Below are positions 1 to 64,000 of a stretch of DNA of 64,000 nt, one piece after another. How positions within the stretch are numbered: position 1 is the first letter of the stretch; every line of letters begins with the position of its first letter. The stretch is from an uncultured Paracoccaceae bacterium. Lineage in GTDB: Bacteria > Pseudomonadota > Alphaproteobacteria > Rhodobacterales > Rhodobacteraceae. Where the stretch lies: positions 1 through 64,000 of the forward strand of contig CAJWNQ010000006.1 in NCBI GenBank assembly GCA_913043905.1. The letters are read 5' to 3'. The position numbers were made by a program, and so were the translations under genes. The notes under the pieces were generated by a model that saw only the letters and a program-made list of their open reading frames with translations, did not search any database and was not told where the DNA came from.

Positions 1-2
1 TT

Positions 3-485
3 GCTTTAGGAATTCTTTTACCATTGGCATATTTTGATAGAAATCTTGCTGATTTTATTGAAAATATTACAGGAGCAGATATTGGCCTTCTTCTTACAGG
101 ATCTGCAGCTGCAGTTATCTTTGCTTACAGTGTAAGGTTTTTTGCTCTTGCATTTGGATCAGTTGATAGTGCTATGGGTCGATTTTCACCAAATATTGGG
201 CATGCTGCAAGGTCGTTAGGTTTAAGCCCAACTCAGACGTTAGCTCGTGTTCATGTCCCAATGATTTGGTCATCTATGCTAATTGCACTACTACTTGTCT
301 TCGTTGATAGTATTAAAGAATTACCCGCAACATTGTTATTACGTCCTTTTGGCTTTGATACTTTATCAACGCAAATATATAACTCAGCATCATTGGAGGA
401 TATTCAGGGGGCATCTGGTGCATCAATAGTAGTAATATTAGTAGGAATGATAGCTGTTGGTGTAATTGCGCGTGCATCACGATGA
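3..485 (+). CDS. ABC transporter permease, Fe(3+)-type (C-terminal part, cut by window edge)
   Basis: The reading frame is open from the first in-frame codon at position 3, so the gene begins outside the window and only about the last 160 residues are visible. They show several hydrophobic membrane helices and a cytoplasmic loop (GHAARSLGLSPTQTLARVHV) that matches the EAA loop contacting the ATPase in binding-protein-dependent permeases. The following IPATLLLRPFG-like stretch (seen here as ELPATLLLRPFGFDTLSTQI) is characteristic of the FbpB/SfuB iron(III) permease family. This places the protein in the inner membrane as part of an iron-type importer. Substrate is inferred from family resemblance only. 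The stop overlaps the next gene's ATG by 4 bp (ATGA). Confidence 0.8.
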   Translation, partial: ALGILLPLAYFDRNLADFIENITGADIGLLLTGSAAAVIFAYSVRFFALAFGSVDSAMGRFSPNIGHAARSLGLSPTQTLARVHVPMIWSSMLIALLLVFVDSIKELPATLLLRPFGFDTLSTQIYNSASLEDIQGASGASIVVILVGMIAVGVIARASR

Positions 486-1108
486 TACCATTAGATACAG
501 CTCTTACATTTTTTGGATTTGCTGTTGCATTGGCGATGTTGCCTGGCCCTGATAATATATTTGTATTGACGCAATCTGCGTTGTATGGGCGATCATCTGG
601 GATATTTGTTACGTTAGGTTTGGCAACTGGATTAATATTTCACACATCTGCTGTTGCATTTGGTGTTGCTGCAGTTTTTGAAACCTCTCGATTTGCATTT
701 AATGCCTTAAAATATTTAGGTGTAATTTATTTAATTTATCTTGCCTATAAAGCATTTCGTGCTGGTGGTCCAAAATTAGATAATGAAAACCCACCTAAAG
801 AGCCTTGGGTAATATTGTACAGACGTGGCTTAATAATGAATATTGCAAATCCTAAAGTGACTATTTTTTTTCTGGCGTTTCTACCACAGTTTGTGGACCC
901 ACAGCTGGGTGCAATAGTGCCACAGTTTTATCAATTAGGTGGGCTGATGTTTTTAGCCACTATTGTTATTTTTACATCAATCTCATTGGCAGCAGGTTTT
1001 TTGGGAAATTGGTTGCGTGGTTCACGAACTGCAATGCTTTGGATGAACCGTTTAGCTGGTTCCATTTTTATTGTTCTAGCGGTGAAGCTAGTTTTTGCGA
1101 AAAAATAA
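482..1108 (+). CDS. LysE/RhtB-family amino-acid exporter
   Basis: This is a 208-residue inner-membrane protein with about six hydrophobic segments and the N-terminal signature of the LysE/RhtB translocator family (AMLPGPDNIFVLTQS, residues about 18-32). Members export amino acids or derivatives such as homoserine, threonine or lysine using the proton gradient. The substrate cannot be read from the sequence. The start codon overlaps the stop of the upstream ABC permease in an ATGA junction, so the two are probably co-translated, although no functional link between iron import and amino-acid export is obvious. Length is normal for the family. It converges with the pyruvate carboxylase gene, leaving about 30 bp between stops. 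Confidence 0.88.
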   Translation: MIPLDTALTFFGFAVALAMLPGPDNIFVLTQSALYGRSSGIFVTLGLATGLIFHTSAVAFGVAAVFETSRFAFNALKYLGVIYLIYLAYKAFRAGGPKLDNENPPKEPWVILYRRGLIMNIANPKVTIFFLAFLPQFVDPQLGAIVPQFYQLGGLMFLATIVIFTSISLAAGFLGNWLRGSRTAMLWMNRLAGSIFIVLAVKLVFAKK

Positions 1109-1139
1109 GGTGTTGAAGTTTTTCCTAGACTTAAAAATA

Positions 1140-4100
1140 TTACACTTCGAATTCTATTAGCAAATCTTTAGCATCCACCTGAGATCCTGCAGGGGCATGA
1201 ATAGCTTTAATTATTCCATCAGTTTCAGCACTTATACCTGTTTCCATTTTCATAGCTTCTATGGTGCATAACAAATCCCCTGCGCTAATATTTTGTCCTA
1301 TGCTTACAATTACAGAACTTATGACGCCTGGCATTGGAGCGCCAATATGCGCGGTATTGTTTGCTTCGGCTACGGCACGTTTAATGGTTGTTGCCGCTTT
1401 AGATCTATCAGTGACACGGGCAGTTCGGGGTTGACCATTTAGCTCAAAAAATACTCGAGCTTTGCCTTCTTCGTCAGCTTCACCCACAGCTATTAAATGG
1501 ATTTCTAATGTTTTCCCAGGATCAATCTCTACGCTAATCTCATCACGTGGTTTCATTCCGTAGAAAAATGTATTTGTTGGTAAAGTTCTTACAGGTCCAT
1601 AATCACGATGGCGACTTCGGTAGTCTAAAAATACTTTAGGATACATTAAGTAGCCATTCAAATCTTCACTGTCGACAGTAGCACCTTCTAAGAGGTTCGA
1701 AAGTTCAATTTTTTTAGCAGATAAATCTAATAGTTTTAGATGCTCACCAGGGCGTGATATATCTGGTTTTTTTCCCTTAAGAACCTTTGATACGATCTTA
1801 TCAGGAAACCCACCTTCAGGTTGCCCTAGGTTGCCACGCATCATATCAACAACACTTTCAGGGAATGCGACATCCGTGGCAGGATTTTCTACATCATCAC
1901 GTGATAAATCCTGAGTTACCATCATTAAAGCCATGTCGCCAACAACTTTTGAGGATGGCGTTACTTTGACAATATCTCCAAACATTTGGTTTACATCAGC
2001 ATAGGTATTAGCAACTTCTGGCCAACGCTCTTCTAGTCCTAAAGAACGTGCTTGTGCTTTGAGGTTGGTAAATTGACCCCCGGGCATTTCATGTAAATAT
2101 ACTTCTGATGCTGGCGCAGATATACCACTTTCAAATGCTGCATATTGTTTGCGAACGCCTTCCCAGTAATCATTTATTCCACGAACAGCTTCAATATTTA
2201 AGCCTGTATCACGTTCAGTATGGCGTAAACTTTCTACAATTGAACCCAAGCATGGTTGTGATGTTCCACCTGAAAATGCATCCATGGCTACATCAACCGC
2301 ATCAACGCCGGCATCGGCAGCCGCCAAAATTGTGGCTCCAGCTATACCTGATGTATCATGTGTATGAAAATGTATAGGTAAGCCGACTTCATTCCTTAAA
2401 GCTTTTACTAAAATGCGAGCAGCGGCGGGTTTCAATAGACCTGCCATGTCTTTAAGTCCTAAAATATGTGCACCAGCTGATTTTAGTTCTTTACCCATTT
2501 TAACATAATAGTTTAGATTATATTTTGCTCGATCTGGATTTAATATATCACCAGTATAACAAATGGTTCCTTCACAGATTTTACCATTTTCAACAACAGC
2601 ATCCATCGCAATACGCATATTTTCCACCCAGTTTAGACTGTCAAATACACGGAATACATCAATGCCAGTTTCAGCAGCTTGTCGCACAAATTCTTGCACT
2701 ACATTATCAGGATAGTTGGTATATCCAACGCCGTTACTTGCACGTAACAACATCTGAGTCATTAGGTTTGGCATCTTAATGCGCAGATCTCTAAGACGTT
2801 GCCATGGGCATTCTTGCAAGAAGCGATAAGCTACATCAAACGTTGCACCACCCCAGCATTCCATAGAAAAAAGCTGAGGTAAGTTGTGAGCATATGAACC
2901 AGCAACTTTGATCATATCAAAACTACGCATACGGGTTGCTAATAGCGATTGGTGTCCATCCCGCATTGTTGTGTCAGTAATTAATAATTGGCTTTGATGA
3001 GCCATCCAATCAGCAACAGCTTGTGGGCCATTTTCTTCTAGCAAATTACGTGTGCCATATGCTGGTTTAGCCGTACTATTTATTGGAAGCTTAGGTGGTT
3101 TAGCATTTGCATCTGGCATTGGTCGGCCATGAACATCTGGGTGACCATTTACAGTAATATCTGCAACAAAATTTAAAATCTTTGTTGCTCGGTCACGTCG
3201 TGGTTTGAAATCAAAAAGTTCAGGTGTATTATCAATGAATATTGTACTGTAGGTATTGTTCAAAAAGGTTGGATGTTTTAGCAAATTTATTACAAACGCA
3301 ATATTAGTCGAAACGCCTCGAATTCGAAATTCACGCAAGGCACGATCCATACGTGCAATTGCGTTTTCAGGGCTAGATGCTTTTGATGTAATTTTAACTA
3401 ATAAACTGTCGTAATACCGTGTGATTACAGCACCTGAATATGCCGTACCACCGTCCAAGCGAATGCCAAGACCGGTGGCTGACCTATATGCAGATATACG
3501 GCCATAATCTGGAATGAAATTATTTTGTGGATCTTCAGTGGTAATACGTGTTTGAAGTGCGTGCCCGTTTAATTTAATATCTGCTTGGCTTTGAGCTCCT
3601 GTGGCGCGCGCCAGTGTCTTACCCTCGGCAATTTTAATTTGCGCTCGAACTATATCAATACCTGTAACTTCTTCAGTAACAGTGTGTTCCACCTGAACAC
3701 GTGGGTTAACTTCTATAAAGAAAAATTCTTCAGTATCCATATCCATAAGAAATTCAACTGTACCTGCGCATTCATAGCCAACATGTGCACATATCTTGCG
3801 CCCTAAGTTACAAATTTCTGTACGCTGTTCTTCCGTTAGATATGGAGCTGGTGCACGTTCTACGACTTTTTGATTGCGGCGCTGTACAGAGCAATCACGC
3901 TCAAACAAATGATAAATTTCACCAAAACTATCACCTAAAATTTGAACTTCAACGTGTCGTGCACGTTGGACAAGGCGTTCAAGATACCCTTCACCATTAC
4001 CAAATGCAGCTTCAGCTTCACGACGACCCTCGAGAACTTTTTCTTCAAGTTCATCAGCACTCATAATTGGGCGCATACCTCGCCCCCCGCCACCCCATGA

Positions 4101-4586
4101 TGCTTTTAGCATAAAAGGATAACCAACTTTGTTTGCCATGCGACGTACTTTGTCCATGTCATCTGGCAATACTTCGGTGGCAGGAACGACAGGAACGCCA
4201 GCAGCCATTGCAACTCTACGTGCTGATGCTTTGTCACCTAACTCCCGCATTGTTTTTGCTTTTGGGCCAATAAATTTTATACCAGCCTCTTCGCAGGCAT
4301 CCACAAAACTTGGATTCTCTGATAAAAGACCATAGCCAGGGTGTATAGCGTCAGCACCAGACATTTTTGCTACACGAATAATTTCTGAAATTGATAAATA
4401 TGCGGCAACTGGCCCCATGCCTTCACCAATGCGGTATGCTTCATCAGCCTTGAAACGGTGCAATCCAAGTTTATCTTCCTCAGCATAAATTGCGACTGTT
4501 TTTTTCCCCATTTCATTTGCAGCTCGCATTATGCGAATTGCGATTTCACCACGGTTAGCAATAAGAATTTTTTTAAAATTTTTCAT
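1140..4586 (-). CDS. pyc: pyruvate carboxylase
   Basis: This 1148-residue single-chain pyruvate carboxylase makes oxaloacetate from pyruvate, bicarbonate and ATP, an anaplerotic cytoplasmic reaction. Visible domains in order are the biotin carboxylase N-terminus (KILIANRGEIAIR), an ATP-grasp glycine loop (WGGGGRGM, about residue 165), the carboxyltransferase TIM barrel beginning near residue 530 (DTTMRDGHQS), and a C-terminal biotinyl domain with AMKMET, whose lysine at about residue 1113 carries biotin. The length matches the single-chain bacterial form, as opposed to the two-subunit type. The gene stands alone, with GGAT as a weak ribosome site before the ATG. Marine alphaproteobacteria use this enzyme to refill the TCA cycle. 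No defect is seen. Confidence 0.97.
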   Translation of the reverse strand: MKNFKKILIANRGEIAIRIMRAANEMGKKTVAIYAEEDKLGLHRFKADEAYRIGEGMGPVAAYLSISEIIRVAKMSGADAIHPGYGLLSENPSFVDACEEAGIKFIGPKAKTMRELGDKASARRVAMAAGVPVVPATEVLPDDMDKVRRMANKVGYPFMLKASWGGGGRGMRPIMSADELEEKVLEGRREAEAAFGNGEGYLERLVQRARHVEVQILGDSFGEIYHLFERDCSVQRRNQKVVERAPAPYLTEEQRTEICNLGRKICAHVGYECAGTVEFLMDMDTEEFFFIEVNPRVQVEHTVTEEVTGIDIVRAQIKIAEGKTLARATGAQSQADIKLNGHALQTRITTEDPQNNFIPDYGRISAYRSATGLGIRLDGGTAYSGAVITRYYDSLLVKITSKASSPENAIARMDRALREFRIRGVSTNIAFVINLLKHPTFLNNTYSTIFIDNTPELFDFKPRRDRATKILNFVADITVNGHPDVHGRPMPDANAKPPKLPINSTAKPAYGTRNLLEENGPQAVADWMAHQSQLLITDTTMRDGHQSLLATRMRSFDMIKVAGSYAHNLPQLFSMECWGGATFDVAYRFLQECPWQRLRDLRIKMPNLMTQMLLRASNGVGYTNYPDNVVQEFVRQAAETGIDVFRVFDSLNWVENMRIAMDAVVENGKICEGTICYTGDILNPDRAKYNLNYYVKMGKELKSAGAHILGLKDMAGLLKPAAARILVKALRNEVGLPIHFHTHDTSGIAGATILAAADAGVDAVDVAMDAFSGGTSQPCLGSIVESLRHTERDTGLNIEAVRGINDYWEGVRKQYAAFESGISAPASEVYLHEMPGGQFTNLKAQARSLGLEERWPEVANTYADVNQMFGDIVKVTPSSKVVGDMALMMVTQDLSRDDVENPATDVAFPESVVDMMRGNLGQPEGGFPDKIVSKVLKGKKPDISRPGEHLKLLDLSAKKIELSNLLEGATVDSEDLNGYLMYPKVFLDYRSRHRDYGPVRTLPTNTFFYGMKPRDEISVEIDPGKTLEIHLIAVGEADEEGKARVFFELNGQPRTARVTDRSKAATTIKRAVAEANNTAHIGAPMPGVISSVIVSIGQNISAGDLLCTIEAMKMETGISAETDGIIKAIHAPAGSQVDAKDLLIEFEV

Positions 4587-4882
4587 TTAATATCCGTTTT
4601 GACAAATAATACTGAAAAATATTATTTTGATTATTGTTTAAACTTGGTTCATGGGCTTATTGGTGAGATCTTGACCGAGGTAAAACATTATTAATAAATT
4701 CTTATAATGAACATTTGTATAAGTGTTATCAATTATACAAATTAATTTTTATTAAAGTTAGTTTTCTTTACTAGTTAATCTTTTTAGTCAGAAAATAGAC
4801 ATTAGAACTTTATTTACATGGAAACTAATATTAGTATTTTATAGCCGTGCTCAATACAGCAAGGCTTTTATTATTTTAGATT
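4587..4882. other. AT-rich intergenic region between pyc and carB
   Basis: This roughly 300-bp stretch holds the promoter side of pyc (minus strand) and the region downstream of carB. It is very AT-rich. No conserved ORF or RNA gene is recognisable apart from the hairpin at 4843-4866. Confidence 0.5.
4843..4866. terminator. possible intrinsic terminator downstream of carB
   Basis: AGCCGTGC and GCAAGGCT pair over 8 positions with one mismatch around an 8-nt loop. The element lies 17 bp beyond the carB stop codon. The T-rich run (TTTATTATTTT) follows the hairpin on the plus strand, whereas carB is read on the minus strand, so its use as a carB terminator is uncertain. Confidence 0.35.
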
Positions 4883-7800
4883 TCAATAATTTTGCAAAGC
4901 ATTAACTTCAAGCTCATTATTTTCTGCCTCACGGATAGCTTTTGCTGCAGCGTTGGAGGCTGCAGCAGTAGTATAATAGCATATTTTATTTGATAAAGCT
5001 GCTGCCCGAATGTAGCGGCTGTCAGTTAAGCTTTGATTGCCATCTGTCGTATTGAAAATTAAATCTATTTCATTATTTTTCAATGAGTCTACGATGTTTG
5101 GTTGGCCCTCATAAACTTTTTTAACATGAGTATTCAGTACGCCGCCTTCTGTTAGCCAACTTGATGTACCTCCAGTGGCTACTATCTTAAATCTAAGTGC
5201 AAAAAGAATTTTTGCAGCTTCAAGAATTAATGGACCTTTGTCGCCTGCTTTTACAGAGATAAATACAGTACCACAAGTCGGTAGTGGTGTTGAGGCAGCT
5301 AATTGTGATTTAAAAAATGCACGTTCGAAATTTTTATCTAAACCCATCACTTCGCCGGTAGAACGCATTTCAGGACCTAAGATGGCATCAACGCCGGGGA
5401 ATCTGTTAAATGGCATTACTGCCTCTTTAACTGCAAAGTGATCTGGAGAGGGTGATTTAAGCTCAAAATTGGTTAATGGTTCACCCGCCATAACACGTGC
5501 TGCTATTGCTGCGATTGGTGAATTAATTGCTTTAGCCACAAATGGGACTGTACGCGATGCGCGTGGATTAACTTCTAAGATAAAAATGTCTTCATCTTTA
5601 ATCGCAAATTGAATGTTCATTAATCCAACTACGTTTAATCCTAAAGCCAAAGCTTTGGTTTGGCTGATCATATCATCAATTTGATTTTGAGGCAGTGAGT
5701 AGGGTGGCAATGAACATGCGCTATCTCCCGAGTGGACACCTGCTTCTTCAATGTGTTGCATTATACCTGCAACATGCACGTTTTTTCCATCTGAGAGGGC
5801 ATCTACATCAACTTCGATGGCACCCACAAGGTAACTGTCCAATAATACTGGGCTGTCTCCAGAAACTATAACTGCTTCTTTAATATAACGTGTTAATTGC
5901 TCGTCTGAGCGAATTATTTCCATGGCGCGCCCACCTAAAACATAAGATGGTCGGATAACTAAGGGATAACCAACATCGGCAGCTATGATAAATGCTTCAT
6001 CATCATTGTGTGCGATACCGTTATACGGTTGTTTTAGTTCTAATTTTTCCAGTAATTTTTGAAACCGTTCGCGATCTTCAGCTAAATCAATAGAATCTGG
6101 TGTTGTTCCTAGTATTGAAATTCCTTCAGCTTCTAGATCATTTGCCAATTTTAAGGGAGTTTGCCCGCCTAATTGCACAATAACACCATGTAATGTACCA
6201 TTTTCTTGTTCGATACGTAAAATCTCCATTACAGATTCCATCGTTACAGGCTCAAAATATAAACGATCTGACGTATCATAGTCTGTTGAAACTGTTTCAG
6301 GATTACAATTAATCATAATAGTTTCATAACCAGCTTTTGTTAATGCATAACATGCATGACAACAGCAATAATCAAACTCAATACCTTGGCCAATACGATT
6401 TGGTCCACCACCTAATATAACAATTTTTTTGCGATCCGATGGCCAAGCTTCGCATTCGACCTCGCCCATAGCATCAGCTTCATATGTAGAATACATATAT
6501 GGGGTTTGCGCTTCAAATTCTGCTGCACAGGTATCGATGCGTTTAAATACCGCAACAACGCCTAATGCATTTCGAGTTATACGTATATCGCGTTCTTTTT
6601 TTCCGGTTAAGGTCGCTAATCGAGCGTCAGAGAAGCCCATCATCTTAACTTTCCGCATTTTTATTGCGGTATCTGGAAGGCCATTTTTGATAATATCAGT
6701 TTCAACATCAACTATCTCGCGAATGCGATCTAAAAACCATGGATCGTATGATGTTGCATCAAAGATTTCATCATTCGATAAACCATGCCGCATGGCTTGG
6801 GCTATCAATATCATACGATCTGGTGTCTGTTTAGAAATAGCCTGAATGATAGCTGGTTTTTCAGGTGCTCCTGGTATGGCTATATCATCAAAACCAGTTA
6901 AACCAGTTTCTAATGATGCTAATGCCTTTTGCAAAGATTCGTGAATTGTTCGCCCTATTGACATAACTTCGCCAACAGATTTCATAGCAGTGCCTAAAAT
7001 AGGCTCTGCACCAGGAAACTTCTCAAAAGCAAAGCGAGGTATCTTTGTAACTACGTAATCGATGCTTGGCTCAAAGGATGCAGGCGTTACACCTGTGATG
7101 TCGTTATCTAGTTCATCCAGCGTGTAACCAATTGCTAGTTTCGCAGCAATTTTAGCAATTGGAAAACCAGTAGCTTTTGATGCTAAAGCTGACGAGCGTG
7201 ACACCCGTGGGTTCATTTCAATTACAACCATTCGACCATCTTTAGGATTTACAGACCATTGGACATTTGAACCACCTGTTTCAACGCCTATTTCACGCAG
7301 CACGTTGATGGAATGTGTTCGCATCATTTGATATTCTTTATCTGTGAGCGTTAATGCTGGAGCTACAGTTATTGAATCACCGGTATGGACGCCCATTGGG
7401 TCAACGTTTTCAATTGCACAAACAATTATGGCATTGTCCGCTTTATCACGAACAACTTCCATTTCAAATTCTTTCCAACCTAATAGGCTTTCATCTATTA
7501 AGATTTGACTCACGGGTGATGCATCAAGTCCTGTGGTGCAGAAGTGAATAAACTCTTCACGATTATAAGCTATACCGCCACCTGTACCGCCCATTGTAAA
7601 TGCTGGACGAATTATTGCTGGTAAACCAATATCTTCTATGGCGGCCATGGATTCTTCAAGAGTATGGGCAATTGTTGCGCGAGGATTTTCGATCCCCAAT
7701 CGATCCATTGCTTCACGAAATAATTTACGATCTTCAGCCATTTCAATTGCTTTACGATCTGCGCCAATTAATTCAATACCATACTTTCTTAGGGTGCCAT

Positions 7801-8131
7801 CTTCATCTAAAGCTAATGCAGTATTTAATCCTGTCTGGCCGCCCATTGTTGGCAACAATACCATTTTATCTTCTGGGTATAGAGAAATTTCTTTTGCAAT
7901 AATTTTAGCAACAACTTCTGGTGTGATGGGTTCTATATAGGTTGCATCAGCCATATCTGGATCAGTCATAATTGTAGCTGGATTGGAGTTAACAAGAACT
8001 ACTCGATATCCCTCTTCTTTTAGTGCTTTGCATGCCTGAGCACCTGAATAGTCGAACTCACATGCTTGGCCAATAATAATAGGGCCTGCACCGATGATCA
8101 TAACTGTGTTAATATCGGTTCTTTTTGGCAT
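4883..8131 (-). CDS. carB: carbamoyl-phosphate synthase large subunit
   Basis: This 1082-residue enzyme makes carbamoyl phosphate from bicarbonate, ammonia (channelled from the CarA glutaminase) and two ATP, for arginine and pyrimidine synthesis. Two homologous ATP-grasp halves are visible, the first starting [20 protein letters not shown] and the second [15 protein letters not shown] near residue 570. A C-terminal methylglyoxal-synthase-like allosteric domain starts near residue 950. The start was set at the ATG giving MPKRTDIN, because homologues begin there. An ATG 33 bp upstream is in frame but adds a non-conserved basic extension. carA is not adjacent, as is common in alphaproteobacteria. 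Confidence 0.97.
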
Positions 8132-8389
8132 TGCATGGCCCTTTTTTCTGCCGCGTGAAGTCAATCACGCGTGATTTCCAAATTGTTCTGCGTCTAATGT
8201 TTCGAAGGGGTTGGTGCAAGGGAATTTTAAGGAATTATGCACTGAGATTATGGCGTTTATATGCCCTTTTTTTGCATTTCAAAGTGTATCAGTTGCATTG
8301 AAAAAATTAAATAAAGTAAAAAGTGATTTTTGTGGAAACTAATGCCTGATCGCACTAAATAAGTAATAATCAAGATAAAGGCTCGAATA
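8132..8389. other. divergent promoter region carB / pabB
   Basis: This 258-bp spacer lies between divergently transcribed carB and pabB and must hold both promoters. A short stem (GGC...GCC) followed by CTTTTTTT is visible at about 8253-8274, too small to call with confidence. No PyrR-type or other riboswitch is recognisable. Confidence 0.45.
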
Positions 8390-9544
8390 ATGGGCGAAAC
8401 ATATATTTTATTAGAAGATGGTCCGAATGGGGATGCGAAAGCTTTTGCTAATCCTGAAAGTCTAATATGTGCGTGGAATTCTGATGATGTTGCGAATGCT
8501 TTTGATGAAATGGAGTGTGCTCGCGCATCGGGTAAGTGGCTTGCTGGATTTGCGAGCTATGAACTCGGCTATGCACTAGAGCCCAAGTTGGCAAATCTTA
8601 TGCCAGAAAATAGGCAATCTCCTTTAATTTGTTTTGGAGTATTTGATGGCCCAGACGTTATTGCTAAAGAAAATCTAATGAATAAGGCTTTATCTGAAAA
8701 AGATAATGCAAAGTTAGATGATCCCAAACCTGTCTGGTCAGAAGCCGAATATACTGTACCATTCAATGTTTTAACTGAATATATTTCTTCAGGCGATTTT
8801 TATCAAACCAACTTAACTTTTTCACTTTCGTCTAAGTATCAAGGAACTGCTCTGGGGTTATATGCGGCGCTGCGCTCCGTGCAGCCTGTCAGTTATGGTG
8901 GTGTGGTGAACTTTGGAGAGGGGCCTATTTTAGTTTCTCGATCTCCTGAACTATTTTTTAAAGTTGATGACAATGGTAATATATCCACTCGACCAATGAA
9001 AGGTACTGTGCCTCGAGGAAAAGATGCATGCGAAGATGCAAAGCTTATTGATTGGTTAACCAACGATCCAAAAAATAGGGCTGAAAACCTTATGATTGTT
9101 GATCTACTTCGCAATGATATTTCTCGTGTAGCTACCTTGGGATCAGTACATGTTCCAGAACTTTTTACTGTTGAAAGTTACAAAACTGTTCATCAAATGG
9201 TTTCAGAGGTCCGCGCAACTCTGCTGAATGATTTAAGCATTTTTGATTTATTTAAAGCATTGTATCCATGTGGCTCTATAACGGGAGCACCTAAAATTAG
9301 AGCTATGGAAGTTATTCGTAATTTAGAGCCTGAGCCACGTGACGCGTATTGCGGATCAATGGGATGGATTTCGCCTGCGGGCTCTATGAGCTTCAACGTT
9401 TGTATACGAACACTTAGCTTATATGAAGGTGGTGAAGTACGATTAAATGTGGGTGGAGGAATTGTTTATGATAGTACTGCAGCTGCTGAATATGAGGAAG
9501 CTTTATGGAAAATGCGTTACACAAAATTACCCCTAAAGGATTAG
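8390..9544 (+). CDS. pabB: aminodeoxychorismate synthase component I
   Basis: This 384-residue chorismate-binding enzyme converts chorismate and ammonia to 4-amino-4-deoxychorismate for folate synthesis. The conserved catalytic block is complete: PMKGTVPRG at about residue 201, ENLMIVDLLRNDISRV, and CGSITGAPKIRAMEVI at about residue 295. The lysine in PMKGT marks PabB and separates it from anthranilate synthase TrpE, which carries PIAGT. The first 100 residues form the shortened N-terminal region usual for the alphaproteobacterial version. It overlaps the downstream class IV aminotransferase by 40 bp, so the two are translationally coupled. The glutamine amidotransferase PabA is not next to it. 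Confidence 0.93.
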   Translation: MGETYILLEDGPNGDAKAFANPESLICAWNSDDVANAFDEMECARASGKWLAGFASYELGYALEPKLANLMPENRQSPLICFGVFDGPDVIAKENLMNKALSEKDNAKLDDPKPVWSEAEYTVPFNVLTEYISSGDFYQTNLTFSLSSKYQGTALGLYAALRSVQPVSYGGVVNFGEGPILVSRSPELFFKVDDNGNISTRPMKGTVPRGKDACEDAKLIDWLTNDPKNRAENLMIVDLLRNDISRVATLGSVHVPELFTVESYKTVHQMVSEVRATLLNDLSIFDLFKALYPCGSITGAPKIRAMEVIRNLEPEPRDAYCGSMGWISPAGSMSFNVCIRTLSLYEGGEVRLNVGGGIVYDSTAAAEYEEALWKMRYTKLPLKD

Positions 9545-10152
9545 AGGTAATAGAAACCTTAGGTTTTACTCCTGAACATGGCTTCATGCGTCTGGCTCTA
9601 CATATGGACCGTATGGAGAAAACTTGTTCTCGGCTGCACTATTTGTTTGACCGTGGAGCTGTCTTGATGGCTCTCGGTGAATCTGTAGATGATACGCCAG
9701 TTCGGTTACGTGTAACTATTAATCTAGATGGAATAGTTAATGTTAAAGTTGGTAGCATTACAGAGGTAAGTCGTTGGTCTATTGGAATTTCAGATAAGTT
9801 TTTACAATCTAACGACCCTTGGTTAGGTGTAAAAACAACTAACCGTGCTCTCTATGATACGGTTCGATCTCAACTAATAGATTTTGATGAGGTTTTATTT
9901 TTAAATGAAAATCGTGAAGTCTGTGAAGGTACAATTACCAATATATTTGTAAAAAAAGATAATATTTTGGTAACACCACCTATCAGTTGTGGATGTTTGC
10001 CAGGTATATTGCGAGAGGAAATGCTTTTAAGTGGGCAAGCGCAGGAAGGTATTCTGTTCTTAAAAGATCTAAAGGATGGAGCTGAAGTGTTTGTAGGTAA
10101 TTCTTTACGTGGACTGATTACAGCGGATTTGGCAGAAAATAAGTTGATTTAG
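9505..10152 (+). CDS. pabC: class IV aminotransferase-fold protein, probable aminodeoxychorismate lyase
   Basis: This 215-residue PLP enzyme of fold class IV has the expected lysine in KTTNRALYD (about residue 113) and the C-terminal pattern EGTITNIFVKK then LPGILREEML, which are family landmarks. Placed directly after and overlapping pabB by 40 bp, it most likely removes pyruvate from aminodeoxychorismate to give 4-aminobenzoate, completing the branch to folate. This pabB-pabC pairing is common in alphaproteobacteria. It is shorter than E. coli PabC, so a related class IV activity cannot be excluded from sequence alone. The start inside pabB is supported by homologues beginning at an equivalent LxxIETLGF segment. 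Confidence 0.82.
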   Translation: MENALHKITPKGLEVIETLGFTPEHGFMRLALHMDRMEKTCSRLHYLFDRGAVLMALGESVDDTPVRLRVTINLDGIVNVKVGSITEVSRWSIGISDKFLQSNDPWLGVKTTNRALYDTVRSQLIDFDEVLFLNENREVCEGTITNIFVKKDNILVTPPISCGCLPGILREEMLLSGQAQEGILFLKDLKDGAEVFVGNSLRGLITADLAENKLI

Positions 10153-10247
10153 AATATTCTTAAATTATTAAATATATTTGAATAAACCATCCAAAATAGA
10201 AATATCTTCTAGATTAAGATGCAATTTTAAGGTGTATAGTACCTCAA

Positions 10248-11180
10248 TTAGCCGTTAATCCATAAATTTACTATATTCATGTTTTCTTCAACCCAATTTT
10301 TAGCAATATTGTGTGCATTTTTTTCGTTATACCTAATATTCATGATCCATTCATTAACTGTTTCTGGATTAATAGCTATGTTTGTTAACATTTTTGCTAC
10401 GGCTGGATTGCGCTCTTCAAGTGATTTAGAGTGGCCTACCCAAATTTCTGTGTCGCGGTGCTTACACCTGAATGTTGAAACTTCTAACCAATTTTCTTTT
10501 TCTAAATCTAGAGTTTGACAGCCTTCATATATAATTGGTTCATTCAACTGAGATAAATCATAGCTAGAAAATATCCATTCTGGCGTCCAGTAATAAAATA
10601 AAATTGGTGTTTGAGCATTATAAGCTTTTCTTAATTTTTCTTGAAATTTTTGATCAGAAATAATAAGAGGTTCCCACAGTTTTTCTAAACCATAAGATTT
10701 AAATTTTATTTGCCATTCTTTAGTGGATGTCCAGGAAACGTCACCAGCCCAATACTCCCCTTTACCATCGCCATCTTGATCAAAAAGTTTTGCAATTTTA
10801 GGGTCTGCTAAATCTTCGAATGAAGTAATTTTTGCAGCCAAATAATTTGGTACAAACATACCTTGGGTGCCTTTGTAAGGTTTGTTTACTACAACTGTTT
10901 TATTTTCTTTTACATACCTATTCCAATTGTGAACTTGAATTGGCATGTAGATATCTGGATGGACATCAACATATCCATTGCCCTTATCCATAGATGCGAA
11001 GATGATTGAGCTATCAGAGGTACCTTTGATAATTTCAGCTTCTCCACCCATTGGACCAATTATAATTGCTTGAATAATATGAGCTATTGCATTTGCACCG
11101 CTCCATGGTAATTCAGCTATCGAAATTTTACTATTTTGTGCGGATGTTGTGCTTGCCAAAAAAATTAAACTAGCTGACAT
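10248..11180 (-). CDS. glycine betaine/choline-type ABC transporter substrate-binding protein (orphan)
   Basis: This periplasmic OpuAC/ProX-type solute-binding protein is about 310 residues long from the ATG. Tryptophan-rich segments (LPWSGANAIAH, VHNWNRY, DVSWTSTKEW, YWTPEWIF) suit a pocket for quaternary or methylated amines. An acidic loop near residue 130 (FDQDGDGKGEYW) resembles a calcium-binding EF-hand-like loop. The annotated ATG gives a signal peptide without a positive n-region. An AGGAG lies 36-40 nt upstream of it and 6 nt before an in-frame ATT at 11204, which would give a better signal peptide (MNILKTLIMSASLIF...). No permease or ATPase is adjacent. It diverges from the kinase/aminotransferase fusion, which hints at a shared substrate. 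Confidence 0.85.
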   Translation of the reverse strand: MSASLIFLASTTSAQNSKISIAELPWSGANAIAHIIQAIIIGPMGGEAEIIKGTSDSSIIFASMDKGNGYVDVHPDIYMPIQVHNWNRYVKENKTVVVNKPYKGTQGMFVPNYLAAKITSFEDLADPKIAKLFDQDGDGKGEYWAGDVSWTSTKEWQIKFKSYGLEKLWEPLIISDQKFQEKLRKAYNAQTPILFYYWTPEWIFSSYDLSQLNEPIIYEGCQTLDLEKENWLEVSTFRCKHRDTEIWVGHSKSLEERNPAVAKMLTNIAINPETVNEWIMNIRYNEKNAHNIAKNWVEENMNIVNLWING

Positions 11181-11433
11181 AATTAGTGTTTTTAATATAT
11201 TAATTTTTTTCTCCTAGTAAAACTTTTTTCTTTACCTTGATTAATACGATTAATAGTTATTGCCAAAAAAGCAAAGCATTCATTAAATATATTTTACTAA
11301 CTAACAAATATTCTATAATTTATAATGATACACTAAATACTTTATTGGGCATTATATTTCTTTTATTTTTTGATATTGATGCCATTAAAAGCCTGGCGTA
11401 GGGTTTTGTGTGATAAAACTGAGGATCTATTAA

Positions 11434-14400
11434 ATGTTAAACTACTGGACGGAATGCTTGAGGCAAAAGTTTGGTATCGATGCAAAGCTTAAATGTCTAG
11501 ATGGAGAATTTGATTTAAACTTCATGGTGACGGAGACTTCAGGACAGAAATATATCTTAAAAGTCATGCGAGCAGATTGCGCGTCTGATTTGGTTGACAT
11601 GCAATGCGCTGCAATTCGAAGTTTAGAAAAAGAAAAATTACCTACACCTAAGATTATATCTAGTTTATCAGGAACTGATTATGTTGTCTTTGATGATGAA
11701 AAAGGCATTCCTAGGCTGGTTTGGATGATTACTGCTTTGGATGGAATCTGTTATGCAAATATTAAGCCTCAATCTCTCAATTTTATTTATGATTTAGGAA
11801 TAAAATCTGGAGTTTTAAGTTCAGCACTTACAGACTTTAACCATCCATATTTGGACCGTGATTTTAAATGGAATTTAATGCAATCTAATTGGATCAAAGA
11901 TCATTTAAATTTAATTAAATGTAAATTACGCAGAGGCATTTTATTTGAAATTATTGAGCAGTATGAGATAACCCTAGAGTACGCTCAGAACTTGCCACAT
12001 GTCGCCATTCATAACGATTTAAATGACTATAATGTTCTCGCGACCTCCAGCAATTTAGGCGGTGTTAAGGTTTCAGGTATAATTGATTTTGGCGATATGG
12101 TGCGAAATCCAAGAATATGTGAATTAGCCATTGCTGGGGCTTATGCAGTTTTAGATCGTGATGATCCAATGGATGCACTAGCTAAGTTAGTTGAAGGCTA
12201 TCATCTAATATATCCTCTCAAAATCAATGAACTTGAAATGATTTACACTTTTCTACGCATGAGGTTAGCTGTGAGTGTAATAAATTCAACTCTGATGGCT
12301 TTAGAAAACCCAAAAGATCCTTATGTAACCATTTCTCAAGCGCCAGCTTGGCGGTTCTTGGAGCAACAGTTAAGTGAAGGCATGGTATTAGCCAAACTAC
12401 GTATTGCTTGTGGTTTTAGTATAACAAGCAATGCCACACAAATATTGACATATTTGAATGAAGCACGTGGTAGTTTTGCACCAATATTTAAGTGTGATTT
12501 AAATGATGCACCGATGGGGGACTTATCGGTTGCAGGATCAGCAATTCCACAAAACCCGTTTGAATTAATTTTAGATGAAGCATCTACAATTGGTGATGAA
12601 ATTGATGCAGATTATTGGCTGGGCTATTGGGGCGAGCCCCGTTTAATTTATACGTCTGATGCTTTTCAAGGTGGGGTTTATAAAACTGCTAATCGCCGAA
12701 CAGTGCATATTGGAATAGATATTTTTGCATCAAGTGGTCACAAGGTTTACGCTCCCTTGATTGGTGTAGTTGAGGCTCTTGAAAACCGTGATAATTACTT
12801 GGACTATGGTGGTGTGGTAATTTTACGCCATGAAACGCCTGATGAGGATACATTCTACACACTCTACGGCCACTTAGATCCAGAAATTTTACATACACTT
12901 TCAATAGGCCAAACTATTAATAAAGGGGAAGTATTTTGTCATTTGGGTGCTCAAAATCAAAATGGTGGATGGGCACCTCACTTACATTTTCAACTTGCAT
13001 TATCTATTGATGAAATGGGTGATAATTGGCCTGGTGTTGCTGATCCTGACCAAATGGATTTGTGGGGAGCATTATGCCCAAACCCTGCAGCATTATTAAA
13101 TCTGTTAGAAACTAAAACAGCTTATCATCCACTCAACCAAACTGATATCTTGCGAGGACGTCAGAACCATTTTGGTAAAAATCTAAAATTATCATATGAT
13201 GAGCCTGTAATGTTTTTACGTGGATGGGGGAATTATTTATTTGACCAGATGGGTCGAACTTACTTGGATGCTTATAATAATGTTCCACATGTTGGTCACT
13301 CCCATCCGCGCATTCAGGCCGTAGTTTCTAAGCAACTCCAATTATTAAATTCTAATACAAGGTACCTTCATCCTGCACAAAATAAATTTGTTAATCTTAT
13401 TTTAGCTAAAATGCCTGCTGATCTTAATGTATGTTATTTCGTTAATTCAGGTTCAGAGGCTAATGAACTTGCTTTGAGGTTGGCGCGGACTGCTACCGGT
13501 GGAGAAGATATTATAACCCCAGATCATGGCTATCATGGGAATACAAACGCTGCACTAGAAGTGTCAGCTTATAAATTTAATAAACCAAATGGCATTGGCT
13601 GTAAGCCTTGGGTGCATCTCGTAGATGTTGCAGATGATTATCGAGGTAAGTATCGCCGGGATGATCCAGATCGAGCTATTAAATATGCAAACCTAGTCGA
13701 TGATGCCATTGCTCAAATTGATATGCGTGGGGGTAAGTTAGCTGGGTTTATTGCTGAAACATTTCCAAGTGTTGGGGGGCAAATTATTCCCCCAATAGGC
13801 TACCTTTCGGCGGTTTACGAAAAAATACGTAGTTCAGGAGGTGTTTGCATAGCAGATGAAGTTCAAACGGGTCTTGGGCGACTGGGCGACTATTTCTATG
13901 GTTTTGAGCAGCAAGGAGCTTCACCAGATATAGTTGTTTTGGGCAAACCAATAGGAAATGGGCATCCAATTGGAGTTGTCGTAACAACTAATGAAATTGC
14001 AGCAAAGTTTGCAAATGGTATTGAATATTTTTCTACTTTTGGTGGTTCTACATTATCTTGTTGCATTGGTGCTGAGGTTTTGAAAATTGTTGAAGATGAA
14101 AATCTTCAAAAAAATGCACTTTTAAAGGGAAAACGTTTATTTGAAGGTTTGCGTAAACTTCAAAATCACCATTCCTTGATTGGGGATGTGCGAGGCTTTG
14201 GATTATTTGTTGGGGTGGAGCTAATTACTGATGAATGCCTTACACCAGCAACTGAAATAGCTAGCTTTATAGTTAATCGAATGAAACAGGAGCGAATACT
14301 AATTGGGGTAGAGGGGCCATTTGACAATATTTTGAAAATCAGACCGCCTCTGACAATAAGTAACAATGATATAGATTGTATTTTGCAAAATTTAAATAAT

Positions 14401-14451
14401 AGTTTAAATGAAGCAGCTCTATTAACTGACGAGTTAAGAAATGTTATCTAA
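11434..14451 (+). CDS. fusion: APH-family kinase, M23 peptidase-like domain, class III aminotransferase (probable phospho-lyase)
   Basis: This 1005-residue three-domain protein starts with an aminoglycoside-phosphotransferase-type kinase fold, with HNDLNDYNV at about residue 193 (catalytic loop) and IDFGDM at about 217 (metal loop). The middle is an M23/LytM-like domain with HIGIDIF near 424, GHLD, and HLHFQ near 516, so the zinc ligand pattern looks intact. The C-terminal half is a class III PLP aminotransferase with [23 protein letters not shown] near 807 and [11 protein letters not shown] near 835 (Schiff-base lysine). The human proteins AGXT2L1/2 share this fold but are phospho-lyases acting on phosphoethanolamine or phosphohydroxylysine. 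A kinase fused to such an enzyme suggests phosphorylation followed by elimination. Substrate is unknown. The 3' end overlaps phoB by 18 bp. Confidence 0.88.
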
Positions 14452-15141
14452 AGAATAGCCAAATCCACGCACTGTTTTTACTAAATCTTCATTACTTACT
14501 GCTCTTATTGCTTTACGTAAGCGGCCAATGTGAACGTCTACTGTTCGCGTTTCAACATCTAAATTATCAGCCCAAACACGCTCTAATAATTGTGACCTTG
14601 AAAATACGCGCCTAGGAGATTCTAATAAAACCTGTAACAATTTAAATTCTAAAGGCCCAATTAGAATAACAGAATTTTTGATTGTGACGGACCGATGGTT
14701 TATTTTCATTTTAATGTTTCCATAAGTCAACACGTCACCTACCTTAGTGGCAGATCTAATGCGTATGCCTGCACGTACGCGCGCCAAAAGTTCTTTTATT
14801 GAATAAGGTTTGACGATGTAATCATCTGCTCCCATGTCCAATCCACGAATTTTATCATCTTCTTCACCCCTAGCGGTTAACATAATTACATGGCAATCCT
14901 TTGCATTTTTTGATCTTTTTATTTGGCGACAAACTTCTAATCCAGAAGTATTGGGCAACATCCAATCTAATAAAACTAAGTCAACATTGTTTTCTTGGAA
15001 CAGCAACAATCCGTCTTCGCCGTCTTCAGCGCGGAGAACATTATATCCTTCTGCTGTAAGGTTAAATGACAAGAGTTCCATTTGTGATGGCTCATCTTCA
15101 ATGATTAAAACTAATCCTTTATTAGAAGTTGTGCGTGGCAT
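14434..15141 (-). CDS. phoB: phosphate regulon response regulator PhoB
   Basis: This 235-residue OmpR/PhoB-type regulator has a receiver domain at residues 1-120 with the phosphoacceptor aspartate in VLLDWMLPNTSG (about residue 56), the switch threonine in VIMLTARGEEDD and the conserved lysine in DDYIVKPYS. A winged-helix DNA-binding domain follows ([35 protein letters not shown]). PhoB naming is supported by close similarity in these motifs, by the adjacent phosphate permease gene, and by a Pho-box-like direct repeat 50 bp upstream. Unusually, phoR, pstSCAB and phoU are not next to it. Its last 18 bp overlap the end of the convergent fusion gene. Confidence 0.92.
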   Translation of the reverse strand: MPRTTSNKGLVLIIEDEPSQMELLSFNLTAEGYNVLRAEDGEDGLLLFQENNVDLVLLDWMLPNTSGLEVCRQIKRSKNAKDCHVIMLTARGEEDDKIRGLDMGADDYIVKPYSIKELLARVRAGIRIRSATKVGDVLTYGNIKMKINHRSVTIKNSVILIGPLEFKLLQVLLESPRRVFSRSQLLERVWADNLDVETRTVDVHIGRLRKAIRAVSNEDLVKTVRGFGYSLDNIS

Positions 15142-15190
15142 TGTATTCTTTCATTTATAAAAATTGGTATTTGGATATAGTTTATTAGAT

Positions 15191-15208
15191 TTGTCACACA
15201 GTTGTTAC
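15191..15208. promoter_or_regulatory. Pho box (PhoB binding site)
   Basis: TTGTCAC, 4 nt, TTGTTAC form two 7-bp half-sites exactly 11 bp apart. This matches the known PhoB pattern of CTGTCAT-like repeats separated by 4 bp. The site lies 50 bp upstream of the phoB start and 77 bp upstream of the phosphate permease start, so it could control either or both divergent genes. Confidence 0.75.
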
Positions 15209-15284
15209 ATTAAATTAATACTTCAATAAAGAATCATCATCAAAAGTTGTTTCATTCTTGGAAGTAAATGTGAGAGTTCACACA

Positions 15285-16769
15285 ATGGTTAAAAAAGCAC
15301 GCCCAAATAAAACTTTAGACCGTGACCTAAAGAGCCGCGTTTCGTTAGAGCAAGCGGCGGTTGCCACACGGCAGCAATTTTTAGCGCCATCAATTGCATT
15401 TGCTTTTATTATTATTGCGGGCTTAATCGCAAGTCTTATTCTTGGGTGGAATTCTGATAGCTATATTATAATTGCTGGTGCTGCTATTGGTGCATATATG
15501 GCATTAAATATTGGTGCGAATGATGTTGCTAATAACGTAGGCCCCGCAGTTGGTGCCAATGCCATATCCATGACAGGTGCTCTGATTATTGCTGCTATTT
15601 TTGAGAGTGCAGGGGCTCTTTTAGCTGGTGGCGATGTTGTGGGCACCATTTCAAAAGGAATTATTGACCCATCTGCTGTGGGCGATCCTGAAATTTTTAT
15701 TTGGGCAATGTTTGCCGCATTAATTTCTGCAGCTATGTGGGTGAATTTAGCCACTTGGGTTGGTGCGCCAGTATCAACAACACATTCAGTGGTTGGTGGC
15801 GTAATGGGTGCAGGTATTGCGGCAGCTGGTTTTGGTGCTGTGAATTGGTCAAAAATGAGTCAAATTGCGGCATCTTGGGTAATTTCGCCTCTTTTGGGTG
15901 GTTTGATTGCAGCATTATTTTTATGGTTCATTAAATCACAGGTATCAGACAAGCAGGATAAAATTGTAGCAGCACGCCGCTGGGTACCTGTATTAATAGC
16001 TATTATGGCAATGGCTTTTTCAACGTATTTGGCTGTCAAAGGCTTTAAAAAAATTATTAAGATCGATCTACAATCAGCCCTGATAATAGGTGGTATAGTC
16101 GCAACTTTGGCTTATAGTGTAACTCGCCCAATAATACGTAGACAGTCTGAAGGTAAGCCAAACACAAAAGAAACTGTACGTGGCTTGTTCACAATTCCAT
16201 TAATTTTTGCAGCGGCGATGTTATCATTTGCGCATGGCGCTAATGATGTAGCCAATGCAGTTGGTCCACTGGCTGCAATTGTCCACACAGTTGAAGCTGG
16301 AGAAGTCGTTTCTAAAGTTACAATTCCAATTTGGGTGATGGTCGTTGGTGCTTTCGGCATTTCGTTTGGCTTGTTGTTATTTGGCCCAAAACTGATCCGA
16401 ATGGTAGGTGAACAAATTACAAAATTAAATCCTTTGCGTGCATATTGTGTTGCTTTATCTGCAGCTATTACTGTGATTATTGCATCGTGGTTAGGACTGC
16501 CTGTAAGTTCTACACACATTGCTGTTGGATCTGTATTTGGTGTTGGATTCTTTCGTGAAGTACATTGGCGCGTTACAACCAGTAATAAAAAAGTTGCAGC
16601 TGTAAAAATGGCTGAAGCAGAAAAACAAGGATCTAAGAAGCGTAAACATCGCAAGTTGGTGCGTCGATCTCATTTTATGACAATTATAGCTGCATGGGTA
16701 ATCACAGTTCCAGCTGCTGCTATTATTTCTGGCTTTATATTCTTGGCTTTAGTAAATGTAATGTCTTAA
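15285..16769 (+). CDS. pit: inorganic phosphate transporter, PiT family
   Basis: This 494-residue inner-membrane permease is of the PiT type, which takes up metal-phosphate complexes driven by protons or sodium. The two family signature repeats are visible: GANDVANNVGPAVG near residue 85 and GANDVANAVGPLAA near residue 325, each followed by helices containing GAPVSTTHS and GLPVSSTHI. About ten membrane segments surround a basic cytoplasmic loop near residue 300, and another basic stretch (KQGSKKRKHRKLVRR) lies near the C-terminus. The ATG at 15285 is preferred. Upstream TTG and GTG codons in the same frame would add nine or five residues. Pairing with phoB across a Pho box suggests PhoB control. 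Confidence 0.93.
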   Translation: MVKKARPNKTLDRDLKSRVSLEQAAVATRQQFLAPSIAFAFIIIAGLIASLILGWNSDSYIIIAGAAIGAYMALNIGANDVANNVGPAVGANAISMTGALIIAAIFESAGALLAGGDVVGTISKGIIDPSAVGDPEIFIWAMFAALISAAMWVNLATWVGAPVSTTHSVVGGVMGAGIAAAGFGAVNWSKMSQIAASWVISPLLGGLIAALFLWFIKSQVSDKQDKIVAARRWVPVLIAIMAMAFSTYLAVKGFKKIIKIDLQSALIIGGIVATLAYSVTRPIIRRQSEGKPNTKETVRGLFTIPLIFAAAMLSFAHGANDVANAVGPLAAIVHTVEAGEVVSKVTIPIWVMVVGAFGISFGLLLFGPKLIRMVGEQITKLNPLRAYCVALSAAITVIIASWLGLPVSSTHIAVGSVFGVGFFREVHWRVTTSNKKVAAVKMAEAEKQGSKKRKHRKLVRRSHFMTIIAAWVITVPAAAIISGFIFLALVNVMS

Positions 16770-16960
16770 TATAAGATATATGATATTTCAAAAAGAGTTA
16801 TAATTCATAGCCTTTTTTATATTTATTCTATCTTTATAGATATTGAATCCTAGCTTAATTTTTGTATCTATATTTTGCTTTGTGCCTAGTGTATGAAGTC
16901 CGAATTCTTGATAGCGTTTTGGTATATTTTTTGAAACGTTTTAATAGTTTGGAGGTTAGC

Positions 16961-17278
16961 ATGGCTTGGATAGTTTTGATTATTGCGGGTTTACTTGAAA
17001 CAGCATGGGCAGCAACCATGAAGCTTGGTGCTGAGAAATTCAGTTTTAGTTTGCTCACTATAACACTAGTCTTGATGCTGACTAGTCTTGCTGCATTGTA
17101 TTGGTCTATGCGGTTTTTACCGCTTGGTATTGCTTACCCAGTTTGGACCGGAATTGGATCAGTTGGTTCAGTAATAGTAAGTGTTATTTTATTTAAACAG
17201 CATATTGGCCTTGTAGGCATTGCTGGGTTAATTTTATTAGTCATTGGTATGGCTCTCATAAGTTTTGAAACTCATTAA
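16961..17278 (+). CDS. sugE: SMR-family exporter, SugE/Gdx type
   Basis: This 105-residue four-helix small multidrug-resistance protein begins MAWIVLIIAGLLETAWAAT, with the essential membrane glutamate at about residue 13. The pattern matches the SugE/Gdx branch, whose members export guanidinium or quaternary ammonium compounds as dual-topology dimers. A strong GGAGG lies five bases before the ATG at 16961, which fixes the start. Longer in-frame forms add a non-conserved extension. The upstream 190 bp is AT-rich, and I see no guanidine riboswitch features there. Given the methylated-amine metabolism elsewhere in the window, a role in handling such cations is possible but not shown. Confidence 0.88.
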   Translation: MAWIVLIIAGLLETAWAATMKLGAEKFSFSLLTITLVLMLTSLAALYWSMRFLPLGIAYPVWTGIGSVGSVIVSVILFKQHIGLVGIAGLILLVIGMALISFETH

Positions 17279-17489
17279 ATATAAAGTCCTTTTAATAAAT
17301 AATATTATTATTATTATTGTTAGTCGTATAATATCATGGATTATTAAAAATAAATTGATATCATCGAAGGGTATGGAACTAAATCTATTGTTTGATATGT
17401 GCTAAATATATTTAAACTATTAGGTTAGTTTTAAATACAAAAATTCCATACATATATTGGCCATGTTGTTGCGAATAATTTTTTTAAAA

Positions 17490-17564
17490 TGGTGCCCGAG
17501 GGTGGATTTGAACCACCGACACGAGGATTTTCAGTCCACTGCTCTACCCCTGAGCTACCCGGGC
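17490..17564 (-). tRNA. tRNA-Phe (GAA)
   Basis: The cloverleaf is complete on the minus strand: acceptor GCCCGGG pairs with CTCGGGC (one G-U), the discriminator is A, and CCA is encoded. The anticodon loop around GACTGAAAATCC gives GAA, and the T-arm reads GGTGGTTCAAATCCACC. Length is 75 nt. It follows yacG, the usual neighbour in Rhodobacterales. Confidence 0.97.
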
Positions 17565-17648
17565 ACGGGTTAAGATTAGCCGTAAAAGCTATCTTAGGTT
17601 GTCGCGTTTTAAGATTATGTATCACATGGTGCAAGGGGAATTTTGAGA

Positions 17649-17831
17649 CTAATGCAAATTACTTTTGTTAGGGATGAAATCTGATGAAATACTGTCCTCT
17701 TCATCAGTGTCAGTTGCAGGAATAACATAAGCTCCTGTAAGCCATTTTCCTAAATCTAAATCTGCACACCGATTAGAGCAAAATGGACGGTATTTTGTGA
17801 CTGGGTCTTTGTTGCACATTGGGCAGGGCAT
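17649..17831 (-). CDS. yacG: DNA gyrase inhibitor YacG (zinc-binding)
   Basis: This 60-residue protein has the Cys4 zinc-binding pattern of YacG: CPMC near the N-terminus and CSNRC at about residues 18-22, followed by [13 protein letters not shown]. YacG binds GyrB and inhibits gyrase in E. coli. The acidic C-terminal tail (TDTDEED) is also typical. It lies immediately upstream of tRNA-Phe on the same strand, an arrangement common in Rhodobacterales. There it would usually follow the RNase E/G gene, but here a TauE/SafE-like gene on the opposite strand separates the two. Confidence 0.9.
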
Positions 17832-17928
17832 AAAAAATCCTTTGGTTTTAAACTGTCTAGATTAATCCATATTGTGAAGAAAGTGGTTTTTAACTTGTCT
17901 AAGCATTATAAAGTATTAGGACAATTAT

Positions 17929-18690
17929 ATGCTAGTATATTTTTCAGAGTTAACCGATTTAACAGAAATGCAATTTATATATTGCTTAGTTTCTATTTTT
18001 GTAGCGGGAGTGGTGCGGGGCTTTTCTGGCTTTGCGCTGTCTGCAGTTGTAGTAGCAAGTATGGCTGGGACTTTATCTACAGTTGAATTGCTTCCAATGG
18101 TTTATTTGTTAGAAGCTTTTGCCAGTTTGATTATGTTGCGTGGTGGTATTCGTGATGCAGATATGTCTATCGTTTGGGTATTATCAATATGTTCTGCAAT
18201 TGGTGTGCCTATTGGCTTAATGGCAACCATAAGTTTGCCTATTGAACTTACGCGAATTATAGCTTTGGGATTAATCTTAATTCTTGCAGTGATGCAGTTG
18301 TTTAATTTTGCACCAAAATTTGTTGGTACCCGCATTGGTTTATACGGTACCGGGTTAATAGCTGGTATAGTCTCTGGGTTGGCAGCACTTGGTGGAATGG
18401 TTGTAGCGCTTTATGTGTTGGCGAGTAAAGTTGACCCACGCTCTATGCGTGGCGCTCTAGTTATGTATTTATTTATTGGACTTTTTACATCCTTAATTTG
18501 GTACCTAATTTATGGCATCATGGACGTGCGTGCAGTTATCCGAGGTATAGTATTTGCACCTGTTTTATTTGCAGGTGTTCTTATTGGGTTTAGTTTATTT
18601 TCTCCAGCCTTACAGGTATTTTATAAGCGCTTTTGCCTTGTTTTACTAATGTGCCTTAGCTTAGTAGGATTATTAAGTGCCTTAGCTTAA
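17929..18690 (+). CDS. TauE/SafE-family membrane permease
   Basis: This 253-residue protein has about eight hydrophobic helices and the two TauE/SafE repeats, the first with FVAGVVRGFSGFALSA near residue 25 and the second with LIAGIVSGLAALGGMV near residue 145. The family exports or imports sulfite, sulfoacetate or other small organic anions. The specific substrate is unknown. TAGGA seven bases before the ATG supports the start. Its last 4 bp overlap the stop of the convergent RNase E/G gene. It sits on the opposite strand within an otherwise conserved housekeeping block, suggesting later insertion. Confidence 0.85.
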   Translation: MLVYFSELTDLTEMQFIYCLVSIFVAGVVRGFSGFALSAVVVASMAGTLSTVELLPMVYLLEAFASLIMLRGGIRDADMSIVWVLSICSAIGVPIGLMATISLPIELTRIIALGLILILAVMQLFNFAPKFVGTRIGLYGTGLIAGIVSGLAALGGMVVALYVLASKVDPRSMRGALVMYLFIGLFTSLIWYLIYGIMDVRAVIRGIVFAPVLFAGVLIGFSLFSPALQVFYKRFCLVLLMCLSLVGLLSALA

Positions 18691-19736
18691 TCAGTTAATA
18701 ATTCTGTTAGCGGGATACGTTCGCGCTTGCGTTGTAACTCAAAGTTTCCCAATGTAGTCCAGCCCACGATTACTGTATCTATATTTCCTTTTCGGAAGGC
18801 AGATATCAGAGCTGTTTCGATAGTATGCCGATCCTTTTTCGGTGAAGGTGCAAAGTCAATTACAACTTGGCCACCTAAACCGCGCAATGCCAGCTGTTTT
18901 GGTAATTCCTTAGCAACAGAAAGATTGGCCTTCAAACCTGCATGAAGTGAAAAATCATTGCCGGTATTTACATCTACTGCAACTAGAGCAGATGTAGGTT
19001 CAATTATCATTGAAGCCCCATCTGGCATACTTACACGGCTTTGCTTTAATCGTTCAATATGGTCCCAAACTCCCATATTTTCAAAACTACCTGCTGTATT
19101 AACAACTTCGTCAGGGTAAGGATTTACCCAATCACGCCAGGCACGCATTTCAGCACTAGGAGCGGGCATAATGAGGGCAGGTTCGCCTGATGTTTGTGAC
19201 ATCACATCATCTGCTAAGTCATGCATGGCATTTATATCGTCCATTATCGAATCTTCATCAATTCCCATTGCTGAGGACCTAATGATTAAACCATATTTAT
19301 TATCTCGATCATCTAAAGCATTATGAGTAATCTCTAGTAAACGTTCACGTTCATCGTCGTCTTTGATTGATCTTGCTATGTTTAAACCCGGTGCGTCAGG
19401 TGTAACAATGCAATAGCGACTCTTAAAAATTAATTTATTTACTGCTGGTGCCGCTTTGCCAATTTCAGCGTGTGTAGTCACCTGAACTGTCATTTGAGTG
19501 CCTTGTGGAATGCCTTTAGCGTTCCGCAAAAAACCTTTTTGCCCATTACCTAAATCTAAAATTATTCCGTTTTGACCCTTCATGGGTATGGTTGTGCGTG
19601 CACGGTAAATAGCTTCTGGCTTTGGAGCATTATTATCTGCTTCAATTAACAAATCATGTAATTTGCCATTTACTAATAAAGCTGCGGCTGATTTTCCATT
19701 CACTGTGTCTAAAACGACAATGCGACCTTTTTTCAT
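18687..19736 (-). CDS. ribonuclease E/G family protein (short form)
   Basis: This 349-residue endoribonuclease-type protein has the RNase E/G catalytic segment VAVDVNTGND and a second acidic motif VIDFAPSPKKDR, which correspond to the two metal-binding aspartates of the DNase I-like subdomain. It is much shorter than E. coli RNase E (1061) or RNase G (489) and lacks the CPxCxG zinc link that joins RNase E subunits. This short form next to maf is typical of Rhodobacterales and is probably complete. Likely functions are rRNA or mRNA processing. It follows maf with a TAATG overlap in an infA-maf-rng operon. Confidence 0.87.
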   Translation of the reverse strand: MKKGRIVVLDTVNGKSAAALLVNGKLHDLLIEADNNAPKPEAIYRARTTIPMKGQNGIILDLGNGQKGFLRNAKGIPQGTQMTVQVTTHAEIGKAAPAVNKLIFKSRYCIVTPDAPGLNIARSIKDDDERERLLEITHNALDDRDNKYGLIIRSSAMGIDEDSIMDDINAMHDLADDVMSQTSGEPALIMPAPSAEMRAWRDWVNPYPDEVVNTAGSFENMGVWDHIERLKQSRVSMPDGASMIIEPTSALVAVDVNTGNDFSLHAGLKANLSVAKELPKQLALRGLGGQVVIDFAPSPKKDRHTIETALISAFRKGNIDTVIVGWTTLGNFELQRKRERIPLTELLTD

Positions 19737-20317
19737 TACGTGTAACCTTCGTATGAAACTGGATAGCCTGCACCAATTAACAAATTAGCTGTTTCTGTGA
19801 GTGGTAATCCAACGACGTTAGAATAACTTCCAGATATAAAAGGTATAAACATGGCCCCTATCCCTTGTATTGCGTAACCACCAGCTTTTCCTTGCCACTC
19901 ATTAGAACGAATATAAGCTGAAATTTCTGTATCAGATAAATTTTTTATTTTTACGGCAGTTGTAACACTCCGTGTCCAAACTTTTCTGCCTTTTCTCAAT
20001 GATACAGCAGTTGTTACACGATGGCGCCGACCGGAAAGTAATGATAAGTATTCGAATGCTTGGCCTGCATTTTTAGGTTTGCCCAAGATGCGAATTCCAG
20101 CTGATACGATAGTGTCCGCTGAGAGGACTAAATCACATTCGTCAGCACTAATTGCTTGAGACTTGGCTGCAGCTATTCGTAATGCGTAAGGTAGAGGTCG
20201 TTCGCCACGCAATGGTATTTCATCTATGTCAGCAGAAATAATCTTATCAGCAGTTACGCCAATTTGAGCCAATAGTTCTCGACGTCTTGGCGACGCAGAA
20301 CCAAGGATTAGTTGCAT
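19736..20317 (-). CDS. maf: Maf family nucleotide pyrophosphatase
   Basis: This 193-residue protein begins MQLILGSASPRRRELLAQIG, the Maf signature, followed by SADTIVSAG and GGYAIQGIGAMF, all family landmarks. Maf proteins hydrolyse non-canonical or certain canonical nucleoside triphosphates in the cytoplasm. The start was placed at the ATG giving MQLILGS. An upstream in-frame ATG would overlap infA and add non-conserved residues. The gene starts 4 bp after infA and overlaps the RNase E/G start by one base (TAATG), so the three are co-transcribed. Confidence 0.93.
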   Translation of the reverse strand: MQLILGSASPRRRELLAQIGVTADKIISADIDEIPLRGERPLPYALRIAAAKSQAISADECDLVLSADTIVSAGIRILGKPKNAGQAFEYLSLLSGRRHRVTTAVSLRKGRKVWTRSVTTAVKIKNLSDTEISAYIRSNEWQGKAGGYAIQGIGAMFIPFISGSYSNVVGLPLTETANLLIGAGYPVSYEGYT

Positions 20318-20321
20318 TGGA

Positions 20322-20540
20322 TTATTTATAGCGAAAATTAATACGGCCCTTTGATAGGTCATAAGGAGTCATTTCAACTTGAACTTTGTCCCCGGCTAAA
20401 ACACGAATGCGGTTTTTACGCATCTTTCCAGCTGTGTGAGCAATAATTTCATGGCTGTTTTCCAGCTCTACCCGAAATGTTGCATTCGGCAAAAGCTCTA
20501 CAACAACACCATCGAATTCGAGAAGTTCTTCTTTAGCCAT
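20322..20540 (-). CDS. infA: translation initiation factor IF-1
   Basis: This 72-residue OB-fold protein begins [20 protein letters not shown] and contains [19 protein letters not shown] and [16 protein letters not shown], near-invariant in bacterial IF-1. It binds the ribosomal A site during initiation. It leads a tight infA-maf-rng operon. The promoter must lie in the 225-bp region shared with the divergent upp gene. Confidence 0.98.
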
Positions 20541-20765
20541 GTGGTCTCCGTCTTATGTTACTTGGATGATTATTTCACCCGATGAAGGGCGTATGCGCTT
20601 GATTGTGCAGAATATCAAGTGAAAAGGCTGTAATTACTATGTTTTGTATCAATTTGAGGAATTAAAAACTATTATTTTATATGATTTTATAAATCTAATA
20701 CTTGGTGTAAGGGTTGAAATAAGCTTCGTTTCAAAGCAAAGTTGAATGATATATAGGAGATAGCC

Positions 20766-21398
20766 ATGGATCAGCATTTAACCATCGTAGACCACCCATT
20801 GGTCCAACATAAGTTAAGCCATATGCGGGATAAAAATACCTCCAGCAATCATTTTCGACAATTAATGCGAGAAACGAGCCAATTACTGGCCTATGAAGTT
20901 ACACGAAACTTGAAAATGGAAAATAAAACCATACAAACTCCTATGCAAGAAATGGAGTCACCAGTAATCGCTGGTAAAAAACTTGCATTAGTTTCTATTC
21001 TACGTGCGGGTAATGGTTTGTTGGACGGTGTTTTAGATTTAATACCATCTGCAAGAGTTGGATTTGTTGGTCTGTATCGTGATGAGGAAACTTTAAAGCC
21101 TGTTAAGTACTATTTTAAAGTTCCAAGTCATTTGGAGCAGCGCTTAGTAATTGCGGTTGATCCAATGCTTGCCACAGGCAATTCATCTGCAGCTGCGATT
21201 GATATGTTAAAAGAGGCAGGAGCAAAAAATATTCGGTTCTTATGTCTTCTAGCAAGCCCTGAAGGCGTCGCATTGATGAAAGAGCTTCACCCTGATGTTC
21301 CTATAGTTACTGCTAGTTTAGATGAACGCTTAAATGAAAAAGGCTATATTTTGCCTGGTCTTGGAGATGCGGGAGATCGAATGTTTGGTACTAAGTGA
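20766..21398 (+). CDS. upp: uracil phosphoribosyltransferase
   Basis: This 210-residue salvage enzyme makes UMP from uracil and PRPP. Visible motifs are [20 protein letters not shown] and the PRPP loop [20 protein letters not shown] near residue 130, plus the C-terminal [18 protein letters not shown], which forms the uracil site. TATAGGAGATAGCC precedes the ATG and gives a clear ribosome site. It lies on the plus strand between the phosphatase gene and infA, which are usually adjacent in related genomes, so it appears to have been inserted into that block. Confidence 0.97.
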
Positions 21399-21467
21399 AA
21401 GATAATTTTGTGATATTTATATTATTTTTAACTTAGTTATAAAGATTTTCCATTTTAATGCTTCAGA

Positions 21468-21908
21468 TTATAATGGAAACCTAGCTTTAATTCTGTTTAA
21501 TATATCATCACGAACATCTCGAAAGGCAATTAATTTAGCCTCCCGACTTTCACCAATAGATGTTGGGTCAGTAATGTCCCAAAACTCTACATCAACAGCA
21601 GCGTTAAATGTGTTTTCACGTGCTATGCTTTCAGCTGCTGGAGACAAAGCAACTATTAGATCGTATCCATGCAAATCTTCTCCCCATTCTTCGAGTTCTT
21701 TAAAGGATCTAACTTTATGGCGAATTAGCTCGACACCTACTTCCTCACATACAGCAATAGAAAAGCCGTCTATTTCACGATCTGATGCTACACCCGCCGA
21801 TTGTACATAGATACGACTTCCTACATGTAATTTCATCAAACCCTCAGCCATTGGGGATCTGACAGAGTTGTGATTACAACAAAATAAAACTGAAAATGGA
21901 AGTGACAT
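21468..21908 (-). CDS. low-molecular-weight protein tyrosine phosphatase / ArsC-like protein
   Basis: This 146-residue protein carries the LMW-PTP P-loop near the N-terminus as FCCNHNSVRSPMAEGL, with the catalytic cysteine and arginine of the CX5RS pattern at about residues 10-16, and a C-terminal WDITDPTS segment holding the acid aspartate. It is either a tyrosine phosphatase or a thioredoxin-type arsenate reductase. The extra cysteines of ArsC are not clearly placed, so phosphatase is favoured. It follows the UPF0262 gene by 2 bp, in the conserved hisD-UPF0262-phosphatase operon of Rhodobacterales. Confidence 0.87.
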   Translation of the reverse strand: MSLPFSVLFCCNHNSVRSPMAEGLMKLHVGSRIYVQSAGVASDREIDGFSIAVCEEVGVELIRHKVRSFKELEEWGEDLHGYDLIVALSPAAESIARENTFNAAVDVEFWDITDPTSIGESREAKLIAFRDVRDDILNRIKARFPL

Positions 21909-21910
21909 AT

Positions 21911-22381
21911 TTATCCCCTATAATGCAAAGCACAGATTAACGTGAACAAACGCCTAGCTGTCATTTTGTCAGTTTCAATCTTACCTTCTAATCTCTCTTG
22001 TAATTGCTCTGAGCCTTCGTCGTGAATACCACGCCGGCCCATATCAATTGCCTCAATTTGTGCTGGTGGCATTGTAGTGACAGCTTTGAAATAGCTCTCA
22101 CAAATAGCAAAGTAATCTTTGATTACCTGTTTTAATGGTGACAAAGATAACATAAACTGACCCGCAGGTTCACCTAAAGTGGTGCTAACTGTAAACACTA
22201 GGCGCCGGTCCTGCATACCCAATAATAATTTATATGGACCTTGAGGTGAGCCTTCGCGTACTACTATAAATTCATTTTCTTGCAATAAATCAAAAATTGC
22301 AACACGCCTTTCTTGCGCTATCTCAGGCGTAGGCTCTGGTAGCGCACTATCATCCAATATGATGTCTACTAAATAAGTCAC
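21911..22381 (-). CDS. UPF0262 family protein
   Basis: This 156-residue cytoplasmic protein belongs to UPF0262 (DUF2267-unrelated), an alphaproteobacterial family without known function. Conserved parts include DIILDD at the N-terminus, QERRVAIFDLLQEN, and AIDMGRRGIHDEGSEQLQERL. The start codon is GTG, directly after the hisD stop codon (TAAGTG), so it depends on the hisD message. The conserved linkage to hisD may reflect operon history more than function. Confidence 0.9.
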   Translation of the reverse strand: MTYLVDIILDDSALPEPTPEIAQERRVAIFDLLQENEFIVVREGSPQGPYKLLLGMQDRRLVFTVSTTLGEPAGQFMLSLSPLKQVIKDYFAICESYFKAVTTMPPAQIEAIDMGRRGIHDEGSEQLQERLEGKIETDKMTARRLFTLICALHYRG

Positions 22382-23698
22382 TTAGTTGTCTTTGCCATTT
22401 GTATTTAATTGGTTAAGGCGTGCCCTTACTGACAGCCCATGTGCTTCCAAGCTTTCTGATTTTGCGAGTACTTCTGCAGCAGGGCCAATAGCGGCCATTG
22501 ATTTAGGTGTCATTTTTGTCAGAGTTGTTCTTTTCATAAAATCTAAAACTGATAAACCTGATGAAAATCTTGCTGAACGCGCTGTTGGCAAAACATGATT
22601 TGGGCCCCCGACATAGTCCCCAATTGCTTCTGGGGTGAGTGATCCTATGAAAATTGCACCGGCATGCCGAATTTTTTTTGAATATTCTTCAGCATCTTCA
22701 ACGCATAGCTCTAAATGTTCAGGGGCTAGGCGATCTGATAATTTGGCCGCTTCAGTTAAGTCACTAGTAATAATAATCGCTCCATAGTTTTCCCATGATG
22801 GGCTGGCTATGTGTTTACGTTTAAGAGTTTTTAGACGTTTTTCGACTGCAATTATAACAGCATTTGCAAATTCAGTGTCATCTGTAATTAAAATAGACTG
22901 TGCGTTTTCATCATGTTCAGCTTGTGAAAGCAGATCAATTGCAATCCAATCTGGATTATTATCACGATCTGCTATTACTAAAATTTCTGAAGGGCCGGCT
23001 ATCATATCAATTCCCACACGCCCATACACTCGACGTTTGGCGGCAGCAACAAATGCATTGCCTGGACCTGTAATAGTATCAACCTTTTTAATTGTTTTAG
23101 TTCCATAAGCCATAGCTGCAATTGCTTGAGCCCCACCAATTCGGTAAACTGTTTCTACTCCAGCCAAATGTGCTGCCAATAGAACTAGCGGATTATACTT
23201 TCCATCAGGCGTAGGAGCGCAGATGCACATGTGATCTACACCTGCAACAGACGCTGGAATTGCGTTCATAAGTACTGAAGAAGGATAAGAAGCCAGACCA
23301 CCTGGAACGTATAAACCGGCTGTTTCTATAGCGCCCCATCTCCAGCCTAAACCCTCACCATGCTCCCCTATCCACCATGCATCCTCAGGAAGCTGGCGTA
23401 CATGGTAGTCCCTTATTCGCTTAGCGGCTAATTCCAAAGCTGTGCGTTCATCTGTTGGAACAGTAGCAATGGCTGCATTAATTTCTTTAGATGTAAAAGC
23501 CAGTGTTTCAGGCGTTAAATCTAATCGATCAAATTTTGAAGTTAGCTCGATTACAGCATCATCTCCACGAGCTTGAACATCACTCAAAATATGAGACACA
23601 ACATCATCAACATCCTGATCTGCTTCACGCTTGGTTAAAAGCAATGCTTCAAATTGCAAATCAAATTCAGCATCAGTAGTTCTTAAAACTATTGGCAT
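22382..23698 (-). CDS. hisD: histidinol dehydrogenase
   Basis: This 438-residue zinc enzyme performs the last two steps of histidine synthesis, oxidising histidinol to histidine with NAD. Recognisable blocks are WGAIETAGLYVPGG, ITGPGNAFVAAAKRRVYG, IAGPSEILVIAD and the zinc and catalytic region LSQAEHDENAQ and LAPEHLEL. Length and motifs are complete. It heads the hisD, UPF0262, phosphatase operon and is separated from murA by only 70 bp. The DUF2948 gene that often lies between murA and hisD in relatives is absent. Confidence 0.97.
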   Translation of the reverse strand: MPIVLRTTDAEFDLQFEALLLTKREADQDVDDVVSHILSDVQARGDDAVIELTSKFDRLDLTPETLAFTSKEINAAIATVPTDERTALELAAKRIRDYHVRQLPEDAWWIGEHGEGLGWRWGAIETAGLYVPGGLASYPSSVLMNAIPASVAGVDHMCICAPTPDGKYNPLVLLAAHLAGVETVYRIGGAQAIAAMAYGTKTIKKVDTITGPGNAFVAAAKRRVYGRVGIDMIAGPSEILVIADRDNNPDWIAIDLLSQAEHDENAQSILITDDTEFANAVIIAVEKRLKTLKRKHIASPSWENYGAIIITSDLTEAAKLSDRLAPEHLELCVEDAEEYSKKIRHAGAIFIGSLTPEAIGDYVGGPNHVLPTARSARFSSGLSVLDFMKRTTLTKMTPKSMAAIGPAAEVLAKSESLEAHGLSVRARLNQLNTNGKDN

Positions 23699-23768
23699 AA
23701 TATGCCCTTAATATGGAGAGACTTAAATTTTTTGTGCTCTGAGGTTTCTTTTAATCAAATAGTTATAC

Positions 23769-25034
23769 TTATTCTTTAATTCGTTCAATATTGGCACCAA
23801 TAGCACGAAATTTAGAAACAACTTTTTCATAGCCACGATCAAGATGGTATACACGGGCTACTCTAGTTTCGCCTTTGGCAGCAAGCCCAGCTAGTATCAA
23901 TGAAACTGAGGCGCGTAAATCTGTAGCCATGACAGGTGCTCCACGTAATTCATTAACTCCAGTTACAGTTGCTGTACCTCCATGAACTTCAATGTTTGCT
24001 CCCATGCGAATTAATTCAGGAGCATGCATAAATCTATTTTCAAAGATAGTTTCGTTTAGGACTGACTTTCCCTCAGCAGTGCATAAAAGTGCCATCATTT
24101 GAGCCTGTAAATCTGTTGGAAAACCTGGGTAAGGTTCAGTGGTGACATTAACGGCACGGATATCTGCATTATTTCGGGCAACCAATAAGCCGCGTTTTGT
24201 TTCAGTAATTTCTGCGCCAGCTTCTTCTAACTTTTGGCAAAAACTTTCAAGAATTTGCCGTTTGCCACCTAACAATTCGACTTGCCCACCTGCAATTAAT
24301 GGGGCCATCATATACGTTCCTAATTCAATACGATCAGTCACAACTTGGTGTGTAGCTCCGTGGAGTGTCTCGACACCCTCAATTTTGATAACGCTTGAGC
24401 CATCCCCGGTTACATTTGCACCCATTAGGCGTAACAAGTCAGCTAAATCAATGATTTCAGGTTCTCTAGCTACATTTTTAAGAACCGTTGTCCCTTTTGC
24501 TAAAGTAGCTGCCATTAAAAGGTTCTCAGTGGCCCCCACTGATGCAAAAGGCAACTCGTATGTTGCCCCTTTTAAACCATTTGGTGCCTTTGCATGAATA
24601 TAACCATCTCTTAAATCTAGATCGACACCTAATGCCTCTAGCCCTTTAAGGTGAATATCAACAGGCCGAGCGCCAATAGCACAGCCTCCAGGTAAGGATA
24701 CTGCCGCGATGCCATGTCGTGCAACTATTGGTCCTAAAACAAGAATTGAGGCACGCATTTTTCGTACAATATCGTAGTGTGCTAAATGATTGGTTATTTC
24801 GGGTGTAGTCAGTGTAATTTTGTGACCATCATCTGTCATTGTGATTTTAGTGCCAATAGAGGCTAGTAATTCGTTAGTAGTTTTAATATCGGATAAGTGA
24901 GGTACATTTGTAAAAGTAACAGGCTTATCGGTTAGTAAGGCCGCTGGCATTAGTGTCAAAGCCGCATTCTTTGCACCTGAAATTGGGATTTCTCCTGATA
25001 CTGGGCCATTGCCCTGAACTAAAATTGAATCCAT
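23769..25034 (-). CDS. murA: UDP-N-acetylglucosamine 1-carboxyvinyltransferase
   Basis: This 421-residue enzyme transfers enolpyruvate from PEP to UDP-GlcNAc, the first committed step of peptidoglycan synthesis. It starts with the [19 protein letters not shown] motif and carries the active-site cysteine in [15 protein letters not shown] (Cys115 equivalent), the residue modified by fosfomycin. A cysteine here predicts normal sensitivity at this site. AGAGGATA precedes the ATG, overlapping the end of a small basic ORF. No defect is seen. Confidence 0.97.
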
Positions 25035-25047
25035 GTTGGAATATCCT

Positions 25048-25194
25048 CTACTCTTGCGTGTTACGTGCCCGTTTTTGTGCCTTACGCCGATGCATATTCT
25101 GACGCAACTGTTCTTTCAGCCGCTTTTCGCGGGCTTCAGCTTTTATTGTTGCTGATGACTTTGGGATTTCTTTTGGGTCTTCTGATTTGTCCAT
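25048..25194 (-). CDS. small basic protein upstream of murA, conserved position, unknown function
   Basis: A 48-residue ORF reads [14 protein letters not shown]... into a highly basic helix-forming half ([20 protein letters not shown]). It ends 13 bp before the murA ATG, and the murA ribosome site follows its stop directly. Small lysine/arginine-rich proteins of this shape and place occur upstream of murA in Rhodobacterales, as far as I recall, which supports a real gene. A role is unknown. RNA or nucleoid binding would suit the charge, but this is inference. Confidence 0.7.
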
Positions 25195-25381
25195 AGTTTG
25201 GTTGTAATGTAAGCTTAAGGACGCGTCTAGTACGGGACAGTATTGGGTGCAGATTTTTTATAGTTAAATCTCATGGTTGCAAATATTTTTATCAGACAAA
25301 AATTTTGATAATATTTTTTATAGGAACAAAAGCTAATTTACATTTAATTTCTGTTCTAGACAGTAAATCGTAGATGTAGCC

Positions 25382-26080
25382 TCAAAGAGAATGCTGTCTT
25401 AATTTTTCGTAAAAGGGTAAAGCTTTTTGGCATAATTCAGACATTTTATCACTCAATACTGGCAGTGGGGTGTCTTCTCCGGAAAATTGTGTTGATTTCC
25501 AAACCGACCCATACCAATGCTTCGCCCAAACCCCATCAGACTTATGACCTCCAGCTGGCCAATTCAACATGACATCATCAAAGGGCAAATCAATAGCTTT
25601 GCAAAGTTTAGAAAGTAAAAGCTTTGGGTTTTGAAGAATGTCACTACTATCAATCACAGTACCTCCAAACTTATCAAATATTGAACATTGTTGTAAAAAT
25701 CCAATATCCTCTAATGTGGGCTCTTCCCGTTTAGCCGCATAACTTGCTATAACGCGAGCGGGATGGCGTATTAGAAAAATATTCTGACAACTTCTAGCCC
25801 AATCTAACGGAAAACTATTAATCATGTGCTGACACATATGTTTTTGGTACCAATGTTTTTTTCTCTCAGGCAAAGGTCCTTTGCAATGATCTGCAACAGC
25901 ATTTGGATCTAGGTTCTGGCTAGCTAAAATTTCTGTTTGCATTGGATGGATAATTCCTGTGGCCTTAAGGTATGCACCATAAAATGGTTCATCGCTGACT
26001 GCAAAATCGTTGCGTGCTCCAAAAGAATACATCATTGCAGTAGAAAGGTTTCGTGGGCCTGACCACATGGCAATCCTCAT
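25382..26080 (-). CDS. sulfotransferase-like P-loop protein
   Basis: This 232-residue protein begins MRIAMWSGPRNLSTAMMYSF. The SGPRNxST loop resembles the 5'-phosphosulfate-binding loop of PAPS sulfotransferases, and IFLIRHPARVIASY matches the second (3'-phosphate) motif. The family is annotated as sulfotransferase in many alphaproteobacteria, but no substrate is established. Its ATG overlaps the stop of the upstream class IV aminotransferase (ATGA), so the two form a translationally coupled pair, suggesting one pathway acting on an amino acid or amino acceptor. Confidence 0.75.
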   Translation of the reverse strand: MRIAMWSGPRNLSTAMMYSFGARNDFAVSDEPFYGAYLKATGIIHPMQTEILASQNLDPNAVADHCKGPLPERKKHWYQKHMCQHMINSFPLDWARSCQNIFLIRHPARVIASYAAKREEPTLEDIGFLQQCSIFDKFGGTVIDSSDILQNPKLLLSKLCKAIDLPFDDVMLNWPAGGHKSDGVWAKHWYGSVWKSTQFSGEDTPLPVLSDKMSELCQKALPFYEKLRQHSL

Positions 26081-26985
26081 TTTGTTTCTTTTATAATAAG
26101 ACTTTTATATAGCATGCGAATACGAGTTGCCACTGGACCAAGTTCACCTTTGCCTATCAATCGCCCATCAATTGATCCAACGGGTGTCTGCGCCCCAAAG
26201 GTACCCGTTAAAAAAGCTTCATCAGCGCCGTATGTATCCACTAAAGAGTAATTACGTTCAAAGACTGGAATTCCATCTTCACGACAAAGGTCAATTACTT
26301 TTTGTCGTGTAATACCATTCATGCAATAGTCACCCGTTGATGTCCAAACTACTCCTTTTCGAACTATGAAGAAGTTGCAAGCATTTGTTGTATTCACAAA
26401 TCCATTTATGTCTAACATTAAAGCTTCGTCAGCGCCTGATTTTTCAGCAGCTATACAGGCTAGAATACAATTTAGTTTAGAATGCGAATTTAATTTTGGA
26501 TCTTGTGTCATAGGTAACCCACGCATGTGAGGAACTGTTGCTAAATTAATTGGCCGAGGGAGTTTAGGCTTTGAGTGTTCAACTATAATAACAAAAGTTG
26601 GTCCTGATTGGCTCAAGCTTGGATGCTGAAATGGGCGCTTTTTTACTCCCCTGGTTATCATTAACCGTGCATGCGCATCTGTGGTCATATTATTAGCTGC
26701 TCGAGTGTCCTCTAATGCTTGAATAACTTGATCACGGTTCATCATAATATCTAAATCAATTGCTAATGATGCCTCAAATAACCGATCAATATGTTCGTTT
26801 AAAAATGCCCATTTGCCGTTATACAAACGCAAACCTTCCCAGATGCCATCACCTAACATAAACCCACTATCATATACACTTACGACTGCTTGAGATTTTG
26901 GAACTATATTACCATTAACATAGATTAAAATGTTATCATTACGTGCATCTTCATTAGCTTGGTGAGTTGTAACGTTATTAGTCAT
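26077..26985 (-). CDS. class IV aminotransferase (branched-chain or D-amino-acid type)
   Basis: This PLP enzyme of fold type IV has about 302 residues. It shows VYDSGFMLGDGIWEGLRLYNG near the N-terminus, the lysine-bearing segment LNSHSKLNCILA, and a phosphate-binding TGTFGAQTPVGSIDG near the C-terminus. The family includes branched-chain aminotransferases and D-alanine transaminases. Sequence alone does not decide between them. The start is set at the ATG encoding MTNNVTTHQ. An ATG 42 bp upstream (27027) is also in frame, and neither has a convincing ribosome site. It is coupled to the sulfotransferase-like gene by a 4-bp overlap. Confidence 0.82.
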   Translation of the reverse strand: MTNNVTTHQANEDARNDNILIYVNGNIVPKSQAVVSVYDSGFMLGDGIWEGLRLYNGKWAFLNEHIDRLFEASLAIDLDIMMNRDQVIQALEDTRAANNMTTDAHARLMITRGVKKRPFQHPSLSQSGPTFVIIVEHSKPKLPRPINLATVPHMRGLPMTQDPKLNSHSKLNCILACIAAEKSGADEALMLDINGFVNTTNACNFFIVRKGVVWTSTGDYCMNGITRQKVIDLCREDGIPVFERNYSLVDTYGADEAFLTGTFGAQTPVGSIDGRLIGKGELGPVATRIRMLYKSLIIKETK

Positions 26986-27099
26986 TTTTGAGAGCCTGAG
27001 TTTAATAAGTTTAATATAGGTTTGCATTCAAAAATGGTGGTTGGCAAGTCTCGTTGTATTTTAGTTGGTGTTCTCAAAATTATACTTGCGTTTGACTCT

Positions 27100-27119
27100 A
27101 ACTGCGCTAAAACGCAGTT
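27100..27119. promoter_or_regulatory. perfect 7-bp inverted repeat upstream of tRNA-Thr
   Basis: AACTGCG, 6 nt, CGCAGTT is a perfect palindrome 10 bp upstream of the tRNA-Thr gene and in the 5' region of the divergent aminotransferase gene. No T-run follows on either strand, so a terminator is unlikely. It may be an operator or an RNA hairpin. Confidence 0.35.
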
Positions 27120-27129
27120 CATTCTAATT

Positions 27130-27204
<75 letters not shown>

Positions 27205-27299
27205 TAAGAATTCATATAAAAAAATGGGCCAACTAGAAAAATAGGGGTTTCAGCTTTTAGTAGGGGCATGAAATTTTTTTGTCTTTTAATATAATAAAA

Positions 27300-27599
27300 T
27301 TAATATTTATTTATATCGTCATCATCGGAAGATTTTTTCCAAAATTTTACTAATATAAGCGATATTAATACACCTAAAAAAGCCCACAAGAATACTAGTT
27401 CATACCATGTATCTAATATTGACGAAGAACTGATAGATATTTTTTCTGATATGAAAATATAGCCACTTACCAAAAAGCTACTTAAACTCAGCGGGAAGAA
27501 AAAAATTGTACTACCATCAAATAGTTCTAAAACTAAAAAAATGACACCAAGTATTATCCAAAACTGAAAGATTAAAGCTAAATATGTGAAACTATCCAT
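27300..27599 (-). CDS. NfeD-like membrane protein, short form without OB domain
   Basis: This 99-residue protein has three to four hydrophobic segments (FWIILGVIFLVLELF, LSLSSFLVSGYIF, FLWAFLGVLISLIL) and an acidic C-terminal tail. Its position 3 bp downstream of an SPFH gene identifies it as the NfeD partner. Usual NfeD-like proteins have about 150 residues, with a soluble OB-fold domain after the membrane part. Here the protein ends just after the last helix, so the OB domain is missing. Whether this is a natural short form or a truncation cannot be decided. The pair probably organises membrane microdomains or assists membrane protein quality control. Confidence 0.72.
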   Translation of the reverse strand: MDSFTYLALIFQFWIILGVIFLVLELFDGSTIFFFPLSLSSFLVSGYIFISEKISISSSSILDTWYELVFLWAFLGVLISLILVKFWKKSSDDDDINKY

Positions 27600-27602
27600 T
27601 TT

Positions 27603-28517
27603 CTATTTTTTCTCTTTGGGAAGCATTTCAGCCAAAGCCGTAACCGCACTAAATATGCTACTTATATCAGAAGGTAGGATTAGAGTTTTTGCATTTTGAG
27701 AAGCGGAAAGCTGCCCTATAGCTTCAACCTGTCGTTTAGCTATCTCAAAATCAACTGCTGGCTTACCATTTTCCTCTATAGCTTTTGCTAGTAGAGAAGT
27801 CTGCTTGGCATCAGCAGCAGCTTTAATTTCAATTGAATAAGCTTCTGCCTCAGCTGCAACTTTAACGCCCTCAGCTTCTTTTTTTGCTTTGTATAAGTCG
27901 CCATCTGCCTTCAGTTGAATGGATTCTTTTTGGCCTTCTGCTTCAGCGACGGTGGCTCTCCGATTTCTTTCAGCATTTAATTGCTGTCTTTGGGCTGCTT
28001 TCGTAGACTCATCAACAATTACATCTGTTATAGATGTTCTTGTTATCTCAATCCCCCAAGCCTCTGTGGATGGTGTCAAACTCTTCGCTATCTCAGCATT
28101 CATTTGATCTCTACTTGACTGTAATTCATCCAATTCAAGCTTACCTGCTGCTGATCTAACTACTGAAGATGTTTCAGTAGAAAGTGCCTGATCAATATTA
28201 GATATTCTATAAACAGATCGTGAAGAATTGGTAACTCGATAAAAAACACTAGTTTCTAAATCAACTTCAACGTTATCTTTAGTTATAACAGATATATTTT
28301 GTGCCTCAAGTTGCCGTTCTAAAACGTCAACTTTATGTGCAACCCTGTCTAGGTATGGAATGATTATAGATAAGCCTGCATCTAGTGTCCTGTAGTATTT
28401 TCCAAAACGTTCAATAACAAAAACTTTTGATTGAGGAACTACTTTTATTCCACGATATAAAGTTAAAATTGCCAGTGCAACTATTACTAAAGTGGTAATT
28501 GATCCAATATTTTCCAT
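27603..28517 (-). CDS. SPFH/Band 7 domain protein (stomatin/QmcA type)
   Basis: This 304-residue protein has one N-terminal membrane helix (ITTLVIVALAILTLYRG), then an SPFH domain (VPQSKVFVIERFGKYYRTL, ALSTETSSVVRSAAGKLELD) and a long coiled-coil rich in Ala, Glu and Lys (about residues 165-245) that drives oligomer formation. The family forms large membrane-bound cages, with QmcA acting beside FtsH in E. coli. It is upstream of and nearly touching the NfeD-like gene, the standard pairing. Length is typical. Confidence 0.9.
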   Translation of the reverse strand: MENIGSITTLVIVALAILTLYRGIKVVPQSKVFVIERFGKYYRTLDAGLSIIIPYLDRVAHKVDVLERQLEAQNISVITKDNVEVDLETSVFYRVTNSSRSVYRISNIDQALSTETSSVVRSAAGKLELDELQSSRDQMNAEIAKSLTPSTEAWGIEITRTSITDVIVDESTKAAQRQQLNAERNRRATVAEAEGQKESIQLKADGDLYKAKKEAEGVKVAAEAEAYSIEIKAAADAKQTSLLAKAIEENGKPAVDFEIAKRQVEAIGQLSASQNAKTLILPSDISSIFSAVTALAEMLPKEKK

Positions 28518-28827
28518 ATTAAACTTTCCATTTAAAATATTAACATAAGCTAATAATTTGATTTAAAAATTTTACACCTACTTAAAAATCTATAAATATA
28601 TTTAAATTAAAGTCAAAGAATTTCATACGATTTAGTGCTGGATATAATAAAAAACCACTTCACATTTGATATACTAAAATTGGCCATTTCTAGATACTTG
28701 GAAGCTTAATAATATTACAATATTTAGTAAAATAAAAACTGAAACACCTAGATTTACGATATGTGCTCTATTGATTTAATTGCTATTTTCAAATAATTAG
28801 CAAAGGAAAATCTATGTGAAGTAATGC
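28518..28827. other. AT-rich intergenic region, no gene seen
   Basis: This 310-bp spacer lies between the SPFH gene and the HpcH aldolase gene, both on the minus strand. It must contain the SPFH promoter. I found no ORF of plausible composition, no strong hairpin and no repeat. Confidence 0.5.
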
Positions 28828-29589
28828 TTATGCCCATTTTGATCGCGAGGCTAAAGCTGACTTGCGAATTAGGGCACTATCAATTTCTATAGCGATAAAC
28901 TGGCCACCTGCTTTTTCAACCTCGCGAAGCATCTCTGTATCAAGAGATAAAAAACCAACAGGCATTCCGAGTGCTTTTAATTTAGCAATCCCGCCAATTA
29001 CTGCAGCCTTCACATCTGGATGTGACGGCTCACCTGGGTAGCCTAAGCTGGCTGCCAAGTCAGCAGGACCAATAAAAACACCATCTATGCCCTCTACATT
29101 TGCAATAGCTTCAATATTCTCTAACGCTTCACGAGTTTCCACCTGAACAAGTAAACAAATTTCTTCATTAGCGTGCTGTGCATAATTTTTTACTGCGCCA
29201 TAACGTGAGGCACGTGTAACTCCGGAAACACCACGAATGCCCTTGGGAGGATATGTTACGGCACTTACTGCGGCTCGAGCTTCCTGAGCTGATTGGACGT
29301 ATGGAATTAAAAGAGATTGTGCACCAGCATCTAACAGCTTTTTAATTTCAACAGGGTCATTCCATGATGTGCGAATTATAGCTGAAACTGGATATGGCGC
29401 AAGAGTCCGAAGGTACGTGATTGCTTCTGACGCACCAATAGGCGAATGTTCCAAATCTAGCATCATCCAGTCAAAGTTACACCCAGCTAAAATTTCTATA
29501 ACTGTGGGATCAGAAATCGAGTTCCAAATACCTATTTGCTGCCGACCTTCGCGAAGAGCTTGTTTAAACTTATTTTTAGGGAGTTCCAT
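28828..29589 (-). CDS. HpcH/HpaI-family aldolase
   Basis: This class II pyruvate-type aldolase has about 253 residues. It shows [30 protein letters not shown], the metal-ligand region [17 protein letters not shown] and [15 protein letters not shown]. Known members cleave 4-hydroxy-2-oxoheptanedioate, 2-keto-3-deoxysugar acids or similar compounds to pyruvate plus an aldehyde. The substrate here is unknown. The start was set at the ATG encoding MELPKNKF, since longer in-frame versions add 48 hydrophobic, non-conserved residues from within aroQ. It overlaps the end of aroQ by 14 bp, so translation is coupled. Confidence 0.88.
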
Positions 29590-30019
29590 TTGACACCAAC
29601 GAACAAATGTGGCGCACGGCTGCAACATAACCTTCAGCACCAAGCCCAGCAATAACACCATCTGCTCTATGAGAAACAAAAGAGTGATGACGGAATTCTT
29701 CACGCCTGTGGATTTGACTAATATGAACCTCAATTACTGGTGGATCATAGGTATTTAAGGCATCCAAAATAGCAATTGATGTGTGTGTAAATGCACCAGG
29801 ATTTATAATAATTCCAGCACTAGCTTCACGAGCCTCGTGTATCCAGTCAATAATCTGACCTTCATGATTGGATTGTAACATATTAATCTTGAAACCATCT
29901 GAACATGCATGAGTACATAAAGCTGTGATGTCGTTTAAAGTCGTATCACCGTAAATTTCAGGTTGTCGCTTGCCCAAAAGGTTTAAGTTTGGACCATTAA
30001 GGACGTAGATTATTTGCAT
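29576..30019 (-). CDS. aroQ: 3-dehydroquinate dehydratase, type II
   Basis: This 147-residue shikimate-pathway enzyme dehydrates 3-dehydroquinate. The type II motifs are intact: [17 protein letters not shown] with its active-site tyrosine, [16 protein letters not shown], and [17 protein letters not shown] with the catalytic histidine. Members form dodecamers. It overlaps the HpcH aldolase gene by 14 bp. In many alphaproteobacteria aroQ instead precedes accB-accC, so this neighbour is less common. Confidence 0.96.
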
Positions 30020-30174
30020 GTAATTTCCAGCTCACAGTAGCACAAGGTAACCTTTAAAATTAAAGGTATAGAATATAACTATTATAGTCATCTGAAACGC
30101 AGTGTGCAAATAATAAAACATTAGCTAATTTTAACTATAACAATCAGTCATAATAATATGATTAATCGTTGAAT

Positions 30175-31173
30175 TTATTTGTTTGCTGAACTGAGGGAGC
30201 TATTTTCAAGAGTAAGATTGGTTTTATTCTTGCGAAGTTGTGCTGGGCTATATTGGAAAACTTGTTTGAATTTCTGAGAAAAGTATTGAACGTTTTCATA
30301 GCCTGCAGATATTGCAATTTCCAAAATTGGCATCGATGTCTGTGTCACTAAAGCATGTGCATGTTCTAGGCGGATTTCGGTGTAAAACTTATTTACTTTT
30401 TTACCTAAGTTTTTTTGAAATAAGCGACTTAGTTGGCGTTCTCCAATATTACTTAGGCTCGCAATTTGATCACTAGTTAGTGGATCTGATATATGGTTTT
30501 GCATTAGTTCAATAGCACAAATTACAGCAGGGTGGTGAACGCTGTACTTTTCAACTAGCCCCATCCGCTGTGGATCGTTTGCATCACGGACACTGGTGTA
30601 GATAAACCAATCATTAACAGATTTTGCTAAATTTCGTCCATGTTGTGAGGCAATGAGCGCACTCATCATATCCATTGGTGCAACACCTCCAGCACAAGTA
30701 TATCTACCCTTATCTATTACATATAGTGATCGTTTCAATAAAAACTGTGAAGACATTTCTTGTAGGGCATCGAAGTGATCCCAATGGACTGTAAAGCTAT
30801 GATTTGTCATAACACCAGCGCGCGCCAACAAAACAGACCCACCAGAAATTCCTCCAAGTTGAACACGTTTAGAGGCCAACATTTTTATGTATTTTAATAG
30901 TTTTGGGCTTTCGTGTGTAATTGGGCTTCCTGCAGCAGTTACAAAAACAAGATCAAAATCATATCCACTATCTTCAATTGATTTGCCTTCGCTAATTATC
31001 CCAACAGAGGAACTGGACCGGGTTCCTGAGGCTGGAATAAATGTGATTTCAAATAGGGTTTCACCAGAAAGATGGTTGGCTGCACGTAATGGTTCAACTG
31101 CAGAAGATAGTGACATTAATGAAAAACCATCAACTAAAATAAAGCCAATTTTTTTTATTTTTTTTTCATTCAT
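30175..31173 (-). CDS. GlxA/GbdR-type AraC-family transcriptional regulator
   Basis: This 332-residue regulator has an N-terminal class I glutamine-amidotransferase-like (DJ-1/PfpI) domain (KIGFILVDGFSLMSLSSAVE, GGISGGSVLLARAGVM) and a C-terminal AraC helix-turn-helix pair (LTSDQIASLSNIGERQLSRL, EIAISAGYENVQYFSQKFKQ). This architecture is shared by GbdR, CdhR and SouR of Pseudomonas, which sense glycine betaine, carnitine and sarcosine. It diverges from tdm with about 180 bp between the starts, so it is the obvious candidate activator of TMAO demethylation. The inducer is inferred, not seen. The ribosome site is weak. Confidence 0.88.
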   Translation of the reverse strand: MNEKKIKKIGFILVDGFSLMSLSSAVEPLRAANHLSGETLFEITFIPASGTRSSSSVGIISEGKSIEDSGYDFDLVFVTAAGSPITHESPKLLKYIKMLASKRVQLGGISGGSVLLARAGVMTNHSFTVHWDHFDALQEMSSQFLLKRSLYVIDKGRYTCAGGVAPMDMMSALIASQHGRNLAKSVNDWFIYTSVRDANDPQRMGLVEKYSVHHPAVICAIELMQNHISDPLTSDQIASLSNIGERQLSRLFQKNLGKKVNKFYTEIRLEHAHALVTQTSMPILEIAISAGYENVQYFSQKFKQVFQYSPAQLRKNKTNLTLENSSLSSANK

Positions 31174-31351
31174 TTTATAAAATCACTTTTAGTTCAAATA
31201 ATTTGTTGTGTGTTTTAAATTTAAATCTCGGTTACGGGTAATTTCGATTAAGTATGTAATTTCTAACACCAAAAAGTTGCAAAAAAAAACTTATCTGCTA
31301 TTCTTGTTATTAAATAAATATTCCCACAATGCAAGTTTTGATAGGTTAACA

Positions 31352-33721
31352 ATGAATTCTGACCCATATCCATCTGTTATAGCGGGCCCTCCACAGCCGA
31401 GTGTGATTCTACAACCAAATGTGTTTTCGATGGTTCCTGGGACTGAACGATATGTTGTTGAGGGGTCTGGGGCCATATTAATTCCCATTTATACTGGAGA
31501 TATTTTTTCTATATCTAATAATGAAGGTGGTCAGGTTTGTGAAATAGTTGCTGCTGATAATAATGGTAAAATAGATTCTATGTTGCTTGGTAAAGTGACA
31601 AATAACGACGCCTGTGGTCTCAAACTATTATTGAGTAGCTTTAATCATAGTTTGCATGGATTGCTAATGGGGTTAAAAAGTAGGAACATTGATTTAGCTC
31701 TTGCTGGTGGAATTTCTATTTTTGATAGTGAAACTAGAGCTAAATCAACTGTATCATTTACAGCAGCCAATGATGGTGTGGTTATTATTTCAGCTCCTGG
31801 CGATGTAATGGATTTCTCCAGCCAGAATACATCCTCGCCACTAACGGTCACTCTGAATCGAGCAACGATCAAGTCTATTGATAAGTTTGCTCTGCCAGAT
31901 CCTTTATCTGATCCTGTTTTAGATTTAAGAGTTAAAACTAGAACTGCAGAAAGCTATTTTGTAAAAGCTGGTGATTATATTCAAGTGATTGACGTCGATG
32001 GTAGGCAGTGCACTGATTTTCAATGCTTTTCGGCTCGTAAGCTTGATAAAGGAATTGAACATGCTTTAGATGTTACGACTACCCGCTCCTTACTGTCTCA
32101 AAGTTACCCAATGCCAGGGTTACATGCTAAATATTATGATCAAGATTTTTTACCATTGTTAGAAGTAGTACAGGACACATGCGGTCGCCATGATGCATTT
32201 GCATTGGCATGCGCATCAAAATATTATGATGATATAGGTTACCCAGGCCATGCAAATTGTTCTGATAACTTCAATGAAGTATTGCGTGAGCACGGTGTGA
32301 AAGATCGAGCTGGTTGGATGGCAATAAACTTCTTTTTTAATACAAGTATTGATGAGCATGGAGTACTTTATTCTGACGAACCATGGTCTCGACCAGGAGA
32401 TTATGTTTTGCTTCGTGCGTTAACAGATTTAATTTGTGTATCTTCGGCTTGCCCAGATGATACAACTGCTGCCAACGGCTGGAACCCAACGGACATCCAC
32501 GTACGCACTTACAATGGGCAAGAAAAATTTCAACATGCTGTGGCCAGTCGTGTCACGCCAAATAGTGAGCCTAAAATGACAAAACAAACCGGTTTTCATG
32601 AAAGCTTTGCAAAGCATACTCGTAACTTTATTGAGTATAATGGATACTGGCTGGCAAATTGTTTTGCAGCGTCAGGCCCAATTGATGAATATATGGCATG
32701 TCGTCAAAAGTGCGTCGTATTGGATCTATCACCATTGCGAAAATTTGAAATTACTGGTCCCGATGCGGAAGCATTATGTCAATTTATATTCACTCGAAAC
32801 ATGAAAACTCTTGGGGATGGTCATGTAGTATATACGGCTATGTGCTATGAACATGGTGGTATGATTGATGACGGCACAATTTTCCGTTTGGGCCGAGATA
32901 ATTTCCGATGGATTGGTGGCTCAGATTATGGAGGAGAATGGATGCGTGAGCAGGCTGAAAAACTAAGCTTAAATGTTTTGGTGCGTTCTTCAACTGATAT
33001 GCAACATAATATTGCAGTTCAGGGCCCAAACAGTCGAGATTTGATGAAAAACATTATTTGGACTGCTCCACATCAACCAAAATTAGAGAATTTAGCGTGG
33101 TTTCGTTTTACACCAGCACGCATTGGTGGTGAACATGGTGTGCCAATTGTGGTTTCTCGAACAGGATATACGGGTGAATTGGGATATGAAATTTTTTGTC
33201 ACCCTAAGCACTGCAAAGAAGTATTTGATGCAGTTTGGAGTGAAGGCCAAAATTATGATATCAAACCAATGGGTTTAGAAGCTTTGGATATGGTTCGTAT
33301 TGAAGCAGGTTTGATTTTTGCAGATTATGATTTTTCTGATCAAACAGACCCATTTGAGGCAGGTATTGGCTTTACTGTTCCCTTAAAGTCAAAGACTGAT
33401 GACTTTATTGGACGTGATGCACTAATTCGCCGTAAGGAAACGCCATCACGTAAATTAGTTGGTTTAGATATCGATGCTTCTGTTTGTGTTAATCATGGCG
33501 ATCCTGTGCATATTGGTCGTGCTCAAATTGGTGAGGTAACATCTTCTATGAGGTCTCCGCTACTGAAGAAAAATATTGCATTAGCTCGAGTTGATATTGC
33601 ACATGCTGAAATTGGTACAGAACTCGAAATTGGTAAACTAGATGGCCAACAGAAACGTTTAGGTGCAAAAATTGTTCCATTTGCTCATTATGATCCCAAA
33701 AAAGAACGACCTCGCTCATGA
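31352..33721 (+). CDS. tdm: trimethylamine-N-oxide demethylase (TMAO aldolase)
   Basis: This protein of about 789 residues has the two-part layout of Tdm: an N-terminal DUF1989 half with clustered cysteines (DGRQCTDFQCFS, QDTCGRHDAF, CVSSACPDDTTAANGWNP) that binds zinc in known Tdm, and a C-terminal GcvT-like tetrahydrofolate-binding half from about residue 400 (VVSRTGYTGELGYEIF, LEALDMVRIEAG). Tdm splits TMAO into dimethylamine and formaldehyde, and the folate domain captures the C1 unit. The ATG at 31352 (MNSDPYPSV) is preferred over a start 144 bp upstream, whose extension is hydrophobic and not expected in the family. Surrounding gmaS, mgs, dmm and tmo genes support the assignment strongly. 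Confidence 0.93.
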   Translation: MNSDPYPSVIAGPPQPSVILQPNVFSMVPGTERYVVEGSGAILIPIYTGDIFSISNNEGGQVCEIVAADNNGKIDSMLLGKVTNNDACGLKLLLSSFNHSLHGLLMGLKSRNIDLALAGGISIFDSETRAKSTVSFTAANDGVVIISAPGDVMDFSSQNTSSPLTVTLNRATIKSIDKFALPDPLSDPVLDLRVKTRTAESYFVKAGDYIQVIDVDGRQCTDFQCFSARKLDKGIEHALDVTTTRSLLSQSYPMPGLHAKYYDQDFLPLLEVVQDTCGRHDAFALACASKYYDDIGYPGHANCSDNFNEVLREHGVKDRAGWMAINFFFNTSIDEHGVLYSDEPWSRPGDYVLLRALTDLICVSSACPDDTTAANGWNPTDIHVRTYNGQEKFQHAVASRVTPNSEPKMTKQTGFHESFAKHTRNFIEYNGYWLANCFAASGPIDEYMACRQKCVVLDLSPLRKFEITGPDAEALCQFIFTRNMKTLGDGHVVYTAMCYEHGGMIDDGTIFRLGRDNFRWIGGSDYGGEWMREQAEKLSLNVLVRSSTDMQHNIAVQGPNSRDLMKNIIWTAPHQPKLENLAWFRFTPARIGGEHGVPIVVSRTGYTGELGYEIFCHPKHCKEVFDAVWSEGQNYDIKPMGLEALDMVRIEAGLIFADYDFSDQTDPFEAGIGFTVPLKSKTDDFIGRDALIRRKETPSRKLVGLDIDASVCVNHGDPVHIGRAQIGEVTSSMRSPLLKKNIALARVDIAHAEIGTELEIGKLDGQQKRLGAKIVPFAHYDPKKERPRS

Positions 33722-33796
33722 TCTAGATTGTTGTAATCTGTAGGTATTTAATTTTGCGTAAGCGCGACCTCTAAGAGTAAAAGTAAGCAGACTAAA

Positions 33797-33844
33797 AAAT
33801 TACTATTTAACAATGAATAAATCGTTAAATAAATATAGTAATTT
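33797..33844 (+). terminator. possible AT-rich terminator hairpin after tdm
   Basis: AAATTACTATTTAAC (33797-33811) pairs with GTTAAATA (33824 onward) and GTAATTT (33838-33844), with a 6-nt bulge on the right arm. It lies 75 bp after tdm. The AT-rich composition makes chance pairing possible. Confidence 0.3.
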
Positions 33845-33939
33845 TATTCTGAGTTTAATTAGAAATTACTTATACTTAAGATTGTATCATTACGTACAGT
33901 ATTAATACTCTTAGCATGGAACTGTTTTTTAATTTAAAA

Positions 33940-33969
33940 GGACTACAACAGTGTTCACCATTGTAGCCC
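33940..33969 (-). terminator. intrinsic terminator after gmaS
   Basis: On the minus strand GGGCTACAA pairs with TTGTAGTCC over 9 bp (one G-U) with a 12-nt loop, followed by TTTTAAATT. It lies about 25 bp beyond the gmaS stop, so it is a reasonable end for the gmaS transcript. Confidence 0.6.
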
Positions 33970-33993
33970 ATTAATTGAAATAATCGATATCTA

Positions 33994-35322
33994 TTAAATA
34001 TCCATTGTATTTGTTTTTTCCCAAGATGAAAAATGCGAACAGAAATCATTCCATTCTTGATGTTTCATTTTTAGATAGGCTGCTGAAAATTCTGCACCCA
34101 TTGATGCTTTTAGTTCTGTGTCTTCGTCATATGCACGTAATGCATCTAACATGTTCAATGGTAGTTTTGGTGCATCTGTGATTTTATAACCCTCAGCATA
34201 CATATCGATGTCGTGACGCTTGCCAGGATCTGCCTTTGAGTGAACACCTGAAAGACCTGCGGCAATAATAATAGCCTGTAATAAATATGGATTAACCGCA
34301 CCATCAGGTAATCGTAATTCAAAACGCCCAGGGCCAGGAACACGCACCATATGTGTACGATTATTGCCAGTCCAAGTAACTGTATTTGGTGCCCATGTTG
34401 CACCTGACATTGTTCTGGGTGCATTGATGCGTTTATAACTATTTACTGTAGGGTTAGTAATTGCGGCCAAAGCAGATGCATGCTTCATTATACCGCCCAA
34501 GAAATGTTTACCACGTTCAGATAGGCCAACTTCACCCGTTTGTCCTTCACCTTTACCTGCAAAAACATTAACTTTTGAAGCCGATCCTGGTGCATCCCAT
34601 ACAGAAATATGAGCATGGCAACCATTGCCAGTTAAACCTTCTATTGGTTTAGGCATGAAAGTTACACGATAACCATGCTTTTCGGCAACACATTTAGCCA
34701 TAAATTTAAAAAAGCTGTGTTTATCTGCTGTTTTTAAGGCATCATCATAATCCCAGTTCATTTCCCATTGGCCATTGGCGTCTTCATGGTCGTTTTGATA
34801 TGCTCCCCAACCCATTTCTAACATATAGTCAGAGATTTCACGAATAACATCTAAGCGGCGCATAAATGCTTGCTGATCATAACAAGGTTTGGCTGCTGTA
34901 TCGTAGGAATCAGAAATTTTCTCACCATCTGGTGTTAAAAGAAAAAACTCAGCTTCAATTCCAGTCTTTACATACATGCCCTCATCGGCGGCTTCTGCGA
35001 TTAAGCGACGTAATACGTTACGTGGTGCTTGGGCAACATCTCTACCTTCCATGACGCAATTACCAGGAACCCACGCTATGGTTTTATCCCAAGGTAATAT
35101 AATAACTGCTTCTGGATCTGGAACTGCTAGCATATCAGGGTGTGCAGGTGTTAAGTCTAACCATGTTGCAAAACCTGCGAAACCAGCCCCATTGGCCTGC
35201 ATGTCCGCAATAGCTCGTGCTGGAACAAGTTTTGCACGTTGGCCACCAAAAAGGTCAGTGAAAGAAATCATAAAGTATTCAACGCCATTATCTTTGGCAA
35301 ATTTAGCAAGATCTATTGTCAT
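33994..35322 (-). CDS. gmaS: gamma-glutamylmethylamide synthetase
   Basis: This 442-residue glutamine-synthetase-family enzyme would ligate methylamine to glutamate with ATP, giving gamma-glutamylmethylamide, the first step of the N-methylglutamate pathway. Visible parts include SFTDLFGGQRAKLVPARA at the N-terminus, the catalytic GIEAEFFLL, NGCHAHISVW, and the C-terminal PGPGRFELRLPDGAVNPYL. It is closer in form to GlnT/GmaS than to the GlnA housekeeping type. The neighbouring mgsABC genes, in the same direction, encode the next step, which makes GmaS far more likely than an ammonia-specific synthetase. A strong terminator separates it from mgsC. Confidence 0.92.
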   Translation of the reverse strand: MTIDLAKFAKDNGVEYFMISFTDLFGGQRAKLVPARAIADMQANGAGFAGFATWLDLTPAHPDMLAVPDPEAVIILPWDKTIAWVPGNCVMEGRDVAQAPRNVLRRLIAEAADEGMYVKTGIEAEFFLLTPDGEKISDSYDTAAKPCYDQQAFMRRLDVIREISDYMLEMGWGAYQNDHEDANGQWEMNWDYDDALKTADKHSFFKFMAKCVAEKHGYRVTFMPKPIEGLTGNGCHAHISVWDAPGSASKVNVFAGKGEGQTGEVGLSERGKHFLGGIMKHASALAAITNPTVNSYKRINAPRTMSGATWAPNTVTWTGNNRTHMVRVPGPGRFELRLPDGAVNPYLLQAIIIAAGLSGVHSKADPGKRHDIDMYAEGYKITDAPKLPLNMLDALRAYDEDTELKASMGAEFSAAYLKMKHQEWNDFCSHFSSWEKTNTMDI

Positions 35323-35350
35323 ATTTTTCCCCGTTATATTGTCTTTTTAT

Positions 35351-35377
35351 AAAAAAAGCATGACCACGAGGTCATGC
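35351..35377 (-). terminator. strong intrinsic terminator between mgsC and gmaS
   Basis: On the minus strand GCATGACC-TCGT-GGTCATGC is a perfect 8-bp hairpin followed by seven T residues. It lies 10 bp after the mgsC stop and ends 29 bp before the gmaS ATG, so transcription from mgsABC into gmaS would be reduced. Confidence 0.88.
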
Positions 35378-35387
35378 CTTCGAAATA

Positions 35388-36734
35388 TTAATATCCAGTA
35401 CCTGGTTTGCCAGGCCACCAGTCAGTTCCTGAAAGTGGAACGCGAGCCATTGCAGCAGCTTCCATCGTCAATGCAACCAAATCTTCAGGTTCTAGATTGT
35501 GCATGTGATTTTTTCCACATGCACGAGCAATCGTTTGTGCTTCTAGGGTCATTACTTTTAGATAATTACGTAAACGCCTGCCACCCTCAATAGGGTCAAA
35601 GCGCTTCATCAATTCAGGATCTTGAGTTGTAATTCCGGCAGGATCTTTGCCTTCGTGCCAGTCATCGTACGCGCCAGCTGTTGTTCCAAGCTTATTGTAT
35701 TCAGTTTCCCATTTTGGATCATTATCTCCCAAAGCGATTAATGCGGCTGAGCCAATTGCAACAGCATCTGCACCTAAAGCCATTGCTTTGGCAACATCAG
35801 CCCCAGAGCGAATGCCGCCGGATAAAATTAATTGTACCTTGCGGTGCATTCCCAAATCTTGGAGGGCTTGAACGGCGGGTCGAATAATTGCTAAAGTAGG
35901 TTGCCCAACATGTTCAATAAATACGTCTTGTGTAGCAGCAGTACCACCTTGCATGCCGTCTAATACAACGGCATCGGCGCCTGCCTTAACAGCTAAAGTC
36001 ACATCATAATATGGGCGGGCACCAGCCACTTTAACATAAATAGGCACTCTCCATCCCGTAATTTCTCTAAGCTCAAGAATTTTAATTTCTAAATCATCTG
36101 GCCCTGTCCAGTCAGGATGGCGACAGGCAGAACGTTGGTCAATTCCTTTTGGAAGATTACGCATCTCAGCTACACGGTCCGAGATCTTTTGACCAAGTAA
36201 CATACCGCCACCACCTGGTTTTGCGCCTTGCCCAACTACAATTTCGATTGCGTCTGCTTTACGCAAATCATCTGGATTCATACCATAGCGTGATGGTAAA
36301 TATTGATAAACTAATTTAGAAGAATGCCCACGTTCTTCAGGTGTCATGCCTCCATCACCAGTTGTCGTAGATGTTCCAGCAGCTGATGCTCCACGCCCCA
36401 AGGCCTCTTTTGCTGGGCCTGATAGCGCACCAAATGACATCCCAGCTATTGTAATGGGAATGTCTAATTCAATTGGATTAGAGGCATGTAATCCGCCGAT
36501 AGTAACTGATGTTTCACATTTCTCACGGTAACCTTCGAGCGGGTAACGTGAAATAGAAGCGCCCATAAAGAGCAAGTCATCAAAGTTGGGCACTTTGCGT
36601 TTAGCGCCACCACCTCGAATATCATAAATGCCTGTCGCTGCTGCACGACGAATGTCGCTGTTTACATCACTGGTAAACGTCGCTGATTGGCGAGGTGTTG
36701 TGTGTGGAATGCCATTTTCATCATGTGAACTCAT
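35388..36734 (-). CDS. mgsC: N-methylglutamate synthase subunit C (FMN glutamate-synthase-like)
   Basis: This 448-residue protein corresponds to the FMN-binding core of glutamate synthase: AGMSFGALSGPAKEALGRGA, VVGQGAKPGGGGMLLGQK, AVVLDGMQGGTAATQD and LILSGGIRSGADVAKAMALGA form the TIM-barrel active site. With MgsA and MgsB it would transfer the methylamine group of gamma-glutamylmethylamide to give N-methylglutamate. It is third in a tight mgsA-mgsB-mgsC operon, 12 bp after mgsB, with AAGGAATTTTAAA before its ATG. Standalone use as a glutamate synthase is unlikely in this context. Confidence 0.92.
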   Translation of the reverse strand: MSSHDENGIPHTTPRQSATFTSDVNSDIRRAAATGIYDIRGGGAKRKVPNFDDLLFMGASISRYPLEGYREKCETSVTIGGLHASNPIELDIPITIAGMSFGALSGPAKEALGRGASAAGTSTTTGDGGMTPEERGHSSKLVYQYLPSRYGMNPDDLRKADAIEIVVGQGAKPGGGGMLLGQKISDRVAEMRNLPKGIDQRSACRHPDWTGPDDLEIKILELREITGWRVPIYVKVAGARPYYDVTLAVKAGADAVVLDGMQGGTAATQDVFIEHVGQPTLAIIRPAVQALQDLGMHRKVQLILSGGIRSGADVAKAMALGADAVAIGSAALIALGDNDPKWETEYNKLGTTAGAYDDWHEGKDPAGITTQDPELMKRFDPIEGGRRLRNYLKVMTLEAQTIARACGKNHMHNLEPEDLVALTMEAAAMARVPLSGTDWWPGKPGTGY

Positions 36735-36745
36735 TTTAAAATTCC

Positions 36746-37429
36746 TTAGTAAGCTGCCGCATTATCGACATCAAAATTATATAAATTGCGTGCTGAACCG
36801 TAGCGTTTGAATTCTTCAGGCTTTGCATCACTCTCAGCTTCAGCTAATAATTCTTTTAAAATCTGAATGTGTTCTGGGCGCATTTCTTTTTCTTCACAAT
36901 CCGCTCCAAGACTCTTCACGGAGCCTCGTACAAATAAACGGGCCTCATAACAACTATCTCCCAACGCATCGCCTGCATCCCCACATACAACTAGATTACC
37001 TGATTGCGCCATAAAAGCAGACATATGACCAATGTTGCCATGTACTACAATGTTTATGCCTTTCATAGAAATACCACAACGTGACGATGCATTACCTTTA
37101 ATAACAAGTAACCCGCCATGTCCTGTAGCACCGGCATATTGGCTGGCATCGCCTTCTATAATGACTTTACCTGACATCATATTTTCCGCGGTACCTGGAC
37201 CAGCTGAACCAACAACTTTAATTGTCGCCTTTTGGTTCATTCCACCACAATAATACCCAGTAGACCCCTTGATAGTCACTTCAATTGGTGAGTCTAGGCC
37301 GACAGCTATAGCATGTGATCCCTTGGGGTTTATTACCTCCCAAGCTGTTTGATTTGTATCTTCAATCTGCTCATGCAGGGTGGAGTTGAGTTTGCGCAAT
37401 CCAAGCGCTTCTAAATCGAAAGTTTGCAT
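36746..37429 (-). CDS. mgsB: N-methylglutamate synthase subunit B (GXGXG domain)
   Basis: This 227-residue protein is composed almost entirely of the right-handed beta-helix GXGXG domain found at the C-terminus of glutamate synthase (GSTGYYCGGMNQKATIKV, GPGTAENMMSGKVIIEG, GATGHGGLLVIKGNASSRCG). It is a structural and channelling partner in the three-subunit N-methylglutamate synthase. The start at MQTFDLEAL overlaps the mgsA stop by one base (TAATG), so it is coupled to mgsA. A start four codons earlier is also possible. Confidence 0.91.
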   Translation of the reverse strand: MQTFDLEALGLRKLNSTLHEQIEDTNQTAWEVINPKGSHAIAVGLDSPIEVTIKGSTGYYCGGMNQKATIKVVGSAGPGTAENMMSGKVIIEGDASQYAGATGHGGLLVIKGNASSRCGISMKGINIVVHGNIGHMSAFMAQSGNLVVCGDAGDALGDSCYEARLFVRGSVKSLGADCEEKEMRPEHIQILKELLAEAESDAKPEEFKRYGSARNLYNFDVDNAAAY

Positions 37430-38325
37430 TAATGTGTCCAAAAATAAACGGTTGCGGGTTCAGGTTCCCATACTCGGGCCTCTTCAATACCAGGAAGGTT
37501 TACCAATGCGCGATACTCAGAACCGAATGCCACATATTGATCTGTTTCAGCCATAACAGCAGGCTTGCAAGCAATTGGATCACGCACGACACCAAAGCCA
37601 TCTTTTGTTCCAACTAAAAAAGTAAAAAATCCATCCAAATCCTTAAGGCTACTTTCAAGAGCTTCACCTAGTGTACTGCCTTGTTGCATTTTGTATGTCA
37701 AATATGCAGCGCCAACTTCTGTATCGTTTTCTGTCTCTATGTGCACGCCCTCCCGGCGCAGTTTTCGCCGCAATGAGTTGTGGTTTGAAAGTGATCCGTT
37801 ATGGACTAGGCACTGGTCACTTCCCGTGGAAAATGGATGCGCACCCATTGTTGTGACAGCTGATTCTGTTGCCATACGAGTGTGGCCGATACCATGTGTC
37901 CCAGACATTGAGGATATGTCAAAACGAGCTGCAACATCTTTTGGTAAGCCAACTTCTTTATATATCTCGATAGTATCACCAGCACTCATTATGCGAACAG
38001 ATGGGCGGATCTTGTTCAGGGCTGAGCGTACTGAATTTACCTCAGATGCGTCCATTTCCAAAACTGCATGAGTACTTTTTCTTTTAACTGATACTTTCGT
38101 GCCAGTAGCTACTTTAATATCTTGTTCTAAATTAGGGAAAACTTCATCTGGGGTGTCTGATTGAATAGTAATTTTACCATTTTTATTATCATCAGATCCA
38201 TAGATGGCAATTCCAGCACTATCTGGTCCACGATCAGTCATGGTGACTAACATATCACTTAACATAGCACCTAATTCAGGTTCTAAACTTTTATCCTTTA
38301 GGAATAATCCAACGATCCCGCACAT
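37429..38325 (-). CDS. mgsA: N-methylglutamate synthase subunit A (glutamine amidotransferase class II)
   Basis: This 298-residue Ntn-type amidotransferase has the catalytic cysteine at position 2 (MCGIVGLFLKD) and GIGHTRMATESAVT and CLVHNGSLSNHNSLRRKL downstream. In the pathway it would release the methylamine group from gamma-glutamylmethylamide for transfer by MgsC. It is first in the mgsABC operon with AAGGAGCACGGCAC before the ATG. A strong bidirectional hairpin about 90 bp upstream isolates this operon from the amt genes. Confidence 0.92.
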   Translation of the reverse strand: MCGIVGLFLKDKSLEPELGAMLSDMLVTMTDRGPDSAGIAIYGSDDNKNGKITIQSDTPDEVFPNLEQDIKVATGTKVSVKRKSTHAVLEMDASEVNSVRSALNKIRPSVRIMSAGDTIEIYKEVGLPKDVAARFDISSMSGTHGIGHTRMATESAVTTMGAHPFSTGSDQCLVHNGSLSNHNSLRRKLRREGVHIETENDTEVGAAYLTYKMQQGSTLGEALESSLKDLDGFFTFLVGTKDGFGVVRDPIACKPAVMAETDQYVAFGSEYRALVNLPGIEEARVWEPEPATVYFWTH

Positions 38326-38413
38326 GTGCCGTGCTCCTTTGCTTGTCTAATTCATATGCTATATGAAACTTTTAGTACAAACAACATCCTTACGAAACTT
38401 TTTTTCATGTGAG

Positions 38414-38447
38414 GCAAAAAAAGAGCACCCGTTTTAGGTGCTCTTTT
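38414..38447 (-). terminator. intrinsic terminator downstream of the amt operon
   Basis: AAGAGCACC and GGTGCTCTT form a 9-bp perfect stem with a 7-nt loop. On the minus strand it is followed by a run of T residues, and it lies about 17 bp after the stop of the small amt-linked gene, upstream of mgsA. The other strand also carries a short T-run. Confidence 0.88.
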
Positions 38448-38463
38448 AAATAGTTATAGCCGA

Positions 38464-38679
38464 TTAGTAACGTTCTAGAGCTGCTTTTGTTTGAGCAGCG
38501 CTAGCTGCTTTTCTTGCTTCCTCTAACTCAATAGTTTCGCGATTGAATTGAATGACATGCCACCCAACCCAAAATACGACACCAACAATTACCATTAAAA
38601 CTTCGGCACCTTGAAACGGGTATATTGCACCCACATCGGCCATATCAACAGCCCAACTTTTATATCCTATAGTAGACAT
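38464..38679 (-). CDS. small single-helix membrane protein linked to amt, unknown function
   Basis: This 71-residue protein has one central hydrophobic helix (GAEVLMVIVGVVFWVGWHVI, about residues 24-43) and a charged C-terminal helix rich in Glu, Lys and Ala (TIELEEARKAASAAQTKAAL). It follows the Amt-family gene by 13 bp and has its own GGGAG ribosome site, and a terminator ends the unit. It is not GlnK or another PII protein, the usual amt partner. A regulatory or assembly role for the channel is an inference from position only. I do not recognise a named family. Confidence 0.82.
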   Translation of the reverse strand: MSTIGYKSWAVDMADVGAIYPFQGAEVLMVIVGVVFWVGWHVIQFNRETIELEEARKAASAAQTKAALERY

Positions 38680-38692
38680 TTATCGTGCTCCC

Positions 38693-40051
38693 TTATTTAG
38701 ATTTGATATGTTTAGCGCTGGCAGCAGTGATTTCTGCAACCGCATCGTCGTAAGCTTGTTGCCCACCTAGATCTAATCCTTGAAGTTCAACCTCTGCTGG
38801 AATGCGCAACGTGCCACGAGCGGCTTGGATGCGTGCTACAACATAAGCTGGAATAAATCCAAGAACTAAGAACATGATAATCGCACCAGCTAATTGGCCC
38901 CAAGGTGTGATTACAGCATAGCCTTCGAATGGAGAGCTTGGTGCGCCCCAAAGAACAAAACCAGCAATTACTACACCTAAGAAACCTGCATAACCATGCA
39001 CGGCAACTGCGCCTACTGCATCATCAATTTTGAACTTACGTTCAACATAATTATGAAGTTTGTATGCAATTACTGGAACAATAGCACCAATAATTAGTGC
39101 CTGCATTGGATGGTAAAGATCATTACCTGCAGATGCGCCAATAATACCAGCAAGGCCACCAGAGAATGTCCAGAAAGCATCGCCTTTGGATACAATGTAC
39201 GTAGCCATTAATCCACCCGATAGAGATAGAAGGAAGTTAACTGTAATCGCGCCTAAAGTAGTTGGTGCCAAGTAAATGTTTGTTGCAGTCCATGTAGTGC
39301 CAACGATTTCACCGCCAATAACTTCTGGAGATATCAAAGGAACATTACAAGCGGCGTAAAAACCCCAAAAACCTGTATAGATCATGAATATACCCAATGT
39401 AACCATCCACGGGTTATGTGGAGGAATATCACGTGGCTTACCATTTGAAGCAAATTTACCAATGCGTGGGCCAAGGACCCATAAAACACCTAAGGCATAA
39501 CCACCTGCAATTGCGTGAATGACGCCAGATGCATATGCATCGTGATAGCCTAAGTATTTGACCATCCAGCCACCATAATGCCAACCCCAAGACGCATCAA
39601 TAATCCACCAAACAGAACCGATCAAAACTGCGTGAACCCACAAAGCCGATGAACGAATTCGTTCAATCACAGAGCCTGACACAATTGATGCGGCTGTCCA
39701 TGAGAACAACAAGAATGCTGCCCAGAATACGCCAGTGATTCGATCACCTGCGTTCGTACCCATGGTTTCAGACCAGGGTGCATTTGCACTGCCTGCTGCC
39801 ATATCTAGACCACCAAAAAGTGGGAAATTTGGGAAAGCCCAATAAATCCACCACCCAAAGAAAAAGAATGTAACGGTTACAAGTGGTATAATCATTACGT
39901 TCTTCATTAGCGTGTGCATATGGTTTTTCCTGCGACTCGCTCCGACTTCATACATACAAAACCCAACATGGATTAAGAACATAAACACTACAGTTACCCA
40001 GTAATAGAACTCGGTAAATATGGTGGTTAATGCATTAAGATTGCCATCCAT
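38693..40051 (-). CDS. amt: Amt-family ammonium/methylammonium transporter
   Basis: This 452-residue protein has about eleven membrane helices. The two pore histidines are present in ASGVIHAIAGGYALG (about residue 180) and AVAVHGYAGFLGVV (about 350), and FLIHVGFCMYEVGASRRKN marks the N-terminal helix. The sequence is divergent from typical AmtB. Family members conduct ammonium and often methylammonium. Lying between mgsABC and dmmDABC, it could take up or recover methylammonium or ammonium from amine breakdown. GGGGAGACGAAA precedes the ATG, with a small GAGGC hairpin in the leader (40071-40086). No glnK is adjacent. Confidence 0.9.
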   Translation of the reverse strand: MDGNLNALTTIFTEFYYWVTVVFMFLIHVGFCMYEVGASRRKNHMHTLMKNVMIIPLVTVTFFFFGWWIYWAFPNFPLFGGLDMAAGSANAPWSETMGTNAGDRITGVFWAAFLLFSWTAASIVSGSVIERIRSSALWVHAVLIGSVWWIIDASWGWHYGGWMVKYLGYHDAYASGVIHAIAGGYALGVLWVLGPRIGKFASNGKPRDIPPHNPWMVTLGIFMIYTGFWGFYAACNVPLISPEVIGGEIVGTTWTATNIYLAPTTLGAITVNFLLSLSGGLMATYIVSKGDAFWTFSGGLAGIIGASAGNDLYHPMQALIIGAIVPVIAYKLHNYVERKFKIDDAVGAVAVHGYAGFLGVVIAGFVLWGAPSSPFEGYAVITPWGQLAGAIIMFLVLGFIPAYVVARIQAARGTLRIPAEVELQGLDLGGQQAYDDAVAEITAASAKHIKSK

Positions 40052-40303
40052 TTTCGTCTCCCCTTTAAACGAGGCTATTTTGCCTCTTAGTAAATATTTA
40101 TTAATAGTAGTAGAGATAAGCCTAGTTTTTGTTTAATTTGTCAACGAATGTTATTAAAAAACATAATTTATTGCCTCTAAGGAATATTTTTTTAGTATCA
40201 GTCTTGCTTTTTGCCTTTATTCGGGTCTGTATGGTAAGAGGGGAAAATATCAAATTATGAAATATATATACTAAAATTTATTTAACAAAATTAAGGAAAT
40301 TAA

Positions 40304-41449
40304 ATGGCAATTATTTGGAGACACTCGGTTCTGGCCAGCCGCCACGCAGCAATTGGTGGTGAGTTGGAAGACTGGAATGGTATGGGAACTGCATGGTTCT
40401 ACGACAATACTGCGGAGCGTGCGCAAGCTGATTATGAGGCAATTCGAACTAAAGCAGGCCTGATGGACGTTTCAGGTTTGAAAAAAGTACACTTAGTTGG
40501 CCCAGACGCTGCATATGTTATTGATCGTGTCACTACACGTAATGTTGATAAAATTGGTGTGGGTCGTTCAACTTATGCTGCCATACTAAATAGTGATGGC
40601 AAATTTATTGATGACTGTGTTATTTATCATTTGAACGTAAATCAGTGGATGGTCGTGCACGGTACGGGTACCGGTATGGAGCAGCTAACATCAGTTGCAG
40701 CTAGTAAAAATTGTGCAGTACTATTTGATGATGATCTACATGATATGTCCTTACAAGGGCCTGTCGCAGTTGACTTCTTAGCTAAGCACATCGATGGCAT
40801 TCGTGATCTTGCATACTTTGGCGTAATGCATACTAAATTATTTGGTAAAAATGTCATGATTTCACGAACTGGTTATACTGGTGAGCGTGGATATGAGATT
40901 TATGTTGGATCAAAAGATGCAGTTCATGTTTGGGATAATATATTATCTGATGGTGAGGCTATGGGTATTCGCCCAGTTCAGTTCTCAACATTAGATTTAT
41001 TGAGAACTGAGAGTTACCTTCTGTTTTATCCTGGTGATAATTCTGAAACTTATCCTTTTGACGATGAAGTATGTGGAGACACGCTTTGGGAGCTAGGGCT
41101 AGACTTTGTTGTCTCACCAGGGAAAATTGGATTTATTGGTGCTGAAAATCATTATGCAGCAAAAGGTAAAGAGCGTTTCAAAATTTATGGTGTATTATTA
41201 GATGGAATGACACCTGCTGATGAAGGCGCTGAGCTGCTTCAAGATGGTGTTAAAGTTGGTGATGTAACTTTTGGTATGTATTCTAGCGTAAATTCACATA
41301 ACGTTGGCATTGCACGTATGCCTGTTGATGCTGCCAAACCAGGGACTAAACTTACCGTGCGCAATGGTGATGGGTTGGAAATAGCATGTACCGCAGAAGA
41401 AATGCCCTTCTATGATACTGATAAATCTATTCGCGCAGCAAAGGGATAA
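40304..41449 (+). CDS. dmmD: dimethylamine monooxygenase-associated GcvT-like protein
   Basis: This 381-residue protein has the folate-binding GcvT fold (AKAGLMDVSGLKKVHLVGPDA, VMISRTGYTGERGYEIYVG, LDLLRTESYLLFYPG). It is not the glycine cleavage T protein, since gcvH and gcvP are absent and it heads a four-gene set in the exact dmmD-A-B-C order known from roseobacters. It probably accepts the methylene unit released from dimethylamine onto tetrahydrofolate, in parallel with the C-terminal half of Tdm. DmdA, a related DMSP demethylase, is the main alternative, but the context argues against it. A GC-rich hairpin follows the stop. Confidence 0.85.
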   Translation: MAIIWRHSVLASRHAAIGGELEDWNGMGTAWFYDNTAERAQADYEAIRTKAGLMDVSGLKKVHLVGPDAAYVIDRVTTRNVDKIGVGRSTYAAILNSDGKFIDDCVIYHLNVNQWMVVHGTGTGMEQLTSVAASKNCAVLFDDDLHDMSLQGPVAVDFLAKHIDGIRDLAYFGVMHTKLFGKNVMISRTGYTGERGYEIYVGSKDAVHVWDNILSDGEAMGIRPVQFSTLDLLRTESYLLFYPGDNSETYPFDDEVCGDTLWELGLDFVVSPGKIGFIGAENHYAAKGKERFKIYGVLLDGMTPADEGAELLQDGVKVGDVTFGMYSSVNSHNVGIARMPVDAAKPGTKLTVRNGDGLEIACTAEEMPFYDTDKSIRAAKG

Positions 41450-41455
41450 TATTTT

Positions 41456-41483
41456 TTTTGGCGCGGTTAGATCCGCGCCAAAA
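41456..41483 (+). other. perfect intercistronic hairpin between dmmD and dmmA, no U-tract
   Basis: TTTTGGCGCGG-TTAGAT-CCGCGCCAAAA forms an 11-bp perfect stem six bases after the dmmD stop. The following sequence (TATAATATTGG) lacks a T-run, so it is not a normal terminator on the plus strand. An mRNA 3'-end stabiliser or processing site within the operon fits. Confidence 0.7.
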
Positions 41484-41492
41484 TATAATATT

Positions 41493-41524
41493 GGAGTAAT
41501 TATAATTTAGGGGAGTAATTATAA
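41493..41524 (+). repeat. tandem duplication of a 13-bp ribosome-site segment before dmmA
   Basis: GGAGTAATTATAA occurs at 41493-41505 and again at 41512-41524, 19 bp apart, just before the dmmA ATG at 41528. Each copy carries a GGAG core, so two ribosome-site-like elements lie in series. Only the second (spacing about 12 bp) is near the start. Confidence 0.75.
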
Positions 41525-41527
41525 CCA

Positions 41528-42136
41528 ATGTCTAATTTTTCATTTCCAGAATCGATTAAAAGTCGTCCAACGTATGCAAAACTAGAGGCTCGAGCTGGCA
41601 AATCATATTTATTTGTAGCAGATGCTGAAGGCGCTGAGGCAATTATTGACCTGGCAAGTAATGATAAAAGTTTAATGTTTAAAGCTCACGTTATTTACAT
41701 ACCAAAAAATACGGGTAAAAAATATACGTCACAGTTAGAAAAGCTTGATATAAATCAGCTTTATATTGGGCCATCTTATACAGCTGCACAGTCTAGATTA
41801 AAACGTACTTTGGAATCCTCTCATATGGGGCTACAATTATTTCTATCAGGAACAGAAGGTTTAATAGGTCAAGCACAACGTGACGCGATGGCCGCAGGTA
41901 TCCCCCACACCGCTATTCAATCTGAGCATCGTGGTTCTGTTGGGCGCCGAATGCAGTGTGTCCATTGTAAAGGTATTACTGAAGATGTGGACGTTGACCC
42001 ATTTGTTTGTTCACATTGTGGGTTAAGCCTATTTGTTCGTGATCACTATTCGCGGCGTTTAGCAGCATTTCAAGGCGTTTGCATTGATGCTGAAGAGCCT
42101 GGGAACATACCAACAGCCGTGGAGCTTTACAAATGA
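41528..42136 (+). CDS. dmmA: dimethylamine monooxygenase subunit A (DmmA family)
   Basis: This 202-residue protein has the C-terminal Cys4 knuckle CVHCKG (about residue 144) and CSHCG (about 161) expected of DmmA-family subunits, preceded by an alpha/beta region without recognisable catalytic motifs. It is the small component of dimethylamine monooxygenase, which oxidatively demethylates dimethylamine to methylamine. The stop overlaps the dmmB ATG by 4 bp (ATGA). Naming relies on the D-A-B-C gene order plus the zinc-ribbon-like motif. The exact electron or structural role is not established here. Confidence 0.84.
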   Translation: MSNFSFPESIKSRPTYAKLEARAGKSYLFVADAEGAEAIIDLASNDKSLMFKAHVIYIPKNTGKKYTSQLEKLDINQLYIGPSYTAAQSRLKRTLESSHMGLQLFLSGTEGLIGQAQRDAMAAGIPHTAIQSEHRGSVGRRMQCVHCKGITEDVDVDPFVCSHCGLSLFVRDHYSRRLAAFQGVCIDAEEPGNIPTAVELYK

Positions 42137-43095
42137 GTGGTTCAGAAAAAATTAATGTAGAAGTTTCAAAAATTATTCCCTTGAATAATTTGGTAACACG
42201 TTTTGAATTTAAACGTATTGATGGTGAACTTTTCCCAACCTTTTCAGGGGGTGCGCACACTATTGTTGAAATGAAGGATGGTGGAATTATACGGCGCAAC
42301 CCATATTCTCTAATGTCTGATCCTATGGATCAACATAGCTATGCTATTTCAGTTCGTCGTGATGATGAAGGCCGAGGTGGATCATTATTTATGCACAACA
42401 GTCTACAGGTAGGTGACGATATGGTTTTAAGCTATCCTGTTAATCTTTTCTCATTGGATCTTCGTGCAAAAAAGCATTTGATGATTGCCGGAGGTATTGG
42501 AATTACGCCATTTATGGCACAAATTAAGCAACTTGATAGGTCTCAGGGAAATTGGGAGCTGCATTACTCTGCTCGTAGTCCAAGTTTGAGCGCTTATGCT
42601 GATGAATTACTAACAATGCACCCAAATAATGTTCACATGTATTATGATTCTGAAAATAAAAGTATAGATCTTGAAAACCTTTTAGATGGGCAACCACTAG
42701 GCACACATTTATATATTTGTGGGCCAAAAGGAATGATTGATTGGGCAGTTGGCCAAGCTGTAAATCTTGGGTGGCCAAGTGAAGCCATTCACTATGAAGA
42801 ATTTTTGGCCCCTAAGCCAGGCAAACCATTTCAGGTAATGTTATTAGCATCAGATAAGTTAGTTTCGGTTGGTGAAAATGAAAGTTTGCTTGAGGCAATC
42901 GAGCGTGAAGGTGTTGACGCACCATACCTTTGTCGTGGTGGTGCATGTGGTCAATGTGAGACTACAGTTATTGAATCTGACGGTGAGTTTATTCATATGG
43001 ACCACTGGTTGGAAGATGAAGAAAAATTATCCAGGAAAAAAATAATGCCATGTGTTTCGCGCTTTGATGGTAAAACGCTAGTATTAGATAGGTAA
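42133..43095 (+). CDS. dmmB: dimethylamine monooxygenase reductase subunit (PDR/VanB type)
   Basis: This 320-residue oxidoreductase resembles phthalate dioxygenase reductase: a flavin domain with RRNPYSLMSDP (about residue 54), an NAD domain with MIAGGIGITPFMAQI and YICGPKGMIDWA, and a C-terminal 2Fe-2S ferredoxin domain with CRGGACGQCETTV (about residue 266) plus the fourth cysteine in MPCVSRF. It passes electrons from NAD(P)H to the monooxygenase. The start overlaps dmmA by 4 bp, and dmmC begins 5 bp after its stop, so all three are co-translated. Confidence 0.91.
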   Translation: MSGSEKINVEVSKIIPLNNLVTRFEFKRIDGELFPTFSGGAHTIVEMKDGGIIRRNPYSLMSDPMDQHSYAISVRRDDEGRGGSLFMHNSLQVGDDMVLSYPVNLFSLDLRAKKHLMIAGGIGITPFMAQIKQLDRSQGNWELHYSARSPSLSAYADELLTMHPNNVHMYYDSENKSIDLENLLDGQPLGTHLYICGPKGMIDWAVGQAVNLGWPSEAIHYEEFLAPKPGKPFQVMLLASDKLVSVGENESLLEAIEREGVDAPYLCRGGACGQCETTVIESDGEFIHMDHWLEDEEKLSRKKIMPCVSRFDGKTLVLDR

Positions 43096-43100
43096 AAATC

Positions 43101-44165
43101 ATGACAATTCAATTTAACGATGAAACATTCCGTGGTGATTATACATTTAAAAATTCTGGATGGGCTCTAAAACGATTTCCGTTTCCGTTTCATGAAGATA
43201 GTTACATGTATTCGGTTAACATGGAGCAACATAAAGGAGGGCCAGCAGGTTCAATCTATGAAAAACGCTTTGATGTTGATGAGCATTATTTATCTGAAAT
43301 GCGGGATCGTGCAGAAGTTTTGAAAGAAGATCCGCTCCGCTGCCAATCTTTACCAAATATGACTTTGGCAGGTTGGGATTTGCTAGAACTTATTATGGTT
43401 TCGAAATCTGAAGACTATCCTGATATGTTTGAATTGCAGCGTAAAGGTGACAAATGGCGCTGGATAAACAAGCCGATGGAAATCGATGATAGTTTTACCT
43501 TTCTTGATGAAGCAACATTACCATATGGCCCAATGGAATATATTACGAGACAAACACAGGGAGATTTTGTTGTGTTAGATCAGCGTGATGAAAATCTGTG
43601 GATGGATGCCGGCATGGTAACGACACAAGCAGATTGGTCCTTAGATTTTGATATAGGTATGAATTTCTTTGAGTGGCATGCACCTGTACCCAAAGCTCAT
43701 GAAATGGGTATTTTTGTCCGTGCTTTGAAGTTCTTATTAAATGTTCAGCAAGGCGCTCCGGCCCGACGTTTAAATTGGACGATGACTGTTAACCCATTGC
43801 TGGATACTAGTCCTGAAAATTATCACAAATGGGGCACTCAAAAGCGAACAGTCACCGCTGATAATATTGGTGAAAAACAATTTCTACGTGTTGAGTTACA
43901 AACTTTTTTTAGATTACCACGTTCTAATGCTTTGGTATTTCCTATTCGATGCTATTTAGCATCATTTAATGACTTGATGACTGTGCCCAAATGGGGACGT
44001 AGATTGCATCGCGTTATACGAGATCTACCAGAAGAATTAGCAACATATAAAGGCTTTATTGATAATCGTCCAATGATGCTAGATTATCTTTCAAAATTTG
44101 ATGATGGGAAACCAACGTCAAATGGTATTTGGCCTGATCGAGAGACTGAACCTTTACGTGATTAA
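43101..44165 (+). CDS. dmmC: heme-dependent oxidative N-demethylase-type subunit (DUF3445), DmmC
   Basis: This 354-residue protein belongs to the heme-dependent oxidative N-demethylase (DUF3445) family, with FPFPFHEDSYMYSVNMEQHK at the N-terminus and RVELQTFFRLPRSNALVFPI and IRCYLASFNDLMTVPKWGRR near residues 255-300, parts I associate with this family. As the likely oxygen-activating subunit it would demethylate dimethylamine with electrons from DmmB. The heme ligand is not identified from sequence. Its last 4 bp overlap the stop of the convergent XRE regulator gene. Confidence 0.88.
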   Translation: MTIQFNDETFRGDYTFKNSGWALKRFPFPFHEDSYMYSVNMEQHKGGPAGSIYEKRFDVDEHYLSEMRDRAEVLKEDPLRCQSLPNMTLAGWDLLELIMVSKSEDYPDMFELQRKGDKWRWINKPMEIDDSFTFLDEATLPYGPMEYITRQTQGDFVVLDQRDENLWMDAGMVTTQADWSLDFDIGMNFFEWHAPVPKAHEMGIFVRALKFLLNVQQGAPARRLNWTMTVNPLLDTSPENYHKWGTQKRTVTADNIGEKQFLRVELQTFFRLPRSNALVFPIRCYLASFNDLMTVPKWGRRLHRVIRDLPEELATYKGFIDNRPMMLDYLSKFDDGKPTSNGIWPDRETEPLRD

Positions 44166-44782
44166 GTTATCTGTGGATATGATATAATTGATAAATACTT
44201 TGCAGGAAGCTTTGTTAATTTTACAGGTCCATGAGGAGCATCGGCATCAAAAAATAATGTATCTCCTGGCTTCAGTGGATATATTTTATCACCATGGCGG
44301 TAGTCAATTTCGCCTTCAAGTATGTAAATAGTTTCGATTCCATCATGTTGAAACGTTTCAAATGTATCAGATTCGCTTGTTAATGAAATTAAGTAGGGTT
44401 CAACAATAACTCCACTTGAATTTGCCCCAATGTGACCAAGAAGATTATATTGATGTCCTGCTCGGGTGCCTGCGCGTTCTAATTCAACCCCTTCACCTGA
44501 TTTAGTATGCTCGGCTGTTCGCGAGCTTTCGTAACCCCTAAAAAAAGCAGTTATAGGAATCATAAGAGCATCAGCTAGTGTTTGTAATGTATTTAATGAT
44601 GGAGATGTATTTCCATTTTCAATTTTTGATAACATTCCAATGGAGAGGCCAGTAGACGCTGCTAGATCTGCAACAGTCATAGATCTTTGGCGGCGATGGG
44701 ACTTCACTTCACGACCGATTGCGAGTTCCAGTACTTTTTCACGAGGCTCTCTTATTCGGTGTGGGTTTTGTTCAAGGTTCAC
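44162..44782 (-). CDS. XRE-family regulator with cupin sensor domain
   Basis: This regulator of about 206 residues has an N-terminal XRE helix-turn-helix (SMTVADLAASTGLSIGMLSK, then IENGNTSPSLNTLQTLADAL) and a C-terminal cupin domain (ETIYILEGEIDYRHGDKIYP, LKPGDTLFFDADAPHG). Such HTH-cupin proteins are often amine-pathway regulators, as with PuuR. The GTG at 44782 is preferred because AGAGGT lies 8-13 bases before it. An ATG 72 bp further upstream adds a basic extension. It sits between dmmDABC and tmoX and points away from tmoX, so it probably regulates one or both. Effector unknown. Confidence 0.87.
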   Translation of the reverse strand: MNLEQNPHRIREPREKVLELAIGREVKSHRRQRSMTVADLAASTGLSIGMLSKIENGNTSPSLNTLQTLADALMIPITAFFRGYESSRTAEHTKSGEGVELERAGTRAGHQYNLLGHIGANSSGVIVEPYLISLTSESDTFETFQHDGIETIYILEGEIDYRHGDKIYPLKPGDTLFFDADAPHGPVKLTKLPAKYLSIISYPQIT

Positions 44783-45087
44783 AGCTTTTACCTCTTTAAT
44801 GGTTAAGGAATGCTTTATATAATCTTTCTTACATGTAGTTTTTAGTAAATGCACTATTTTTGAATAATTATCCTTATTATAGTAAAATAAACTAGCCTTT
44901 AGAATGAAAAAACTTGATTGATAGGAAAAATGTGCAATACTTATTTATGTTGAGTGAAAAGTATTTGTAAAGAATCACAAAACTGTCTCAACAGGCCATT
45001 GCATTTGCAGGGGTCATTTAGCGCTAAAAGATCAGTGAATTACACAGACGAGCGTAAAAACTAATGAGTTCAATAGGGGAGAATAAA

Positions 45088-46032
45088 ATGAAAATCTTAA
45101 AAAGAAATATCGCAGCCGCTGCGCTGTCAATGACACTGGCATCTACTGGGGGTCAAGTGTTTGCTCAAGACTCAAACAAGCCGATCGTTATCCCGACGCA
45201 CAACTGGTCTAGCCAAGTTGTTATGGCCTATGTAATTGGTGGCATCTTTGAAACGATGGGTAATAGCGTAGAATATGTTCCTGCAGATACTCAAGCAGTA
45301 TATGAGGCAATTCGTAATGGTGATGTGACAATTTCACATGAAGTTTGGCAGTCTACTTTTGGCGCCTCATTCTACAACGCGATGGCAAAGGGTGGCATAA
45401 TTGATGCCGGAACTCATGCAGCTATGACGCTAGAAGAAATGGGTGTTCCTCAATATGTAATTGATGACAATCTATGCCCAGGGTTACCAAATTGGGAAGC
45501 TTTGAAAAACTGTCCAGAAGTTTTTGCAACTGCAGATTCTGGTGGTAAAGGCCGTTGGCTTGAAGGTCCACAAAGTTGGCATGGTGACCAGATGCCAGAG
45601 CGAATTGCTGGTTTAGGACTTGATGATAAGTATATGGTTAAGTTTGCTGGGTCTGCTGATGCCTTATGGGCAGAGCTTGCGTCTGCAAAAAAAGATGGTC
45701 GTGGTGTTATCACGTTCAACTGGACACCTAATTTTACTGATGCTGAAGGTTTTGTCTTTATTGAATTTCCTGAGTACTTTGACGGATGTCGAGTTGGAGA
45801 TGGTGGAGATGGTGCTTGTGGTTCACCAAAAGGTTGGTTGAAGAAAGCTGCTAACTATAAGTTCCCAAAGACGCACCCAGCTGCGTATACTGCATTTAGC
45901 AAGATTTCGTTCACTTCTACTGATATCGGCCAAATGGCTGCCTTAGTAGATGTAGATAAAATGAGCCATCAGGATGCTGCTAAAGCTTGGCTTGCAGCCC
46001 ATGAAGATGTGTGGAAGCCTTTCACACAATAA
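45088..46032 (+). CDS. tmoX: TMAO/betaine-type ABC transporter substrate-binding protein
   Basis: This periplasmic binding protein has about 314 residues and a clear signal peptide (MKILKRNIAAAALSMTLAST, cut after VFA). OpuAC-type features include tryptophans in THNWSSQVV, SHEVWQSTF, GPQSWHGD and FNWTPNF, suiting a methylated-amine pocket. An acidic glycine-rich loop (RVGDGGDGACGSP) may bind metal, and TmoX from Ruegeria is reported to bind calcium. The start at 45088 follows AGGGGAG directly, better than an ATG 24 bp earlier. Context with tmoW, tmoV, tdm and dmm favours TMAO over choline or betaine. A terminator-like hairpin follows. Confidence 0.88.
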   Translation: MKILKRNIAAAALSMTLASTGGQVFAQDSNKPIVIPTHNWSSQVVMAYVIGGIFETMGNSVEYVPADTQAVYEAIRNGDVTISHEVWQSTFGASFYNAMAKGGIIDAGTHAAMTLEEMGVPQYVIDDNLCPGLPNWEALKNCPEVFATADSGGKGRWLEGPQSWHGDQMPERIAGLGLDDKYMVKFAGSADALWAELASAKKDGRGVITFNWTPNFTDAEGFVFIEFPEYFDGCRVGDGGDGACGSPKGWLKKAANYKFPKTHPAAYTAFSKISFTSTDIGQMAALVDVDKMSHQDAAKAWLAAHEDVWKPFTQ

Positions 46033-46048
46033 ATTATCCTATAAGATA

Positions 46049-46083
46049 TCCTGTAACGCATGCGTGCGTTACAGGACTTTTTT
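46049..46083 (+). terminator. intrinsic terminator between tmoX and tmoW
   Basis: TCCTGTAACGCA-TGCG-TGCGTTACAGGA is a perfect 12-bp hairpin with a 4-nt loop, followed by CTTTTTT, 17 bp after the tmoX stop. It would end most transcripts after tmoX, producing more binding protein than ATPase and permease, a common arrangement in ABC importer operons. Confidence 0.92.
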
Positions 46084-46227
46084 CACTATAAGCTAACAAT
46101 AGTAGAAGTGTTATAAGAGATGAATATGCTTTCTCTTTTAACAAATTCGAATTTTGTATCGATGGCCTATAAACTAACACACATCCAAAAAAATTCGTGA
46201 ACCAATCCGTTTATTAGGAACCAGTCT

Positions 46228-47298
46228 ATGATTTCTCAAAGTAAAAGTAATTCAACCGCTCAGCCTGTTATAAAATGTGTTTCTGTCTGTAAAATATTTG
46301 GTGAAAATGCTAATAAATTGCTGAAACAATCTAATGGAGTGATTGATGCTAAAACCTTTCAGGATGCTGGTTGTGTAGTTGGGGTAAATAACGCCTCCTT
46401 TGAAGTACATAAAGGTGAAATGCTCGTTGTGATGGGGCTGTCTGGATCAGGCAAGTCAACTTTACTGCGTTGTATTTCTCGACTGGCCGATACTACTGCT
46501 GGGGATATTTTTATTGATGGACAAGACTTGTTAGCAATGAGTTCAAAACAACTTATAGAACTTCGCCGAAATAAGATGGGAATGGTATTTCAAAATTTTG
46601 CGTTGTTACCTCATAAAACAGTTTTAGAGAATATTGCATTTCCACTTCAGGTTAAAGGCTATGGCACGGAAGATAGTATAAAGCGGGCAGTTGAGATGGT
46701 TGAGCTTGTGGGATTAAATGGGCGGGAAAACTATTTCCCGCGAGAATTATCTGGAGGACAGCAACAGCGTGTAGGGATTGCTCGATCTTTGGCAGTAGAG
46801 CCGGACATTTGGTTTTTAGATGAGCCATTTTCTGCACTAGACCCTCTTATTCGTAAAGAAATGCAGGATGAGTTTTTACGATTACAAGGTGTCCTTAATA
46901 AGACAATTTTATTTGTTACACATGATTTTAATGAGGCACTACGGCTTGCTGACAGAATTGCTATAATGAAAGATGGCGTTATTGAACAACTCGACACTCC
47001 AGCCAATATAGTACTAAATCCAGCTACTGAATATGTTCGGAAATTTACTAAAGAAGTACCAAGAGAAAAGGTTCTTAAAATTGAATCTGTGATGGACCCT
47101 ATAGAAAAAATAACAGATTTTGGTTCCTTAAAAGTTTCAAGAAATGCTATTATTGAAACAGTTGCTGAGGCAATTCTAACAGAACAAAAAAATGTTGCAG
47201 TTGTAGATGACAATGGGGCAGTCATTGGCTCAATACATGCCTCAAAAATTATTCAGATATTATTTGGTAACTCAGATTCATTTGAGCAGAGTAAGTGA
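46228..47298 (+). CDS. tmoW: TMAO/betaine-type ABC transporter ATP-binding protein
   Basis: This 356-residue ATPase has Walker A GLSGSGKST, signature LSGGQQQRVGIARS and Walker B WFLDEPFSALD, and a C-terminal extension (about residues 270-340) resembling the CBS-like sensory part of ProV/OpuAA (AILTEQKNVAVVDDNGAVIG). An insertion before Walker A (about residues 28-60) is also typical of this group. It energises uptake through TmoV at the inner membrane. The gene stands 195 bp downstream of tmoX, after a terminator, and its stop lies 10 bp before the tmoV start. Confidence 0.93.
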   Translation: MISQSKSNSTAQPVIKCVSVCKIFGENANKLLKQSNGVIDAKTFQDAGCVVGVNNASFEVHKGEMLVVMGLSGSGKSTLLRCISRLADTTAGDIFIDGQDLLAMSSKQLIELRRNKMGMVFQNFALLPHKTVLENIAFPLQVKGYGTEDSIKRAVEMVELVGLNGRENYFPRELSGGQQQRVGIARSLAVEPDIWFLDEPFSALDPLIRKEMQDEFLRLQGVLNKTILFVTHDFNEALRLADRIAIMKDGVIEQLDTPANIVLNPATEYVRKFTKEVPREKVLKIESVMDPIEKITDFGSLKVSRNAIIETVAEAILTEQKNVAVVDDNGAVIGSIHASKIIQILFGNSDSFEQSK

Positions 47299-47308
47299 GA
47301 ATTTATTA

Positions 47309-49369
47309 ATGAATTACATTGAAAAACATCCAAAACTTATACAGTTTATATTTTTATTAGTAATATTTTTCACTATCTGTTTTTTGGTTTCTCCTTCGGA
47401 AACAAATATTTTATGGAGGTTACCTTCGCTGTTTGCGGGTGTTCCTTTAGTAATTAATAACTTTGCAGAATATTTAATGTATGATTGGATGCTAATTGAA
47501 ATTTATGATCCTGAACTAGAGGAATATGAAGATTCTGCGCTTGTAAAAGAAATTACAAGAAGCTTTTCAAGAAGTGTCTTATTTTGTATTGAGGTTATCC
47601 GAGATATTTTACTGGGGGGCGTCAAGACAATTGTTGCGTTTACCAGTTGGGATTTCGTAAAGGAAAATCAATGGGCGGTTTGGCCTGCGTTACCTTGGAC
47701 TTTAGTTGCATCAGGAGTTATGCTTCTTGGCTATGCGTTAAAAGGCAAGGGATTAGCGCTATTTGCTGGGTTTGCTACTGTTTACATAGCTGTTTTTGGT
47801 CAGTGGGAGCCAGCAATGGAAACACTTTCATTCGTATTAATAGCGGCACCTACTTCATGTCTTCTGGGGCTCTTGTTTGGTGTTTTAGCCTATAAAAACC
47901 GAACTGTTGAAGCGACTTTAATGCCTTTGCTAAATATAGCGCAGACGATGCCGCATTTTTCTTATTTAGTACCGGTAATGGTATTTTTTGGTGTTGGTGA
48001 CCATGCGGGTGCAATTGCTACTATTATTTTTGCTACGCCACCCATGATAAGATTGACACTTTTAGGTCTTAAGGGTGTTGCACCTGAAGTTGTTGAAGCT
48101 GGAATGATGAATGGCTGTAATAACATCCAACTGATGTTTAAGGTACTTATCCCAACTGCACGACGTGATATTCTGATAGGTATAAATCAAGTAATTATGC
48201 AATGTTTAGCAATGGCGGTTATAGCCTCTTTCATTGGTGCTAAGGGGCTTGGATTTAATTTATTACTGGCATTAAATCAGTTGCGAATTGGTCAAGCTTT
48301 AGAACTTGGAATTTGTATTGTTCTTATTGCAGTTGTTTTGGATAAATTGTCTCTGGCTTGGGCTAATAAACAAACAGATTACTTTGCTGATCTTAGCTTT
48401 ATTCAGAAGCATAAATATGGTTTTTACTTTTTAGCGTTGATATTATTTACTATTATGTGTGCATATTTGGGGAGCATAATTTTTGCAGATGGGATAAATT
48501 ATTTATATTTAATTCCGCACAATAGGGGTATCACTACAGAGCTTTTTTGGCAGTCTGGTGTCGATTGGATGGTGGATAATTGGTACCATGGCTTACAAGG
48601 GTTTAATACTGCATTAATTGTTAAGGTTTTAATGCCAATGAAAGCCGCTTTTTTAGGTATGCCTGTAAGTGCTACCTTTGTTCTGATGATGGGCCTTGGC
48701 TACATCATTGGGGGTACAAAGTCTGCATTAACTGTTGGTGGATTTTTATTGTTTATTGCTTTAACTGAATGGTGGGATAGAGCATTGATTACTGCTTATA
48801 TGACTACATTTGGGGTTATCGTCTCAGTGATAATTGGCGTCACAGTGGGATCATTATGTGCCCAAACTTCATTCACGAGCAAAGCTATATTACTTGTTTG
48901 TGATACCTTCCAGACGTTTCCATCGTTCATTTATTTAATTCCAGTAATTATGCTTTTTGGAGTTACAGATACCTCCGTTTTAATTGCGGTTATAGTATAC
49001 TCAACAATTCCTGCCACGCGTTACACCGTAGAAGGATTACGAAATGTGCCGCAATCTTTGCAGGATGCAGGTTCTATGTCGGGGGTGAACCGAATGCAAA
49101 GATGGCTCAAAATCGAAATGCCACTTGCCTTTCCACATATTATGCTAGGAATTAATCAAACTGTTATATTTGCACTTTTCATGGTCATTATTGGCGCAAT
49201 GATTGGAACTGATGATCTTGGCCAGTATATTTTAAAAGCGCTGTCAGATAAAAATGGCATTGGAAATGGGCTTATGTTGGGGTTGTGTGTAGCCTTTATT
49301 GGTTTGGCTGTAGATCACTTAATTCACACTTGGGCGGATCAACGCAAATTAATATTAGGTTTGAAATAA
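47309..49369 (+). CDS. tmoV: TMAO/betaine-type ABC transporter permease, duplicated form
   Basis: This permease of about 686 residues carries two complete binding-protein-dependent permease modules. EAA-type loops are visible at about residue 262 (NGCNNIQLMFKVLIPTARRD) and about 585 (AGSMSGVNRMQRWLKIEMPL), each within a five-to-six-helix membrane block. Fused duplicates are typical of TmoV, whereas ProW has one module. The start is the ATG at 47309 (MNYIEKHPK). An upstream in-frame start would overlap tmoW by about 90 bp. It completes the tmoX-tmoW-tmoV importer. Confidence 0.91.
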   Translation: MNYIEKHPKLIQFIFLLVIFFTICFLVSPSETNILWRLPSLFAGVPLVINNFAEYLMYDWMLIEIYDPELEEYEDSALVKEITRSFSRSVLFCIEVIRDILLGGVKTIVAFTSWDFVKENQWAVWPALPWTLVASGVMLLGYALKGKGLALFAGFATVYIAVFGQWEPAMETLSFVLIAAPTSCLLGLLFGVLAYKNRTVEATLMPLLNIAQTMPHFSYLVPVMVFFGVGDHAGAIATIIFATPPMIRLTLLGLKGVAPEVVEAGMMNGCNNIQLMFKVLIPTARRDILIGINQVIMQCLAMAVIASFIGAKGLGFNLLLALNQLRIGQALELGICIVLIAVVLDKLSLAWANKQTDYFADLSFIQKHKYGFYFLALILFTIMCAYLGSIIFADGINYLYLIPHNRGITTELFWQSGVDWMVDNWYHGLQGFNTALIVKVLMPMKAAFLGMPVSATFVLMMGLGYIIGGTKSALTVGGFLLFIALTEWWDRALITAYMTTFGVIVSVIIGVTVGSLCAQTSFTSKAILLVCDTFQTFPSFIYLIPVIMLFGVTDTSVLIAVIVYSTIPATRYTVEGLRNVPQSLQDAGSMSGVNRMQRWLKIEMPLAFPHIMLGINQTVIFALFMVIIGAMIGTDDLGQYILKALSDKNGIGNGLMLGLCVAFIGLAVDHLIHTWADQRKLILGLK

Positions 49370-49449
49370 TAAATTTTAAAATCGAAAAATAAAATTTTTT
49401 GTTATGGTATAATAGTTTTAAATTATCATTTATTTGCATATGAAAAACA

Positions 49450-50373
49450 TTATGTATCAAAACTTTTACTACAGTGGCTTATAATAAAATCTACAAAATA
49501 ACGTATTTTAGGGTCTTGTAATTTTTTATGTGGGTACAAACAGCCAAAAATTGTTGGTACTGGTGGGGTGTCTGATAAAATCTCAACTAAAGCCCCACTT
49601 TGCAAATATTCCATAATCTCAAAATATGGCTTATTTATGACACCATGCCCAGACAGTGCCCATGCGGTTAATACATCACCATCATCTGCATCATATTTTC
49701 CGGTGACCTCTAACTTTCTTGGACCATTATTTGTCCTTATAATCCAAAAATACTCAGGTGACCGAGGGTAACGTAACAATAGGCAATTGTGTTTTCCATT
49801 TAAAAGATCATCAGGTGATTTGGGAGTGCCTTTTGCCGCTAAATATTCGGGTGCTGCACATAATACACGCTCACAATCTGCAATTTTGCGTAGCTTCAGA
49901 TTTGAATCTCTAGGATTACCTATGAAAAATGCCAAGTCTAAATTTTCATTAATGATATCAACTTTGCGATCTGATAATCGCATTCTAACTTCTGTACCAG
50001 GAAATTTTTTAACAAAGTCTGGAACTAGTGGAGCAATAATACGACGGCCTAAACCCAATGGAGCATTGATGCGGATTACACCTCGTGGGGTATCTGAAAA
50101 GGTTGCAATAGCACTTTCTGCTGTATCAATTGAGGCTAAAACTTTTTTAGCTTCTTTATAAAATACACGACCGACACCAGTGGGGGTTAATGAGCGTGTG
50201 GTGCGGTTAAATAACCTAACACCGAGATGCTTTTCTAACTCTTTAATACGCTTACTCGCCACGGCTGGTGTAAGGCGTAGATCCCGCCCTCCTGATGTAA
50301 TACTTCCTAATTCAATAATACGTGCAAATACACGAAGACTTTCTATATAAGGCATTTTTTTCCTGGATGTCAT
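49450..50373 (-). CDS. LysR-family transcriptional regulator
   Basis: This 307-residue regulator has an N-terminal winged helix (LRVFARIIELGSITSGGRDL, RLTPAVASKRIKELEKHLGV, RLFNRTTRSLTPTG) followed by a periplasmic-binding-like effector domain. It is divergent from xdhABC, with an almost perfect LysR-type palindrome 35 bp upstream, so it probably controls xanthine dehydrogenase. The start may be the internal ATG at 50355, which has AGGAAAAAA before it, while the longer form lacks a clear ribosome site. The inducer, perhaps a purine, is unknown. Confidence 0.9.
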   Translation of the reverse strand: MTSRKKMPYIESLRVFARIIELGSITSGGRDLRLTPAVASKRIKELEKHLGVRLFNRTTRSLTPTGVGRVFYKEAKKVLASIDTAESAIATFSDTPRGVIRINAPLGLGRRIIAPLVPDFVKKFPGTEVRMRLSDRKVDIINENLDLAFFIGNPRDSNLKLRKIADCERVLCAAPEYLAAKGTPKSPDDLLNGKHNCLLLRYPRSPEYFWIIRTNNGPRKLEVTGKYDADDGDVLTAWALSGHGVINKPYFEIMEYLQSGALVEILSDTPPVPTIFGCLYPHKKLQDPKIRYFVDFIISHCSKSFDT

Positions 50374-50407
50374 GAAGAGAAATTATTGAAGTTAATCTTA
50401 ATAACAT

Positions 50408-50426
50408 TTTCAACGATATGTTGAAA
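50408..50426. promoter_or_regulatory. LysR-type operator palindrome
   Basis: TTTCAAC-GATAT-GTTGAAA is a perfect 7+5+7 inverted repeat containing the T-N11-A LysR motif. It lies between the LysR gene (35 bp from its start) and xdhA (89 bp), the expected place for a site controlling both. Confidence 0.78.
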
Positions 50427-50514
50427 GTATTTTTTAAATGCAACTCTTTTCAGAGGTATTTATTCGAGGTAAGATAAATTTGATTATCAATTTTTAATCT
50501 ATGGGGGTCTTAAA

Positions 50515-51978
50515 ATGCTATTTCGGGATGAAATTAATTTTATTCTTAACGGCCGTAGCGTCACACTCAAAGATGTTAAAGCAAACCAAACACTTCTAGA
50601 TTTTTTACGTTTAGATCAAAGGCTCACAGGAACTAAAGAAGGATGTGCTGAAGGTGATTGCGGTGCATGTACAGTTTTAGTAGGTCGATTGCATAATGGT
50701 ATTTTAAAGTATGAAGTTGTAAATGCTTGTATCCGATTCTTAGCGTCGTTGGATGGATGCCACATTGTTTCAATTGAATATCTGGCTGGTCCAAATGGTA
50801 AACTGCACCCTGTTCAACAAGCGATGGTTGAATATCATGGCAGCCAATGTGGCTTTTGCACGCCAGGTTTTGTTATGTCGCTATATGCATTATGGATGGA
50901 AAACCCGTTGCCAACTGAACGTGAAGTTGAAGTAGCAATTCAGGGTAACCTTTGTCGCTGTACGGGCTATGAACCTATCGTTAAAGCTGCTCTTTCTATT
51001 AATCAGTTTGGAAATTCTGCATTTGATTGCCTGAATTCTGAACGAAATAGCATTACAACGCGGCTTTCAGTTTTACATGATTGTAAGCGCGTAATGGTTG
51101 GCCCGCTTGATAATCAAGCAATTCTGCCAGCAGATGTCGATGATTTAGCAATGGTGCTAAAAGAAAAACCAGAAGCCATAATAATTGCAGGATCTACTGA
51201 TGTTGGCTTGTGGGTCACAAAATTCCTCCGCCCCATTAGCCCTGCTGTATTCATTGGGCATTTAGACGGTTTGAAAGCAATAACAATAACAGATGATGCT
51301 TTAGAAATTGGTGCGTGTGTTACATATTCTGAAATTGAAAGTACTTTATCAAAAGTGTTTCCCCACTTACTTCAATACTGGGACCGAATTGCTGGCTGGC
51401 AAGTTCGTAATATGGGTACTATTGGAGGAAATATTGCAGGTGGTTCACCAATCGGTGATACTCCACCTGCTCTAATTGCTCTTAAAGCAGAAGTAATATT
51501 ACGTAATGGGCCAATTGTACGTACTTTGCCTTTGGAAGAATTTTTTATTGATTATGGATTACAAGACCGTCAAACAAGTGATTTTCTATATTCCATTCGC
51601 ATACCACGTCCTGAAGCAAATCAATTAGATTCAGCCTATAAAGTTTCCAAACGGCGCGAAGAGGATATTTCATCCATTGCAGTTGGTATCAGCGTTGTCT
51701 TAAATGATGGAGTTATTACGGCATGCCGTATTGCATATGGAGGAATGGCTGCGACGCCGAAGCGGGCAAGAAAGGCCGAGGATGCCCTGCTTGGTAAGCT
51801 GTGGAACATCAAAGCTTTTGAAGCTGCAGGTGTTGCTCTTGAACATGATTTTTCTCCATTATCTGATTGGCGTGCTTCTAAGGAATATCGCATGAGTGTT
51901 TCTCGTAATCTTTTGCGTCGGTTTTTTCTTGAACATAATTTGACAACGACACATCCAGTTCAATTATCACCAGTATAA
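50515..51978 (+). CDS. xdhA: xanthine dehydrogenase small subunit (2Fe-2S/FAD)
   Basis: This 487-residue subunit has an N-terminal ferredoxin-like [2Fe-2S] domain (CAEGDCGACTV), a second [2Fe-2S] domain (CGFCTPGF and CRCTGYEPI), and a C-terminal FAD domain (IIIAGSTDVGLWVTKFLRP, NMGTIGGNIAGGSPIGD). It transfers electrons from the molybdenum centre in XdhB to NAD. Xanthine dehydrogenase oxidises hypoxanthine and xanthine to urate in purine breakdown. GGGGGTCTTAAA precedes the ATG. It leads the xdhA-xdhB-xdhC operon, which ends in a molybdenum-cofactor insertion gene. Confidence 0.95.
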   Translation: MLFRDEINFILNGRSVTLKDVKANQTLLDFLRLDQRLTGTKEGCAEGDCGACTVLVGRLHNGILKYEVVNACIRFLASLDGCHIVSIEYLAGPNGKLHPVQQAMVEYHGSQCGFCTPGFVMSLYALWMENPLPTEREVEVAIQGNLCRCTGYEPIVKAALSINQFGNSAFDCLNSERNSITTRLSVLHDCKRVMVGPLDNQAILPADVDDLAMVLKEKPEAIIIAGSTDVGLWVTKFLRPISPAVFIGHLDGLKAITITDDALEIGACVTYSEIESTLSKVFPHLLQYWDRIAGWQVRNMGTIGGNIAGGSPIGDTPPALIALKAEVILRNGPIVRTLPLEEFFIDYGLQDRQTSDFLYSIRIPRPEANQLDSAYKVSKRREEDISSIAVGISVVLNDGVITACRIAYGGMAATPKRARKAEDALLGKLWNIKAFEAAGVALEHDFSPLSDWRASKEYRMSVSRNLLRRFFLEHNLTTTHPVQLSPV

Positions 51979-51991
51979 AAAGGAAATTATT

Positions 51992-54313
51992 ATGACAGAT
52001 TTAGTAAAAATTTCTGGTGGTGTTTACACTGACCATAAACATGACAGCGCTACTAAGCACGTGACAGGGCAGGCTGAATACTGTGACGATATACTCGAAC
52101 CTATTGGAACCTTACATGCTTATTTAGGTGTTTCAGATGTGGCTCATGCTAATATTAAAGGCATGGATTTGACAGCGGTCAAAGAAATGCCAGGTGTCGT
52201 GGGCGTTTTGACAGCTAAAGATATTCCAGGTGTAAATGACATTAGTCCAACAGGCCAAAATGATGAACCTGTTTTCCCTACAGACAAAGTTCAATTTTAT
52301 GGACAGCCTTTGTTTGCTGTTATAGCTACAACCCGTGATATAGCGCGTCGTGCAGCAAAACTTGCTGTTATGAGCTATGATAAATTACCTCACGCATTAG
52401 ATCCAATAGCAGCACAAGATGCAGGCTATCCTTATGTAACGGCACCCTTAAAACTCGAGCGTGGTAATGTTCTTCTTGCAAAGATGTCCACACAAAACCA
52501 GATACAGGGACGAATGATTGTTGGTGGCCAAGATCACATGTATTTAGAGGGTCAAATAGCATTTGCAATTCCTGGAGAAGATGATGACTTAATTGTGCAT
52601 TGTTCGACACAACATCCTAGCGAAGCACAGCATATGGTAGCGCTTGTGATGGGAATTCCTAATAATGCAGTCACTGTGAATGTTCGTCGATTAGGTGGAG
52701 GATTTGGCGGTAAAGAAAGTCAGATGAACTTATTTTGTGTAGTAGCATCAATAGCTGCCAAAAAATGGAATAGGGCTGTTAAGCTTCGTCCTGATCGAGA
52801 TCAGGATATGACGGCGACTGGTAAGCGCCATGATTTCGTAATTGATTACGATGTATCATTTGATGATGATGGGCGTATTCAGGCAGTTGATAATGTGCTT
52901 GCTGCTAGATGTGGCTTTTCATCTGATTTATCTGGTCCCGTAACAGATCGGGCACTTTTTCATGCTGATAATGCATACTTTTATCCAAATGTACGCCTTA
53001 TAAGCCGCCCAATGAAAACAAATACTGTATCCAACACAGCGTTTAGAGGGTTTGGCGGACCCCAAGGTGTCTTGGCTGCTGAGCGCATGATTGAAGAAAT
53101 TGCATTCGCAACAGGCCAAGATACTTTAGATGTTCGTAAAATAAACTTCTACGGTGAAACTGATCGTAATGTGACACCATACCATCAAACAATAAAAGAT
53201 AATATTTTGCCCCGCTTGATAGAGGAGTTGGAAAGTACAGCAGATTATAGAAAACGACGTGAAGTTATTATTGATTTTAATAAAAACTCACAAATCCTTA
53301 AAAAGGGCATTGCTCTAACGCCTGTCAAGTTTGGAATCTCGTTTACAGCGACTTGGTACAATCAAGCGGGTGCATTAATTCATATTTATAATGATGGATC
53401 TATACATCTTAACCATGGTGGTACTGAAATGGGCCAGGGTTTGCATACAAAAGTAGCGCAAATTGTAGCAGATGCTTTTCAGGTTGATTTTGAGCGAATT
53501 AAGATTACAAAAACAACTACTGAAAAAGTACCAAATACTTCAGCAACAGCCGCGTCTTCAGGAACTGATCTAAATGGTATGGCTGCGTTAAATGCTGCAG
53601 AACAAATTAAAGAGCGGTTAATAGACTTTGCCGCATCGCACTGGAAATTAGATAAAACTCAAATAAAATTCTGTTCTAATATGGTTCATATTGGAGATGA
53701 ACGTTTAACGTTTAATGCATTTATAAAACTTGCATATATTGACCGCATTCAATTATCTGCAGCAGGTTTCTATAAAACCCCTGACATTCATTGGGATAGA
53801 GTTGCTGGCAAAGGCCAACCATTTTATTATTATGCATACGGAGCTGCATGTTCTGAAGTTTCAGTTGATACTCTGACTGGTGAATATCGAGTGGAACGCG
53901 CAGATATATTACACGATGTTGGCCGCTCTTTAAATCCAGCTTTAGACATTGGACAAGTTGAGGGAGCATTTATTCAAGGAATGGGTTGGCTTACTACAGA
54001 AGAACTTTGGTGGGATGCTGCTGGCCAATTGCGTACACATGCGCCATCTACCTACAAAATCCCATTAGCTTCTGATCGGCCCCGCATTTTTAATGTAAAT
54101 CTTGCTGATTGGTCAGAAAATCGTGAACTTACAATCAAACGATCCAAGGCAGTTGGCGAGCCACCTTTTATGTTAGGAATATCTGTTCTGGAAGCACTAT
54201 CTATGGCTGTTGCAAGTGTTAAAGATTATCAAAAATGTCCCCAATTAGATACACCAGCTACTCCTGAACGTATTTTAATGGCTATTGAACGATTGCAAGG
54301 AGAGGATGAATAA
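51992..54313 (+). CDS. xdhB: xanthine dehydrogenase molybdenum-binding subunit
   Basis: This 773-residue molybdopterin subunit contains TVNVRRLGGGFGGKESQMNL near residue 235, RGFGGPQG and GTEMGQGLHTKVAQIVADA, all family markers, and the catalytic GEPPF near the C-terminus. It oxidises the purine ring with water as oxygen source. The start follows AGGAAATTATT, 13 bp after xdhA, and the stop lies immediately before the xdhC ATG. Length is normal for the two-subunit bacterial form. Confidence 0.95.
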   Translation: MTDLVKISGGVYTDHKHDSATKHVTGQAEYCDDILEPIGTLHAYLGVSDVAHANIKGMDLTAVKEMPGVVGVLTAKDIPGVNDISPTGQNDEPVFPTDKVQFYGQPLFAVIATTRDIARRAAKLAVMSYDKLPHALDPIAAQDAGYPYVTAPLKLERGNVLLAKMSTQNQIQGRMIVGGQDHMYLEGQIAFAIPGEDDDLIVHCSTQHPSEAQHMVALVMGIPNNAVTVNVRRLGGGFGGKESQMNLFCVVASIAAKKWNRAVKLRPDRDQDMTATGKRHDFVIDYDVSFDDDGRIQAVDNVLAARCGFSSDLSGPVTDRALFHADNAYFYPNVRLISRPMKTNTVSNTAFRGFGGPQGVLAAERMIEEIAFATGQDTLDVRKINFYGETDRNVTPYHQTIKDNILPRLIEELESTADYRKRREVIIDFNKNSQILKKGIALTPVKFGISFTATWYNQAGALIHIYNDGSIHLNHGGTEMGQGLHTKVAQIVADAFQVDFERIKITKTTTEKVPNTSATAASSGTDLNGMAALNAAEQIKERLIDFAASHWKLDKTQIKFCSNMVHIGDERLTFNAFIKLAYIDRIQLSAAGFYKTPDIHWDRVAGKGQPFYYYAYGAACSEVSVDTLTGEYRVERADILHDVGRSLNPALDIGQVEGAFIQGMGWLTTEELWWDAAGQLRTHAPSTYKIPLASDRPRIFNVNLADWSENRELTIKRSKAVGEPPFMLGISVLEALSMAVASVKDYQKCPQLDTPATPERILMAIERLQGEDE

Positions 54314-55168
54314 ATGGAGGGAAATGACAAATCTTTTCAACAGTTTTTACAAGATGATGATTGTATTATAAAAATTAAATTGATTGATGTTGTTGGATCG
54401 GCGCCGCGAAATGTTGGAACAAAAATGTATGTTTCTAAAAGTAATTTATGGGGATCTGTTGGTGGTGGGCAGTTGGAGTATATATTAATTAAACGTGCAT
54501 TTAATATGTTAGAAGCAGGCTTAGAATTTGATTCAGTAAATATACCTCTTGGTCCTGAGATTGGGCAATGTTGTGGGGGAAGAGTAAAGGCTTCATTAAA
54601 AAAAATGAACCAAGAAACCAAGCAAAATGCATTAATAAATATGCAACATGAAAATACTAAATTACCCCATGTTTATATAATGGGTGCAGGCCATGTTGGT
54701 CGCGCTCTTGCGCAACAATTAGAATATATGCCAGTTAAATGCATATTAATTGACACGCGCGTTGATGAAATTGCAAAGAGTAATGCTCAAGTTGAAAAAC
54801 GATTGAGTGCTTTCCCTGAAATTGATATTAAAAATGCCCCACCTGGTAGCGCTTTCGTGATTTTAACGCATGACCATTCTCTTGATTTTTTATTAACTGC
54901 TGCAGCATTAGATCGTGATGATACTTCTTATATTGGAATGATTGGTTCAGCCACGAAGCGAACTAAATTTGTGCGTTGGTGTGATGCTCATCATAATATA
55001 CAAAACGTCCAAAATTTAGTCTGCCCTATTGGAGCTAATGGCAGTAGTGACAAACGTCCAAGTGTTATTGCAGCGTTTATAACGGCAGAAATTATTTCTG
55101 AATTAACCCACAAAAATGAATCAGAAAAAAATGAAAAGAGCTTTAATTTGCGACTAATAGTCAATTAA
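54314..55168 (+). CDS. xdhC: xanthine dehydrogenase accessory protein XdhC
   Basis: This 284-residue factor has an N-terminal XdhC domain (GSAPRNVGTKMYVS, SVGGGQLEYILIKRA) and a C-terminal Rossmann-like domain (PHVYIMGAGHVGRALAQQLE, TSYIGMIGSATKRTKFV). XdhC binds molybdenum cofactor, promotes its sulfuration and hands it to XdhB. The start ATG follows the xdhB stop with no spacing (TAAATG), so expression is coupled. Weak hairpins follow. Confidence 0.93.
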   Translation: MEGNDKSFQQFLQDDDCIIKIKLIDVVGSAPRNVGTKMYVSKSNLWGSVGGGQLEYILIKRAFNMLEAGLEFDSVNIPLGPEIGQCCGGRVKASLKKMNQETKQNALINMQHENTKLPHVYIMGAGHVGRALAQQLEYMPVKCILIDTRVDEIAKSNAQVEKRLSAFPEIDIKNAPPGSAFVILTHDHSLDFLLTAAALDRDDTSYIGMIGSATKRTKFVRWCDAHHNIQNVQNLVCPIGANGSSDKRPSVIAAFITAEIISELTHKNESEKNEKSFNLRLIVN

Positions 55169-55253
55169 ATTATTAACACAAAAAAATTTATGATATGTTA
55201 AAGTTTAACTAGTTCAGCTTTAATAAAAATTATTACATATTTAGTTTTGTAAA

Positions 55254-55276
55254 CATGTGGTAATATTTACCACATG
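55254..55276 (-). terminator. hairpin downstream of the DUF1127 gene
   Basis: CATGTGGTA and TACCACATG form a perfect 9-bp stem with a 5-nt loop, 13 bp beyond the stop of the DUF1127 gene. On the minus strand it is followed by TTTACAAAAC, a weak T-run, so it is a plausible terminator. Confidence 0.5.
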
Positions 55277-55289
55277 AAGTGTATAAATA

Positions 55290-55508
55290 TTAAAGGCCAG
55301 TAGAGTTGCGAGCTATACTATCTATATTTGAACGGGTCACGTTTATATCCGCAAGTTCACGGTTTGATAATGAGCTTAATTCAGCAGAAACCTGACGATA
55401 AGTTCTACGTCGCTTTGATGCTGCAGCTAACTTTTTGCGAAGCACTGAAAACCCACCAGTAAATGATAATATTTGATTCAGGTATAATGTATTAGTTGCA
55501 AGTGCCAT
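55290..55508 (-). CDS. DUF1127 domain small protein
   Basis: This 72-residue protein has a C-terminal DUF1127 segment (RRTYRQVSAELSSLSNRELA, DINVTRSNIDSIAR) preceded by a basic helix (RKKLAAASKRRR). DUF1127 (YjiS-like) proteins are abundant in alphaproteobacteria, and some affect phosphate or carbon metabolism and RNA turnover, notably as small RNA-binding proteins in Rhizobiales. The role here is unknown. It stands alone between xdhC and truA. Confidence 0.85.
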   Translation of the reverse strand: MALATNTLYLNQILSFTGGFSVLRKKLAAASKRRRTYRQVSAELSSLSNRELADINVTRSNIDSIARNSTGL

Positions 55509-55705
55509 GTCAAAAATTCTTTCTACTTTGTAATATTAATTTTCCTTATAATTTTATAATTAGGGGCTTTAGTGATCATGGACAATGTACACATTTGCAA
55601 TTCCGCTATGCATAAATTGCAAAGGCTAAATATTTTAGAACAAAAAATTAGTATCATTTATAAAAAAATACCTAATATAACTTAAAATTAGCATAAGCTG
55701 TTTGA

Positions 55706-56473
55706 TTAAGGAAAAACTCTAGGCGAATAAATAACTTCAGCTAAATACAAACCTTGTGGTGGAGAAACTGGCCCACAAGCTGACCTATCAACTGCTAAGA
55801 GCGCTTCTTTTACTCTGGTATGGTCCCAAGCTTTTGCTCCAACACGCTCTAAAGTTCCCACAAAACTTCGAACTTGATTGTGTAAAAAACTTCGAGCCCT
55901 AATAGTAAATTCAAATTCTTTGCCGTGCTCTATATCAAATTCTTTAATACTAATTTCATCTAATGTTTTTATAGGGCTTTTTGCTTGGCATATAGACGAA
56001 CGAAAGGTGGTAAAATCATGTTTTCCAATTAAATGCTCCGCACCTTTGCGCATTAAATTTATATCTAAATCACGTTGAATTTGCCACACCCAACCAGAGT
56101 CAACAATGACTGGGGAGCGTCTGGATACTAATCGAAATTTGTAACGACGTTCAATCGCTGAGAAACGTGCATGAAAATCTTCATTTACAACTTGGCATTG
56201 AGTTATGGAAATCAAAGCAGGACGAAGATGAAAGTTTAAAGCTTCAAGTAAGCGCTCAGTATCCCATGATTTAATTAAGTCTACATGAGCTACTTGACCT
56301 GTTGCATGTACACCAGCATCAGTGCGCCCTGCGCCTTGAATGCTAGGTTTTTCGGGAGCTATTTTATATAGTGCTTCCTCAATTGTTTGCTGAACAGATG
56401 GCACATCAGGTTGGCGTTGCCATCCATGGTAGGGTTTTCCATCATACTCAATTTTAAAGGCATATCTTGGCAT
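55706..56473 (-). CDS. truA: tRNA pseudouridine synthase A
   Basis: This 255-residue enzyme modifies uridines 38-40 in the tRNA anticodon arm. It begins [20 protein letters not shown] and contains the catalytic aspartate in [17 protein letters not shown] (about residue 55) and the C-terminal [17 protein letters not shown]. Length matches the family. It is divergent from ileS, with about 300 bp between starts. Confidence 0.96.
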
Positions 56474-56678
56474 GGTTTGTGGTTACCGCTAAATTTATCA
56501 TTTGCCAAGTTATATTCAATAAGGTCTAAAAACCTGATTAACGAGTTTATTTGAGTGCTTATTTGCAGACTATATAAACTAAATAATATGAAATCATGTA
56601 ATGCTAGACGTTTTCTATTATGCACAGTATAACTATCTTTATGGAGCGTATATTCGCAATTATTACTCGAATTACAAG

Positions 56679-56708
56679 CCCGGCGATCTGATCATAAGAG
56701 CCGCCGGG
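56679..56708 (+). ncRNA. candidate structured leader upstream of ileS
   Basis: CCCGGCG (56679-56685) pairs perfectly with CGCCGGG (56702-56708) around a 16-nt loop. It is an isolated GC-rich hairpin in an AT-rich spacer, 66 bp before ileS. No T-run follows, so it is not a simple terminator. Confidence 0.45.
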
Positions 56709-56717
56709 AAAAGTCGT

Positions 56718-56750
56718 ATGAGCATTCGCGCCGAACCCATCCCCAAATGA
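56718..56750 (+). other. candidate 10-codon leader ORF before ileS
   Basis: ATG AGC ATT CGC GCC GAA CCC ATC CCC AAA TGA encodes MSIRAEPIPK, with two isoleucine codons, ending 24 bp before the ileS start. A GGGAAAAG lies eight bases upstream of its ATG. It could be a leader peptide linking isoleucyl-tRNA supply to ileS expression. This is inference from position and composition. Confidence 0.3.
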
Positions 56751-56774
56751 ATTACTCCATGACTGGAAAATGAT

Positions 56775-59663
56775 ATGTCTGCTGACACTCCTGAATACAA
56801 AAATACTATAAACTTACCAACAACTGACTTTCCAATGCGAGCGGGCCTTCCAAATCGTGAACCTGTTTGGTTGGAGCGATGGGCTGAAATTGGTATATAT
56901 GATCGCCTTCGAGAAAAAACAGGACGTGAGCCTTTTGTTTTGCATGATGGCCCACCTTACGCTAACGGGCATTTACATATTGGTCATGCACTAAATAAGA
57001 TTTTAAAAGATATGGTTGTACGCTCTCAACAAATGATGGGAAAAGACGCACGCTATATCCCAGGTTGGGATTGCCATGGTTTGCCAATAGAATGGAAAAT
57101 TGAGGAACAATACCGAAAAAAAGGTAAGAATAAAGATGATGTTCCCGTTGTAGAATTACGCCAAGAATGCCGTAAGTTTGCCGAAGGATGGGTTGATATT
57201 CAGCGCGATGAGTTCAAACGTTTAGGGATCACAGGAAAATGGGATGACCCATATTTAACTATGAACTATCATGCTGAAGCTGTAATTGCAGACGAATTCA
57301 TGAAATTTGCAATGAACGGAGCGCTATATCAGGGTTCAAAGCCTGTAATGTGGTCACCTGTTGAAAAAACTGCTTTGGCTGAAGCCGAAATTGAATACCA
57401 TAGCCATAAATCTCATACTATTTGGATACCCTTTAAATTTAAATCTGCACCAGATGTTATAAAAAATGCGCGTGTAGTAATCTGGACAACAACTCCCTGG
57501 ACAATTCCCTCTAATAAGGCAGTCGCCTTTAACCCTAAAATTTCTTATGGACTATATGAAGTAAAAGAGACTGAAGCTGAAAGTTGGACAACACCTGGCG
57601 AACAATACATTTTTGCTGATGTCTTAGCAGAAGATAGTTTAATTAAATCGCGTGTGATTAAATTTGCACGAATATGCGATGTAACTACCTCCGATTTGAG
57701 CAATGCTATATGTTCGCACCCTTTATCAGAAATGGACGAATATTGGTCTTATGATGTTCCTATGATTGATGGCGATCATGTTACTGATGAAGCTGGAACT
57801 GGGTTTGTTCATACTGCACCTAGTCATGGTGCCGATGATTATGAATGTTTTGTAAAGCGCAATTGGTTAGATCGAATGACACATAACGTTGGTGAAGCAT
57901 CAGAATTTTTACCCCATGTCCCATTTTTTGCAGGGCTGGAAGTATTTGACCGTAAGGGTAAAGAAGGAAAAGCTAACAATGCAGTTATCGCTAAGTTAGT
58001 TGAAGCTGGTAGTATAATTGCACGTGGGCGTGTTGAGCATAGTTATCCTCATTCGTGGAGATCAAAAGCACCCATTATTTTTAGAAACACACCACAATGG
58101 TTTACTGCAATAGATAAGGAAATTGGTGGGAATAATACGCATGGAAAAACTATTCGAGAACGTGCGCTAACCGAAATTGATAATGTAAAGTGGACACCCC
58201 AAACTGGTCGAAACCGTTTGCATTCTATGATTGAGGCGCGTCCAGATTGGGTGATGTCGCGCCAGCGGGCATGGGGTGTACCATTAACCTGCTTTACAAA
58301 AAAAGGTGCCCTTCCAACAGATCCTGATTTTATTTTATGTGACGCTGAAGTTAACGCACGTATAGTAGCTGCTTTTGAAGTAGAAAGTGCAGATTGCTGG
58401 TTTCTAGATGGTGCTAAAGAACGTTTCTTAGGGGTGGATTACAATCCTGATGAATGGGATCAAGTTTATGATGTTTTGGATGTGTGGTTTGATAGTGGAT
58501 CAACTCATGCTTTTGTGATGCGCGATCGTGCTGATGGTGCGGATGATGGCATCGCGGATCTTTACCTAGAGGGTACTGACCAGCATCGTGGTTGGTTCCA
58601 CTCTTCCTTATTGCAATCCTGTGGAACCAACGGACGGGCGCCTTACAGGGGTGTATTAACGCATGGCTTCACATTAGATGAAAAAGGCATGAAAATGTCT
58701 AAATCTGTGGGTAATACCATTGCTCCTGAACAGGTGATCAAACAATATGGAGCTGATATTTTACGCCTTTGGGTTGCTCAGGCTGATTATACTGCTGACC
58801 TTCGTATTGGTCCTGAAATACTAAAAGGTGTTGCTGACAGTTATCGCAGGCTGCGTAACACTATGAGATTTATTTTAGGAAACCTAAACGATTTTACAGA
58901 TGCAGAAAAAGTTGCGCCTGCTGATATGCCAGAATTAGAACAATGGGTTTTGCATCGATTAGCAGAGCTCGATATAACTGTACGTGATGGCTACGCTAAT
59001 TATGACTTCCAAGGAGTATTTAGCCAGATATTTCAATTTGCAACAATTGACTTATCTAGTTTCTATTTTGATGTCCGTAAGGATGCACTTTACTGTGATG
59101 ATATAAATGGAAATCGCCGTAAGTCCGCACGTACAGTCTTGGAAATAATATTTCAGCGCCTTACTACATGGTTAGCTCCAATGTTATGCTTTACCATGGA
59201 AGATGTTTGGCTTCAGCGCCATTTTGATGCTGATGCATCAGTGCATTTAGTGGATATTCCTGAAACACCAGCCACATGGTTAAATCCTGAATTAGCAACT
59301 AAATGGGAAGTGATCCGCAGCGTACGACGCGTTGTTACTGGAGCAATAGAGGTTGAGCGAACAGCTAAAAATATTGGCTCTTCACTAGAGGCGGCTCCTA
59401 GTGTTCATTTTAATCTGTCAGATGATGTCAAGAAACTAGCTGAGACCGTTGATTTTGCAGATATCTGCATCACATCAGATATAAATTTAATTAGTGGTGC
59501 ACCTGCATCACAAGGATTTAAATTAGATGACGTTCCAGGTATCGAAGTATTGTTTATGAAAGCGGATGGAGATAAATGCCTCCGCTGTTGGAAATCGACA
59601 ACAGAGGTTGGAATGCAAAAGCATGAGGGCTGCTGTAAGCGCTGTAGTGATGCATTAGGTTGA
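56775..59663 (+). CDS. ileS: isoleucyl-tRNA synthetase
   Basis: This 962-residue class I synthetase charges tRNA-Ile. Visible features are PPYANGHLHIGHALNKILKD (HIGH motif, about residue 60), the editing-domain segments WTTTPWTIPSN and DEAGTGFVHTAPSHGADDYE, KGMKMSKSVGNTIAP (KMSKS, about 640), and a C-terminal cysteine cluster CLRCWKSTTEV...CCKRC typical of the zinc-binding tail. Length matches the bacterial type. The start at 56775 has a weak ribosome site (TGGAAAATGAT), and the gene may be subject to leader control. Confidence 0.97.
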   Translation: MSADTPEYKNTINLPTTDFPMRAGLPNREPVWLERWAEIGIYDRLREKTGREPFVLHDGPPYANGHLHIGHALNKILKDMVVRSQQMMGKDARYIPGWDCHGLPIEWKIEEQYRKKGKNKDDVPVVELRQECRKFAEGWVDIQRDEFKRLGITGKWDDPYLTMNYHAEAVIADEFMKFAMNGALYQGSKPVMWSPVEKTALAEAEIEYHSHKSHTIWIPFKFKSAPDVIKNARVVIWTTTPWTIPSNKAVAFNPKISYGLYEVKETEAESWTTPGEQYIFADVLAEDSLIKSRVIKFARICDVTTSDLSNAICSHPLSEMDEYWSYDVPMIDGDHVTDEAGTGFVHTAPSHGADDYECFVKRNWLDRMTHNVGEASEFLPHVPFFAGLEVFDRKGKEGKANNAVIAKLVEAGSIIARGRVEHSYPHSWRSKAPIIFRNTPQWFTAIDKEIGGNNTHGKTIRERALTEIDNVKWTPQTGRNRLHSMIEARPDWVMSRQRAWGVPLTCFTKKGALPTDPDFILCDAEVNARIVAAFEVESADCWFLDGAKERFLGVDYNPDEWDQVYDVLDVWFDSGSTHAFVMRDRADGADDGIADLYLEGTDQHRGWFHSSLLQSCGTNGRAPYRGVLTHGFTLDEKGMKMSKSVGNTIAPEQVIKQYGADILRLWVAQADYTADLRIGPEILKGVADSYRRLRNTMRFILGNLNDFTDAEKVAPADMPELEQWVLHRLAELDITVRDGYANYDFQGVFSQIFQFATIDLSSFYFDVRKDALYCDDINGNRRKSARTVLEIIFQRLTTWLAPMLCFTMEDVWLQRHFDADASVHLVDIPETPATWLNPELATKWEVIRSVRRVVTGAIEVERTAKNIGSSLEAAPSVHFNLSDDVKKLAETVDFADICITSDINLISGAPASQGFKLDDVPGIEVLFMKADGDKCLRCWKSTTEVGMQKHEGCCKRCSDALG

Positions 59664-59714
59664 AAGTTAACAATACCTTAATGTTGATTTTAGAATTGAA
59701 ATTGGGGTGTTGAT

Positions 59715-60551
59715 ATGACTGTCGGAGTTTTAACAGCGGTTCTGTTAGCTGCAATATTGCATGCATCTTGGAATGCAATTATTAAGTTTGGTGATGATAA
59801 ATTTCAAGGCATGGTTTTATTATCAGTCGCGCACGGTGCAATTGGTTTAGCTTTGATAATAGTATTTCCTTTGCCAGAAATTGCAGCATGGCCATGGCTG
59901 GTAGCATCTGTTTTTTTCCATTTGTGGTATAAGTTATTTCTTACAAGTGCATATGAACGCGGTGATCTTAGTCGAGTATATCCTATTGCCAGAGGTACAG
60001 CCCCAGTGCTGGTTCTGATCATTAGCACTTTGTTTCTTATAGACGCCATCAGTTCTATGGAAATATTAGGTGTAATTGCAATAGGTATAGGTATTCTAAT
60101 TTTAGCACGTGGTGTATTTACCCATGGTGAAACAGTAACATTATTACCTTATGCATTAGCTTCGGCACTTGGCACAGCTGGCTATTCTATAGCAGATGGG
60201 CTTGGAGCTCGTGCGGCTGGTAATGCTTCATCCTATATTGGATGGTTATTCTTTCTTGATGCTATTATGTTTATATTATGGGGTATGATCCGACGTGGCC
60301 CTAGCGTATTTCCTCGCGAAATATCAGTTTGGGGACTAGGGATGTTTGCTGGTACTGCTTCGGTGTTGGCTTATTGGATTGCTGTTTGGGCAATGACCAT
60401 AGCGCCAATCGCATTAGTTTCAGCTCTACGCGAAACTTCAGTTATGTTTGCTGTCTTAATCGGCGTTCTATTTTTCAAAGAAAAAGCAGACAAAGGAAAG
60501 ATTATAGCTTCTGTTATTATTGTTATAGGTATTTTAATTACGCGCTTTTAG
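59715..60551 (+). CDS. EamA/DMT-superfamily transporter
   Basis: This 278-residue membrane protein has about ten hydrophobic helices and two EamA-type repeats, with HASWNAIIKFGDDKFQGMVL near residue 17 and IAPIALVSALRETSVMFAVL near residue 235. It fits the drug/metabolite transporter superfamily, often exporters of amino acids or metabolites. The substrate is unknown. GGGGTGTTGAT precedes the ATG. Its 3' end overlaps the convergent phosphatidylcholine synthase gene by 14 bp. Confidence 0.88.
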   Translation: MTVGVLTAVLLAAILHASWNAIIKFGDDKFQGMVLLSVAHGAIGLALIIVFPLPEIAAWPWLVASVFFHLWYKLFLTSAYERGDLSRVYPIARGTAPVLVLIISTLFLIDAISSMEILGVIAIGIGILILARGVFTHGETVTLLPYALASALGTAGYSIADGLGARAAGNASSYIGWLFFLDAIMFILWGMIRRGPSVFPREISVWGLGMFAGTASVLAYWIAVWAMTIAPIALVSALRETSVMFAVLIGVLFFKEKADKGKIIASVIIVIGILITRF

Positions 60552-61233
60552 ATGGAAAAATCTGTTGCAAAATACCAGCCCCTAGCAAATAAATCGAAGT
60601 TACAGCAAGTGAGCTGGTGACAATAGGTCCTGCCTGAAAGTTAGTCCAAGCACAAATACCAGCTAGTACTGTCCAAATTAATGCAACAGGTAAGCTTATC
60701 AAACGCCATCGTTTTGTGCGCACAGGGTGAATGAATTTAAGCGGTGTAAACATGGATGCAGCCAAAATTATTACGAAAGCTAAAATAATATAAAAATTTG
60801 GATGGGTTGCAAAAATTACAACTGCAAACATATTCCAACATCCAGGGAAGCCAGAAAAAGAATTATCTTTTGTTTTCATTCGAGTATCAGCAAAATATAA
60901 TGCAGATGTAAAAGTTATTACTATTATTGTAACCCAACCAGTCCAACCATTTAGCAGTCCAGACTTGAACAGTGCATAAGCTGGGATAAATACATATGTA
61001 AGATAGTCAATGATTAAGTCTAACAGAACCCCATCGTATTCGTCTGCATTTTTTTTCACGTCATAATGTCGTGCTAATGGGCCATCTATGCCATCAACAA
61101 AAAATGCTATTACTAACCATAAGAACATCATGTCCCATCTGGCATCAACGGCTGCAAGCATCGCAAGCATTGCAAAAACCGCACCAGTTGCGGTGAGGTA
61201 ATGAACGGCAAGAGCTTTTATATGTAGTGTCAT
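60538..61233 (-). CDS. pcs: phosphatidylcholine synthase (CDP-alcohol phosphatidyltransferase family)
   Basis: This 231-residue membrane enzyme has the CDP-alcohol phosphatidyltransferase motif, seen as DGIDGPLAR followed by a glycine and two further aspartates in DGVLLDLIIDYLTY. The start (IKALAVHYLTATGAVFAMLA), the ALYFADTRMKTKDNSFSGFP region and about seven helices resemble Pcs, which condenses choline directly with CDP-diacylglycerol to make phosphatidylcholine in alphaproteobacteria. The choline requirement suits a methylated-amine-rich habitat. CDP-diacylglycerol–serine or inositol transferases are less likely on pattern. Confidence 0.88.
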   Translation of the reverse strand: MTLHIKALAVHYLTATGAVFAMLAMLAAVDARWDMMFLWLVIAFFVDGIDGPLARHYDVKKNADEYDGVLLDLIIDYLTYVFIPAYALFKSGLLNGWTGWVTIIVITFTSALYFADTRMKTKDNSFSGFPGCWNMFAVVIFATHPNFYIILAFVIILAASMFTPLKFIHPVRTKRWRLISLPVALIWTVLAGICAWTNFQAGPIVTSSLAVTSIYLLGAGILQQIFPSKSA

Positions 61234-61280
61234 AGTATTTTAATATATAAATTAAAAAAAAACTCAACCATTCGATTCAA

Positions 61281-62198
61281 TTATGCTTTGGGGTGAGCTT
61301 TCTTATAAACTTCCATTAATCGCGCCTGATCTACCGCCGTATAGGCTTGAGTAGAGGACAGTGACGCGTGGCCAAGTAATTCTTGTATTGCACGTAGGTC
61401 ACCGCCTGCCTCTAGGAGGTGGGTTGCAAATGAATGGCGCATAGAATGTGGAGATGTTGTTGAAGGTAAACCCAACTGCATCCGAGCCTGTTCCATAACT
61501 TTTTGTATTATGCGTTGATTTAAAGGTCCACCCCTAGCACCCCGAAATAAAAAATCATTTGGTGTAAATGGATAAGGACAGCTATGTAGATAATTACTGA
61601 TAGCTGACCGAGCTATTGGTAAAATAGGAATAATTCTCTCTTTACCGCCTTTGCCTGTAATTTTTAAAACTTCGGATAATGGAGTATCTTTAAATCTTAG
61701 CGATAGGGCCTCTGATATGCGTAAGCCACAACCATAAAGTAATGTCACAACTGCAACATTACGATCATTTATCCACGTATCTGTAGACTGTAGATCAATC
61801 TGGTCTATTAAATTAACAGCTGCTGATTTACTTACGGGACGTGGCAGGGGCGTTTCAAACTTTGGACTGCGCGTTGCTAGTACTGCAGTTGTAGGAATAT
61901 TCTGTGTTTCACCAAGCCAACGATAAAAAGTTTTTACTGCTGATAATGCACGTGCTAAGGATCGTGGTGATAAGCCCGAACGGCGCGAGTGGGCCATCCA
62001 TGAGCGCATATCTTTAATATTAACTTTGGCTAACATTGTTTTAGAGGATCTTGCACTTAAGTGCTCTGACATAAAATGTAGATAGTTAGTTACATCATGG
62101 CGATATGCATCAACTGTTTTTTCAGCCATGCCTCCAATAGCAGATAACCTTGCCAGCCAACGTTCTAGTAGATCAAAGCCGCCTGACAGGTTAGCCAT
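61281..62198 (-). CDS. xerC: tyrosine recombinase XerC
   Basis: This recombinase of about 305 residues has an N-terminal SAM-like core-binding domain and a catalytic domain with the expected set: arginine in YGCGLRISEAL, lysine in TGKGGKERIIPI, HxxR in SPHSMRHSFATHLLEAGGDL, histidine in ELLGHASLSSTQAY and the nucleophile tyrosine in YTAVDQARLM. It resolves chromosome dimers at dif with XerD. The start at MANLSGGFDLLERW is preferred over one 63 bp upstream. It overlaps the DUF484 gene by 8 bp. Its DUF484 neighbour and absence of mobile features support the housekeeping role. Confidence 0.93.
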   Translation of the reverse strand: MANLSGGFDLLERWLARLSAIGGMAEKTVDAYRHDVTNYLHFMSEHLSARSSKTMLAKVNIKDMRSWMAHSRRSGLSPRSLARALSAVKTFYRWLGETQNIPTTAVLATRSPKFETPLPRPVSKSAAVNLIDQIDLQSTDTWINDRNVAVVTLLYGCGLRISEALSLRFKDTPLSEVLKITGKGGKERIIPILPIARSAISNYLHSCPYPFTPNDFLFRGARGGPLNQRIIQKVMEQARMQLGLPSTTSPHSMRHSFATHLLEAGGDLRAIQELLGHASLSSTQAYTAVDQARLMEVYKKAHPKA

Positions 62199-62910
62199 TA
62201 AATAACCACCGCTGCATAATTTTTTCAAAAACTGACCCATAAAAGATGAGTAAGTCGGCACCCATGTTGGGCAAAAACTGATCAGGATTTGTAGATCCTA
62301 ACAGAAGTAGTCCTGGACTGTTACCATTGCCTAAATCAAGTTTCATTATCGCCTCTGAACGTAATTTAGGTGCTATATTACCATAAATATTTGCTGAACC
62401 TTTACGAATTTGACGTAGTGTAACTGGGCGTGGTTCGCTGTCTTTGCCTAATGTGATATAGTGATTAATCTCGCCTTCTTGAAGAAAAACTACACTTGGG
62501 CCAAATTCGCGTTGTAACGCTGGCATATCGTCTGGTGAAATCGATGGAGCCTCTAGGCATAAGCGAGCCACGTCTATATTTAATGTGGCTGCCCATTTGG
62601 AACGTAAAAAATCAAGAAAATCTGGAAATACCTTAGGTTCTAATGCCTCTAAGATTGCTGAGTGTACTTTAAAGGTTGTAGCAATATTTTTATATGCAGC
62701 AGAAATAATAGTACTATTTTTTCCTTCTATTTCCTCTAGGCGACCTTCTAATCGTTTTAAAACTACAGTTTTTAAATCAATGATATTTGCAGGTATGTCA
62801 GTATCACCTGCTGCAATTAATGCGCGCATTACCTCCCTATCGTCTAACAGTGCTTTGGGATCTTGTAATATTTTTTTTCGGATATCGCTGATTTGATCTT
62901 TTTCAGGCAT
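62191..62910 (-). CDS. DUF484 family protein
   Basis: This 239-residue cytoplasmic protein belongs to DUF484 (GAF-like fold). Features include IRKKILQDPKALLDDREVMR at the N-terminus, LKRLEGRLEEIEGKN coil, and a conserved C-terminal LLLLGSTNPDQFLPNMGADL. Its function is unknown, but it lies directly upstream of xerC in many proteobacteria and overlaps it by 8 bp here. The gene is divergent from priA, the usual layout in Rhodobacterales. Confidence 0.9.
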   Translation of the reverse strand: MPEKDQISDIRKKILQDPKALLDDREVMRALIAAGDTDIPANIIDLKTVVLKRLEGRLEEIEGKNSTIISAAYKNIATTFKVHSAILEALEPKVFPDFLDFLRSKWAATLNIDVARLCLEAPSISPDDMPALQREFGPSVVFLQEGEINHYITLGKDSEPRPVTLRQIRKGSANIYGNIAPKLRSEAIMKLDLGNGNSPGLLLLGSTNPDQFLPNMGADLLIFYGSVFEKIMQRWLFNG

Positions 62911-63155
62911 ATTTTGTCCCTATAAAATTTATTGATTCAATTTAGTTTAAGTTATTATTAAACGTTTAAGGCTTAGTTTGATCAGAAAACACTACTATTA
63001 ATAAAAGCTTTTAGAGAATGCAGGCTAATTGTAAAATTTATAAATTTTATTAACAACGGGTATAAACAAAAATTACATTGTGTTTCCTATAGGTTCATGT
63101 TGCATAGTCTTCCTATTATATATTAACTAATTTGAGTCTTTGAGGAAACAAGAAA
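62911..63155. other. divergent promoter region DUF484 / priA
   Basis: This 245-bp AT-rich spacer lies between divergently read genes. It holds the promoters of both. I see no conserved motif or structured RNA. Confidence 0.5.
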
Positions 63156-64000
63156 TTGAGTGATCAGCAAAAACAGGGTGCAATTAAAAGTTTTGTACAT
63201 GATGAACTGGTCTCAGTGTTAACAACTCAACCCATCAATCGCTTCCTTGATTATAAAGTTCCTTTTGGTGGATTGATACAAGGTTCATTTGTCGAAGTTC
63301 CCCTGGGTCCACGTAAAGTAATTGGTGTGGTATGGGGCCCAGGGCAAGGTGGATATGATCCTAAAAAAATACGCAGTATTTCAAATATTTTAGAGATTGC
63401 TCCCATGCATTCTGAAATGCAAGAATTTCTGACCCGAGTTGGGCGTTATACATTAACTCCATTAAACGCGATGCTTCGGTTAGCAACGCGTGCGCCAGGC
63501 CTAGGTGATCCGCCAAGTATGCGTAAAGTCTATGCCTTGGGAGGTGCTATAATTGATCGTACAACTCCAGCGCGTGAAAAAGTATTAGCTACTTTAAGAA
63601 ATACTACTGATATGCATTTTACAGCATATGAATTGAAAGAAGAGGCTGGTGTTAGCCTGTCTGTAATCAAGGGATTGGTAGCACAAAATGCAATTATAGA
63701 ATTGGAAACACCAAAGGATACTCCGTATCCACATTTAGATCCATTTTATCCTTCTAAAGAATTAACATCTGCACAAATGACTGCCAGTAAAGAGTTACGC
63801 TCTTTTGTTGCAATGCAGTCTTACAATACTACTCTTTTACGAGGTGTAACTGGGTCTGGTAAAACAGAAGTCTATCTGGAAGCTGTTGCAGAGTGTTTGT
63901 CACAGGGAAGGCAGGCTTTAGTTTTAATCCCAGAAATAGCTCTTACGGTAGAATTTATAGATCGAGTTGAAAAGCGGTTTGGAAAGCAACCTGCGCAATG
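63156..64000 (+). CDS. priA: primosomal protein N' (PriA helicase), N-terminal part, cut by window edge
   Basis: The reading frame is open from the TTG at 63156 to the window edge (about 281 residues). The TTG follows TGAGGAAA with suitable spacing, and no ATG or GTG in frame precedes conserved sequence. The protein shows the PriA N-terminal DNA-binding part (NRFLDYKVPFGGLIQGSFVE, VPLGPRKVIGVVWG) and the helicase Walker A GVTGSGKTEVYLEAV near residue 230, followed by LVLIPEIALTVEF. PriA reloads the replisome at stalled forks. The C-terminal half lies outside the window. Confidence 0.93.
   Translation, partial: MSDQQKQGAIKSFVHDELVSVLTTQPINRFLDYKVPFGGLIQGSFVEVPLGPRKVIGVVWGPGQGGYDPKKIRSISNILEIAPMHSEMQEFLTRVGRYTLTPLNAMLRLATRAPGLGDPPSMRKVYALGGAIIDRTTPAREKVLATLRNTTDMHFTAYELKEEAGVSLSVIKGLVAQNAIIELETPKDTPYPHLDPFYPSKELTSAQMTASKELRSFVAMQSYNTTLLRGVTGSGKTEVYLEAVAECLSQGRQALVLIPEIALTVEFIDRVEKRFGKQPAQ

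Follow-up and report, generated by a model that had tools for sequence, protein, structure and literature searches.

The window, a 64,000-nucleotide stretch of DNA from an Amylibacter-like roseobacter in which the genes at 28828–54313 were annotated, carries a methylated-amine block of 16 genes in 19 kb at positions 30175–49369 (Table 1). Profile searches recovered at this position the gene set proposed in a first-pass annotation, comprising a regulator, tdm, gmaS-mgsCBA, a small gene with an Amt gene, dmmDABC, an XRE-cupin regulator and tmo genes. HMM searches of the island proteins, which that annotation had put forward as a check, returned family matches for Tdm, GmaS, DmmA, DmmC, Amt and TmoX. 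The three tmo genes named there as tmoXWV are all present, but their actual order is tmoX, tmoV (the ATPase), tmoW, with tmoW probably starting at 47309. Similarly, the regulator described as GlxA-type is present, although its best profile score is to GbdR and, at 263 bits, lies below the cut-off of 480. An Amylibacter MAG (L040/L059) displays an identical gene order with 91–100% protein identity per gene, which excludes a chance grouping. A promoter and terminator scan gave counts not above those of shuffles (13 terminators observed against 14.9 in shuffles); an amt-partner transcript would terminate at the hairpin read between the partner gene and mgsA.

Table 1 Genes and features of the methylated-amine block (window coordinates)
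Feature	Position	Strand	Evidence
AraC-type activator with DJ-1/PfpI-like (GlxA/GbdR-type) N-domain	30175..31173	-	GbdR 263 bits (below cut-off), HTH_18, DJ-1_PfpI
tdm, TMAO demethylase, 789 aa	31352..33721 (ORF opens 31208)	+	NF053776; solved Tdm 9q59
gmaS, gamma-glutamylmethylamide synthetase	33994..35322	-	7cql 604 bits; pocket/catalytic residues
mgsC, N-methylglutamate synthase FMN subunit	35388..36734	-	Glu_synthase PF01645, 289 bits
mgsB (GXGXG)	36746..37441	-	PF01493
mgsA (glutamine amidotransferase domain)	37429..38325	-	PF13522, PF13537
Hairpin then T-run, between partner gene and mgsA	38421..38445	-	Read from sequence; absent from terminator scan list
One-TM Amt partner, 71 aa	38464..38679	-	No credible Pfam, NCBIfam or solved-structure match
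Amt-family protein, amine-linked superclade type A	38693..40051	-	PF00909; tree; residues
dmmD, GcvT-like, putative THF-linked role	40304..41449	+	Profile match; PMC5520151
dmmA	41528..42136	+	NF041259, PF22290/PF22289
dmmB reductase	42133..43095	+	Fer2, NAD_binding_1, DmmA-like_N
dmmC, haem-dependent oxidative N-demethylase	43101..44165	+	PF11927 (HODM); 5lte 444 bits
XRE-cupin regulator	44162..44854	-	HTH_3, Cupin_2
tmoX, TMAO-binding protein	45064..46032	+	PF04069; 4xz6 298 bits
tmoV, ABC ATPase	46228..47298	+	Profile match
tmoW, permease, two fused permease stretches, 686 aa	47309..49369 (ORF opens 47207)	+	Profile match

Relation to known roseobacter clusters

As a block, the island is of a known roseobacter kind, to which it adds an Amylibacter-like example. 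The grouping, the Amt and the two regulators had been regarded as less usual in the first-pass annotation, but all were already published for roseobacters (PMC7574528, PMC5520151, PMC13390433). A 2020 figure legend (PMC7574528, Fig. 5) gives amt, glxA and XRE as genes that recur in the TMA/DMA/MMA clusters of roseobacters, and another (PMC5520151, Fig. 1) names amtB in a roseobacter cluster. The Ruegeria pomeroyi DSS-3 cluster, SPO1548–1588 (PMC13390433), and other roseobacter clusters likewise unite tdm, gmaS-mgs, dmmDABC, tmo genes, amt and regulators in one region (PMC13390433, PMC5520151, PMC7574528), the regulators being the AraC-type TmaR and, in PMC7574528, GlxA and XRE types. In contrast, no tmm, tmoR or mgdABCD was found inside the window block. 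The regulator at 30175..31173 may have a TmaR-like role. The TmaR clade is delimited by more than 44% identity to R. pomeroyi TmaR (PMC13390433); in a comparison set lacking that protein, the window regulator is 25–32% identical to the AraC-type proteins adjoining dmm genes in roseobacter loci and 40–43% identical to those of some other loci.

A plasmid of Ruegeria conchae (NZ_CP081104) resembles the window in holding XRE, dmmCBAD, amt, a 71-aa hypothetical protein, mgsABC, gmaS (annotated glnT) and a glycine-betaine-type ABC transporter. It differs in including folD and formate-THF ligase, with possible serine-cycle genes adjoining the island; moreover, within the stretch displayed, no gene carries a tdm annotation or matches tdm in length. 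No serine-cycle genes are among the annotated window genes. In Pseudomonas sp. C5pp an amt similarly adjoins gmaS-mgs, in a gmas-mgsABC-amt operon whose Amt was proposed as a methylamine transporter; a small partner is unmentioned in the passage describing that operon (PMC8292978).

Enzymes and TMAO transporter of the island

The predicted route from TMAO through dimethylamine (DMA), monomethylamine (MMA) and gamma-glutamylmethylamide (GMA) to N-methylglutamate (NMG), as claimed at first pass, finds good support in the family assignments and in conserved residues. Tdm scores 1178.7 bits against NF053776 (equivalog cut-off 1100) and 1156 bits against the solved Tdm, over query residues 52–837 of the long ORF. 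Since the longer frame shows homology to the solved enzyme only from residue 52 onwards, the ATG at 31352 is a more likely start than the GTG at 31208. GmaS scores 633.6 bits against TIGR03105 (cut-off 469.6). Its alignment to 7cql, read by eye with the residue numbering of PMC7948447, displays conserved catalytic Asp177, Glu186 and Arg312 and a conserved MMA pocket, while Trp300 and Ala48 match the GmaS state rather than glutamine synthetase and the glutamine-synthetase Asp50'/Glu-flap residues are absent. The DmmA-family protein, the reductase, the HODM-type DmmC and the GcvT-like DmmD occur as one run, the gene set expected of a dimethylamine monooxygenase, and that activity is predicted for DmmDABC. 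In TmoX all seven TMAO-pocket residues (Trp55, Trp102, Phe106, Glu131, Trp177, Phe220 and Trp222, numbered as in PMC8918994) are kept by eye against 4xz6. On these grounds TmoXVW would import TMAO, Tdm would split TMAO into a C1 unit and DMA, DmmABC together with DmmD would yield MMA, and GmaS with MgsABC would pass the nitrogen via GMA to NMG. In the 92.65%-complete assembly no Tmm-like or FMO-like protein was found over the PF00743 cut-off of 22 bits; a single short match falls just below it, at 20.6.

The Amt and its one-helix partner

The Amt encoded in the island is a member of the Amt/Rh superfamily by its fold and twin histidines (PF00909 180.9 bits; H168 and H318 kept; best Foldseek match to Amts, E 8e-14, from a single-chain model of only fair quality, pLDDT 71). 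The amine-linked Amts, types A, B and D, form a superclade separate from canonical Amts with a tree support of 100/100, and the window protein is classified as type A of this superclade rather than as a copy of the ordinary ammonium channel. The superclade shares with canonical Amt/AmtB channels the fold, F107 (in type A, and in type B where aligned), W148, D160, the histidines His168/His318 and the gate residue F215. It is distinguished from them by the clade itself, by a downstream one-TM ORF and by the S1 recruitment site, Ser219 with Asn216 of canonical Amt/AmtB in E. coli numbering. This site is altered in 106/106 superclade rows and retained in 21/21 canonical rows. Position 219 is Cys in all 81 type A and all 23 type B rows, Thr or Val in the two type D rows, and Ser in the 21 canonical ones; position 216 is Tyr in type A (81/81), Leu (22) or Met (1) in type B, Ala or Thr in type D and Asn in the canonical rows (21/21). 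The window Amt, with Cys and Tyr respectively, thus departs from the canonical S1 site.

The small partner noticed at first pass was borne out by an ORF directly downstream of amt. This ORF looks like a real gene because dN is lower than dS in nine of ten partner pairs compared, the tenth having no usable dS, and because GGGAG precedes its ATG. It encodes one long helix, predicted to lie in the membrane, and has no match over cut-off in Pfam or NCBIfam. One partner weakly resembles an Amt segment (TIGR03644 194–221, E 0.041), and the solved structures matched by the partner profile (FliL at E 0.04, cornichon at E 0.3–0.5, another at 3.3) are regarded as chance hits to an isolated helix. Three plasmid records hold the partner, as a 'hypothetical protein' in two and with no gene annotated in one. 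In the titles, abstract openings and passages of the open-access literature, no small protein partnering an amine-linked Amt was found described. A GlnK-like or sP36-like identity was considered but is not supported, there being no family match. The 61-aa sP36 of Methanosarcina mazei is likewise a small protein linked to an Amt, controlling AmtB1, but it lacks a TM helix and acts as a bridge to GlnK (PMC10714827), whereas the window partner, a predicted membrane helix, is encoded immediately past amt.

A downstream one-helix ORF is present in every superclade member examined: type A, 80/80 (the best 80 of at least 575 loci, not a random sample); type B, 23/23; type D, 2/2. The type B rows are the second Amt of L051, L052–L057, L239–L253 and L255, leaving out the plasmid matches H9, H10, H13 and H14. 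In type A the partner is always on the same strand (80/80) and starts 11–86 bp past the amt stop in 79/80, the exception being L130, where the script-chosen start, 192 bp away, is unsure; in types B and D it starts at −4 to +64 bp. The type A partner HMM was silent at six type B loci (L014–L019), which were at one point read as lacking a partner. That negative is a limit of the profile, because annotated plasmids showed a different short ORF there, subsequently found at all 23 type B loci. Indeed the two profiles barely cross-detect, the type A profile matching two of the 23 type B loci searched (one of the 23, L051, also holds a type A pair) and the type B profile four of the 80 type A loci; the fit of the type B HMM to its own 23 loci is by construction. 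Profile comparison with hhalign nevertheless relates A to D (92.9%, E 3.7e-7), A to B (51%, E 1.5e-4) and D to B (26%, E 7e-4), against 1–3% and E 0.01–0.05 for reversed controls. Alignment A3 comprises 58 rows, with L130 and L080 (partner start doubtful, or truncated where the locus ends) and others of the 80 omitted, and alignment A4 comprises 33, with L121 and L124 (stop codon within the stretch) and others omitted. The L069 partner, of 87 aa, is longer than the others.

At canonical Amt loci the partner HMMs found no match (0/21). A crude filter, which asked for a hydrophobic stretch in a short ORF no more than 200 bp away, picked out an ORF at 4/20 canonical loci (L219, L221, L222, L224), none fitting the partner HMMs; the same filter failed L046, a type A locus whose partner is plain by alignment. 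Among 385 genomes of the class, the type A partner occurs in 36, the type A Amt in 37 and the two together in 35, the exceptions being a weak match with an internal stop (G197) and two Amt fragments (G349, G232). Conversely, when 30 partner loci were fetched, Amt lay upstream in 29, all but a short locus (L145).

A methylated-amine, SoxA-family or glnT-like/mgs-like paralogue gene lies in the analysed flank of 73/80 type A and 18/23 type B Amts, the latter made up of 7/7 (one, L051, also holding a type A Amt) and 11/16. Such a gene is lacking in the analysed flank of 7/80 type A and 5/23 type B loci, and type D gives 0/2. Canonical Amts are linked to such genes in 0/20 loci, a control unmatched for pathway as only 5/20 source genomes hold a type A or B Amt, and the window genome's own canonical Amt is likewise unlinked (0/1). 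Eight of the 37 type A genomes have no GmaS at E 1e-100; six of these have a glnT-like, mgsC-like or tdm match near the Amt and two (G120, G348) have none. The pathway can do without the Amt, since 32/67 GmaS genomes have neither type A nor type B.

Role of the Amt-partner pair

We consider it probable that this is a roseobacter methylated-amine island whose Amt and one-helix partner form a two-part methylammonium transporter. The pair would capture free monomethylammonium, and perhaps DMA, from outside and would recapture leaked amine. The partner may bind the Amt trimer within the membrane, N-terminus outside, and tune its substrate or activity. Canonical Amts also carry methylammonium, so substrate specificity is unreadable from the sequence. 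The Amt fold and gate would suit a protein that handles ammonium, recapturing or releasing the NH4+ of amine breakdown, with the small protein as a regulatory subunit replacing GlnK-type control. Ammonium cross-feeding by methylamine-degrading Rhodobacteraceae has been reported (PMC7574528), and sP36 offers a precedent for small-protein control of an Amt, although of a different build for want of a TM helix (PMC10714827). The Ser219/Asn216 changes throughout the superclade, set against their conservation in canonical rows, and the linkage of Amt to amine genes at most loci make the ammonium role rather unlikely. A sensor of outside amines, with the partner relaying the signal, is suggested by the nearest solved chains in sequence and fold, which are named as sensor/receptor Amts (6eu6, 8qj3/8qj4), but plain AmtB chains rank close behind in the fold search, the domain search found no signalling domain in the Amt and the partner is a 71-aa protein of one long helix, so this role appears improbable.

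NMG would have to be oxidised by an enzyme outside the island. The module had been called self-contained at first pass, which does not hold: the island stops at NMG, mgdABCD is not in it, and no MgdC-like NMG dehydrogenase was found in the assembly (92.65% complete, 83 contigs). SoxA-family proteins adjoining dmm genes are here taken as MgdC by position; the sole full-length SoxA-family protein found in the assembly is 67–95% identical to one group of relatives' proteins but only 40–43% identical to those beside dmm genes. This lack, together with the finding that the region holding an MgdC-like gene in the nearest relative (G002) gives only six short matches in the window genome, could mark the island as an incomplete remnant, which is very improbable given its intact ORFs, the protein identity kept in L040, the incompleteness and fragmentation of the assembly and the location of the G002 gene on a different contig from that genome's island.

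In the sea, methylated amines account for an important share of the dissolved organic nitrogen, and they are connected with cloud condensation nuclei (PMC13390433). The enzymes of their catabolism are already known, while no proven MMA importer is described in the passages of the methylamine literature cited here. What looks new is an unusual Amt relative paired with a tiny one-helix membrane protein. More tentatively, types A, B and D may make up a transporter class of their own, in which a single-helix subunit dedicated to the Amt trimer turns the ammonium channel into a specific high-affinity importer of methylammonium (or dimethylammonium). Such an importer would fill the place of the missing marine bacterial methylamine transporter, and amine islands would gain and lose it as a cassette. 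The Amt and its partner provide a concrete gene pair for deletion and assay.

Gene content and reach of the methylated-amine island

Profile searches bore out both the existence of the 19-kb block and the reading of its genes in the first-pass annotation. The left part comprises, in order, a regulator of the AraC type that carries a DJ-1/PfpI-like domain, Tdm, GmaS, MgsC, MgsB and MgsA, while the right part comprises the 71-aa ORF, Amt, DmmD, DmmA, DmmB, DmmC, an XRE-cupin regulator, TmoX, TmoV and the double-permease protein TmoW. The island is flanked on the left by aroQ and an HpcH-type aldolase and on the right by a LysR regulator and xanthine dehydrogenase genes. The closest named relative, an uncultured Amylibacter MAG (L059; Amt 99%), displays an identical island order with proteins at 91–100% identity, which makes a roseobacter of low G+C content (~39%) the most likely host. 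Upstream of amt lie short direct repeats AGAGGCAA and one inverted repeat, a possible operator.

According to PMC7574528, amt, glxA and XRE genes co-occur repeatedly in TMA/DMA/MMA clusters; PMC5520151 names amtB in a figure legend and places dmmDABC in a SAR116 member, and PMC13390433 describes an AraC activator (TmaR) and a GntR repressor (TmoR) in the R. pomeroyi cluster SPO1548–1588. Clustering of these genes, inclusion of an Amt and the kinds of regulator, all previously regarded as less usual, had therefore already been published and are usual, and the island as a block is another example of a known gene arrangement.

Tdm, GmaS, DmmC and TmoX align to the solved structures 9q59 (named trimethylamine N-oxide demethylase), 7cql (named type III glutamate-ammonia ligase and taken as the Rhodovulum GmaS of PMC7948447), 5lte (named heme-dependent oxidative N-demethylase) and 4xz6 (the TMAO-binding TmoX of R. 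pomeroyi), respectively. In these alignments, read by eye with the residue numbering of the published papers, GmaS retains the catalytic Asp177, Glu186 and Arg312 together with the MMA pocket and lacks both residues diagnostic of glutamine synthetases, and TmoX retains 7/7 pocket residues.

The block had been proposed to be self-contained, a description that fails at N-methylglutamate (NMG), where the island stops. Because N-methylglutamate dehydrogenase is absent from the block and a Tmm-like protein was not found in the window's own assembly (92.65% complete, 83 contigs), the island spans TMAO to NMG. The single full-length SoxA-family protein found in this assembly is 67–95% identical to one group among the relatives' proteins and just 40–43% identical to SoxA-family proteins adjoining dmm genes, which are taken as MgdC by position. 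The nearest relative carries both kinds, each on another contig, and its region with the second kind has only six short matches in the window's own assembly. NMG oxidation is either encoded elsewhere and unassembled, or performed by another enzyme. Several open frames of 778–882 aa with a GcvT-like match at the C-terminus (contigs C7, C9, C10, C31 and C34 of the same assembly) are possible alternative demethylating dehydrogenases. Beside the island of a Ruegeria conchae plasmid (L238), glyA, PEP carboxylase, CoA ester lyase, D-glycerate dehydrogenase and sucD possibly represent a serine cycle.

Coordinates of the features discussed
Feature	Record	Positions	Strand
Methylated-amine island	window	30175-49369	
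Type A partner ORF	window	38464-38679	-
Type A Amt	window	38693-40051	-
Amt-partner pair, exchanged segment	window	38464-40051	
Repeats upstream of amt	window	40052-40303	
tmoXVW, exchanged segment	window	45064-49369	
Relative of the partner	L046	12062-12274	
glyA to sucD genes	L238	1-6783	

Exchange of importers at fixed sites

TmoX identity to the window is 98% in L040 and 83% in L043, and falls to 49–51% in L041, L042, L048, L052, L053, L054 and L056, where DmmC, when present, is 86–90% identical. Similarly, the slot between mgsA and dmmD in the same-genus genomes L052, L053, L055 and L056 holds a different Amt (type B), ~39–42% identical. Across L040–L043, L048 and L052–L056 the importers, Amt type and tmoXVW, have been exchanged in an island that is conserved elsewhere and has stable enzymes, the tmoXVW genes being of different stocks at one same site.

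The partnered Amt and its relatives

A scan of the genome_contigs collection (84,980 species) with an Amt alignment found at least 575 relatives, from which the best 80 were taken. Among these, a partner ORF follows the amt stop on the same strand at 80/80 type A loci, starting 11–86 bp from it at 79/80 (the start in L130 is unsure). In 385 genomes of the class, the type A partner occurs in 36, the type A Amt in 37 (three in pieces) and both in 35, and Amt lies upstream at 29/30 partner loci fetched. Fourteen plasmid records carry an Amt match; the type A partner is present on three of them, and these are also the ones whose match reaches 77–82% identity. In Parasedimentitalea marina, one of the three, the match is split in three pieces. 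Partner dN is below dS in 9/9 usable pairs. No relatives of the partner were found in Pfam or NCBIfam, and none credible in the PDB. Its AlphaFold model (mean pLDDT 81, pTM 0.44) displays a long helix at residues 26–70 and a short helix at 13–19. The helix of the L046 relative weakly resembles Amt segment TIGR03644 positions 194–221 (E 0.041).

Types A, B and D, taken together, split from canonical Amts at 100/100 support, the placement of type D being unsure because of several long branches. A type B Amt without partner was considered and rejected, since another short one-helix ORF was found downstream at 23/23 type B loci, as at 2/2 type D loci, its start lying between −4 and +64 bp relative to the end of amt. 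Neither partner profile matched in 21 canonical loci, and the type A profile matches at most 2/23 type B loci. Profile-profile matches reach 92.9% (A–D), 51% (A–B) and 26% (D–B), with reversed controls at 1–3%; type A and D partners thus likely share an origin, which for types A and B is only suggested.

Residue numbers are those of E. coli AmtB, placed via an alignment without E. coli AmtB itself. W148, D160, H168, F215 and H318 are retained in types A, B and D. In types A and B the S219 position is Cys and the N216 position Tyr, Leu or Met. F107 is retained in type A and 22/23 type B (the remaining one is a gap) and lost in type D.

Amine linkage and proposed mechanism

Linkage was scored with fixed thresholds, as at least one methylated-amine gene, SoxA-family gene or glnT-like/mgs-like paralogue in the flank examined. 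It was found at 73/80 type A and 18/23 type B loci, and at 0/20 canonical loci, a control that is not pathway-matched (just 5/20 genomes carry a type A or B Amt), and 0/1 for the window species' own canonical Amt. Type D loci gave 0/2, yet a gene for dimethylformamidase, a source of dimethylamine, adjoins one (L257). At L109, L115, L118, L120, L123, L128, L132, L133, L135, L231, L232 and L234, a paralogous glnT-like (~30%) and mgsABC-like cluster (MgsC 51–54%) adjoins the Amt-partner pair; a SoxA-family gene (32–33%) accompanies it in L231 and L234. The L064 record (JAFKDC010000009.1), titled Enemella evansiae, an actinobacterium, matches the contig of G034, placed by the genome index in the window's family, and is probably mislabelled.

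Gene content, residue conservation, tight Amt-partner pairing and linkage constitute the established part of the mechanism. The strongest rival holds that the Amt is an ammonium channel and the partner its regulatory subunit. In the proposed mechanism, TMAO would be imported and demethylated stepwise, with nitrogen passed on to NMG; the Amt and the partner helix would form a complex, in which the changed S1 site may favour a methylated ammonium ion. As far as the searches show, the partnered Amt represents an Amt-family variant that had not been described before.
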